The position numbers and the translations under genes are program-made. Shown here in pieces: positions 1-43,577 of a stretch of DNA of 43,577 bases (position 1 is its first letter; each line of letters begins with the position of its first letter). The notes under the pieces were generated by a model that was not told the origin of the DNA, ran no database searches, and saw nothing but the letters and a program-made list of their open reading frames with translations. This stretch comes from an uncultured Bacteroidia bacterium (GTDB taxonomy: Bacteria > Bacteroidota > Bacteroidia > Bacteroidales > UBA932): NCBI GenBank assembly GCA_902768985.1, contig CACXNA010000003.1, positions 122,675-166,251 of the forward strand, in the 5' to 3' direction.

Positions 1-16
1 CAGCTGTTGTTGCCAT
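1..16 (-). CDS. 5' tip of an unidentified gene (partial)
   Basis: An ATG read on the minus strand at 16-14 is followed by codons for A-T-T-A before the window ends. It lies about 42 bases downstream of a good Bacteroidetes -7 box on the same strand, which is the only reason to propose it. Five codons are too few to identify a product. Confidence 0.3.
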
Positions 17-58
17 AAAAAACTATCTCTTATTGGTTTGATTTCGTGTATAACCGGG

Positions 59-66
59 CAAATTTA
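59..66 (-). promoter_or_regulatory. -7 promoter box (TAAATTTG)
   Basis: Perfect match to the Bacteroidetes primary sigma -7 consensus TAnnTTTG on the minus strand, in the gap after ispH. It points toward the possible gene whose ATG is at 16. Confidence 0.5.
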
Positions 67-80
67 CGGATTTGCCTCAA

Positions 81-971
81 CTATTGCAAATTTTTGATGG
101 CGGCGGCCACTTCTTCCAGCAGCCACTTGGGCGTGGAAGTGGCGCCGCACACGCCCACCCGGTCGTCCGGACGGAACCATTCCGCGCGCAGCTCGGACGG
201 GGAGCCGATGTGCCAGGTGCGGTCATTGGCGCTGCGGCACAGCTCGCTCAGCACCTTGCCGTTGGAGCTGTCCCGGCCCGAGACGAACACGATGGCGTCG
301 TGGCTGCGGGCGAATTCGGAGAGCTCGCGGTGGCGGGAAGCCACCTGCTTGCAGATGGTCGCGTGGATCTTCAGCTCGGCGCCAGCCATCATGTTCGAAA
401 GGTACTGTTGGATGTGCAGATACCCTTCCGGGCTCATCGTCGTCTGGGAGAAAAGCTCGATGTCGCGGTAAGTGCGCAGGGTGCCGTCCGCAATGCGGGC
501 GCGCAGCTGCTCCAGGTTCTCGACCACGGTCACGCCGCCGTCCACCTGGCCCACCAGGCCGAGGACTTCGGGGTGGCCAATCTTGCCGAAAATCACGATC
601 TGTCCCTCCACCGGCGCCATGCGACGGCGCGCTTCGCGGATCTTTTTCTGCAGTTCCAGCACCACCGGGCAGGTGCAGTCAACGATCTTGAAGCCCAGTT
701 CCTGGGCACGTTTATAAACATGCGGCGGCTCGCCGTGCGCCCGGATGAGCAGGGTCTCCTCCGGGACGGGGTCGCGCATCTCGCGCAGGTCTTCGGTATC
801 GATGGTCACGAGGCCGCGCCCCTGCAGGCGCCTGAGCTCTTCTTCGTTGTGGACGATGGCGCCCAGGGAATACAGTTTCCCGCCTTTGGCGAGGATTTCC
901 TCCGCCGTGCCGATGGCCCGGATCACGCCTCCGCAGAAGCCGGAGTGCGGGTCGATCTCTACCTGCATCAT
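81..971 (-). CDS. ispH: 4-hydroxy-3-methylbut-2-enyl diphosphate reductase
   Basis: Last enzyme of the MEP isoprenoid pathway: reduces HMBPP to IPP and DMAPP in the cytosol using a [4Fe-4S] cluster. The three cluster cysteines are visible at C13 (GFCGGV), C101 (CTCPVV) and C207 (ATICKQ). Catalytic E135 sits in HPEVLG, and the substrate histidines fall near 41, 79 and 133. At 296 aa the protein has normal length for the family. Its ATG overlaps the cmk stop as ATGA, so it is probably translationally coupled as the last gene of dnaX-lptB-cmk-ispH. A second Met follows immediately and either could start translation. Identification is secure from the motifs. Confidence 0.96.
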   Translation of the reverse strand: MMQVEIDPHSGFCGGVIRAIGTAEEILAKGGKLYSLGAIVHNEEELRRLQGRGLVTIDTEDLREMRDPVPEETLLIRAHGEPPHVYKRAQELGFKIVDCTCPVVLELQKKIREARRRMAPVEGQIVIFGKIGHPEVLGLVGQVDGGVTVVENLEQLRARIADGTLRTYRDIELFSQTTMSPEGYLHIQQYLSNMMAGAELKIHATICKQVASRHRELSEFARSHDAIVFVSGRDSSNGKVLSELCRSANDRTWHIGSPSELRAEWFRPDDRVGVCGATSTPKWLLEEVAAAIKNLQ

Positions 972-1669
972 ACCTCCTCCGGTGCGTTCAACAGGCCAAA
1001 TTTCCCGCGGATGAGGCCCTCCACCCAGGCGATTTCCTCGGTGAGGGTCATTTCAGAGTTGTTCAGTTCGAAGGCGTCCTCGGCCCGGCGCAGCGGGGAG
1101 GTCTCGCGGTGGGAGTCGATGTAGTCGCGCTCCTGGAGGTTCTTCAGCACTTCTTCGAAAACGGGATTCTCTCCCTTGGACACCAGCTCGTCAAAGCGGC
1201 GCTGCGCGCGCACTTCGGGACGGGCGGTCATGAAGATCTTGATCTCGGCGTTCGGGAAGACGGTGGTGCCGATGTCGCGGCCGTCCATCACGACGCGGCC
1301 GGCGGCGGCGAAGGCGTGCAGGCGCTCGTCCACATAGTTGCGGACGTACGGCACCGCCGCGATCGGGCTCACCTGCGCGGACACTTCCATCGTGCGGATT
1401 TCTTTCTCAATATTGCGCTCACCCAGGTGGAGCACCGTCCCGGGCGCGAAGTGCAGGTCCAGGCCCGCCAGGGCCTTTTCCAGGGCCGGGTCGATGGTGT
1501 TGTCCGGGGCGATCAGCCCCTGCTCCTGCGCGAAGAGGGTCACGCCGCGGTACATCGCGCCGGAGTCCAGGTACAGGAAGTCGAAGTGTTTCGCGATCAG
1601 CCGTGCGAAGGTGCTCTTCCCGGTGGAAGAGAAGCCGTCGATGGCGATGGTGATGTCAGGAAAGCGCAT
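968..1669 (-). CDS. cmk: cytidylate kinase
   Basis: Phosphorylates CMP and dCMP to the diphosphates with ATP. The P-loop GFSSTGKST is at residues 12-20, followed by the NMP-binding segment YLDSGAMYRG and the conserved MDGRDIGT motif; the Arg-rich lid lies in the C-terminal third. The length of 233 aa is typical. It lies 2 bp downstream of lptB and overlaps ispH by 4 bp, within a tight four-gene operon. A cmk-ispH pair is common in Bacteroidetes (family knowledge). Nothing unusual is seen. Confidence 0.96.
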   Translation of the reverse strand: MRFPDITIAIDGFSSTGKSTFARLIAKHFDFLYLDSGAMYRGVTLFAQEQGLIAPDNTIDPALEKALAGLDLHFAPGTVLHLGERNIEKEIRTMEVSAQVSPIAAVPYVRNYVDERLHAFAAAGRVVMDGRDIGTTVFPNAEIKIFMTARPEVRAQRRFDELVSKGENPVFEEVLKNLQERDYIDSHRETSPLRRAEDAFELNNSEMTLTEEIAWVEGLIRGKFGLLNAPEEV

Positions 1670-1671
1670 AA

Positions 1672-2448
1672 TTACTGTGGTTTGGTTTTTTCGTACTCGG
1701 CGCGGGCGCGCTCCACGGAAACGGAGCGCTTGAGCACGAAGCCCGAACCGAGGTATTTGGTGCGGACGTCTTCGTCGGCGGCCAGCTCCTGCGGGGTGCC
1801 CTGCTGGAGGATCGTGCCCTCGTAGAGGAGGTACGCGCGGTCCGTGATGGCGAGGGTTTCGCCCACATTGTGGTCCGTGATGATGACGCCGATGTTGCGG
1901 TATTTCAGTTTGGCGATGATGTACTGGATGTCTTCGACGGCGATCGGGTCCACGCCCGCGAAGGGTTCGTCGAGCAGGATGAACTTGGGGTCGATGGCGA
2001 GGGCGCGCGCGATCTCGCAGCGGCGCCGCTCGCCGCCGGAGAGCTGGATGCCCAGGGATTTGCGCACCTTGGAGAGGTTGAATTCGTCGATCAGCGACTC
2101 CAGCCGGCGCTCCCGCTCCGGCTTGGGGATGCCGCGCATTTCCATCACGGACACGATGTTGTCTTCGACGCTCATCTTGCGGAACACGGAGGCGTCCTGC
2201 GGGAGGTAGCCGATGCCTTTCTGCGCCCGCTGGTACATCGGCAGGCCGGTGATCTCTTCGTCATCCAGGAAGACGCGGCCTTCGTTGGGGACGATCTGGC
2301 CGGTGATCATGTAGAAGCTGGTGGTCTTGCCGGCGCCGTTCGGGCCCAGGAAGCCGACGATTTCTCCTTGCTGGACTTCCATCGACACGCCTTTGACGAC
2401 CGTGCGGACGCCGTACTTCTTGACCAGGTTCTCGCAATGCAGTTTCAT
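1672..2448 (-). CDS. lptB: LPS export ABC transporter ATP-binding protein LptB
   Basis: ATPase that powers the LptFG machinery, extracting lipopolysaccharide from the inner membrane toward the LptC/A bridge. Walker A GPNGAGKT is at residues 35-42, the Q-loop in YLPQDASVF near 84, the ABC signature LSGGE at 136-140 and Walker B FILLDE at 156-161, with the H-loop following. The domain is a single NBD; at 258 aa the protein is slightly longer than E. coli LptB through a C-terminal extension ([20 protein letters not shown]). Its start is 7 bp after the dnaX stop. Membrane partners are not in the window. LptB is favoured over other ABC ATPases by overall similarity ([16 protein letters not shown]). 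Confidence 0.93.
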
Positions 2449-2455
2449 CTCGCAG

Positions 2456-4408
2456 CTATTTGATATCCAGTCCGAGGTCCACCACCAGGTTGCGGACCTC
2501 TTCGTTCTTGCTCATCAGGTCCTCCGCTTTTTCGGAGGGCATGTAGATTTTCTTTTCCTGTTCTTCTTCGGGCAGGACCGTGGGTTCGAGGCGGAGTTTG
2601 CCGCAGCCTGTCAAGCGGGCGAATTTGCTCTCCAGGTCGCGCAGGATGCGCTCTTCGATCCATTTCTTCTGCGCCTCGTTGGTCACGGTGAAGGCGACGA
2701 CCTTGCGGCCGTCTTCTTCGCGGAAGCTCAGGTTGGCGTTGGACAGGGCGTTCGCCAGGCGCGGCTGGCTCGCGAACTGCGCCGCCAGATCCTTCCACTG
2801 GCTGGCCAGCACGCCGTCCTCCGGCAGCGCCTCCGGCTTCTCCTCCGCGGCCTGCGCCGCCATCGCCGGCATCACTTCCACCTCTTCCTCATCCATCAAT
2901 GCACTCAGAGACAACGACGATGCTTTCTTTCTTCCGGCCGCGGTGGGGCTGCTACCCCCCGAAACTTCGCGCTTCGCGCTCATCCCTCCCAAGCTGTCGC
3001 TTGGGCCCCTCCCGTTCACGAGGCCACGGGCGGCCACGGTTTCGGGGGGCAGCACCCCACCGCCAGCCTCCGAAGAATTATCCGTAGACTGAACTTGCTC
3101 GCGCATTGCTACCGGTTCCTGGCTTGACTCTGAGCGAAGCGAAGACGCCGTCAGGCGTCGCGACGGAGTGTCAGCGAGACTTCCGGAGGAAGTCGAAGCA
3201 ACGGAGTCGCCGCCCGCAGCGGAAGCGGAGGGCGATGCCCCCTTCATAGGGGGCTCCGCGGAGCGGTGGGGGTTTGAAGCAGAGGCGGGAGCCGAAGGCG
3301 CCGCCGATGAAGCTGGCATTTGCAAAAATGCCAGCTTCATCAGGGCGAATTCGATGTGGAGGCGGGGGTTGGTGGCGAGGCGATAGCCAGCCTCGCAGGC
3401 GGTGGTGACGCCCAGGGCGTCGTAGAGCCATTTCACACTGCAGCGTTCACCCTGCTCCTTGTAGCGGGCCTTCAGCGAATCCGGCAGGTCCAGCAGGGCC
3501 TCCAGGCCGCCCGTGCGGCTCACCAGCAGGTCGCGCAGATGCGCGCTCAGCGCCGCCACGAAATGCTGCGCATTGAAGCCCTTCGAGAGAATCTCGTCGA
3601 AGATCAGCAGCGCCGTGGCGTAATCGCCCGCCAGGGCGGCGTCCACCAGGCGGAAGCTGAACTCGTAGTCCAGCACGCCCAGGTTGCGGATCACATCCTC
3701 GTAGTGGATGTCCGTGCCGCAGAACGCGACCGTCTGGTCGAAGAGCGTCAGCGCATCGCGCATGGCGCCGTCGGCCTTGTGGGCGATCACGTGCAGGGAC
3801 TCGTCGTCCACCGTGATCCCCTCCTTGCCGGCGATGTCCCGCAGATTGCGGACAATGTCGGCCACGCCGATGCGGTTGAAATCGTAGGTCTGGCAGCGGC
3901 TCAGGATGGTCGGCAGGATCTTGTGCTTCTCCGTCGTCGCCAGGATGAAGATCGCGTGTGCCGGCGGCTCCTCAAGGGTCTTGAGGAAGGCGTTGAACGC
4001 CGACTGCGACAGCATGTGCACCTCATCGATGATATAGACCGAATAGCGGCCCACCTGCGGCGGGATCTGCACCTGGTCCATCAGCGCCTTGATATCGTCC
4101 ACGCCGTTGTTGGACGCCGCATCCAGCTCGTGGATGCAGTACGAGCGCCCCTCGGCGAAAGACCGGCAGGAATCGCACTCGCCGCACGGCTCCAGGTCCG
4201 GACCCGGATTCGAGCAGTTGATGGTCTTGGCGAAAATACGCGCCGCGCTCGTCTTGCCGACGCCCCGGGGGCCGCAGAAAAGATAAGCGTGCGCGAGCTG
4301 GCCGCGCTGGATCGAATTCTTGAGGGTCCGCGCGATGTTGTCCTGTCCGATCAGCGACTCAAAAGAGTCGGGACGGTATTTGCGTGCTGATACAACGTAG
4401 TCTGACAT
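2456..4408 (-). CDS. dnaX: DNA polymerase III subunit gamma/tau
   Basis: Clamp-loader ATPase of the replicative polymerase. Walker A GPRGVGKT is at residues 46-53. Zinc cysteines are C65, C75, C78 and C81. DEVH (Walker B) and the sensor-1 SRC motif follow. Domain III ends near residue 365. Residues about 366-545 are a low-complexity Ser/Ala/Pro/Glu linker, and a C-terminal tau-like domain runs from about 545 to 650. The linker DNA is unlike the rest of the gene: it is packed with hairpins and palindromic repeats (2942-3341) yet keeps the frame. First gene of dnaX-lptB-cmk-ispH. A -7 box TACATTTG ends 6 bp before the ATG, so the mRNA may be leaderless or nearly so. Whether a short gamma form is made cannot be told. 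Confidence 0.95.
2942..3061. repeat. palindromic repeat inside the dnaX linker (element A)
   Basis: The left arm at 2942-2965 (GGTGGGGCTGCT, CCCCCC, GAAAC) is complementary to the right arm at 3039-3061 except for one wobble and one bulge. Between the arms lies a smaller perfect hairpin, CCCAAGC/GCTTGGG at 2988-3005. The whole unit is translated in the dnaX frame (residues about 450-489). It resembles a REP/MITE-like dispersed repeat that inserted in frame. No second copy of this exact unit is in the window. Confidence 0.6.
3121..3300. repeat. cluster of small palindromes in the dnaX linker (element B)
   Basis: Contains two perfect hairpins, GACGCC-GTCA-GGCGTC at 3144-3159 and GCCCCC-TTCATA-GGGGGC at 3237-3254, then the palindrome TCCGCGGA. 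Composition and dyad density look like intergenic repeat DNA rather than coding sequence, but the stretch is read through as dnaX residues about 370-430. Confidence 0.5.
3306..3341. repeat. perfect 16-bp hairpin at the dnaX domain III/linker border
   Basis: GATGAAGCTGGCATTT (3306-3321) and its exact reverse complement (3326-3341) flank a 4-base loop (GCAA on the plus strand). It encodes dnaX residues about 356-368 ([13 protein letters not shown]), exactly where the conserved ATPase core ends and the variable linker begins. Confidence 0.85.
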
Positions 4409-4414
4409 AGTTTA

Positions 4415-4422
4415 CAAATGTA
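4415..4422 (-). promoter_or_regulatory. -7 promoter box of dnaX (TACATTTG)
   Basis: Perfect TAnnTTTG on the minus strand, ending 6 bp before the dnaX ATG, so the transcript start falls at or within a few bases of the start codon. It is the left half of a divergent promoter; 12 bp separate it from the opposite box at 4435-4442. Confidence 0.7.
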
Positions 4423-4434
4423 ATGAATTTTACG

Positions 4435-4442
4435 TAAATTTG
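4435..4442 (+). promoter_or_regulatory. -7 promoter box of the secreted protein gene (TAAATTTG)
   Basis: Perfect TAnnTTTG, ending 5 bp before the GTG at 4448. The predicted transcript start is at or next to the start codon, which implies a leaderless or nearly leaderless mRNA. Confidence 0.7.
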
Positions 4443-4447
4443 CTCGT

Positions 4448-5221
4448 GTGAAAAGGCGATTGACCCATCTTTTTCTGACCCTCCTGCTCCTGGCCGCCGC
4501 CCTGCCGGTGTCCGGGCAGGGGAAGATTTACACCCGCAAGATGCGCCTGGCGGACTTCCCCACCAAGACCACCAAGATCGTGCTTGAGGGCCACTCCTTC
4601 CTGGAGCTCGCGCTGCGCGAAGAGATTGCCGTCCACTGGCGCATCTCCCCCTTCGAGTTCTGCGATTTGGAAGAATACGGACGCCTGCGCAACTCGTCCT
4701 CCTACTACTTCCTCACCCTGGCCCAGGAAGCGGGTCTGGCGTATCTGATCCTCGAAAAAGGCGGCAAGCCGGACGAAGAAGACCATCTCAAGAAACCCTT
4801 CGAAGTGATCCGGATGCCGATCGCCAGCGTGGACAACCCCACGGGGCGGGAACTCGTCTTCATGGGCGCCTTCATCGACATCATCCAGCGCTTCACGGAA
4901 GCGGCCATGACATCGGATAAAGTGGCCTACGGCGGCCTGGAATCGGCCAACCACATCCGCCTGCGCGGCCGCACGGTCTACTTCGACCCCGACCTGGCGG
5001 ACGAAGCCTACCTGCGCGCCGAGCCGGGCGCCCTGCTCACGATTACCATCGCCCCGGAAGAACCCGGCCCCAGGACCGTCTGCTACAAGATGCTCATCGC
5101 GGCCGACACCCACGAGCTGCTCTCCTTCGAGCGCAGCCGCTACAAAGACCCCACCGACGGCCGCTTCACCGACGCCGAAGCCCGCCGCTTCTCCCGCCGC
5201 GGCGCCACGGTCGTGCGGTAG
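4448..5221 (+). CDS. conserved hypothetical secreted protein
   Basis: No family is recognised. The 257 aa product starts with a signal peptide (basic KRR, a hydrophobic LFLTLLLLAAALP stretch, likely cleavage after VSGQG near residue 25), so it should reach the periplasm or beyond. The rest is soluble and mixed alpha/beta without repeats or membrane segments; the C-terminus is very Arg-rich (RRFSRRGATVVR). The start is GTG at 4448; the next in-frame Met, residue 32, would remove the signal peptide. A -7 box ends 5 bp upstream, so the mRNA may begin at the start codon. It is monocistronic and divergent from dnaX. Possibly a lineage-specific Bacteroidales protein. Confidence 0.75.
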   Translation: MKRRLTHLFLTLLLLAAALPVSGQGKIYTRKMRLADFPTKTTKIVLEGHSFLELALREEIAVHWRISPFEFCDLEEYGRLRNSSSYYFLTLAQEAGLAYLILEKGGKPDEEDHLKKPFEVIRMPIASVDNPTGRELVFMGAFIDIIQRFTEAAMTSDKVAYGGLESANHIRLRGRTVYFDPDLADEAYLRAEPGALLTITIAPEEPGPRTVCYKMLIAADTHELLSFERSRYKDPTDGRFTDAEARRFSRRGATVVR

Positions 5222-5284
5222 ACGGGGATGCGTTCGGAGCTTTGCGACGCAGGGGGTCCGGGAGGTTAGCCCACCGGTAATAAT

Positions 5285-5307
5285 ATTCGCCGGGTCAAGC
5301 CCGGAAT
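5285..5307. repeat. stop-adjacent ATTC...CCCGGAAT palindrome, copy 1
   Basis: Dyad of the form ATTC-GCCGGG-TCAAG-CCCGGAAT with a small asymmetry in the left arm. It begins 2 bp beyond the stop codon of the minus-strand regulator gene (5310). Closely related dyads occur at 17649-17669 and 41324-41344. It may end or stabilise the transcript; no clear U-tract follows. Confidence 0.6.
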
Positions 5308-5309
5308 GG

Positions 5310-6455
5310 CTACAGGTTCACGTACGTCGTGACGTCCTCCGCGGAGATGGGTTCGCCGCCGAGGATGAGGAGGCGGTCGACGACGTTGTCGAGCTCGCGG
5401 ATGTTGCCGGGCCAGTGCTTCTCCTGGAGAAGCTTCACGGCCTCGGGCGAGAAGGAACGCGGCTTGCTGCCGTCGGTGTACTTCCCGAGGAAATGCTCGA
5501 TTAGGCGCGGAATGTCGTCGCGGCGCTCGTCCAGCGACGGCACGCGCACGACGATCACGCTGAGGCGGTGATAGAGGTCCTCGCGGAAATTCCCCTTCTC
5601 GATCTCAGCCTGCAGGTCCTTGTTCGTCGCCGCGATCACGCGCACATCCACCTCGATATCCTTGTCGGAGCCCACGCGGGAGAGCTTCTTCTCCTGCAGC
5701 ACGCGCAGCACCTTGGCCTGCGCGGCGAGGCTCATGTCGCCGATCTCATCCAGGAAGAGCGTGCCGCCGTCGGCCTGCTCGAACTTGCCCTTGTGCTGCT
5801 TGATAGCAGAGGTGAAGGAACCCTTCTCGTGGCCGAACAGCTCGCTCTCGATCAGCTCGGAGGGGATGGCGGCGCAGTTCACCTCGATGAACGGCATCGC
5901 GCTGCGCTGGCTGAGCTGGTGGAGATTGCGGGCCACGAGCTCCTTGCCGGAGCCGTTCGGCCCGGTGATGAGCACGCGCGCGTCGGTGGGCGCCACCTTC
6001 GCGATCATGTCGCGGATGAGCTGCATCGGGGCGGACTCGCCGATCATGTCGGCGCCGTAGACCTTCTTCTTGAGCGCCTTGTTCTGCGAGGTCAGCGAGA
6101 CCCGCTCGGAGGCGTTTTTGATGGTGATGAGAATGCGGTTCAGGTCCAGCGGCTTCTGCACGAAATCGAAGGCGCCCATCTTGATGCACTCGACGGCCGT
6201 CTCGATGTCGGCGTGGCCAGAAATCATGACCACGGCGCTGTCCAGACCCATCTCCGTGAGCTTCCCGAGCACCTCGACGCCGTCCATGCCGGGCATCTTG
6301 ATGTCGCAGAAGATCACGTCGTATTTCTCTTTCTCCACCTGCTGGAGGCCGGAGGCTCCATCCTCGGCGGTATCCACCTCATAACCTTCGTCGGTGAGGA
6401 TCTCCCCGAGGGAATTGCGGATCGCCCGCTCATCGTCGATAATCAGAACTTTCAT
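5310..6455 (-). CDS. sigma-54-dependent response regulator (NtrC/NtrX type, no HTH)
   Basis: Receiver domain at residues 1-120 with acidic pocket D7/D8 and phosphoacceptor D51 (FCDIKMPG). An AAA+ sigma-54 interaction domain follows, with Walker A GPNGSGKE, a GSFTSA loop in the place of GAFTGA, and FLDEIGDM as Walker B. The protein ends right after the AAA+ lid (WPGNIRELDNVVDRLL) at 381 aa, so the Fis-type DNA-binding helix-turn-helix is absent. Similar HTH-less activators are widespread in Bacteroidetes (family knowledge). The start at 6455 (MKVLIIDDE) is preferred over an upstream in-frame Met because it fits the receiver N-terminus. Last gene of the DUF1015-recQ-dnaG-metG operon, 13 bp after metG. 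No sensor kinase is nearby. Confidence 0.88.
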   Translation of the reverse strand: MKVLIIDDERAIRNSLGEILTDEGYEVDTAEDGASGLQQVEKEKYDVIFCDIKMPGMDGVEVLGKLTEMGLDSAVVMISGHADIETAVECIKMGAFDFVQKPLDLNRILITIKNASERVSLTSQNKALKKKVYGADMIGESAPMQLIRDMIAKVAPTDARVLITGPNGSGKELVARNLHQLSQRSAMPFIEVNCAAIPSELIESELFGHEKGSFTSAIKQHKGKFEQADGGTLFLDEIGDMSLAAQAKVLRVLQEKKLSRVGSDKDIEVDVRVIAATNKDLQAEIEKGNFREDLYHRLSVIVVRVPSLDERRDDIPRLIEHFLGKYTDGSKPRSFSPEAVKLLQEKHWPGNIRELDNVVDRLLILGGEPISAEDVTTYVNL

Positions 6456-6468
6456 AACGCGGAAGGGA

Positions 6469-8523
6469 TTATCCAACAATCGCGCCATTCGCCAACACTT
6501 CCTGCGGCGTGATGAAGCGCATCGTGCCGTCGCCCTGCTTGGCCATCAGGATCATGCCGTGGCTCTCGATGCCGCGGATGGTCCGGGGCTTGAGATTGGC
6601 CAGGATGCAGATCTGCTTGCCGACCATCGCCTCGGGCGTGTAGAACTCGGCGATGCCGGACACGATGGTCCGCTTGTCGATGCCCGTATCGATGGTGAGT
6701 TTCAGCAGTTTATCGGTCTTGGGCACGCGCTCGGCCTCGAGGACCGTGGCGGTGCGGATGTCCATCTTCTCGAACTCCTCGAAGGTGCATTCCGCCTTCT
6801 GCGGCTCCACCTGCTTCGCGGCCTCGGCCTTGGCGGCCGCCTCGCGCTCGGCGCGGATGCGGTCCAGGCGGTCGAGCTGCTTCTGGATGGCGTCGTCCTC
6901 GATCTTCGCAAAGAGCAGCTCCGGCTCGCCGAGCTGGTGGCCGGCGGGCAGGACCTGCGGCCGGCCGAGGATCTCCCAGTCGAGGCCGGAACCCAGCATC
7001 GCGCGCAGCCGCGCCGCGGCGAACGGGGTGAAGGGCTCGAAGGCGATGGCGAGGTCCGCGCAGATCTGCAGGGAGATATTGAGGATCGTCGCGGTGCGGT
7101 CGAGGTCGGTCTTGGCGACCTTCCAGGGCTCCGTGTCGGAGATATACTTGTTGCCGATGCGGGCGATGCCCATGGCGTCCTTGAGCGCTTCGCGGAATTT
7201 GAAGCCCTCGATGTTCTTCTCCATCGAGGCCTTGAGCGCCGGGATCTCCGCGAGGACCTCCTTGTCGATGTCCTCGAGCGCGCCGCACGGCGGCACCTTG
7301 CCGCCGAAATATTTGTGCGTCAGCACCATGGCGCGGTTCACGAAGTTGCCGAAGATGGCCACGAGCTCGCTGTTGTTGCGCTGCTGGAAGTCCTTCCAGC
7401 TGAAGTCGTTGTCCTTGGTCTCGGGGGCGTTGGCCGTGAGCACGTAGCGGAGCACGTCTTCCTTGCCCGGGAAGTCCTGCAGGTACTCGTGCGCCCAGAC
7501 GGCCCAGCCGCGGGAGGTCGAGATCTTGTCGCCCTCGAGGTTCAGGAACTCGTTGGCGGGGACGTTGTCCGGGAGGATGTAGCCGTCGCCGTAGGCTTTC
7601 AGCATGGCCGGGAAGACGATGCAGTGGAAGACGATGTTGTCCTTGCCGATGAAGTGCACCAGACGGGTGTCGGGCGACTTCCACCATTTCTCCCAGCTGT
7701 CCGGGAGAAGCTCCTGCGTATTGGAAATGTAGCCGATCGGCGCGTCGAACCAGACGTAGAGCACCTTGCCCTCGGCGCCCTCGACGGGCACGGGCACGCC
7801 CCAGTCGAGGTCGCGCGTGACGGCGCGCGGCTGCAGGCCGCCGTCCAGCCAGCTCTTCACCTGGCCGTAGACGTTGGAGCGCCACTCCTGGTGGCCGTCC
7901 AGGATCCACTCGCGCAGCCACTGCTCATAGTCCTGCAGCGGAAGGTACCAGTGGGTCGTTTTCTTCTTGATCGGCTCGGCGCCGCTGAGCTTGCTCTTGG
8001 GGTTGATCAGCTCCTCGGGGCTGAGGGTGCTGCCGCACTTCTCGCACTGGTCGCCGTAAGCGCCCTCGTTGCCGCACTTGGGGCAGGTGCCCACGATGTA
8101 GCGGTCCGCGAGGAACTGCTTGGCCTCGGGGTCGTAGTACTGCTCGCTCTCCTTGGTGATGAACTTGCCCTCCTCGTAGAGCTTGCGGAAGAAGCCGGAG
8201 GCGTTCTTTTCGTGCACCTTGGAGGAGGTGCGGCCATAGATGTCGAAGTGGATGCCGAGCCCTTCGAAGGAGTCCTTGATGATGCCGTGGTAGCGGTCCA
8301 CGATGTCCTGCGGGGTGCATCCCTGCTGGCGGGCCTTGATCGTAATCGGCACGCCATGCTCGTCGGAGCCGCAGACATACAACACTTCCCGGCCGCGCAT
8401 CCGCAGGTAGCGGACATAGATATCAGCCGGCACATAGACACCGGCCAGGTGGCCGATGTGGATAGGACCGTTGGCGTAAGGCAACGCACAGGTCACGAGG
8501 GTTCTTTTGAATTGTTTGTCCAT
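6469..8523 (-). CDS. metG: methionyl-tRNA synthetase
   Basis: Class I aminoacyl-tRNA synthetase that charges tRNA-Met. The HIGH motif (PIHIGHLAG) lies near residue 20. A four-Cys zinc knuckle (CPKCG...CEKCG) lies in the connective peptide. The KMSKS loop appears as DKISTS. A C-terminal EMAP/Trbp111-like tRNA-binding domain (from [15 protein letters not shown]) follows an Ala/Glu-rich linker. At 684 aa it matches the long bacterial form with the dimerising C-domain. The start [11 protein letters not shown] overlaps the dnaG stop by one base (TAATG), implying coupling. Confidence 0.96.
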
Positions 8524-10523
8524 TATTTTGTGTTTTTTTCTCTTCCCATTCTTTGTTTGATCCGCCGCTGCGCGGCCTGGATCTTGACCATCTCCTGCAA
8601 GATGCCGGGTTCCTGCTCCGGCGTTGCATCCGGCAGCTGCCGGCGCAGCGTTTCGTAGCGGTCCTGCATGCGCCGTTCGGCGTAGCCGAGGATGGCGCGC
8701 GGCACCTGCGCGACGAGCCACGAGGCCGTGGTCGTCATCGATTTTTCAAAGGCCTCCACGGTCAGCTGGTACTTCTCGGTGGAGAGCTGCGAGACCACCT
8801 CCGCAATGCGGCGGTCCGGCGCGTCAAGCATGCGCTTGACAATCTCCTGCTGGCCGTAGCCCTCGTCATAGAGGGCATAAAAGGCATCGTAGACGGCGGC
8901 GTAGGCGCTGTTGGCCATGCGCGTGCCGTCGCTGAAGGCATCGCGGATGAAGTCCGCGACGCTGGGCTTGTCCTGCTCATTGCCGCTGTAGTAGTCCGAG
9001 TCGGACTCGAAGTCCAGCTCGTCGCAGCCATGGCGCAGCAGGAAATAGAGCAGGTCGCGCTCGGACGGGCCCAGGATGCGGTTCTCCTCCTGGATCGTCG
9101 GCTGCACGACCGGTTCGGGCGCCGGCTGTTGCGCATCGGAGACCACCGTGTCGTAGGCGCTCGGCGGGAGGTCGTTGCGGCGGCGCCGCTCCTCGCGCTC
9201 CGCGGCCTTGAGGGCGTCTTCCTGCAGCTTGCGGCGCGTCCGGTTGATGCGGTCGAAGAGGATCGCCACCTCGATGCCGAACTGCTGCGCCGTCGCCTCC
9301 GCGTAAGTGGAGCGCTTGACGGCGTCGGGGATCTGCGCGATCGTGTCGGCGATGTCGTTGATCAGGCCGGCCTTCTTGAGCGGATCGCCCGCCGCCTCGG
9401 AGAGCAGCAGGTCCGTCTTGAAGACGATAAAGTCTTTCTCATTTTGCGCGATGTACTCGCGCACCTCATCGCGGCTGTGCTTGCGGGAGAAGGAGTCCGG
9501 GTCGTCCCCGTCGGGGAGCAGCACCACGTGGACGTTCATTCCCTCGGCGAGCACCATCGGGATGCCGCGCAGCGCGGCGTGGATGCCCGCGGAGTCGCCG
9601 TCGTACATGATGGTGATGTTCTCCGTGAACTTCTTGATCAGGCGCACCTGCTCCACCGTGAGGGAGGTGCCGCAGGAGGCGACGACGTTGGTGATGCCGA
9701 GCTGGTGCATCATCACCACGTCCACGTTGCCCTCCACGAGGATGCAGCGGTCCTCCCGGGCGATATCGCTCTTCGCGAAATAGATACCCAGCAGGTTGCG
9801 GCTCTTGATGTAGATCTCCGTCTCCGGCGAATTGACGTACTTCGCGGGGTTGTCCGCCCGGAGCGTGCGCCCGCTGAAGGCGATCACGCGCCCGCTCACG
9901 GAGTGGATCGGGAACATCACGCGTTCGCGGAATTTGTCCGCGAGCGAGCCGTCCTCGTTCTGCACCGCCAGGCCGGCGCCCAGCAGGTACTCATCCTTGT
10001 AGCCGGCGGCGCGGGCGGCGTCCACCAGGCCCGTGCGGGCCGACGGTGCCCAGCCCAGGCCCCAGCGCTCGATGGTGGCGTCCTCGATGCCGCGGGAGCG
10101 GTAGTACTGGTAGCCCACAGCGCGGCCTTCGCCGCCCTGGAGTTGTTCGGAAAAGAATTTGCGGGCGAATTCGGACACCAGCAGCAGGCTCTCGCTGCGC
10201 TGCCGGCGGGCGATCTCCTCGGCGGATTCCTCCTCCTCGACGATCTCGATATGGTATTTGCGGGCCAGGTAGCGAAGGGCTTCCACGTAGGAGCAGTGCT
10301 CCTGCTCCATCACGAAGCCCACGGCCGTGCCGGCCTTGCCGCAGCCGAAGCACTTGTAGATACCCTTGGAGGGCGACACATAGAAGGAGGGCGTCTTCTC
10401 ATTGTGGAACGGGCAGCAGGCCACAAAATTGGCCCCGCGGCGCTTCAGCGTCACGTAATCGCTCACCACGTCCGCGATCTGCGCGGTGTCCAGAATCAGA
10501 TTGACGGTCTCCTGCGGTATCAC
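8523..10523 (-). CDS. dnaG: DNA primase
   Basis: Synthesises RNA primers at the replication fork. The N-terminal CHC2 zinc finger is visible ([12 protein letters not shown]...CFGCG, about residues 36-63). The RNA polymerase core and TOPRIM domain follow ([12 protein letters not shown], then DGDSAG and DPDS), then a helicase-binding C-terminal region after a charged linker. At 666 aa it is normal for Bacteroidetes. The start codon is GTG (MIPQETVN) overlapping the recQ stop as GTGA, and the product's end overlaps the metG ATG. Second of the replication genes in this operon. Confidence 0.95.
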
Positions 10524-12736
10524 TGCGCTATCTCACATAGGAATTTCAGGCGGACCAGCCGGACCTCGTTCTCATAATAGTCGGGGCCAAGGGCGTCCAT
10601 GGCGGCCTGGACGTCGTCCGACGTCGCGTCCTCCTTGAAATACCGATAGATTTCCTCGACGATCTCCTCGTCGAGGTTGTTTTCAATGTAATAGTCCAGA
10701 TTGAGTTTGGTGCCGCTGGAGACGATGGCCTCGATCTCGCTGAGCAGCTCGTCCATGTCCATCTCGCGGGCCTCGGCGATGTCCTCGAGGTCCATCCGGC
10801 GGTCGATGCTCTGGATGATGGCCACCTTGGCAGCCGACTTGTTCGGCGTGGATTTCACGACGAAGTCGTCCGGGCGTTCGATTTCGTTTTCCTCGACGTA
10901 TTTCTTGATCAGCTTGATGAACTCTTCGCCGAACTTGCGGGCCTTGCCTTCGCCCACGCCCTGGCAGCTCTTGAGCTCTTCGAAGGTGATCGGGTAGAGG
11001 ATGGACATGTCTTCCAGGGCCGGATCGCCGAAGATGATCCAGGGCTGGAGTTTGAGACGCTTGCCCAGGTCCTTGCGGAGGTCCTTGAGCATGGACAGCA
11101 GCATCGGGTCGCCCGCTCCGCCGCCGGCCTTCATCGCCACGGCAGCCGCTGCGGCCTCCTCGTCGTCTTCATCGTCTTCGCCGCCGCCGGCGAAGACGCG
11201 GTCCTCCACGAGCTTCAGCTCCCAGGGATCCGCGGCAAACTGACGGCCGAGGTCCGTGACATGGATCAGGCCGTAGGTCTCGATCTCCTTGGTCAGCAGG
11301 TGGGCGATCAGCCCCTGGTGGATGACGGTGCACCAGAATTTCTCGGAGTGGGGCTTGCCCGCGCCGAAGAATTCCAGCTCGTCGTGCTTGTAGGACTTGG
11401 TCAGCGAATTGCTCACGCCCGCGAGGATGTTCGCGAGGTGGTCCAGCTTGAAGTGCTCCGGGAGCGCCTCGATGAGGCGGATCACCAGCTGCATCTCCTT
11501 GCGGCCGTCGAAGGTCGGCTTGGGATGCACGCAGTTGTCGCAGCAGTGGCAGTTCTCGTCCGGGTAGTCCTCGCCGAAATAGTTCAGCAGGAGCTTGCGG
11601 CGGCACTGGCTGGATTCCGCGTACGCAAGCACCTCGGAGAGCAGCTGACGGCTGATCTCCTGCTCGGCGATGGGCTTGCCCTGCATGAATTTCTCCAGCT
11701 TCTGGATGTCCTTGTAGCTGTAGTAGGCAATGCAGAGGCCCTCCTGGCCGTCGCGGCCGGCGCGGCCCGTCTCCTGGTAGTAGCTCTCGATGCTCTTGGG
11801 GATGTCGTAGTGGATGACGAAGCGGATGTCCGGCTTGTCGATGCCCATGCCGAAGGCGATCGTGGCCACGATCACCTGCACCTCCTCCATCAGGAACTTG
11901 TCCTGGTTCTCGGCGCGCACCTTGGCGTCCAGGCCGGCGTGGTACGGCAGGGCCTTGATGCCGTTGATGCAGAGCAGCTCGGCCATCTCCTCGACCTTCT
12001 TGCGGCTGAGGCAGTAGATGATGCCGGACTTGCCGGGGTTCTGGCGGATGAACTTGATCAGGTCCTTTTCCGGGTCCACCTTGTCCCGGATCTCGTAGTA
12101 GAGGTTCGGGCGGTTGAATGAGGACTTGAAGACGGCGGCGTCCGGGATGCCGAGGTTCTTGAGGATGTCGCTCTGCACCTTGGGCGTGGCCGTGGCCGTG
12201 AGCGCGATAATGGGCGCGCGGCCGATCTGGTCCACCAGCGAGCGGATGCGGCGGTACTCCGGACGGAAGTCGTGGCCCCATTCGGAGATACAGTGCGCCT
12301 CGTCCACGGCGTAGAAGGAGATCTTCACCTCCCGCAGGAGCTGGACGTTCTCGTCCTTCGTCAGGGACTCCGGCGCCACGTACAGCAGCTTGGTCTTGCC
12401 GGCGAGCAGGTCCTCGCGGACCTCGTCGATCTGCTGGCGCGTGAGCGAGGAATTGAGGAAGTGCGCGATGCTCCCCTCCCCGGCCACGAAGCCGCGGAGC
12501 AGGTCGACCTGGTTCTTCATCAGGGCGATCAGCGGGGAGATGATAATGGCCGTGCCTTCCATCACCAGAGCCGGCAGCTGATAACACAGCGACTTGCCGC
12601 CTCCGGTGGGCATCAGGACGAAGGCATCACCCCCTCCAATCAGGTGCGTGATGATCTTCTCCTGGTCCGCCTTGAAGGCATCATAGCCGAAAAACTCCTT
12701 GAGAGTTTTGTGTATCAGTGCCGAATCGGGTTTCAT
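10520..12736 (-). CDS. recQ: ATP-dependent DNA helicase RecQ
   Basis: 3'-5' superfamily 2 helicase for recombination and fork repair. Walker A is MPTGGGKSLCYQ, the DEAH box is VDEAHCISEWGHDF and motif VI is QETGRAGRDGQ. The RQC zinc site comprises cysteines in CRRKLLLNYFGE and ENCHCCDNC. A winged helix follows, then an HRDC domain (ITFEELKSCQGVGEGKARKFG). An extra ~110-residue acidic C-terminal tail lies beyond HRDC, and an acidic DDEDDEE/poly-Ala linker precedes HRDC. The length is 738 aa. It sits 6 bp downstream of DUF1015 and overlaps dnaG by 4 bp. Confidence 0.95.
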   Translation of the reverse strand: MKPDSALIHKTLKEFFGYDAFKADQEKIITHLIGGGDAFVLMPTGGGKSLCYQLPALVMEGTAIIISPLIALMKNQVDLLRGFVAGEGSIAHFLNSSLTRQQIDEVREDLLAGKTKLLYVAPESLTKDENVQLLREVKISFYAVDEAHCISEWGHDFRPEYRRIRSLVDQIGRAPIIALTATATPKVQSDILKNLGIPDAAVFKSSFNRPNLYYEIRDKVDPEKDLIKFIRQNPGKSGIIYCLSRKKVEEMAELLCINGIKALPYHAGLDAKVRAENQDKFLMEEVQVIVATIAFGMGIDKPDIRFVIHYDIPKSIESYYQETGRAGRDGQEGLCIAYYSYKDIQKLEKFMQGKPIAEQEISRQLLSEVLAYAESSQCRRKLLLNYFGEDYPDENCHCCDNCVHPKPTFDGRKEMQLVIRLIEALPEHFKLDHLANILAGVSNSLTKSYKHDELEFFGAGKPHSEKFWCTVIHQGLIAHLLTKEIETYGLIHVTDLGRQFAADPWELKLVEDRVFAGGGEDDEDDEEAAAAAVAMKAGGGAGDPMLLSMLKDLRKDLGKRLKLQPWIIFGDPALEDMSILYPITFEELKSCQGVGEGKARKFGEEFIKLIKKYVEENEIERPDDFVVKSTPNKSAAKVAIIQSIDRRMDLEDIAEAREMDMDELLSEIEAIVSSGTKLNLDYYIENNLDEEIVEEIYRYFKEDATSDDVQAAMDALGPDYYENEVRLVRLKFLCEIAQ

Positions 12737-12742
12737 AGATAT

Positions 12743-14041
12743 TTAGTCTAAAGTATGAATGGCAAGTCCGGAACGGAGCTTGGGCTCAAACCAGGTGGTC
12801 TTGGGCGGCATGATATTGCCGGTGTCGGCAATATTGATGAGCTGCTGCATGCTGACCGGGTAGAGCGCAAACGCGACCTTCATCTCGCCGGAGTCGACGC
12901 GGCGGGAGAGTTCGCCCAGGCCGCGGATGCCGCCGACGAAGTCGATGCGGTCGGAGGTGCGGAGGTCCTTGATGCCAAGGATCTTGTCCAGCACCAGGTT
13001 GGAGAGGATGGTCACGTCCAGCACGCCGATCGGGTCGGCGTCGTTGTAGCGGCCGGGTTTCGCCGTGAGGCTGTACCAGACACCCTCGAAGTACATCGAG
13101 AAGTTGTGCAGGCCGTTCGGGTGGTAAATCTCGGAGCAGTGGCAGTGGCAGGGATATTCGCACTTGCACTCGCCGCCGTCCTTCGTGCAGTCGCATTTGC
13201 ATTCGACGACGAAGTCTTCCTCCAGGGCCTTGAAGAACTCTTTCGGGCTCAGGCCGTTCAGGTCCTTCACCACGCGGTTGTAGTCGATGATGGCGAGCTG
13301 GCTCTCCGGGAAGCAGACGGCCATGAAGAAGTTGTACTCCTCGTTGCCGGTGTGGTTCGGGTTCTGGGCCTTCTTCTCTGCGCCCACGCGGGCGGCCGCG
13401 GCCGTGCGGTGGTGGCCGTCGGCCACGTAGAAGGCGTCCACGTCCTTCGTGAAGATCTCCGTGATGCGGGCGTTGACCGCATCGTCGTCGATCACCCAGA
13501 AGGTGTGCGTGAAGTCGTTCTCGTCGATGAATCTGTATTCCGGCGCGCCGGCGGCGGTCTTCGCGATGATCGCGCCGAGCTCAGCGTTGTCCTTGAAGGC
13601 GAAGAAGACCGGCTCGATGTTCGCGTTCTGGATGCGGACGTGGATCATGCGGTCGTCTTCCTTGTCCTTGCGGGTCAGTTCGTGCTTCTTGATGATGCCG
13701 TTGGCGTAGTCGTCCGTGTGCGCGCAGAGCACGATGCCGTACTGCGTGCGGCTGCCCATCGTCTGGGCGTAGACGTAGTACTTCTCTTTGTCCTCGCGGA
13801 CCAGCCAGCCTTTCTTCTGCCAGGCCTGGAAGTTCTCGACGGCGCGGTCGTAGGTGCGCTGCTCGTGCTCGCCGGCGATCGGCGTGAAGTCGATCTCGGG
13901 CTTCGTAATATGCAGAAGGGATTTCTCCCCGGCCATTTTCCGGGCCTCTTCGGAATTCAAAACGTCATAGGGCGGCGCCGCGACTTCCGTCACGATGCCT
14001 TTCGGGGGCCGCAGTGCGGCAAAGGGTTTGACTCGTACCAT
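12743..14041 (-). CDS. DUF1015 family protein with cysteine-rich insert
   Basis: Conserved protein of uncertain function, 432 aa. It opens with the family's typical N-terminus (VKPFAALRPPKGIVTEVAAP, then YDVLN) and has a DGHHR motif at residues 208-212. DUF1015 genes commonly sit next to serA and serC, as here (family knowledge), which suggests a link to serine metabolism. The DGHHR signature resembles motifs in ParB/Srx-fold proteins, some of which are free-serine kinases; that analogy is inference. An unusual insert spans residues 281-302 (nt 13136-13201), with eight cysteines in C-x-C pairs and two histidines; it may bind metal. A -7 box TATCTTCG lies 21 bp upstream. It leads the operon with recQ, dnaG, metG and the sigma-54 regulator. 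Confidence 0.85.
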   Translation of the reverse strand: MVRVKPFAALRPPKGIVTEVAAPPYDVLNSEEARKMAGEKSLLHITKPEIDFTPIAGEHEQRTYDRAVENFQAWQKKGWLVREDKEKYYVYAQTMGSRTQYGIVLCAHTDDYANGIIKKHELTRKDKEDDRMIHVRIQNANIEPVFFAFKDNAELGAIIAKTAAGAPEYRFIDENDFTHTFWVIDDDAVNARITEIFTKDVDAFYVADGHHRTAAAARVGAEKKAQNPNHTGNEEYNFFMAVCFPESQLAIIDYNRVVKDLNGLSPKEFFKALEEDFVVECKCDCTKDGGECKCEYPCHCHCSEIYHPNGLHNFSMYFEGVWYSLTAKPGRYNDADPIGVLDVTILSNLVLDKILGIKDLRTSDRIDFVGGIRGLGELSRRVDSGEMKVAFALYPVSMQQLINIADTGNIMPPKTTWFEPKLRSGLAIHTLD

Positions 14042-14062
14042 TTTTCTATAGAAAACTATATT

Positions 14063-14070
14063 CGAAGATA
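14063..14070 (-). promoter_or_regulatory. -7 promoter box of the DUF1015 operon (TATCTTCG)
   Basis: One mismatch to TAnnTTTG on the minus strand, 21 bp before the DUF1015 ATG. It would drive the five-gene operon down to the sigma-54 regulator. Confidence 0.5.
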
Positions 14071-14113
14071 CGAATTAATTGTCAAAACACCAAATATGAT
14101 TATAGCTTTACAC

Positions 14114-14158
14114 TTTCCGCCGGGAGCAGGCAGGGTCCTGTCTGCTCCCACGCGGAAA
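14114..14158. other. large compound hairpin
   Basis: The outer stem TTTCCGC/GCGGAAA (14114-14120 with 14152-14158) encloses an inner stem of 13 pairs with one wobble (14122-14134 with 14137-14149). On the minus strand no U-tract follows, so it is not a textbook terminator. It could be an RNA structural element or a strand-folding repeat. Confidence 0.65.
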
Positions 14159-14168
14159 AGGGACGGTC

Positions 14169-14251
14169 TGTCCTCAAAAAAGGCTTATTTTGAGGATAAG
14201 TGGCAGAAAAACCGGCTTCCGTCCTCATATTTAAGCCTCATTTTGAGGATA
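14169..14251. repeat. dispersed TCCTCAAAA dyad element, copy 1
   Basis: About 83 bp with two nested inverted pairs, TCCTCAAAA...TTTTGAGGA and TCCTCAT...TTTTGAGGA, joined by the core GATAAGTGGCAGAAAAAC and TTCCGTCCTCAT. It is nearly identical to 22914-22994. Both copies lie beyond the 3' end of a minus-strand gene with an ATTCGCCGG hairpin in between. No ORF and no transposase is nearby. Confidence 0.85.
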
Positions 14252-14312
14252 TATCTCGGGGAAAGGCAAGGGCCGTGCACAAAAAGGGGCGTTTTTGCGC
14301 ACGGAAAACGAA

Positions 14313-14336
14313 ATTCGCCGGGCAGAGCCGGCGAAT
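14313..14336. terminator. ATTCGCCGG hairpin after serA
   Basis: Perfect 9-bp stem ATTCGCCGG/CCGGCGAAT with a 6-base loop, 54 bp past the serA stop; on the minus strand it is followed by TTTCGTTTT. Probable transcription end of serC-serA. The same stem follows the alpha-2-macroglobulin gene at 23003-23030. Confidence 0.55.
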
Positions 14337-14390
14337 GACGTATGAGAGCCCGATCGGGTCGGGGATGACGGCCCGAGAGGGCCGCGAAGA

Positions 14391-15311
14391 TTACTTGTTC
14401 AGCTGGAACTTCGTGCAGCCGTCCTTGAAGAAGGACACGATCTGGCGGGCGGCGGCGAGGCCGGCGTTCAGGTTGGCCTCGGCGGTCTGGGCGCCCATCT
14501 TCTTGGGCGTGGCGAAGACGCGCATGCCGAACTGCTCCTGCAGGGCGGCGAGGTTGTCCGGAGCCACGTCGGCGACGTACTTGAGGTCCGGGCGCTCGGC
14601 GAGGGCCTTCTCCAGGCCCGCCTCGTCGATGACCTCCTTGCGGGCGGTGTTGACGAGGGTCGCGCCCTTCGGCATCTTCGTGATCAGGTCATACCCGATG
14701 CTGCCGATGGTCTGCGGCGTCGCAGGAATGTGCAGGGACACGTAGTCGCTGCCGGAGTAGAGCGCGTCGAGGGTGTCGACGGGCTCGGCACCGCCGGCGC
14801 GGATCTGGTCCGGCGTCAGGAACGGGTCGAGCGCCTTGACCTTCATGCCGAGGGCGGCAGCCTTGGCACCGACCAGGCGCCCGACGGCGCCGAAGGCCTG
14901 GATGCCGAGGGTCTTGCCCTGGACCTCCGAGCCCGTGGCCGGAGTGAACTGCGTGCGGGCCATGAAGATCATCAGCGCGATGGCCAGCTCGGCCACGGCG
15001 TTGGCGTTCTGGCCGGGCGTATTCATCGCCACGATCCCCTTCGCCGTGCAGGCGGGGAGATCGAGGTTGTCGAAGCCGGCGCCGGCGCGCACGACGATCT
15101 TGAGCTTCGGCGCGGCGGCAACGACCTCGGCGGTGACCTTGTCCGAACGGACGATCAGCGCGTCGGCGTCGGCGACGGCCGCGACCAGGTCGGCCTGGTC
15201 GGCATATTTCTCCAGGAGCGCGAGCTCATAGCCCGCTTCCTCGACAATCTGGCGGATGCCTGCGACCGCTGCGGCCGCGAAAGGCTTCTGGGTGGCAACG
15301 AGAACTTTCAT
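14391..15311 (-). CDS. serA: D-3-phosphoglycerate dehydrogenase (short, lysine type)
   Basis: First step of serine synthesis: oxidises 3-phosphoglycerate to 3-phosphohydroxypyruvate with NAD. The Rossmann motif is GIQAFGAVGR, preceded by the conserved RAGAGFDN and NTPGQNANAVAEL, and the catalytic Arg sits in NTARKEV. The protein is only 306 aa, with no C-terminal ACT or intervening domain, so serine feedback of the E. coli kind is not expected. Where most relatives have TPH-x-G with the catalytic His, this has TPKKMGAQT; this lysine variant corresponds to the short type III K class described for Entamoeba and found in Bacteroidetes. It follows serC by 2 bp. Confidence 0.93.
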   Translation of the reverse strand: MKVLVATQKPFAAAAVAGIRQIVEEAGYELALLEKYADQADLVAAVADADALIVRSDKVTAEVVAAAPKLKIVVRAGAGFDNLDLPACTAKGIVAMNTPGQNANAVAELAIALMIFMARTQFTPATGSEVQGKTLGIQAFGAVGRLVGAKAAALGMKVKALDPFLTPDQIRAGGAEPVDTLDALYSGSDYVSLHIPATPQTIGSIGYDLITKMPKGATLVNTARKEVIDEAGLEKALAERPDLKYVADVAPDNLAALQEQFGMRVFATPKKMGAQTAEANLNAGLAAARQIVSFFKDGCTKFQLNK

Positions 15312-15313
15312 GA

Positions 15314-16387
15314 CTAGCCGCGGATCTTTTCGAATTCCTGCATGGCAGCCACGAGGGCCTCGACGTCCTCCTGGGTGCTGGCGTTGTAAAGGGAGGCGCG
15401 GAAGCCGCCGACGGAGCGGTGGCCCTTGATGCCCACGATGTCGCGCTCGGTGGCGAACTTCATGAACTCGTCCTGGAGGTCCTCATGACCCGGGGACATC
15501 ACGAAGCAGACATTCATGATGGAACGATCCTCCTTGGCTGCGGTGCCGGTGAAGAGGCCGTTGCGGTCGATCTCGGCGTAGAGGGTCTCGGCCTTCTTGA
15601 CGTCGATGGCGTGGATGGCGTCGATGCCGCCGATGCTCTTGAGCCACTTCAGGGTCTCATTCATCACGAAGATGGCGAAGACGGGCGGGGTGTTGAACAT
15701 CGAAAGCTTGTCGATGTGCGTGCGGTAGTCGAGCATCGTCGGGAGGTAGCGGCTCACCTTGCCGAGCGTGTCGGTCTTGATGATGGCGAAAGCCACGCCG
15801 GCAGGGCCCGCGTTCTTCTGCGCACCACCGTAGATCATCGCGTACTTGCTCACGTCCACACGGCGGCTGAGGATGTCGGAGGACATGTCAGCGATGAGGG
15901 GAACGGGGCTGTCGAGGTCCGTGCGGATCTCCGTACCGTAGATCGTGTTGTTGGTGGTAATATGGAAATAATCCAGATCCTTCGGGATTTCGTAACCCTT
16001 CGGGATATAGCAGTAGTTCTTGTCGGCGGAGCTGGCTAAGGCAACGGCGTTACCCAGGCCCTGGGCCTCCTTGAGGGCCTTCTTGGCCCAGACGCCCGTC
16101 TCGAGGTAGCCGGCTTTGTGCTCCAGGTAGTTCATCGCAACATAGAGGAACTGAAGGCTGGCGCCGCCGCCCAGGAAGACGACTTCGTAACCTTCGGGAA
16201 TGCCGAGAATCTCCTTCCAGAGCGCACGGCACTCGTCCATCACTTCGTCCCAACCCTTGGTGCGGTGGGAAATGGAAATCAGGGATACACCGGTCCCCTT
16301 GAAGTCCTTGAGGGCTTCGATGGTGTTGTCGATGGCCACCTGCGGAAGCAGGCAAGGCCCGGCATTGAAGACATGTTTTTTGCCCAT
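15314..16387 (-). CDS. serC: phosphoserine aminotransferase
   Basis: PLP enzyme of fold type I that converts 3-phosphohydroxypyruvate plus glutamate to phosphoserine. The family N-terminus [13 protein letters not shown] is present, then HRTKGWDEV. The GGGASLQF loop binds the cofactor phosphate, and the Schiff-base lysine lies in [12 protein letters not shown]. The C-terminal [15 protein letters not shown] is typical. The start at 16387 ([10 protein letters not shown]) is chosen over a longer upstream reading because it matches the family; this gives 357 aa. First gene of serC-serA; the phosphatase SerB is not in the window. Only 20 bp separate it from yigZ upstream, so the two may be cotranscribed. 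Confidence 0.95.
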
Positions 16388-16407
16388 AATTCGAGGTAAT
16401 ACAAAAT

Positions 16408-17004
16408 TTAGCCTATAAAGATACCTATTTTTTCCATCCTTTCCAAAAAGTCGCGCTCGAGCGTCGCGCGCACGCGAACTTCGAGGGTGCATTCCGCCAG
16501 GAAAGACTGCCCCCGCTGCGGCAGGTCCAGGTCCTTGACGAGCTTCATCACGGCCGGCAGGTCCCCATACGGGAAATGCAGGGTGTACCAGCGCCCGGCC
16601 ACCTTCTCGACCACCTGCGCGGCCGCGAGGGCGTCCGCCGTGGAGGTCTTGTAGGCGCGGATGAGGCCGGGAATGCCGAGCTTGATGCCGCCGAAATAGC
16701 GGATCACGACCACCAGGATGTCGCTCAGCCCGGCGGAGTCGATCTGCCCGAGGATGGGGCGCCCGGCGGAGCCGGAGGGCTCGCCGTCGTCATTCGCCCG
16801 CCAGGGCTCACCGTCCAGGCCGAGCCGGTAGGCGTAGCAGTGGTGACGCGCATCGTGGTATTCCTTCTTGAGCGCGGCCACGATCTCCTTGATCTCCGCC
16901 TCGCTCTCGACAGGATAAGCGCGTGCGATGAATCGGCTCCCGTTGTCCTTGAAAAGCCCTTCGCTCGGCGCCCCGATGCTTTTATATGTGTCTTTTGCTG
17001 CCAT
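16408..17004 (-). CDS. yigZ: IMPACT/YigZ family protein
   Basis: Member of the UPF0029/IMPACT family, 198 aa. The N-terminal IMPACT domain shows [40 protein letters not shown] and the conserved [19 protein letters not shown] small C-terminal DUF1949-like domain follows. The biochemical role is unsettled; eukaryotic IMPACT modulates GCN2, and bacterial YigZ crystallises as a possible RNA or nucleic-acid binder. The start is set at 17004 ([10 protein letters not shown]); an upstream in-frame Met would overlap the divergent promoter. The -7 box TAATTTTG ends 8 bp upstream, so the leader is very short. Confidence 0.9.
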
Positions 17005-17012
17005 TGGCGAAT

Positions 17013-17020
17013 CAAAATTA
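17013..17020 (-). promoter_or_regulatory. -7 promoter box of yigZ (TAATTTTG)
   Basis: Perfect TAnnTTTG on the minus strand, ending 8 bp before the yigZ ATG; 12 bp from the opposed box at 17033-17040. Confidence 0.65.
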
Positions 17021-17032
17021 GTGAATAATTCG

Positions 17033-17040
17033 TATCTTCG
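17033..17040 (+). promoter_or_regulatory. -7 promoter box (TATCTTCG)
   Basis: One mismatch to TAnnTTTG, ending 4 bp before the ATG at 17045; the predicted transcript starts at the start codon. Right half of the divergent promoter shared with yigZ. Confidence 0.55.
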
Positions 17041-17044
17041 CAAT

Positions 17045-17611
17045 ATGAATTACAGATACAGAGTCACCCTCTCCGGTATCAAAGGCTTTTACCGGGTATA
17101 CGTCGTGAACGGCGACAATTCGCTGTATACGTTCCATAAGCAGCTCCGCGCAGACCTCGAGTTCCCTATGGACCAGCCCATCCTCTTCAAGGCGCTCGGC
17201 GCCGAGGGAGAGGTCGTGGCGCGCTACGCGCTCATGGACATCGGCTACGGCGCCGTGGACAACGTGACCATCGCCGACACCATCAAGGCCGGGGTCGCCA
17301 GTTTCGTGTATTTCTATGACATCGCATCCAAGAAGAACGTGATCATCACCCTGGAGGGCGAGACCTCCGAGGTCACGGCCACGCCGCGCGTCGTCGAGAC
17401 CAAGGGTCCCATTCCCCTGGAGTTCGAGAACGGCTACGTCGCCTTCGAGGACCTGCCGGAAGAGCGCCGGCACCTGCCGGGCGAGGCCCGCGGGGGCGAT
17501 GATGAAGACGATGACGACGAGGATGATGAAGATTTCGACGACGAAGACGAGGACGATGAGGAGGATGAGGACAAGGACGAAGAAGAGCTCCTCTACGACG
17601 AAAACGAATAA
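17045..17611 (+). CDS. pRiA4b ORF-3-like (IS1096 TnpR-like) protein with acidic tail
   Basis: 188 aa. Residues 1-125 (MNYRYRVTLSGIKGFYRVY, later ILFKALGAEGEVVARYALMDIG and VYFYD) resemble the PRiA4_ORF3 family, a beta-rich domain of unknown function once linked to mobile elements; here it looks like a chromosomal housekeeping copy without a transposase. From about residue 147 to the end the protein is almost only Asp and Glu with a few Lys, a low-complexity tail such as is seen in nucleic-acid mimics or chaperone-like proteins. No signal peptide. It is divergent from yigZ and probably leaderless, and it ends at a strong bidirectional terminator. Family call moderate; function unknown. Confidence 0.7.
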   Translation: MNYRYRVTLSGIKGFYRVYVVNGDNSLYTFHKQLRADLEFPMDQPILFKALGAEGEVVARYALMDIGYGAVDNVTIADTIKAGVASFVYFYDIASKKNVIITLEGETSEVTATPRVVETKGPIPLEFENGYVAFEDLPEERRHLPGEARGGDDEDDDDEDDEDFDDEDEDDEEDEDKDEEELLYDENE

Positions 17612-17613
17612 CA

Positions 17614-17643
17614 AAGAAAGCCACCCGGTCGGGTGGCTTTCTT
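17614..17643. terminator. bidirectional rho-independent terminator
   Basis: Perfect 13-bp stem AAGAAAGCCACCC/GGGTGGCTTTCTT with a 4-base loop, A-rich on the left and T-rich on the right. It sits between the convergent ends of the acidic-tail gene (stop at 17611) and the FKBP gene (stop at 17672). Confidence 0.9.
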
Positions 17644-17648
17644 ATTAG

Positions 17649-17669
17649 ATTCCGGGTCAGGCCCGGAAT
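17649..17669. repeat. stop-adjacent ATTCCGGG palindrome, copy 2
   Basis: Perfect 8-bp stem ATTCCGGG/CCCGGAAT with loop TCAGG, 2 bp beyond the FKBP stop codon. Same family as 5285-5307 and 41324-41344. Confidence 0.75.
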
Positions 17670-17671
17670 GA

Positions 17672-18439
17672 TTATTTCTTCTTGGTCTCCTCGACCGGTG
17701 CGGGCTCCACGTACGGGGCGACCTTGGTCAGTTCGACGTTGAAGAGGAGCACGGAGTTGCCCGGGATGGTCTGCTGACCCTGCTCGCCATAACCGAGTTC
17801 GGACGGGATGAAGAGGTCGATCTTGCCGCCTTCGCCGATGAGCTGCAGGCCCTCGGTCCAGCCGGGGACGACGCGGTTGAGCGTCAGGCGGATCGGCTCG
17901 GCGTCCTCGGACACCTGGTCAAACACGGTACCGTCGAGGAGGGAGCCCTTGTAGCGCACCCACACGGTGTCCTGCGGACCCGGCTTCACATCGTTACCGG
18001 CCTCGATGATCTTGTACTGCAGGCCGGACTCGGTCGTGACGACGCCGTCCTTCTTGCCGTTGGACTCGAGGAACTTCTCGCCCTTCTGCTTGTTCATCAT
18101 GGAAAGGCCGCTGCTGCGCTTCTCCAGGAAGTTGTTGAACAGGTCGTTCATCTTGTTCGGGTCCACCTTGAACTGCTTGACGAAGTCAGGATCCTGGACA
18201 TTGCCCTTCGCGTTCACGAAATCCTTCATACCCTTGACGATCTCGCCATAGTTGAGGTCGGAACCGAAGTCATATCCCTTCAGGAAAGAACCGAAGTTGA
18301 TACCGAGCAGGTAGCTCACGGAGTCAATCTGAGCCCGGGAGGGCTGGAATTCTTTGGGGAGCTGCTCCCCCGGCTTGCTCGTGCAAGCCACCACTGCAAG
18401 TCCCATCAGCAGGACTGCAAAAAACTTGTTTGCTTTCAT
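17672..18439 (-). CDS. FKBP-type peptidyl-prolyl isomerase lipoprotein
   Basis: Folding helper in the periplasm. The N-terminus is a lipoprotein signal with lipobox LAVVAC (C19), so it is membrane anchored. Residues about 35-125 form the FkpA-type dimerisation region (SYLLGINFG...). The FKBP domain occupies about 130-245, with VWVRYKGSLLDGTVFD, VPGWTEGLQLIGEGGK, and IPSELGYGEQG, which are the usual active-site elements. The tail PAPVEETKKK is likely disordered. The length of 255 aa is typical of Bacteroidetes homologues. It lies 24 bp downstream of the ROK kinase; it may be the end of that transcript or have its own promoter in the AT-rich gap. Confidence 0.93.
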   Translation of the reverse strand: MKANKFFAVLLMGLAVVACTSKPGEQLPKEFQPSRAQIDSVSYLLGINFGSFLKGYDFGSDLNYGEIVKGMKDFVNAKGNVQDPDFVKQFKVDPNKMNDLFNNFLEKRSSGLSMMNKQKGEKFLESNGKKDGVVTTESGLQYKIIEAGNDVKPGPQDTVWVRYKGSLLDGTVFDQVSEDAEPIRLTLNRVVPGWTEGLQLIGEGGKIDLFIPSELGYGEQGQQTIPGNSVLLFNVELTKVAPYVEPAPVEETKKK

Positions 18440-18463
18440 TAATATTAATATTTAACTAATCTC

Positions 18464-19426
18464 TTACAACTCCCAAGCCAGGGCGGAGGCGCCGAGGATG
18501 GCGGCGTCGGACTCCTTGAGCTCGGAGAAGACAATCTGCACCTTACCCTTCCAGATCTTGAGCAGGTTGTCCTCCATCGCGCGCTTCATCGGCTCGTAGA
18601 GGAACTCCTTGGCGCGGGCCAGGCCTCCGAAGAGCACGATGGCCTCCGGAGCGCTGAACGCCACAAAATCCGCGAAGCTCTGGCCGAGCAGCGTACCCGT
18701 ATAGTCGAACAGGCGGAGCGAGAAATTGTCGCCCTGCTTGGCCGCATCGTAGATGTCCTTGGAGGTGATGTTCTGCAGCTCGCGCAGCGGGGTCGGCTGG
18801 CCGGAGGCCTCCAGCCATTCGCGCGCCGTACGGGCGATGCCGATGGCGGAGCAGTAGGCTTCGAGGCAGCCGGTCTTGCCGCAACCGCACATACGTCCGT
18901 TGTTGCGGACGACGCTGGTGTGGCCCAGCTCGCCGGCGAAGCCGTCATGGCCGTAGAGGACCTTGCCGTCCACCACGATGCCGCTGCCGACGCCGGTGCC
19001 GAGGGTAATCATGATAAAATTCTTCATACCGCGCGCAGCGCCGTAGGCCATCTCGCCCACCGCCGCCGCATTGGCGTCGTTGGTCAGCGACACAGGCACG
19101 CCGCAGGCGTCGGAAAGCTTCTTGGCCAGGGGAACGGCCTCTTTGGCCGCCCAGGCGAGATTGGGGGCGAATGCCACCTCTCCCGTATAATAGTTGCCGT
19201 TCGGCGCACCGACGCCGATACCGCGGATATCCTCCATGGTCTTGTCGGCCGCAACCACGCAGGCCTTCACGGCATCGGCCAGGGCGTCAATATAGGCGTT
19301 TGCGTCCTCGCCGAAGGTGTCCGTACGGATCACGCTCTGCGCCAACACTTCGCCGCGGGCGTCCACGACGCCGATCTTGGAGGTCTGGCCTCCGATGTCA
19401 ACACCGACTACATATTGTCTTGCCAT
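18464..19426 (-). CDS. ROK family sugar kinase, probable glucokinase
   Basis: Phosphorylates a hexose, most likely glucose, with ATP in the cytosol. The N-terminal phosphate loop is GVDIGGQTSKIG. The ROK signature with zinc ligands is visible as CGCGKTGCLEAYCS, and the sugar-binding segment is LTNDANAAAVGE. The 320 aa length is standard for ROK glucokinases; it has no HTH domain, so it is a kinase and not a NagC-type repressor. It is 19 bp downstream of an FHS-family sugar transporter, which suggests uptake followed by phosphorylation of the same sugar. Substrate choice is inferred. Confidence 0.88.
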   Translation of the reverse strand: MARQYVVGVDIGGQTSKIGVVDARGEVLAQSVIRTDTFGEDANAYIDALADAVKACVVAADKTMEDIRGIGVGAPNGNYYTGEVAFAPNLAWAAKEAVPLAKKLSDACGVPVSLTNDANAAAVGEMAYGAARGMKNFIMITLGTGVGSGIVVDGKVLYGHDGFAGELGHTSVVRNNGRMCGCGKTGCLEAYCSAIGIARTAREWLEASGQPTPLRELQNITSKDIYDAAKQGDNFSLRLFDYTGTLLGQSFADFVAFSAPEAIVLFGGLARAKEFLYEPMKRAMEDNLLKIWKGKVQIVFSELKESDAAILGASALAWEL

Positions 19427-19445
19427 AATTCTCTCTGTTTATCGA

Positions 19446-20729
19446 TTAGTCCACAGGAATGTCCTTGTTCACGTTCTTGCTGCCCCAGACAGCGTAGAAG
19501 AGGATGTAGGCGAGCATCGCGATGACCAGCCAATAGGAGGCCATGTAGCTGACGTTCTTCGCGATGACGTCCTGGAGGAGGGGCATGATGCCGCCGCCGA
19601 CCACCATCATCATGAAGATGCCGGAAGCCTGCTCGGTGTACTTGCCGAGGCCCTCGACGGAGAGGTTGAAGATGGCGCCCCACATCACGGAGGTGCACAG
19701 ACCGCAGAGCACGAAGAGCAGGGCGGTCACGGGGACGCTGTGCATCACGAAGCCCTGGCCGGCCACGTAGCCCGGCATGGACACCATGATGTCCTTCGGC
19801 AGCACGATGCCCAGGAAGATGAGCAGGATGGCCACGGAGGACAGGGTCACCAGCTGGGTGCGGGTGCTGACCTTGCCGCTGATGAGGGAGCTGCACAGAC
19901 GGCCCACCATCATGAGCAGCCAGTACATGGCGGCGATGGCACCGCCGATGGCGGCGGCACCAAGCGTGCCGGCGGCGAAGGCGCCCTTGCCGTTCGGGTC
20001 GGACAGGAAGAAGTTCAGCTGGGAAGGAATGCCGATCTCAATGCCGACATAGAAGAAGATGGCCACGATGCCGAGCACGCAGTGGCGGAACTTCCACGGG
20101 CTGGCCTCGTACTTGACGGACTTGCGCTCCTGCGCAGGCTCGGGAATCTTCACGAAGGAAATGATGACGAACGCCACGGCGAACACACCCATCGCGATGA
20201 AGAGCAGCGGAGCCACGTCGGACATGGAGGTCTTGTCCGTGACCGTGCCGATGAGCACACCCACCAGGAACGGAGTCAGCGTGCCGGACAGGGAGTTCAG
20301 CGTGCCGCCGATCTGGATGAACTGGTTGCCGCGGTTGCCGCCGCCGCCCAGGATGTTCAGCATCGGGTTCACGACGGTGTTCAGCATGCAGACGCAGAAA
20401 CCGCAGATGAAGGCGCCGAGGAGGTAGATGACGAGCGAACCGCCGCCGACCTTGCTGGAGAGCCACTGGACGAACACGCCGACGAGGCCGACGGCCAGGG
20501 CGATGAGCGTCGTTTTCTTATAGCCCACCTTGACCAGCATCTTACCTGCGGGGATACCCATGAACAGATATGCGGCGAAGTTCATCAAGTTTCCAAGCAT
20601 ACCGGCGTTGGAATACTTGACCTGCCAGATGTTGCCGAACGGCGCGGCCATGTTGGTGACGAACGATATCATCGCGAAGATGAAGCACATCGTGATGACT
20701 GCCACCATGTTAACTTTTTTCTTTTCCAT
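19446..20729 (-). CDS. FHS-type MFS sugar transporter
   Basis: Inner-membrane proton-coupled permease with about 12 hydrophobic segments in 427 aa. It resembles the fucose/glucose/galactose (FucP/GluP) family: an N-terminal FVTNMAAPFGN segment and the helix NTVVNPMLNILGGGGNRGNQ, which is the family hallmark (N-P-x-x-N...GN). Directly upstream of a ROK kinase, 19 bp apart, so glucose or galactose import is the likely job. The deoxynucleoside kinase gene ends 33 bp upstream with no terminator visible between them; cotranscription is possible. Confidence 0.85.
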   Translation of the reverse strand: MEKKKVNMVAVITMCFIFAMISFVTNMAAPFGNIWQVKYSNAGMLGNLMNFAAYLFMGIPAGKMLVKVGYKKTTLIALAVGLVGVFVQWLSSKVGGGSLVIYLLGAFICGFCVCMLNTVVNPMLNILGGGGNRGNQFIQIGGTLNSLSGTLTPFLVGVLIGTVTDKTSMSDVAPLLFIAMGVFAVAFVIISFVKIPEPAQERKSVKYEASPWKFRHCVLGIVAIFFYVGIEIGIPSQLNFFLSDPNGKGAFAAGTLGAAAIGGAIAAMYWLLMMVGRLCSSLISGKVSTRTQLVTLSSVAILLIFLGIVLPKDIMVSMPGYVAGQGFVMHSVPVTALLFVLCGLCTSVMWGAIFNLSVEGLGKYTEQASGIFMMMVVGGGIMPLLQDVIAKNVSYMASYWLVIAMLAYILFYAVWGSKNVNKDIPVD

Positions 20730-20762
20730 TTGCTATTAAGGTTTAGTATTGTGAATTCTGGG

Positions 20763-21401
20763 TTATTCCCCGAACTGGGAGGGTTTCGGCGCGAAGAGGC
20801 CGTAGAGCTGCGCGTCAATCATGTCGGTCACCTTCTCGAAATCCTCGGGATTGTTGCCGAACTTGATGTTGTCGGCGTCGATGACCAGCAGGTTGCCGTC
20901 GTAGTCTTTAATCCAGTTCTCGTATTTCTCGTTCAGGCCGGTGAGGTAGTCGATGCGGATACTCTTCTCGTACTCACGGCCGCGCTTTTGGATCTGGGAA
21001 ATCAGGTTGGGGATGCTGGAACGGAGATAGATGAGCAGGTCCGGGTTGCCCACCAGCGACATCATCAGGTCGAAGAGGTCGGTGTAGTTCTCGAAGTCAC
21101 GGGTGCTCATCAGGCCCATGTCGTGCAGGTTGGGTGCGAAGATGCGGGCGTCCTCGTAGATGGTGCGGTCCTGGATGATGACATCGTCGGTCTTCGCGAT
21201 CTCCACCACGTCCTTGAAACGCTTGTTCAGGAAGTAGATCTGGAGATTGAAGGACCAGCGCTCCATGTCCTCATAGAAATCGGACAGGTACGGATTGAAG
21301 TCCACGGACTCGAATTTCGGGATCCAGCCATAATGTGCGGCCAGCATCTTGGTGAGCGTGGTTTTTCCGCTGCCGATGTTTCCTGCGATCGCAATATGCA
21401 T
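20763..21401 (-). CDS. deoxynucleoside kinase (paralogue 1)
   Basis: Salvage enzyme of the dCK/dGK family that phosphorylates deoxynucleosides. The P-loop is GNIGSGKT at residues 7-14, the catalytic/nucleoside motif is QDRTIYEDA and the lid is IQKRGREYEKSI. The length is 212 aa. It is clearly paralogous to the next gene (similar motifs and the same end IDAQLYGLF / IDAELFGLF) but carries a few extra C-terminal residues (APKPSQFGE). Lactobacilli carry tandem dAK/dGK genes whose products form a heterodimer; the same may hold here (inference). A -7 box TACATTTG lies 24 bp before the ATG, so it has its own promoter in the 36 bp gap. Confidence 0.9.
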   Translation of the reverse strand: MHIAIAGNIGSGKTTLTKMLAAHYGWIPKFESVDFNPYLSDFYEDMERWSFNLQIYFLNKRFKDVVEIAKTDDVIIQDRTIYEDARIFAPNLHDMGLMSTRDFENYTDLFDLMMSLVGNPDLLIYLRSSIPNLISQIQKRGREYEKSIRIDYLTGLNEKYENWIKDYDGNLLVIDADNIKFGNNPEDFEKVTDMIDAQLYGLFAPKPSQFGE

Positions 21402-21425
21402 ATATCTCTGTTTCTTTATAGCTTA

Positions 21426-21433
21426 CAAATGTA
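21426..21433 (-). promoter_or_regulatory. -7 promoter box of deoxynucleoside kinase 1 (TACATTTG)
   Basis: Perfect TAnnTTTG on the minus strand in the 36 bp between the two kinase genes, 24 bp before the ATG at 21401. Confidence 0.6.
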
Positions 21434-21437
21434 CAAA

Positions 21438-22052
21438 TTATTTGAATAGGCCGAACAGTTCAGCGTCAATCTTGTCGGTAATCTGGGCGAAGTCCTCCGG
21501 ATTGTTCTCGAAGTCCAGGTGGTCGGCGTCAATCACCAGCAGCGGGTCCTTGTAGGCCTCGATCCACTTCTCATAGCGCTCGTTCAGGCCGGCCAGGTAC
21601 TCCAGGTTCATGCTCTGCTCGTACTCGCGGCCGCGCTTCTGGATCTGCTCCACCAGGTGCGGCACGCCGCAGCGCAGGTAGATCAGCAGGTCCGGCGGAT
21701 TGACCATCGACATCATCAGGTGGAAAAGCTGCATGTAGGTGTCATAGTCGCGGTCCGACAGGTTGCCGAGCGCATGGTTGTTGGCCACGAAGATCTCCAC
21801 ACCTTCAAGAATCGTGCGGTCCTGGATGATGACGTCCTCGGATTTCGAAATTTCCAGCAGATCCTGGAAGCGCTGCGCCAGGAAATAGGTCTCCAGATTG
21901 TACGACCAGCGCGGGATGTCTTTGTAGTAATCCTCCAGGTAGGGATTGTAGGTCACGGCCTCGTAGCGCGGCGTCCAGCCGTAGTAAGCGGCCAGTTTGC
22001 GCGTCAGCGTGGTCTTGCCGCTGCCGATATTTCCAGCGATTCCGATATGCAT
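21438..22052 (-). CDS. deoxynucleoside kinase (paralogue 2)
   Basis: Second copy of the dCK/dGK-type kinase, 204 aa, starting MHIGIAGNIGSGKTTL; the long upstream reading is discarded because this start matches paralogue 1 and follows its promoter box. Motifs: P-loop GNIGSGKT, QDRTILEGV where paralogue 1 has QDRTIYEDA, and lid IQKRGREYEQSM. The differences beside the catalytic Arg and in the R-x-x-x-P segment (RCGVPHL versus RSSIPNL) suggest different base preference. Divergent from the metallo-hydrolase gene across a mirror-image promoter. Confidence 0.9.
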   Translation of the reverse strand: MHIGIAGNIGSGKTTLTRKLAAYYGWTPRYEAVTYNPYLEDYYKDIPRWSYNLETYFLAQRFQDLLEISKSEDVIIQDRTILEGVEIFVANNHALGNLSDRDYDTYMQLFHLMMSMVNPPDLLIYLRCGVPHLVEQIQKRGREYEQSMNLEYLAGLNERYEKWIEAYKDPLLVIDADHLDFENNPEDFAQITDKIDAELFGLFK

Positions 22053-22075
22053 GTCGCCACAATAGGTGTAACATA

Positions 22076-22083
22076 CAAATTTA
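22076..22083 (-). promoter_or_regulatory. -7 promoter box of deoxynucleoside kinase 2 (TAAATTTG)
   Basis: Perfect TAnnTTTG on the minus strand, 23 bp before the ATG at 22052 and exactly 12 bp from the opposed box at 22096-22103. Confidence 0.65.
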
Positions 22084-22095
22084 ACATAAGTTTTG

Positions 22096-22103
22096 TAATT
22101 TTG
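22096..22103 (+). promoter_or_regulatory. -7 promoter box of the MBL hydrolase (TAATTTTG)
   Basis: Perfect TAnnTTTG, 21 bp before the ATG at 22125; right half of a divergent promoter. Confidence 0.65.
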
Positions 22104-22124
22104 CCAAGCAAAAGACGCAAAGAA

Positions 22125-22826
22125 ATGCTCAATATCCGCTCTATCGGCTGTAACCTCCTTCAGGAGCGTTGCTACGTGGTCTGGCGTGAAGCCGGCCGCT
22201 GCGTGCTTGTCGATCCCGGCTGCTACGGCGCCGACGACCTCGAGACGCTCGAAGACCTCCTCACGGAGGAGCACCTGACCCCCGAGGCCATCCTGCTCAC
22301 GCACGCCCACTTCGACCACATTTTCGGCGTCAAGCCGCTCCAGGACCGCTTCGGCGGCATCCCGGTTTACCTGCACCCTGCCGAACGCGTCATTCTGGAC
22401 TACAGCGCCGACATGGCCGACCGCCTCGCGCTCACCCCGCCCGACGTCACCTTCACCTGGACGCCGCTCGCCGAGGGGCCGCTGACGGTCGCGGGGATGA
22501 CCTTCGAGGTCATCCACACCCCCGGCCACACCCCCGGCGGCGTCTGCTTCCTCGACCGCGAGGCGGAGGTCCTGTTCACCGGCGACACCCTCTTCGCCGG
22601 CTCCATCGGCCGCACGGACTTCCTCTACAGCGAATACGACGACGAGATCCGCTCCATCATGGAGAAACTCATCCTCCTCGACCCCGCCATCCGCATCTTC
22701 CCCGGCCACGGCCCCACCTCCACCATCGGCCAGGAGCGCACCGGCAACCCCTTCCTCGAACCCTTCAACGAGCCCGAAGAAACCCCGGACCCCAACCTCG
22801 AGCCCGTGGTAATCCACGGCGCATAA
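22125..22826 (+). CDS. metallo-beta-lactamase fold hydrolase (glyoxalase II-like)
   Basis: Cytosolic binuclear metal hydrolase, 233 aa. Metal ligands are visible: THAHFDH at residues 59-65, the H of HTPGHTPGG, the D of FTGDTLF and the H of FPGHGPTS. This layout is that of the glyoxalase II/YcbL subfamily, which cleaves thioesters such as S-lactoylglutathione or similar; the true substrate is unknown. The start MLNIRSIGCN is preferred over a much longer upstream reading because it follows a promoter box. Monocistronic; downstream lies copy 2 of the dispersed dyad element. Confidence 0.9.
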   Translation: MLNIRSIGCNLLQERCYVVWREAGRCVLVDPGCYGADDLETLEDLLTEEHLTPEAILLTHAHFDHIFGVKPLQDRFGGIPVYLHPAERVILDYSADMADRLALTPPDVTFTWTPLAEGPLTVAGMTFEVIHTPGHTPGGVCFLDREAEVLFTGDTLFAGSIGRTDFLYSEYDDEIRSIMEKLILLDPAIRIFPGHGPTSTIGQERTGNPFLEPFNEPEETPDPNLEPVVIHGA

Positions 22827-22913
22827 CGTCTTCGTATCAAATCTGAAACAGAATCCGGATCTAACACGGAATAAGCAGTTTTCACGGAAGCGACGGGAGC
22901 GCAGGGGTACAGT

Positions 22914-22994
22914 TGTCCTCAAAAAGGCCTTGTTTTGAGGATAAGTGGTAGAAAAACTGGGTTCCGTCCTCATTTTAGCCCTATTTTGAGGATA
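22914..22994. repeat. dispersed TCCTCAAAA dyad element, copy 2
   Basis: About 81 bp, alignable end to end with 14169-14251 with a few substitutions and two one-base gaps. The conserved core is TTTTGAGGATAAGTGG, AGAAAAAC and TTCCGTCCTCAT. It lies in the gap between the convergent ends of the MBL gene and the alpha-2-macroglobulin gene. Confidence 0.85.
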
Positions 22995-23002
22995 CTAACC
23001 AA

Positions 23003-23030
23003 AATTCGCCGGCTGGAGGGCCGGCGAATT
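23003..23030 (-). terminator. terminator hairpin after the alpha-2-macroglobulin gene
   Basis: Perfect 11-bp stem AATTCGCCGGC/GCCGGCGAATT with a 6-base loop, 22 bp past the stop at 23053. On the minus strand the stem runs into TTTTGG. The same stem core follows serA. Confidence 0.65.
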
Positions 23031-23052
23031 ACGTAGGGTGTGCCCGGGAGGG

Positions 23053-26000
23053 CTACTTCACCTCCGTCCACTTGCCGGGGACGAGGGCGGAGATCTTGTC
23101 GTCGTACATGGCCTCGCAGCTGACGGCCGGGAGGTAGAAGCGACCCGGGTAGGTGGCGGTGAGGCCGGTGGTAATCACCACACTCTGGCCGGCGCCGAGG
23201 TCGAAGAAGCTGTAGACGCGGTCGTCGCGGATGTCCTGATACGTCACACCGGCCGGGTAGGAGTAGTTCTCCTTGCCGATGCGGTCGTTCTGGATCTCCC
23301 AACCGGACGGGAACTTCTGGGCCAGGGCGAGGTCTCTCGCGTAGGAGGAACCGGTGTTCGTGATGGTCACGACAGCCTTGAAGTTGCGGCCGCGGGACAG
23401 GGTGTCGACGCGGATCGGCTGGCCGTCGGGATCGAGGAAGGTGACCTTCATGGACAGGCCGTCGGCCTTGGGCTTCTCCTCGCCCGCCTTCGGCGTGCCG
23501 GTCACGGCCACCACGGCGTGCAGCGTGCCCTTGCCCGTGTTGGAGACGTTCAGCTGGGCCTTGCCGGAGGCGTCCTTGCCGAGGTCGACTTCCTGACGGA
23601 TGATGGCCTTGGAAGTGCTGAGCTTGTAGCTCTTCTCCGGACCCTTGACCATGGCGTTCACACCGCCGCCGGCGATGGTGCGGGCGTAGTCGCTGATCGC
23701 GTAGAGCGACCAGGCGGTGGACTGCGTGCTCATGTAGTGCTGGCTGTCGTTCAGGCGGGCCGCCACCTTCTCAGCAAGCTCAAAGGCAGCCTCCTTCTGG
23801 CCGGTGAGGATGGAGGTGCGCAGGGCGATGGCCATGTTGCGGTCCTCGCTGCCGTACCAGTTATAGTAGTACTGATCCAGACTCTCCAGGTAAGGCAGGC
23901 CGTCGGTCAGCTGGGTGGCCACCTGCTTCTTGCCGTCGCTGGCAAAGGCGCCCGCGAGCATCCAGACCGCGTTGCGCGGCATCTTCCTGACGGACTCGCG
24001 GAGCAGGTTCATGGCGCTGCGCTGCGGCTTGCCGGCCGCGGCGAGGGCATAGAGACCGTAGGCGCGCACGATGTAATCTTCCTTCTTGTCGCTGACCACG
24101 CTGTTCGTCAGGTAGCGGATCAGGCCGGCCTTGAGGTCGGCGGGGACGGCATAGCCCTGGTTCTCCGCCTCCTGGAGGAAGTGGAGGGCGTAGGCGGTGC
24201 CGAAGGAGGAAGAATAGCTGCTGCCGGGCCAGTAGCTCAGGGAGCCGTCCGCGCGGCGGAAGCTGTGCAGGCGGTTGATGGCGGCGGTGACGTTGCGGGC
24301 GCTGCGCGCCACGGTGTTCTCGTCGCACTCCATCACCTGGCTCAGGTAGAGCTGCGGGAAGGCGGCGGAGATCGTCTGCTCGACGCAGCCGTACGGATAT
24401 TCAATCAAATACTTCAGGCGGCGGCCCAGGTCGATGGCGGGGATGGAGGAAAGCTCCACGGCCACGCTGTTCGTGCCGGGCAGGCCGAAGAGATCGGCGG
24501 TGGCGTCCTTGTTCTTGCCTGCGTCGAGCAGGAAGGACTGGATGCGCGTCACAGGCGGATTCGGGTTGAAGACATCGATCTCCACGCGGCTGACGGACTT
24601 TTCGGAGCCGGCCTGCGCCGTGACGGTCACGTGCGCGATGCCGGTCTGGTCGCCGACCTGGACCTCGAAGTACTCGACCTTCTGGCCGGCCTTCGTGATG
24701 CTGGTCTCGAGCGTGGAAGGACCGTTGACCGTGAGCAGGTCGTCGGTCTGGATGTCCAGCTTGACCTTGCCCACATTGTCCTTGAGGGCGATGACCGTGG
24801 ACGGGATGCGGATGGTCTCGCCGATGCTGAGCGTACGCGGCAGCGTGGCCTGGACCATCACGGGCTGGGTCACGGCGACATCCCGGGAGGTGCTGCCCTG
24901 GGCCTTGCCGTCGGTGGCGATGACCATGGCGCGCAGCGAACCGATGTACTGCGGCACCTGGACGCTGTGGGTCGCGGTCTTGCCGGCCTTCAGCTCGAAG
25001 GGACCGAGGTAGGCGACGACCGGCTTGAAGCGGTCGGCGCCCTGGCGCTTGAGTTCGCCGTTGCCGCCGTCCTCGTCACCACCGATCGCGAACAGCTGCT
25101 CGATGTGGCCGCCGTAGGCGCCGATGACGGAATCATATTCATCCCAGGTGCGCACGCGAAGGGCCTCCTTGGCGTAGAAGGCGCTCCAGGCGTCCGGGGT
25201 CTTGAAGCCGGTGAGCGAGAGGAGTCCCTCGTCCACGAGGGCGACGATGTAGCTCATCGGGCGGCCCTTCTCTTCCTTCACCTTGAAGCTCAGGGTGGAC
25301 TCCGGCTTGGTCTCGACCGGGATGTCGATCACCGGGGCGAGGTGCGAGGCGGGATCCTCAACATTGATATTCTTCACGCCGTAGAGGCGGATCGGGGCGT
25401 CGTTGTGGACGTTGCCGTGCGGCTGGATCAGCGCGATGGACGCGTAGGCGTTCGGGGTCATGTCCTTGGTCACGGGGATGCGGATCTCCGTGCTGCCGTC
25501 GAAGCACTGCACGCGGCGCGTGCTCAGGATCTTGCCGCCCTTCTCGATGGAGACGAGGGCGCTGGCGCCCGCGGCGGAAGGAATCGTGATGCGGGCCGTC
25601 TCGCCGACGGCGTATTTCTCCTTGTCGATCAGCATGTTGAGCTGCGTGGAGCCCTCGGAAGCGTCGGTCGTGGCGCTCTCGTTGACCTCGCAGAGCATGG
25701 AGGTGGAGTGGCCGCCGCGGGTGTCCGTGACGCGGATGTAGTAGAGGCCGTAAGGGGCGTCGGCCCAGTCATAGCTGAAGCTGCCCTTACCGTTGCTGGT
25801 GGAGAAGGTCTTCTCGAAGAGGAGCTCCTTGCTCCGGCTGGCCATGTAGCTGGCGATCTCGCCGGAGGCGTCCCACCACCAGCTCCAGTTCACGTGGTAG
25901 ACCTCGGCGTGCAGGCCGGAGGTGTTCGTAGCCTTGCCCTCCGGATCTACGGTGGCGACTTCGAACTTCTGGGACTTGCCCGCCTGGATGAAGCGGTCGC

Positions 26001-27627
26001 CCCATTTGTCTTTCTGGAGCTCGGTCTTGATGCCGACGTAGTTGCTGAACGGGGACATCGGGATGCTGGCATAGCTGGTGCTGAATTCGCCGCTCGGCTC
26101 GAAGGCGCGGAAGGTGAATCCGGCGGTCAGCATACCGGGCGCGGAAGCGCGGTTGATGTCCACCTGCGTATTGATGCTGGCTTCGCCGTCCTCACCCGTC
26201 TTGAAGTCCTTGTAGGAGAAAGACTGGGTATCAAAGGAACGGGCGTCATCCTGGAAGTCATAGTCCTCCCAACCCTTGAAGTGGGTGGAGGAGGAAGTGA
26301 TCTCCAGGTCGCCGTTGACCTTGAGGTCGCTGCCCGGGGCGCCGTAGAGCCAGGCCACGGACAGGTCGAAGCGGCTGTTGTCGCTCGGATAGGTGGTCAC
26401 GTAGGAGCCCGGGAAATGCAGCTGGATATCCAGCTTGTTGGGCTTGATGGCCTCGACGCGCAGCGTCTTGCTGAAGGTCTGGCCGCCCAGGCTCACGTCC
26501 ACGCGCCAGCGGCCCGACGGGGCGTCCTGGGCGGTCGTGAACGGGAAGTGATAAAGGTTGGAGGCGTTGGTCTTCTCCGTGAGGGTCTGGACCAGCTGGC
26601 CGTCCGGATTGCGAAGCTGCGCCGTGACCGGGTGGCCGGCGGGCAGCGGCGTATCGTCGAAGAGGGTGACCATGCTGACGTGCAGCGTGTCGCCGGGGCG
26701 CCAGACACCGCGCTCACCGAAGATGTAGGCCTTGATGCCGCCGTCGTAGGTGGTGCCGCTGACGTCGAAGTTGCTCGTAGAGAGCGCCTTCTCGTTTCTG
26801 AGGTCGAGATATGCGTAATCTTTCCCGTTCGTGGCCACGACAAAGCTGGCGTCCGTCTGGGCCGGGAAGGAAACCTGTCCATCGCCGTTGGACGTTCCCT
26901 TGGCAAGTTCCTGCTGCGCGAAGCTGTAGAGCTTGACTTTGGCGCCGGAGACAGGCTTGCCGCTGAGGATGTCGTAGGCGAAGACCTCCGTGGCGCTGTC
27001 GCCGCGCTTGGCGATCAGGACCAGGTTGCTGGCCAGCAGGTCGACGCTGCGCTGCTCGTAGGTCTCATAGTCGCCGAAGGAGCTTTCGCTCTCCCAGAAA
27101 TCCTCCTCCACGAGGGGCTCGCGGCCGCGGATCTCGATGTGGTAGATGGCACCGGGTTCGGGCTTGACGAGCTCGTCGAGGCTCAGGCCGTAGGTTTTCC
27201 ATTCGCGGATGTGGTCGGCGTCCTTGTCGCCGAGCACCAGCGTCGTGTCAGCCACCACCGAGGCCACTTTGTACAGCTCGTAACGCGTCTCGTAGCTGTC
27301 CAGCTGCAGGAACTGCAGGATGTTGTTGCTGAACACCTTCTTGACACGCACCTGCGCCTGGGCGTAGGAGACGGAGCCGAACAGCAGGTCCAGGCTGCCC
27401 TTGGACGGGAGGATGGAGCCTTTGCTGATGAAGCGGATGGTGGGGACCTCGGGATCGATGTCCTCGCCGTTGATGGCGTTACCCTCATTGTTGAGGGCCA
27501 TAGCGGTCTCGCCGCGGACGGCGGACACAGCCGGGCCGGCGGTCTTCTTGGCGCCGCCGCCCTGGCAGGCAGCGAGAAGACCGGCAGCCGCAATCAAAGA
27601 GAGGAAAATGCGGGATGCTTTTTTCAT
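23053..27627 (-). CDS. bacterial alpha-2-macroglobulin lipoprotein
   Basis: Large periplasmic protease trap, 1524 aa. The start at 27627 gives a lipoprotein signal MKKASRIFLSLIAAAGLLAAC with lipobox LAAC (C23), so it is membrane anchored. It is followed by macroglobulin MG domains, an A2M bait/MG2-type central region, and the thioester motif GCVEQ with C1081 in the alpha-helical thioester domain (YPYGCVEQTISAAFPQ). It ends with a beta-rich domain after the thioester toroid. The CxEQ motif is intact, so covalent capture of attacking proteases is expected. It is divergent from pbpC, the same partnership as E. coli yfhM-pbpC, with only 28 bp between the start codons. Confidence 0.94.
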   Translation of the reverse strand: MKKASRIFLSLIAAAGLLAACQGGGAKKTAGPAVSAVRGETAMALNNEGNAINGEDIDPEVPTIRFISKGSILPSKGSLDLLFGSVSYAQAQVRVKKVFSNNILQFLQLDSYETRYELYKVASVVADTTLVLGDKDADHIREWKTYGLSLDELVKPEPGAIYHIEIRGREPLVEEDFWESESSFGDYETYEQRSVDLLASNLVLIAKRGDSATEVFAYDILSGKPVSGAKVKLYSFAQQELAKGTSNGDGQVSFPAQTDASFVVATNGKDYAYLDLRNEKALSTSNFDVSGTTYDGGIKAYIFGERGVWRPGDTLHVSMVTLFDDTPLPAGHPVTAQLRNPDGQLVQTLTEKTNASNLYHFPFTTAQDAPSGRWRVDVSLGGQTFSKTLRVEAIKPNKLDIQLHFPGSYVTTYPSDNSRFDLSVAWLYGAPGSDLKVNGDLEITSSSTHFKGWEDYDFQDDARSFDTQSFSYKDFKTGEDGEASINTQVDINRASAPGMLTAGFTFRAFEPSGEFSTSYASIPMSPFSNYVGIKTELQKDKWGDRFIQAGKSQKFEVATVDPEGKATNTSGLHAEVYHVNWSWWWDASGEIASYMASRSKELLFEKTFSTSNGKGSFSYDWADAPYGLYYIRVTDTRGGHSTSMLCEVNESATTDASEGSTQLNMLIDKEKYAVGETARITIPSAAGASALVSIEKGGKILSTRRVQCFDGSTEIRIPVTKDMTPNAYASIALIQPHGNVHNDAPIRLYGVKNINVEDPASHLAPVIDIPVETKPESTLSFKVKEEKGRPMSYIVALVDEGLLSLTGFKTPDAWSAFYAKEALRVRTWDEYDSVIGAYGGHIEQLFAIGGDEDGGNGELKRQGADRFKPVVAYLGPFELKAGKTATHSVQVPQYIGSLRAMVIATDGKAQGSTSRDVAVTQPVMVQATLPRTLSIGETIRIPSTVIALKDNVGKVKLDIQTDDLLTVNGPSTLETSITKAGQKVEYFEVQVGDQTGIAHVTVTAQAGSEKSVSRVEIDVFNPNPPVTRIQSFLLDAGKNKDATADLFGLPGTNSVAVELSSIPAIDLGRRLKYLIEYPYGCVEQTISAAFPQLYLSQVMECDENTVARSARNVTAAINRLHSFRRADGSLSYWPGSSYSSSFGTAYALHFLQEAENQGYAVPADLKAGLIRYLTNSVVSDKKEDYIVRAYGLYALAAAGKPQRSAMNLLRESVRKMPRNAVWMLAGAFASDGKKQVATQLTDGLPYLESLDQYYYNWYGSEDRNMAIALRTSILTGQKEAAFELAEKVAARLNDSQHYMSTQSTAWSLYAISDYARTIAGGGVNAMVKGPEKSYKLSTSKAIIRQEVDLGKDASGKAQLNVSNTGKGTLHAVVAVTGTPKAGEEKPKADGLSMKVTFLDPDGQPIRVDTLSRGRNFKAVVTITNTGSSYARDLALAQKFPSGWEIQNDRIGKENYSYPAGVTYQDIRDDRVYSFFDLGAGQSVVITTGLTATYPGRFYLPAVSCEAMYDDKISALVPGKWTEVK

Positions 27628-27639
27628 AGGAAAAATTAC

Positions 27640-27647
27640 TACTTTTG
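27640..27647 (+). promoter_or_regulatory. -7 promoter box of pbpC (TACTTTTG)
   Basis: Perfect TAnnTTTG, ending 8 bp before the pbpC ATG. A weaker minus-strand box TAATTTTT at 27631-27638 is adjacent and may serve the alpha-2-macroglobulin gene. Confidence 0.65.
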
Positions 27648-27655
27648 TTCTAACA

Positions 27656-29968
27656 ATGAGCAAAGTTAAAAAAATACTTCCGATTTGTATCCCCCTTTTG
27701 CTGATTGTTTGGTATTTGTTCTGTCTGCCATACAAACTGTTCCGGGTGCCTCTCTGCGCGACGGCCGTCACGACCGACGGCACGCTGCTGGGCGCGCGCA
27801 TCTCGGCGGACGGACAATGGTACTTCCCACCGGCGGACCATGTGCCCGATAAATTCGCCAAATGCATTGTCACCTATGAAGACAAGCGCTTCTGGTGGCA
27901 CCTGGGCATCGATTATCTCTCCGCCGGCCGCGCCCTCGTGCAGAACGTCACGCGCGGCGAGGTGGTCAGCGGCGCCAGCACCCTGACGATGCAGGTGATC
28001 CGCCTGAGCCGCCCCGGCGCGCCGCGCACCCTGCCGGAGAAAATCTACGAAATGATCCTCGCCACGCGCCTGGAGATGCGCTGCACCAAGCGGAAAATCC
28101 TCTTGCTGTACGCTTCCAACGCCCCCTTCGGGGGAAATGTCGTCGGCCTCGAGGCCGCCGCGTGGCGCTACTTCGGGCGCAGCGCGGACGACCTCTCCTG
28201 GGGCGAGAGCGCCATGCTCGCGGTGCTGCCCAACGCCCCGGGCCTGATTCACCCCGGCCGCGCCCGGGAGCGCCTGCTGGAGAAGCGCAACGCGCTGCTG
28301 GACAAGCTGGAAGCGAAGGGCGTGCTCGACCCCACGGAGTGCATGCTCGCCAAGGACGAACCCCTGCCGGACAAGCCGCTCGCGATGCCCGACGCGGCCT
28401 ACCACCTGCTGGAGCGCTGCCGCGCCGAGTCGGGCGACGGGCCCTACGAGCTGACGCTGGACGCCACGCTCCAGACGCGCGTGAACGCCATAGCAAAGCG
28501 CTATTTCGACATGTACCACACCAACCTGGTGGACAACATGGGCATCCTCGTGGCGGACGTGCACACGGGCGAGATCCGCGCCTACTACGGCAACACCCGC
28601 GGCTGCGCCTCCCGCCTGCGGGGCGCCGACGTCGACATGATCCCGGCCGCCCGCTCCAGCGGCTCCACCCTCAAGCCGCTGCTCTACGGCGCCATGCTGG
28701 ATGCGGGCGAAATCCTGCCCACCTCGCTGGTCAAGGACACGCCCTACAACTATAACAACTTCTCCCCGCACAACTACGGCCACACCTTCGACGGGGCCGT
28801 GCCGGCCCACGAGGTGATCGAGCGCTCCCTCAACGTCCCTTCGGTGCGCATGCTGGAGCAGTTCGGCGCGGAGCGCTTCCTGCAGATCCTGCAGAAGCTG
28901 GGCTTCACCACCATCGACAAGGACGCGGACCACTACGGCCTGTCGCTCATTCTCGGCGGCGCCGAGATCTCGCTCCAGACCCTCGCCCGCGCCTATTACT
29001 ATCTGGCGGCGGAGCTCGCGGGAGATCCTGTCTATGAAGAATTTGCGTACCGCGCAGACGCCCACCGGGACCGCCTGCCCGCGCGGCGCATCCCCATCAG
29101 CCGCGCCGCGGCGTACCTGACCTTCGACGCCCTGTCGAACGCCAACCGCCCCGAGGAAGAGGCGTCCTGGATGGACTTCGCCACCGGGCGGAAGATCGCC
29201 TGGAAGACGGGCACCTCCTGGGGCAACCGCGACGCGTGGAGCGTGGGCGTGACCCGCGACTGGGTGGTCGCGGTCTGGGTGGGAAACAGCGACGGCGAAG
29301 GCCGCTCCGGCGTGACCGGCGTGTCCTACGCCTCGCCGGTCATGTTCGACGTGTTCTCCGCCCTGCCGGGCGCCGCCTGGTTCGCGCGCCCGACCGACGA
29401 GATGACGCAGATCGAGGTCTGCCACGAGAGCGGCTTCCCCGCCAGCGACCTCTGCCCGCAGCGTGACACCATCTGGGTGCCCGACATCGAGGAACAGCCG
29501 GACATGTGCCGCTACCACCGCCTGGTCCACCTCGACGCCGCGGGGCGCTACCAGGTCAACTCCTCCTGCTGCCCGCCGGAGGAAATGCGCGCCGAAGTGC
29601 GCTTCGTCCTCCCGCCCGCGCAGGAGTGGTACTATATGAAGAAGCACCTGGACTACAAGCCCCTGCCGCCGAAGCACCCACTCTTCGACGCGGCTTCGTC
29701 GGGCTATAATCCCATTGATATCATCTATCCCCAGCCGGACATCACCCTCGTGCTCACGCGCAGCCTGACCGGGCGCGAGAACGGCGCCGTGTTCCGCGCG
29801 GCCCACGCCGACGCCGGGGCCACGATCTACTGGCACATCGACGACGCCTTCGTCGGCGAGACCACCGGCGAGCACGAGCTGCGCGTCGATCCCGCCCCCG
29901 GGCGGCACGTGCTCACGCTCATCGACGAGCAGGGCGCGCGGCGCGTTACGGTGTTCACCGTAAAGTAA
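27656..29968 (+). CDS. pbpC: penicillin-binding protein 1C
   Basis: Bifunctional murein enzyme, 770 aa. One N-terminal membrane helix (ILPICIPLLLIVWYLFCL) is followed by the GT51 glycosyltransferase with E75-D76 in YEDKRFWWH and GASTLTMQ at about 106-113. The transpeptidase domain has the SxxK motif at S337-K340 (SGSTLKP), then the SxN (SLNVPS) and KTGTS motifs. A C-terminal BiPBP_C domain (FRAAHADAGATIYWHID) is typical of PBP1C. The start follows a -7 box 8 bp upstream. Paired with the divergent alpha-2-macroglobulin gene; the pair is thought to guard and repair the periplasmic wall after protease attack (family knowledge). Confidence 0.95.
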   Translation: MSKVKKILPICIPLLLIVWYLFCLPYKLFRVPLCATAVTTDGTLLGARISADGQWYFPPADHVPDKFAKCIVTYEDKRFWWHLGIDYLSAGRALVQNVTRGEVVSGASTLTMQVIRLSRPGAPRTLPEKIYEMILATRLEMRCTKRKILLLYASNAPFGGNVVGLEAAAWRYFGRSADDLSWGESAMLAVLPNAPGLIHPGRARERLLEKRNALLDKLEAKGVLDPTECMLAKDEPLPDKPLAMPDAAYHLLERCRAESGDGPYELTLDATLQTRVNAIAKRYFDMYHTNLVDNMGILVADVHTGEIRAYYGNTRGCASRLRGADVDMIPAARSSGSTLKPLLYGAMLDAGEILPTSLVKDTPYNYNNFSPHNYGHTFDGAVPAHEVIERSLNVPSVRMLEQFGAERFLQILQKLGFTTIDKDADHYGLSLILGGAEISLQTLARAYYYLAAELAGDPVYEEFAYRADAHRDRLPARRIPISRAAAYLTFDALSNANRPEEEASWMDFATGRKIAWKTGTSWGNRDAWSVGVTRDWVVAVWVGNSDGEGRSGVTGVSYASPVMFDVFSALPGAAWFARPTDEMTQIEVCHESGFPASDLCPQRDTIWVPDIEEQPDMCRYHRLVHLDAAGRYQVNSSCCPPEEMRAEVRFVLPPAQEWYYMKKHLDYKPLPPKHPLFDAASSGYNPIDIIYPQPDITLVLTRSLTGRENGAVFRAAHADAGATIYWHIDDAFVGETTGEHELRVDPAPGRHVLTLIDEQGARRVTVFTVK

Positions 29969-29975
29969 TTATTGC

Positions 29976-29983
29976 TATCTTTG
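29976..29983 (+). promoter_or_regulatory. -7 promoter box of the DUF486 gene (TATCTTTG)
   Basis: Perfect TAnnTTTG, 25 bp before the ATG at 30009 and just past the pbpC stop. Confidence 0.6.
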
Positions 29984-30008
29984 CGCGCTTTTTTGAGTCA
30001 AGCGCACT

Positions 30009-30380
30009 ATGCAACAGGGTATTTGGACCGTTATCATGCTGATCTGCTCGAACGTCTTCATGACGCTCGCGTGGTATGGACACCTCAAGCTCCAGGAAAT
30101 GAAGATCTCGACCGGCTGGCCGCTGATCCTGATCATTCTCTTCTCCTGGGGCATCGCCTTCTTCGAGTACTGCCTCACCGTCCCGGCCAACCGCATCGGC
30201 TTCGTGGGCAACGGCGGCCCCTTCAACCTGATGCAGCTCAAGGTCATCCAGGAGGCCATCTCCCTGACCATCTTCACCATCATCGTGCACTTCCTCTTCC
30301 AGGGACAGCCCCTGCAATGGAATCACCTGGCGGCCTTCGGCTGCCTGATCCTGGCGGTGTTCTTCGTGTTCCTGAAATAA
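30009..30380 (+). CDS. DUF486 / DMT-type small membrane protein
   Basis: 123 aa with four hydrophobic segments (IMLICSNVFMTLAWYGH; LILIILFSWGIAFFEYC; SLTIFTIIVHFLF; FGCLILAVFFVFL). The family hallmarks are AWYGHL, WGIAFFEYCLTVPANRIG and QLKVIQE. DUF486 is related to small drug/metabolite transporters, but the substrate is unknown. It has its own promoter box and abuts the recO stop with no gap, so the two genes are convergent. Confidence 0.85.
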   Translation: MQQGIWTVIMLICSNVFMTLAWYGHLKLQEMKISTGWPLILIILFSWGIAFFEYCLTVPANRIGFVGNGGPFNLMQLKVIQEAISLTIFTIIVHFLFQGQPLQWNHLAAFGCLILAVFFVFLK

Positions 30381-31031
30381 TTACCTGAACAACTCCCTCA
30401 GGACCCGCAGCGAGCGCGCCTCGATGCGGGTTTCCGCGTGATAGCCGATGTAGCGGAGCAGCAGCTCCGCGATCTCATTGCGCGAAGCGCCGTTGAGGGG
30501 CAGGAGCATGCAGCTGGCGAAGTCGGCCTGCAGGAGCGTGCGGAGTTCCTCCAAATGCGTGTCCGCGAAGGGCATGAGGTCCTCGAGCGAGGGGGAGAAG
30601 CCCAGCGCGGCGGCAAATTCCAACAGGAAGCGGAGGTGGTAGTTGGCGTAGTCGCCCGCCAGCGCGTCGAGCGTCAGGATGGAACGCTCGCACCAGTCGA
30701 ATAGGCCCGCTTCGCAGGCGCCGTCGCGGACGGTGCGGTACAGCACCTCGCTCATGAAGAGCGTCATCGCGTTCTTGGCCGGGCTGGTGCGGATGCCCGC
30801 CAGCGGATGGCTGGCCGAGAACGCGTGCGCCCGCCAGAGGTCGGACTTCGGATTCTCCACGACCTCGGCGTCCAGCACGCTCAGCGGCTGGAACAGCGCC
30901 ATCCCGCCGCCCTTGGGCACGGCGGCGACAAAACTGCGCCGCCCCCAGTCGGGACTGAGGGCGTGCAGGACCAGGGAGCGCTCCCCGATCTTCGTAGTAT
31001 TCAGGATGATGAGCCGGGTGTGGTGGACCAT
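30381..31031 (-). CDS. recO: DNA repair protein RecO
   Basis: Recombination mediator that loads RecA with RecF and RecR at gaps. An N-terminal OB fold (TRLIILNTTKIGERSLVLHALSP reads as the usual start, with RRSFVA) is followed by a helical C-terminal domain. The protein is 216 aa, slightly short, and no zinc cysteines are evident. The ATG overlaps the S41 protease stop (TGATG). Last gene of EamA-S41-recO. Confidence 0.88.
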   Translation of the reverse strand: MVHHTRLIILNTTKIGERSLVLHALSPDWGRRSFVAAVPKGGGMALFQPLSVLDAEVVENPKSDLWRAHAFSASHPLAGIRTSPAKNAMTLFMSEVLYRTVRDGACEAGLFDWCERSILTLDALAGDYANYHLRFLLEFAAALGFSPSLEDLMPFADTHLEELRTLLQADFASCMLLPLNGASRNEIAELLLRYIGYHAETRIEARSLRVLRELFR

Positions 31032-32644
31032 CAGTACTGCTTGATCCGCTCGGCGGTGAGCGCCTGGCGGAGGGCGTCGTCATAGCGGATGCGAATCTGC
31101 ACCCCGGCCTGCTGGAAGTAGTAGCGGACGGCGATCTCCTCCTCGATGAAGGGGATGATCTCCGACGACTTCAGGTAGAGGAAGTCCTCCTTATCCATAT
31201 TGATAAGGGCGTCCAGCGCATCCAGCTGCTCCTTCATGACGCCGTCCAGGCCGTCCCGGCGCAACTCTTCCTTCGCCCGGTCGAAATAGGTCTTGGCGGA
31301 GGAGCGGTAGTCGAATTCCTCGCCTTTGGCGAATTCGACGAAGTCCTCGTAATCGTTCGAATCGAGGTGGAATTCCTCCACGGGCGGGATCCACTCGTGG
31401 TGGCGCACGAAGCGCAGCGCGTACTGCTCGATGATGCCGTAGGTGACGAGCGAATACGTCAGGCGGCTGTACTCGCGGAACTTGAGCTCGACGTCAGGCG
31501 TGATGCCGCCGCCGTCGCGCACAATGCGTCCGTGGGCCGTTTTGAATTCATGCGTCAGCGAATCGGGGATATGCGCCACGCTGCCGTCCTCACGGCGCTG
31601 GGCGTAGTCGATCGCCTGCACGCAGCGGCCGGAAGGCGTATAGTATTTTGCGGTAGTAACTTTGAGTTCGCCCCCGTAAGGCAGCGAACGGATGCTCTGC
31701 ACGAGGCCTTTTCCGAAGGTGCGCTCGCCCATGATGGTGGCGCGGTCCAGGTCCTGCAGCGCGCCCGCGACAATTTCCGAGGCGGAAGCGGAGCCGGAGT
31801 CCACCAGCACGATGACGGGCAGCTTCGTATCGATGGGATCCTTGGTCGTCCGGAGCGTGTAGCTGGAGCCCTGCTCCTTGCCCTGGGCGGACACGACCAC
31901 CGAACCCTTCGGGACGAAGGCGGACACGATCTCGACAGCCTCGTTCATCAGGCCGCCGCCGTTGCCGCGCAGGTCCAGCACCAGGGTCTTCATGCCCTGC
32001 TTCTTGAGCTCGGTCACGTGGCGGCGGAATTCGTCGCCGACGCCGTCGGTGAAGCCCGTCTGGGAGATGTATCCCACGTTGCCGTCCAGCATGCCGGCAT
32101 ATTCGATGTCGTCGAGCTTGATGCGCTCGCGGGTGACGGTGATGTCCGTCACTTCGCCGCTGCGCAGCTTCTTGACCTTGAAGACCACCTGCGTGCCCGG
32201 CTCGCCGCGCATCTTCTCGCTGCACTGCTGGGAATTCAGGCCGACGACGGTCACGCCGTCGATGGCCATGATCTCGTCGCCGCACACCAGGCCGTTCTTC
32301 GCGGCCGGCGAGTTGGCGTAAGGCTCGTTGATGATCACGTTGCCTTGCAGGTCGGGCTTGTAGATCACGGCGCCGATGCCGCCGTAGGTCTTGTGGATCA
32401 TCATCTGCAGATTCTCATTGTCCTCCTCGGGGATGTAGACCGTGTAGGGGTCGAGGTCGGCGAGCATCGCGTCGATGCCGCGCCGCTCGATGCGGTCGAT
32501 GGGCAGCGAATCCACGTAGGAACGGTTGAGCTCCTGCAGGATGGCGGTCTGGATTTCGGTCCATTTGCCCAGCTTGAAGCGGGGGGACTGGGCGCCGGCG
32601 CACACAGATACGCCGAGCAGTATCAAAATCAGGAAACGTTTCAT
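31031..32644 (-). CDS. S41 family C-terminal processing protease
   Basis: Periplasmic serine protease, 537 aa. The signal peptide MKRFLILILLGVSVCAGAQ is cleaved near residue 20. A PDZ domain lies at about residues 85-165 (GGIGAVIYK, SPAAKNGLVCGDEIMAI). The S41 catalytic domain has the Ser/Lys pair S287 (SGSASASE) and K312 (GERTFGKG), with Q316. A long C-terminal tail of about 170 residues follows and is helical and charged. Function: trims or degrades envelope proteins from their C-termini. It starts 13 bp after the EamA stop. Confidence 0.93.
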   Translation of the reverse strand: MKRFLILILLGVSVCAGAQSPRFKLGKWTEIQTAILQELNRSYVDSLPIDRIERRGIDAMLADLDPYTVYIPEEDNENLQMMIHKTYGGIGAVIYKPDLQGNVIINEPYANSPAAKNGLVCGDEIMAIDGVTVVGLNSQQCSEKMRGEPGTQVVFKVKKLRSGEVTDITVTRERIKLDDIEYAGMLDGNVGYISQTGFTDGVGDEFRRHVTELKKQGMKTLVLDLRGNGGGLMNEAVEIVSAFVPKGSVVVSAQGKEQGSSYTLRTTKDPIDTKLPVIVLVDSGSASASEIVAGALQDLDRATIMGERTFGKGLVQSIRSLPYGGELKVTTAKYYTPSGRCVQAIDYAQRREDGSVAHIPDSLTHEFKTAHGRIVRDGGGITPDVELKFREYSRLTYSLVTYGIIEQYALRFVRHHEWIPPVEEFHLDSNDYEDFVEFAKGEEFDYRSSAKTYFDRAKEELRRDGLDGVMKEQLDALDALINMDKEDFLYLKSSEIIPFIEEEIAVRYYFQQAGVQIRIRYDDALRQALTAERIKQY

Positions 32645-32657
32645 AAATGCAATTCTA

Positions 32658-33506
32658 TTAAGCGGATCCGCCCAGCAGCAGGGCCACGCCGGTCAGCATC
32701 ATCACCAGGACCACCGCCTTGTCGCGGATATGGCCCTCCTTGAGGACCCACGCGCCGCCGATGAAGGTGACGACCACGGACGTGCGGCGTATCGTCGAGA
32801 TGATGGAGAGCATCGCATCCGGCTCCTTGACGGCGAAGAAATACAGGGCGTCGGCCACGGTGATCAGCACGGCGATCAACAGGATGCGCCAGTCCCAGAC
32901 GAAAGGCTGGAAATGCTTCTTGTCCGTCAGGTACTGGATCAGCACCACGACGGCAAGCAGGATCGTAATATAAAGATTCGTCCAGCTCTGGACGAACAGG
33001 GGCTCCAGGTCCTGCAGGATCACCTTGTCCCAAAGCGCACTGGCCGCGCCGGACAGCACGGAAACAATCATGAAGGCAACGCCCTTGGTGGACGTGATCT
33101 TGTCGGTGTCGTGGCCGGCGGAGCGCGAGCTCAGGAACAGGGCCGTCATGACGACGGCGACGCCCAGCCACTGCACGAGGTTGAGCCGCTCCCCGAACAG
33201 GAGGATGGAGAAGATGACGACGAACATCGGCCGGGAGGCCTTCATCGTACTCACCGTCGTCAGCGGCAGGCACTCCATCGCCTTGAGTCCGGAGATCCAG
33301 GACACGGAGACCAGCACCGCCTTGAAAATCAGGGAGAAGTGGTCGGAAAGGGGCCCCTTGGTCAGGAAGGGGGAAAGGAAAACGGTCGTCAGCGCCGTGG
33401 CGCTGAGCAGGATCCAGTATACACTGTTGCGGGAAAGCGCCCGCTTCTTGGCGACATCATAGACACCAAGGAGCAACGCGGAACCGACCGACAGCCAAAG
33501 CCACAT
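32658..33506 (-). CDS. EamA/DMT family transporter
   Basis: Inner-membrane permease with ten hydrophobic helices in two EamA repeats, 282 aa. The start is set at 33506 (MWLWLSVGSALLLGVYDVAKK). An in-frame ATG 30 bp upstream (33536) lies before the -7 box TAACTTTG at 33531-33524, so transcription would begin after it; the shorter N-terminus also matches relatives as remembered. Conserved features are YDVAKKRAL and, in repeat two, DALYFFAVKEPDAMLSI. Substrate unknown. First gene of EamA-S41-recO, divergent from uvrA. Confidence 0.85.
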   Translation of the reverse strand: MWLWLSVGSALLLGVYDVAKKRALSRNSVYWILLSATALTTVFLSPFLTKGPLSDHFSLIFKAVLVSVSWISGLKAMECLPLTTVSTMKASRPMFVVIFSILLFGERLNLVQWLGVAVVMTALFLSSRSAGHDTDKITSTKGVAFMIVSVLSGAASALWDKVILQDLEPLFVQSWTNLYITILLAVVVLIQYLTDKKHFQPFVWDWRILLIAVLITVADALYFFAVKEPDAMLSIISTIRRTSVVVTFIGGAWVLKEGHIRDKAVVLVMMLTGVALLLGGSA

Positions 33507-33523
33507 AGACAGGAAGATTTTGC

Positions 33524-33531
33524 CAAAGTTA
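33524..33531 (-). promoter_or_regulatory. -7 promoter box of EamA-S41-recO (TAACTTTG)
   Basis: Perfect TAnnTTTG on the minus strand, 17 bp before the ATG at 33506. It decides the start codon by excluding the ATG at 33536. 13 bp from the opposed box at 33545-33552. Confidence 0.65.
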
Positions 33532-33544
33532 ACCATAAAATTCG

Positions 33545-33552
33545 TAACTTTG
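33545..33552 (+). promoter_or_regulatory. -7 promoter box of uvrA (TAACTTTG)
   Basis: Perfect TAnnTTTG, 10 bp before the uvrA ATG, giving a leader of only a few bases. Confidence 0.65.
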
Positions 33553-33562
33553 ACAACTTCTT

Positions 33563-36270
<2,708 letters not shown>

Positions 36271-36274
<4 letters not shown>

Positions 36275-37263
36275 CCAAGATTGAAGCCGCACGTGCGGAG
36301 TACAGAGAGTGGTGCCAGGCCATCGGCATCGACACCCTGGAGAAAGTGAATGAAACCGTCGAAGCCGGCAAGGCCATCGAGTTGATCAACCTCTGCGAAG
36401 CCCGCCAGGAGCGCCAGTATGCGCAGGCGGCGGACCAGATTTTCTGGAAACGCCGCAGCTGCCGCATCGTGATGATGTCGGGGCCTTCGTCCAGCGGCAA
36501 GACCAGCTCCTCGCTGCGCATCGCCCAGCAGGCCCGCGTGCTGGGTCTCAAACCCCGGGTGATCGAGCTGGACAACTATTTCGTGAACCGCGACGACACG
36601 CCGATCGACGAGAACGGCGAGCGGGATTACGAGGCGCTGGAGGCCATGGATGTGCCCTTCCTCAACGAGCAGCTCACCGACCTGCTGGCCGGCAAGGAAG
36701 TGGAACTCCCGAAGTTCGACTTCAAGGAAGGCCACCGGGTCTTCAAGGGTGACCGCATGAAAATGGAAGACGGCGACATCCTCTTCATGGAGGGCATCCA
36801 CGCCCTGAATCCGGCCCTGACGCCGGCCATCCCGCGCGAGAACATCTTCGGCATCTACATCTCCGCCCTGTCGTCCCTGCCGGGCGGCGAGAAGGACCAC
36901 GGCTCCACCACGGACAAGCGGCTGCTGCGCCGCATCGTCCGGGACAACCGCGTCCGCGGCATCTCGCCGGAGGACAACATCCTCCGCTGGCCGTCCGTGC
37001 GCCGCGGCGAGACGCGCAACATCTTCCCCTATGAGGAGAATGCCAACATCGTCTTCAATTCCTCGACGCTCTACGATGTTCCACTGCTGAAATACTATGC
37101 AGAGCCGCTCCTGTGCGGCATCAGCGAGTCCTCCCCCGCCTACGAGAAGGCACAGTCCCTGCTGAAGATCCTGGCCATGGTCACGGCGCTCAAACCTTCA
37201 GAAATCGCCGCCATCCCCCCGACATCCATTATGCGGGAGTTCATTGGCGGGCAGACGCTGTAA
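36271..37263 (+). CDS. uridine kinase-like nucleoside kinase (short form)
   Basis: P-loop nucleoside kinase of the PRK/uridine kinase family, 330 aa. Walker A is GPSSSGKTS at about residues 71-79, followed by ELDNYFVNRDDTP and DYEALEAMDVP, then FMEGIHALNP. Many Bacteroidetes relatives are about 550 aa with N-terminal TGS and tRNA-SAD-like domains; here those are absent and only a short helical stretch precedes the kinase. The ATG overlaps the uvrA stop by 4 bp, so it is coupled to uvrA; the functional reason is unclear. Convergent with asnA, 5 bp apart. Confidence 0.85.
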
Positions 37264-37268
37264 AAGGA

Positions 37269-38306
37269 TTATACCAACTTGATTCCGGCCTCGCGGCACT
37301 GGCGTACCATCTCTTCGGGCCAGATGCTGCTCTGGATCTCGCCGATGTGCGCCTTGCGCAGCAGGTACATGCAGAGGCGGGACTGGCCGATGCCGCCACC
37401 GATGGTGCAGGGCAGCTCGCCGGCGAGCAGGCTCTTGTGGAAAGGAAGCTCCTCCTTCCAGGTCTCGCCCTTGATCTTCAGCTGGCGGCGCAGGGCCGCT
37501 TCGTCCACACGGATGCCCATGCTGGACAGCTCGAAGGGGCGCTGGAGGATGTTGTTCCAGACCAGGATGTCGCCGTTCAGGCCCTGGAAACCCTCCTCGT
37601 TGGGGCTGCTCCAGTCGTCGTAGTCCGCGGCGCGGCCGTCATGTGGCTGCCCGTCGGAGAGGGCACCGCCAATGCCGATGATGAACACGGCGCCCCAGCG
37701 GCGCACGATTTCGTTCTCGCGCTCTTTCGGGGTGAGGCACGGATAGAGCTGCACGAGCTCTTCGGCGTGCACGAAATGGATATCTTCCGGCAGCTCAGGG
37801 GTGATCTGCGGGAATTCGACAAAGAGTTTATTCTCGGTGACTTTGATGGCCTCGTAGATGCGGCGGACGGTCTGCTTGAGGAAGCCCAGGTGGCGGTCCT
37901 CCCGGCGGATGACCTTCTCCCAGTCCCACTGGTCCACGTAGATGGAGTGGATGTTGTCCAGCTCCTCGTCTGGACGCAGGGCGTTCATGTCCGTGTAGAT
38001 GCCGCGCCCGGGGGCGATACCCATCTGCGCCAGCTTGGCGCGTTTCCATTTGGCGAGGGAGTGTACGACCTCGGCCTGCTGCTCCGCCATATCTTTAATG
38101 GGGAAGCGGACCGGACGTTCCACGCCGTTGAGTTCGTCGTTGAGGCCGGTCCCGGAGAGCACGACCATCGGGGCGGTCACGCGCAGCAGGGCCAGCTGGG
38201 CTGACAGATTGTTCTGGAACATGTCCTTGACGGCCTTGATGGCCTTTTCCGTTTTCTCTGCTCCGTCGAGCAGATCAACGTACCTTTCGGGGAGGATCAA
38301 TTGCAT
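37269..38306 (-). CDS. asnA: aspartate-ammonia ligase (asparagine synthetase A)
   Basis: Makes asparagine from aspartate, ammonia and ATP. At 345 aa it is close to E. coli AsnA (330 aa). The class II synthetase-like fold shows FPIKDM, VVHSLAKWKR, GIYTDMNALRPDEELDNIHS, YVDQWDWE and, near the end, GGGIGQSRLCM. The promoter box TATCTTTG is 27 bp upstream. Single gene between two convergent or tandem neighbours. Confidence 0.95.
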   Translation of the reverse strand: MQLILPERYVDLLDGAEKTEKAIKAVKDMFQNNLSAQLALLRVTAPMVVLSGTGLNDELNGVERPVRFPIKDMAEQQAEVVHSLAKWKRAKLAQMGIAPGRGIYTDMNALRPDEELDNIHSIYVDQWDWEKVIRREDRHLGFLKQTVRRIYEAIKVTENKLFVEFPQITPELPEDIHFVHAEELVQLYPCLTPKERENEIVRRWGAVFIIGIGGALSDGQPHDGRAADYDDWSSPNEEGFQGLNGDILVWNNILQRPFELSSMGIRVDEAALRRQLKIKGETWKEELPFHKSLLAGELPCTIGGGIGQSRLCMYLLRKAHIGEIQSSIWPEEMVRQCREAGIKLV

Positions 38307-38333
38307 GACGGGTAATACACTAACTTGTCAATG

Positions 38334-38341
38334 CAAAGATA
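38334..38341 (-). promoter_or_regulatory. -7 promoter box of asnA (TATCTTTG)
   Basis: Perfect TAnnTTTG on the minus strand, 27 bp before the asnA ATG, in the 39 bp gap after the flippase-like gene. Confidence 0.65.
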
Positions 38342-38345
38342 GTGA

Positions 38346-39326
38346 TTATTTCTTCTTACGCAAGGTCAGGTGGGCGTAAGATATAATGCCGAGCAGGATG
38401 ATCAGGATGGCGTGGGCTTCGTGGCCGAGCGTGGCCAGCAGGATACCGGTCTCCCAGGTGGCGCCGTAGAGGCTCTGGACCGACAGGGCCACGAGGTAGT
38501 GGTAGGCGCCGATGCCGCCCGGAACGGGAATCACGGAGGCGAGGTTGCCCACGGCCGACAGGAAGAGCGCGTCCGTAAAGGTCAGCATGTCCAGCATGGG
38601 AATGGCGCGGATGGTGCAGTACATCATCGTGATGTAGCTCGCCCAGATGCCGACGGTGCTGAGCAGGAAGGGCCATTTGCGCTCCATCTTCGCGATGCTG
38701 GCGAAGCCGGCGCCAAGGCCGGACAGCGAATCGGCAATCTTGCCGAAAATGCGCACGCGGCCGCGGAAGCGGAACACGGCCCAGAAGAGGGCGACCACCA
38801 GCACCACGGCGCCCAGGGCGATCCAGCCCGCCGGGCCGCCGGCGCGGCCGGTCAGGGGGCCCCAGACGTTCTCGGTGAAGAAGGGTCCGAAGGTGCTCCA
38901 CTTGGAGGCCAGGGCCGACACGAGCACGATGGCGACGGCCACAATGTCGGAGAGACGTTCGCAGACGATGGTTCCAAGGGCCTTCTCGTAGCTCATCTTC
39001 TTGGTGCTGACGTAGCCGCAGCGGACGAATTCGCCCGCGCCGGGCAGCACCACGTTGACCAGGTTCCCCACGTTGATGGCGTCCCAGACGCGCATCCGGC
39101 GGAGCTCCGGATCGAGCGGCCGCATCAGCGCGGTCCAGCGCCGCTCGCGGAAAACCAGCGCCACGATGGCGGCGATGAAGTAGAGGGCGATCCAGATCCA
39201 GCGGGTCTGCTGCAGGTCCTCCCAGAAGGTCTTCCAGTCAACGGTCCGGAAGGCGAACCAGACCAGCACGACGGCCAGGATGGCCGACAGGGTATATTTG
39301 ATGATATTTGAAGCTTTCTTGTCCAT
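38346..39326 (-). CDS. lysylphosphatidylglycerol synthase TM/flippase-like membrane protein
   Basis: Integral membrane protein of the UPF0104/YbhN (LPG_synthase_TM) family, 326 aa with about eight hydrophobic segments. Typical family segments are the N-terminal helix YTLSAILAVVLVWFAF, VNVVLPGAGEFVRCGYVS, CERLSDIVAVAIVLV and IPVPGGIGAYHYLVAL. It has only the membrane part, with no aminoacyl-transferase domain. The start is the ATG at 39326 (MDKKASNII) rather than a TTG three codons upstream; the -7 box TAAATTTG ends 6 bp before this ATG. Function not established. Confidence 0.85.
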   Translation of the reverse strand: MDKKASNIIKYTLSAILAVVLVWFAFRTVDWKTFWEDLQQTRWIWIALYFIAAIVALVFRERRWTALMRPLDPELRRMRVWDAINVGNLVNVVLPGAGEFVRCGYVSTKKMSYEKALGTIVCERLSDIVAVAIVLVSALASKWSTFGPFFTENVWGPLTGRAGGPAGWIALGAVVLVVALFWAVFRFRGRVRIFGKIADSLSGLGAGFASIAKMERKWPFLLSTVGIWASYITMMYCTIRAIPMLDMLTFTDALFLSAVGNLASVIPVPGGIGAYHYLVALSVQSLYGATWETGILLATLGHEAHAILIILLGIISYAHLTLRKKK

Positions 39327-39332
39327 GGACTG

Positions 39333-39340
39333 CAAATTTA
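39333..39340 (-). promoter_or_regulatory. -7 promoter box of the flippase-like gene (TAAATTTG)
   Basis: Perfect TAnnTTTG on the minus strand, ending 6 bp before the ATG at 39326, so the mRNA is probably leaderless; 14 bp from the opposed box at 39355-39362. Confidence 0.7.
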
Positions 39341-39354
39341 CGATTAATTATTGT

Positions 39355-39362
39355 TATTTTTG
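39355..39362 (+). promoter_or_regulatory. -7 promoter box of the pfkB operon (TATTTTTG)
   Basis: Perfect TAnnTTTG, ending 7 bp before the ATG at 39370. Confidence 0.65.
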
Positions 39363-39369
39363 TAAAATT

Positions 39370-40371
39370 ATGAAATCGATACTCGGAATAGGCAATGCGC
39401 TCACGGACATCCTGGCGGTCCTGCCGGATGATTCGCTGCTCTCGGAGTTCCATCTTCCGAAGGGAAGCATGCAGCACGTGGACGTGACGACCGGCGACGG
39501 CATCTGGCAGGCACTCAAGCCCCTGGGCGTGAAATACGTGGCCGGCGGATCCGCCGCCAACACCATCGCCTGCACGGCCATTCTCGGCATGCCTTCCGGC
39601 TTCATCGGCAAGATCGGCAACGACGAGCTGGGCCTGCTCTTCAAGAGTGACCAGGAGCAGTACGGCGTGAACACGCATCTGCTCACGAGCGAGGAGCACG
39701 CGAGCGGCCGCTCGATGGTCTTCGTCAGCGGCGGCAACGCCGAGCGCACCTTCGCCGTGTACCTGGGCGCCGCGCTCGACCTGGTGCCGGGCGACCTGCA
39801 GCCGGAATGGTTCGAAGGCTATGACTATTTCCATATCGAAGGCTATCTGGTGCAGAACCAGGACCTGGTGCGCCGGGCGGTCGAACTGGCCCGGGCGGCC
39901 GGGTGTATCATCTCCCTGGACCTGGCGTCCTACAATGTCGTGGAGTCGAACCTTGCGTTCCTGCACGACATCGTCGAGAAATATGTCGACATCGTCTTTG
40001 CTAATGAGACCGAGGCGCGCGCCTTCACCGGCCAGTCCGACCCGCGCGCGGCGCTGGACGAGCTGTCCAAAATCAGCCGGACGGCCATCGTGAAGGTGGG
40101 CAAGAACGGCAGCTGGCTCAAGCGGGACGGCGAGGTCGTCTTTGCCAACCCCTGGCCGGCCGACCCCGTGGACGCCACGGGCGCCGGAGACACCTACGCC
40201 GCCGGTTTCCTGTATGCCGACGCGCAGGGGCTTCCGCTCAAGGTGTGCGGCGAGATCGGTTCCTGCATCGCCGCCAAGGTGGTGGAGGTGATCGGCACCA
40301 AGATTGATATTCCCCGCTGGCGTGTGGCCAAGCAGGAAATCCGTGAACTGATGGGACACCAGGGCGTATGA
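39370..40371 (+). CDS. PfkB family (ribokinase/adenosine kinase-like) sugar or nucleoside kinase
   Basis: 333 aa. N-terminal GIGNALTDILA and VAGGSAANTIACTAILG form the PfkB first signature and substrate region. The second signature DPVDATGAGDTYAAGFLYA carries the catalytic Asp and anion hole. The adenosine-kinase-like layout (G-N-A-L-x-D start, GGSAANT) is common in Bacteroidetes, but the substrate cannot be told. First gene of a three-gene operon; its stop overlaps the next ATG by 4 bp. Divergent from the flippase-like gene. Confidence 0.92.
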   Translation: MKSILGIGNALTDILAVLPDDSLLSEFHLPKGSMQHVDVTTGDGIWQALKPLGVKYVAGGSAANTIACTAILGMPSGFIGKIGNDELGLLFKSDQEQYGVNTHLLTSEEHASGRSMVFVSGGNAERTFAVYLGAALDLVPGDLQPEWFEGYDYFHIEGYLVQNQDLVRRAVELARAAGCIISLDLASYNVVESNLAFLHDIVEKYVDIVFANETEARAFTGQSDPRAALDELSKISRTAIVKVGKNGSWLKRDGEVVFANPWPADPVDATGAGDTYAAGFLYADAQGLPLKVCGEIGSCIAAKVVEVIGTKIDIPRWRVAKQEIRELMGHQGV

Positions 40372-40853
40372 AACATCCCATTCTGAATTTCTTTCGCCAG
40401 ATGGTTCTGCAGCAGGGCCGGAGCCCCATCTCGACCAAGTTGATGCCCCTGTCGAAGATCAAGAGCGCCGTCGTGTACGTGGACAGCTCGGCGGAAGGGG
40501 AAGATGCGACGTCGGTCTGCCATGCGGTGCAGCAGTATTTTGACTACCAGGGCATTCCGGTGAAGATTTTCTGCCCGAAGAAACAAGATTTCAACCTGTA
40601 CGGACGCCTGAAGAACCGCGTGCGCGGCACGCGGGAGACCCGCCACGAAGACCTGTTCATTTCGCTGGCAGCCTCGCCCGACAATTTCGCGGCGGCATAT
40701 GAGGCCTGCTACAGCACGGCCCGCTTCAAGGTGGGGCGCTGCAAGCTGCCCGGCGATGTCTTCGACCTGGTTGTGGCCGATCCGCAGGATACGGAGGCAA
40801 CCCAGGCTGCGGCATTTGCAGCGATTAAAGATTTCCTTGACAAGATCAAATGA
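40368..40853 (+). CDS. DUF6913-like conserved hypothetical protein
   Basis: 161 aa soluble protein without signal peptide or membrane segments. The sequence (IKSAVVYVDSSAEGEDATSV, then FKVGRCKLPGDVFDLVVADP) suggests a small alpha/beta fold. It resembles the Bacteroidetes-specific DUF6913 family by memory of its size and position, a weak assignment. It is coupled by 4-bp overlaps to the kinase before it and the membrane protein after it, which implies coordinated expression. No motif predicts an activity. Confidence 0.65.
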   Translation: MKHPILNFFRQMVLQQGRSPISTKLMPLSKIKSAVVYVDSSAEGEDATSVCHAVQQYFDYQGIPVKIFCPKKQDFNLYGRLKNRVRGTRETRHEDLFISLAASPDNFAAAYEACYSTARFKVGRCKLPGDVFDLVVADPQDTEATQAAAFAAIKDFLDKIK

Positions 40854-41323
40854 AAAAATACCTGATCGTTTTCTTGATTTCAATGGTCCCGCTGATCGAG
40901 CTTCGCGGCGCCATTCCCTATGCCGTGGGCTTTGACCTGCCGCTCGTCCCCTCCCTGATCGTGGCGCTGGTGGGCAACATGGTCCCGGTGCCGTTCATCT
41001 TCCTCTTCGCCCGCAAGGTGCTGGAATGGGGCAAGGACAAGAAATACATCGGTGGATTCTTCACCTGGTGCCTCGAGAAAGGCGAAAAGGGCGGCCGCAA
41101 GCTGGAAGCCAAGGCCGGCGCGGGCCTCTACGTGGCCCTGCTCCTTTTCGTGGGCATTCCCATCCCCGGCACGGGTGCCTGGACCGGCACCCTCGCGGCC
41201 AGCATCTTGAACATGGACTTCAAGAAGAGTATGCTCTACATTCTGCTGGGCCTGTTCCTCGCCGCCACCATCATGCTGCTCCTCAGCCTGGGCGTCTTCG
41301 GGGCGATCGATCTGGTGAAATAG
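40850..41323 (+). CDS. putative small multidrug export protein (COG2426)
   Basis: 157 aa with about four hydrophobic segments. Family hallmarks are MVPLIELRGAIPYAVG, the loop GNMVPVPFIFLFARKVLEW and GIPIPGTGAWTGTLAA. This is the Sm_multidrug_ex family (PF06695); export is a name from annotation and not proven. Third gene of the pfkB operon, overlapping the previous stop by 4 bp. Its stop is directly followed by the ATTCCGGG palindrome. Confidence 0.85.
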   Translation: MKKYLIVFLISMVPLIELRGAIPYAVGFDLPLVPSLIVALVGNMVPVPFIFLFARKVLEWGKDKKYIGGFFTWCLEKGEKGGRKLEAKAGAGLYVALLLFVGIPIPGTGAWTGTLAASILNMDFKKSMLYILLGLFLAATIMLLLSLGVFGAIDLVK

Positions 41324-41344
41324 ATTCCGGGTCAAGCCCGGAAT
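41324..41344. repeat. stop-adjacent ATTCCGGG palindrome, copy 3
   Basis: Perfect 8-bp stem ATTCCGGG/CCCGGAAT with loop TCAAG, beginning at the base right after the stop codon of the small exporter gene. Confidence 0.75.
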
Positions 41345-41368
41345 GACTATTTATTCCCGGAAAATCCG

Positions 41369-41376
41369 TATATTTG
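41369..41376 (+). promoter_or_regulatory. -7 promoter box of tRNA-Arg (TATATTTG)
   Basis: Perfect TAnnTTTG ending 7 bp before the mature 5' end of the tRNA. Confidence 0.75.
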
Positions 41377-41383
41377 CACCCTC

Positions 41384-41457
41384 GGTTCCGTAGCTCAGCT
41401 GGATAGAGCAACAGCCTTCTAAGCTGTGGGTCCGGGGTTCGAATCCCCGCGGAATCA
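41384..41457 (+). tRNA. tRNA-Arg (anticodon UCU)
   Basis: Full cloverleaf: acceptor stem GGTTCCG/CGGAATC with one G-U pair, D-arm with GCTC...GAGC, anticodon stem ACAGC/GCTGT with loop CTTCTAA (anticodon TCT, reads AGA), T-arm CGGGG-TTCGAAT-CCCCG and discriminator A. CCA is not encoded. Promoter box directly upstream and terminator directly downstream, so it is a single-gene transcript. No integrase or att repeat is seen beside it. Confidence 0.97.
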
Positions 41458-41458
41458 C

Positions 41459-41489
41459 GAAAATGGCTCGCTTTCGGCGAGCCATTTTC
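41459..41489. terminator. bidirectional terminator between tRNA-Arg and yitT
   Basis: Stem AAAATGGCTCGC/GCGAGCCATTTT of 12 bp, extended by one G-C pair, with a 5-base loop; A-tract on the left, T-tract on the right. It serves the tRNA on the plus strand and the YitT gene (stop 41492) on the minus strand. Confidence 0.88.
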
Positions 41490-41491
41490 CG

Positions 41492-42415
41492 TTATTTGCG
41501 ATGCTTCTTATGGTCCGACCAGAGGCCGTAGACCTCGCTGACGTTGCCCGCGGTGATGAAGGCCTGGATCTTGTTGTCCCGGAGGAACTTCATCAGGTCT
41601 GCGAACTCGTCCTTGGTCAGCAGAGCCTGCACTTCCACGCGCTTGTCGCCCTTGAATCCGCCCGTGCACTCGTACAGGGTGCAGCCGCGCACGATCTTGT
41701 TGACGATGTAGTCGCGGATGACCTCATGGTTGTCGGAGATGATGCAGACGCGCTTGCGGCGGCTAAGCGACGCCATGAAGTAGTCCACGATCAGGCCGTT
41801 GATCCAGGTGCCGATGAGGCCGATGATCACGAGCCGGAACGGGTTCACGAAGAAGGCCGTGCAGCAGATGACCACGCCGGCGATGGTCACCGACAGGCCG
41901 ATGTCAAAATGCAGGTACTTGTTGACGATCTTCGCCAGGATATCCAGGCCGCCCGTGGAGGCGTTGATCCGGAACATGATGGCCTGCGACATGCTCAGGA
42001 TGAGCACGAAGCAGATCAGGTCGAACCAGAGGTCGCCCATCACCGAGGTCCCCCCCGGCGCCAGCAGGGCCGTGTACGGGCAGATCTTCTCCCAGAGGTC
42101 CATCATCGGACCGAGAATCAGGGCCGTGTAGCAGGTCTTCACGCCGAATTCCTTGCCGATCAGGAAATACGCCAGCACCAGCAGGATGGCATTGATGATG
42201 AGCACGACCGTGGACACCTTGATGACGATGCCGGCCTGCTCGAACAGGGCGCTGATCACGATCGAAAGACCGGAGATACTGCCCACGACGATCTTGCTGG
42301 GGACGAGGAAATAATACACGGAGGCCGCGGCGATGAACATGCCGACGGTCATAATCACAAGCTCCTTCCAGAACTTCCAGGTTCCGAGAGGCGCAGTCAG
42401 GTCTTGAAGTTTCAT
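41492..42415 (-). CDS. YitT family membrane protein
   Basis: 307 aa. The N-terminal two-thirds form about five to six hydrophobic helices (DUF161/YitT_membrane; FIAAASVYYFLVPSKIVVGSISGLSI is the family's opening). The C-terminal third is a soluble DUF2179 domain (VCIISDNHEVIRDYIVNKI, then RGCTLYECTGGFKGD and VEVQALLTKDE), an ACT-like ligand-binding unit. The function is unknown; a transport role is supposed. It ends at a terminator shared with tRNA-Arg. Confidence 0.9.
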   Translation of the reverse strand: MKLQDLTAPLGTWKFWKELVIMTVGMFIAAASVYYFLVPSKIVVGSISGLSIVISALFEQAGIVIKVSTVVLIINAILLVLAYFLIGKEFGVKTCYTALILGPMMDLWEKICPYTALLAPGGTSVMGDLWFDLICFVLILSMSQAIMFRINASTGGLDILAKIVNKYLHFDIGLSVTIAGVVICCTAFFVNPFRLVIIGLIGTWINGLIVDYFMASLSRRKRVCIISDNHEVIRDYIVNKIVRGCTLYECTGGFKGDKRVEVQALLTKDEFADLMKFLRDNKIQAFITAGNVSEVYGLWSDHKKHRK

Positions 42416-42432
42416 TATGTGGTTATAAATAA

Positions 42433-42456
42433 GCCGGGGCCGTCGTGGGCCCCGGC
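42433..42456 (-). terminator. terminator after the gltD-type gene
   Basis: Perfect 9-bp stem GCCGGGGCC/GGCCCCGGC with a 6-base loop; on the minus strand it is followed by TTATTTAT. It lies 11 bp past the stop at 42468. Confidence 0.75.
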
Positions 42457-42467
42457 ATCGTGTTATT

Positions 42468-43577
<1,110 letters not shown>

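What the first reader, a model, noticed from the sequence alone, without database searches (positions are those of the whole stretch)
4415..39362. Mirror-image promoters with fixed 12-14 bp spacing between divergent -7 boxes
Six divergent gene pairs occur in the window. In five, two outward-facing TAnnTTTG boxes are separated by an almost constant distance: dnaX/4448 (4415-4422 and 4435-4442, 12 bp), yigZ/17045 (17013-17020 and 17033-17040, 12 bp), kinase 2/MBL (22076-22083 and 22096-22103, 12 bp), EamA/uvrA (33524-33531 and 33545-33552, 13 bp) and flippase/pfkB (39333-39340 and 39355-39362, 14 bp). Nine of the ten boxes match the consensus exactly. With this spacing the upstream (-33) region of each promoter coincides with the other's -7 box. 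This would be a compact bidirectional promoter module in which one polymerase excludes the other. Symmetric bacterial promoters are known, but I know of no such fixed spacing rule for Bacteroidetes.
Basis: partly seen in the sequence, partly recalled or inferred. Interest (0 to 1): 0.72.

Follow-up and report, generated by a model that had tools for sequence, protein, structure and literature searches.

The report
Divergent promoters spaced by helical turns
In a group of gut Bacteroidales, neighbouring genes read in opposite directions have paired promoter boxes whose spacing comes in whole turns of the DNA helix, apparently because each promoter carries a repeating A/T pattern that overlaps well only when the two are in step.

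Summary
The five mirror-image box pairs lie at the stated places, spacers 12, 12, 12, 13 and 14; nine of ten boxes are exact, and shuffles give none. The sixth divergent pair has a one-mismatch pair with a 1-bp spacer. In 19 genomes of the genus, 687 of 1408 exact pairs with spacers 0-30 fall at 10-14 and 30 at 15-19; the reversed-motif control gives 46 in all. But the rule is not one fixed spacing. At 1-bp resolution spacers group at 2-5, 12, 23, 33, 44 and perhaps 54, period 10.4 bp. Single promoters without a divergent neighbour carry the same period as an A/T wave, and an overlap model built from 96 of these alone follows the spacing (Spearman 0.68; 0 of 1000 permutations as high). Spacings at orthologous loci fall in the same classes. 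Best reading: two helically periodic sigma-A promoters overlap only in phase, the commonest form sharing one A/T tract. Polymerase exclusion is plausible but untested; an excess at 11-14 that the model does not explain leaves room for it.

The parts
4415..4442 (.). Divergent promoter pair dnaX(-)/4448(+): boxes 4415-4422 (-) and 4435-4442 (+), spacer 12; inferred starts 4410 (-) and 4447 (+)
   Evidence: dnaX by Pfam; the gene at 4448 had no Pfam hit. Starts are inferred from the published box position -12 to -5.
17013..17040 (.). Divergent promoter pair UPF0029 (yigZ-like)(-)/pRiA4 ORF-3-like(+): boxes 17013-17020 (-, exact) and 17033-17040 (+, TATCTTCG, one mismatch), spacer 12; inferred starts 17008 (-) and 17045 (+, the A of the ATG)
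   Evidence: the pRiA4 hit is at Pfam's cut-off
22076..22103 (.). Divergent promoter pair deoxynucleoside kinase(-)/metallo-beta-lactamase superfamily(+): boxes 22076-22083 and 22096-22103, spacer 12; inferred starts 22071 and 22108
33524..33552 (.). Divergent promoter pair EamA(-)/uvrA(+): boxes 33524-33531 and 33545-33552, spacer 13; inferred starts 33519 and 33557
   Evidence: relatives
39333..39362 (.). Divergent promoter pair LPG_synthase_TM membrane protein(-)/pfkB(+): boxes 39333-39340 and 39355-39362, spacer 14; inferred starts 39328 and 39367
   Evidence: 30 pfkB loci
27631..27647 (.). Sixth divergent pair, alpha-2-macroglobulin-like(-)/penicillin-binding protein(+): box 27631-27638 (-, AAAAATTA, one mismatch) and 27640-27647 (+, TACTTTTG), spacer 1; inferred starts 27626 and 27652
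4423..4434 (.). 12-bp spacer of the first pair, holding the central A/T stretch at -18/-19 of both promoters
   Evidence: general pattern

Best explanation
These are ordinary housekeeping (sigma-A type) promoters of a Candidatus Cryptobacteroides-like Bacteroidales, placed back to back. Each promoter has a TAnnTTTG box at -12 to -5 and, upstream, a wave of A/T-rich stretches one helical turn apart (about -18, -28, -40, -50) with G/C-richer gaps between. Two such promoters can share DNA well only if their waves are in register, so the spacer is quantised: about 12 + 10.5k bp. At spacer 12-13 the dyad lies at -18.5/-19, and one A/T tract serves as the -18 element of both. Shown here: the spacer series, the wave in promoters without a divergent neighbour, the prediction of the first from the second, and the same classes at orthologous loci. 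Inferred: that the boxes start transcription, that the tracts act by contacting polymerase or through DNA shape, and that two polymerases cannot sit there together when the spacer is short.
For: 19 genus genomes: exact pairs by spacer 5-9: 99, 10-14: 687, 15-19: 30, 20-24: 334, 25-29: 57, remainder by difference (0-4 and 30) 201, total 1408; reversed-motif controls 6, 10, 6, 8, 9, total 46; 10-14 and 20-24 each exceed 15-19 in 19 of 19 genomes (summed in 77). 1.49 Mb of five genus genomes: exact spacers group at 2-5, 11-14, 23, 32-34, 44; up to 30 bp, 56 divergent pairs against 19 convergent and 20 tandem. Spacers 6-60: best period 10.4 bp, R 0.65, 2nR2 66.6, n 78; convergent one-mismatch pairs show no period (2nR2 at most 2.3, n 266). 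96 promoters with a co-directional upstream gene: A/T peaks near -18, -28, -40, -50, period 10.4, power 0.22 against a null maximum of 0.10 in 500 phase scrambles. Overlap model from these 96 alone: top score at spacer 12; Spearman 0.68 for spacers 6-60; 0 of 1000 column permutations as high (largest 0.54); flat upstream -0.04; box flattened 0.64. pfkB: 25 of 30 genus loci have an exact pair; best-listed spacers 16 at 11-14, 6 at 21-24, one at 31, one each at 1 and 3. uvrA: 12 of 41 Bacteroidales relatives have one near the start, 9 at 10-14 and one each at 21, 23, 32. [quoted passage not shown]
Against: Spacers 11-14 are about 4.5-fold commoner than the overlap model gives (an extra term adds 14.6 log-likelihood units), so something else also favours them. 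The longer classes sit 1-2 bp beyond the main predicted maxima (23 and 33 against 22 and 31), and the model has weak local maxima at 9, 39 and 59 that are not seen as groups. One-mismatch pairs are much less periodic, best at 10.9 bp (2nR2 16, n 250). G021, of another family, has a weak wave (power 0.029, no null computed) yet 14 of its 22 pairs up to 60 bp lie at 11-14 or 21-24. The tract shape is not clear-cut: AA/TT steps are enriched and TA depleted at -22 to -15 of single promoters, but AT steps are below expectation too (95 against 119), and A-then-T and T-then-A runs have the same median length. No transcript start has been mapped. Genes were called with a home-made caller. The figures treat pairs as independent, which neighbouring boxes and related genomes are not.
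Confidence: 0.7

Rival explanations
1. A selected bidirectional switch: spacing of 11-14 bp is favoured because the two polymerases then exclude each other and couple the expression of the two genes.
For: Residual 4.5-fold excess of spacers 11-14 over the overlap model; pairs are found upstream of pfkB in 25 of 30 genus loci. Warman et al. 2026 state that opposing polymerases cannot bind together at bidirectional promoters and that competition can appear when transcription in one direction is strongly activated (PMC12825309, abstract and introduction).
Against: The helical series goes on at spacers 23, 33 and 44, where the boxes no longer adjoin the partner's -33 region. The gene pairs here show no obvious need for opposite expression (dnaX, uvrA, pfkB and others). 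Spacing at one orthologous locus differs between species by whole turns.
Confidence: 0.2
2. The palindrome is the operator of a dimeric regulator rather than two promoters.
For: It is an inverted repeat with spacers grouped by helical turn, as operators often are (recalled, not tested).
Against: The half-site is the published TAnnTTTG box. 192 exact boxes occur in 443 kb of this genome; 127 have an ATG-started reading frame within 150 bp, 81 of them 4-8 or 15-28 bp on. Single boxes upstream of genes outnumber paired ones in the samples, and the gene pairs are unrelated in function.
Confidence: 0.03
3. Compact intergenic regions alone: two boxes placed as close together as possible.
For: Intergenic regions are short and some leaders are nearly absent.
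Against: Compaction should give a smooth decay, not a low at 15-19 with recovery at 20-24. A model with flat upstream sequence has no predictive value (-0.04).
Confidence: 0.04
4. Chance or base-composition artefact.
For: In AT-rich relatives such as G027 and G029 the 10-14 class does not exceed the control (34 v 43, 11 v 12).
Against: Own genome 87 v 1; genus 1408 v 46.
Confidence: 0.01

Closest known systems
Bacteroidetes sigma-A (sigma-ABfr) promoter, -7 TAnnTTTG / -33 TTTG
   Same: Box sequence, box position -12 to -5, weak TTG near -33. A/T-rich motifs at -18 and -28, one helical turn apart, are already described for F. johnsoniae (PMC6847099, passages); B. thetaiotaomicron promoters have an AT-rich spacer (PMC7366714, one section and passages).
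   Different: Here the wave extends to about -50, and paired divergent promoters are phased by it; the passages read do not mention that.
Bidirectional promoters of Warman, Grainger and colleagues (E. coli, Salmonella)
   Same: Near-symmetric DNA expected to drive two outward promoters; physical exclusion expected.
   Different: Theirs share one -10 element, with starts 7-25 bp apart (PMC10268837, passages) and 18 bp commonest, 10 and 23 also common (PMC12825309, introduction). Here two separate boxes give inferred starts spacer+25 bp apart (37 bp at spacer 12). The form with a shared TA (spacer -2) is rare: 3 in 1.49 Mb.
Campylobacter jejuni RpoD promoters with a periodic A/T signal instead of a -35 box
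   Same: [quoted passage not shown] Petersen 2003 seen only as a reference there).
   Different: Other box, other phylum; the words divergent and bidirectional do not occur in that paper's main text.

Membership tests
Bacteroidetes sigma-A promoter | TAnnTTTG box upstream of genes | tested here: met
   127 of 192 exact boxes in the own sample have an ATG-started frame within 150 bp, 87 of them at distances 4-29; reversed motif 43 of 113, 12 of them at 4-29
Bacteroidetes sigma-A promoter | G nearly absent at -10 and -9 (TAHHTTTG) | tested here: met
   G 0.05 and 0.02 in 232 genus promoters
Bacteroidetes sigma-A promoter | -33 TTTG/TTG element | tested here: inconclusive
   TTG starts at -34 in 18 of 96 and at -35 in 12 of 96; a minority
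Bacteroidetes sigma-A promoter | Transcript starts 5 bp beyond the box | not testable with these tools
   No transcript data for this organism
Warman-type bidirectional promoter | Shared or overlapping -10 element, starts 7-25 bp apart | tested here: not met
   Inferred starts are 37-39 bp apart in the five pairs (26 in the sixth); shared-TA form 3 in 1.49 Mb
Warman-type bidirectional promoter | Both directions transcribed and mutually exclusive | not testable with these tools
   Needs start mapping and polymerase binding assays
Promoter with helically periodic A/T signal (Campylobacter-like) | A/T wave of about 10-11 bp locked to the core box | tested here: met
   Period 10.4 bp, power 0.22 against null maximum 0.10

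The most novel reading that the evidence does not exclude
Beyond passive phase-matching, the 11-14 bp form is a selected bidirectional element: one A/T tract at the dyad and one stretch of promoter DNA serve two polymerase orientations, so that each gene pair shares a single polymerase slot, as a genus-wide way of wiring divergent genes.
Probability: 0.22. Interest if true: 0.75.

Novelty: new variant of a known kind. Interest (0 to 1): 0.55.

Why it matters
If right, the distance between divergent promoters in these gut bacteria is set by the helical structure of the promoters themselves. That turns a descriptive A/T wave into a quantitative rule that predicts allowed spacings, gives a way to find promoters by their partners in uncultured Bacteroidales, and offers hundreds of natural pairs for asking when two polymerases share or compete for one site.

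Tried and rejected
Rejected: a single fixed 12-14 bp rule (the series goes on); compaction alone; an operator palindrome; a search-tool artefact (my own count on fetched stretches gave the same grouping). A first overlap model used all single promoters; because hidden partners could have contaminated it, it was rebuilt from promoters with a co-directional upstream gene. One search read minus-strand loci in the wrong orientation and was replaced. in turn looked at the wrong place in L253, whose contig is cut; at the right place it has an exact pair with spacer 24, and the counts given include it.

Rows left out: of 312 single promoters 305 had a called upstream neighbour; 179 are co-directional, 114 of them from the genus, and 96 remain after leaving out boxes more than 60 bp inside the called upstream gene. 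At pfkB, 5 of 30 loci have no pair up to one mismatch; L247 also has an exact pair at 30 and L263 one at 21; 57 of 61 genomes matched but only 30 loci were fetched, and not all keep the same divergent partner. At uvrA, 29 of 41 relatives have no exact pair with spacer 0-40 near the start (two have a one-mismatch pair, at 23 and 27). Elsewhere in those 41 loci there are 14 more exact pairs up to 40 bp: nine at 12-14, and one each at 1, 16, 24, 27 and 33; most lie about 700 bp upstream of uvrA and were not studied.

Wider taxa: in 79 other genomes of the phylum sample the 10-14 class hardly exceeds the control (same class 165 v 121 in 18 genomes; rest 205 v 241 in 61). In 12 genomes of other families of the order it is 161 v 91: G021 29 v 1, G020 19 v 7, G028 10 v 1, G025 9 v 1, but G027 34 v 43, G029 11 v 12, G030 5 v 5. 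So the rule is clearest in this genus and in G021. G087, another family of the class with 32% GC, shows a very weak wave and scattered spacers.

Papers: searches listed no paper that I recognised as reporting helically quantised spacing of divergent promoters in Bacteroidetes; I opened only the sections or passages named in the report, and no whole paper. PMC3940949 was looked at for passages and adds only that A-tract periodicity is widespread. Warman et al. 2021 was not held and is known to me from the later papers and from recall.
Full report
Observation. The window holds four exact mirror pairs CAAAnnTA-spacer-TAnnTTTG at the stated places, spacers 12, 12, 13 and 14, with none in 100 shuffles, and a fifth with one mismatch, spacer 12. 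The sixth divergent pair, an alpha-2-macroglobulin-like gene and a penicillin-binding protein gene, has AAAAATTA / TACTTTTG with a 1-bp spacer. Other genes: dnaX, UPF0029, a pRiA4 ORF-3-like protein (hit at the cut-off), deoxynucleoside kinase, a metallo-beta-lactamase superfamily protein, EamA, uvrA, an LPG_synthase_TM membrane protein and pfkB; the gene at 4448 has no Pfam hit. The nearest uvrA relatives are Bacteroidales MAGs, many from ruminants, up to 96% identical in the best segment, with Candidatus Cryptobacteroides avistercoris at 81%; the genus name is my inference from that.

Genome and genus. The own genome has 87 exact pairs with spacer 0-30 against 1 for the motif read backwards, 48 of them at 10-15 with control 0. 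In 19 genomes of the genus: 1408 pairs (control 46), of which 687 at 10-14 (control 10), 99 at 5-9 (6), 30 at 15-19 (6), 334 at 20-24 (8), 57 at 25-29 (9), and 201 by difference at 0-4 and 30 (summed in 77). In the capped listing, 24 of the 38 genus matches shown for the 5-9 class have spacer 5. Classes 10-14 and 20-24 each exceed 15-19 in all 19 genomes.

Resolution to one base. In 1.49 Mb of five genus genomes the exact spacers are 2 (3), 4 (3), 5 (2), 10 (1), 11 (3), 12 (16), 13 (8), 14 (6), 19-22 (6 in all), 23 (8), 31-35 (12), 44 (4) and a thin remainder. Up to 30 bp there are 56 divergent, 19 convergent and 20 tandem pairs. For spacers 6-60 (78 pairs) the best period is 10.4 bp with R 0.65. 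One-mismatch pairs show a weaker period, best at 10.9 bp (2nR2 16, n 250), with a group at 54; convergent ones show none (2nR2 at most 2.3, n 266).

Cause. Promoters with a co-directional upstream gene (96, genus) have A/T content peaking near -18, -28, -40 and -50, with gaps near -25, -32 and -44; a further rise near -34 belongs to the -33 TTG. The period is 10.4 bp and the power 0.22 against a null maximum of 0.10. If two such promoters are laid over each other in opposite directions, the base-by-base compatibility is greatest at spacer 12, with further maxima at 2, 5, 22, 31, 42-44 and 53 and weak ones at 9, 39 and 59, and follows the observed counts with Spearman 0.68 (0 of 1000 permutations as high). 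Removing the upstream pattern leaves -0.04; removing the box leaves 0.64. In a Poisson fit the compatibility score adds 37 log-likelihood units; a separate term for spacers 11-14 adds another 14.6, a 4.5-fold excess that the model does not explain.

Geometry. At spacer 12 or 13 the dyad lies at -18.5 or -19 of both promoters. The shared tract is A-rich on its left and T-rich on its right, but that profile counts each module in both orientations, so its symmetry is partly built in. In single promoters the -22 to -15 tract is enriched in AA and TT and depleted in TA (51 against 89 expected), AT less so (95 against 119), and A-then-T runs are no longer than T-then-A runs. The partner box covers -32 to -25 at spacer 12. 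The inferred starts are spacer+25 bp apart, using the published box position -12 to -5.

Evolution. Upstream of pfkB, 25 of 30 genus loci carry an exact pair; the best-listed spacers are 16 at 11-14, 6 at 21-24, one at 31 and one each at 1 and 3 (L247 and L263 have second exact pairs at 30 and 21). Near the start of uvrA, 12 of 41 Bacteroidales relatives carry one: 9 at 10-14, then 21, 23 and 32. Differences at one locus are thus close to whole turns. Not all loci keep the same divergent partner, and close relatives are not independent.

Limits. The rule is clearest in this genus and in G021; it is weak or absent in most other genomes sampled. G021 keeps the spacing (14 of 22 pairs up to 60 bp at 11-14 or 21-24) with only a weak wave, which the explanation does not fully cover. 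The window is richer in 12-14 bp pairs than the genome. Exclusion of one polymerase by another, promoter activity itself and the way the tracts act are not shown here.

Known and new. A/T-rich motifs at -18 and -28 are in print for F. johnsoniae (PMC6847099, passages), a periodic A/T promoter signal for Campylobacter (PMC3656092, passages), and symmetric bidirectional promoters with a shared -10 element for E. coli and Salmonella (PMC12825309, abstract and introduction; PMC10268837, passages). The quantised spacing of separate divergent promoters, and its prediction from the single-promoter wave, did not turn up in the searches named under Tried and rejected.

Noticed in passing
window 4410-4448, 17004-17045, 39326-39370; own sample: Many boxes lie 4-8 bp before an ATG (30 of 127 in the own sample), so the mRNA would be leaderless or nearly so; a second group lies at 15-28 (51 of 127). 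In F. johnsoniae 87% of predicted transcripts have leaders over 10 nt.
   Followed up: partly
window 27631-27647: The sixth divergent pair uses the shortest class, spacer 1, with one mismatch.
   Followed up: yes
genus promoters, -4 and -3: Positions -4 and -3 favour pyrimidine then purine (C/T, A/G), the complement of the TG of a partner's -33 element at spacer 12.
   Followed up: no
genus sample, 1.49 Mb: Boxes facing each other show small groups at negative spacers, -29 (3 pairs) and -21 to -23 (7 pairs).
   Followed up: no
L052, L054, L065, L066, L068, L069, L072, L076, L078, L081, upstream of uvrA: A second divergent box pair lies about 700 bp upstream of uvrA in ten of the 41 relatives, mostly with spacer 12-14.
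   Followed up: no
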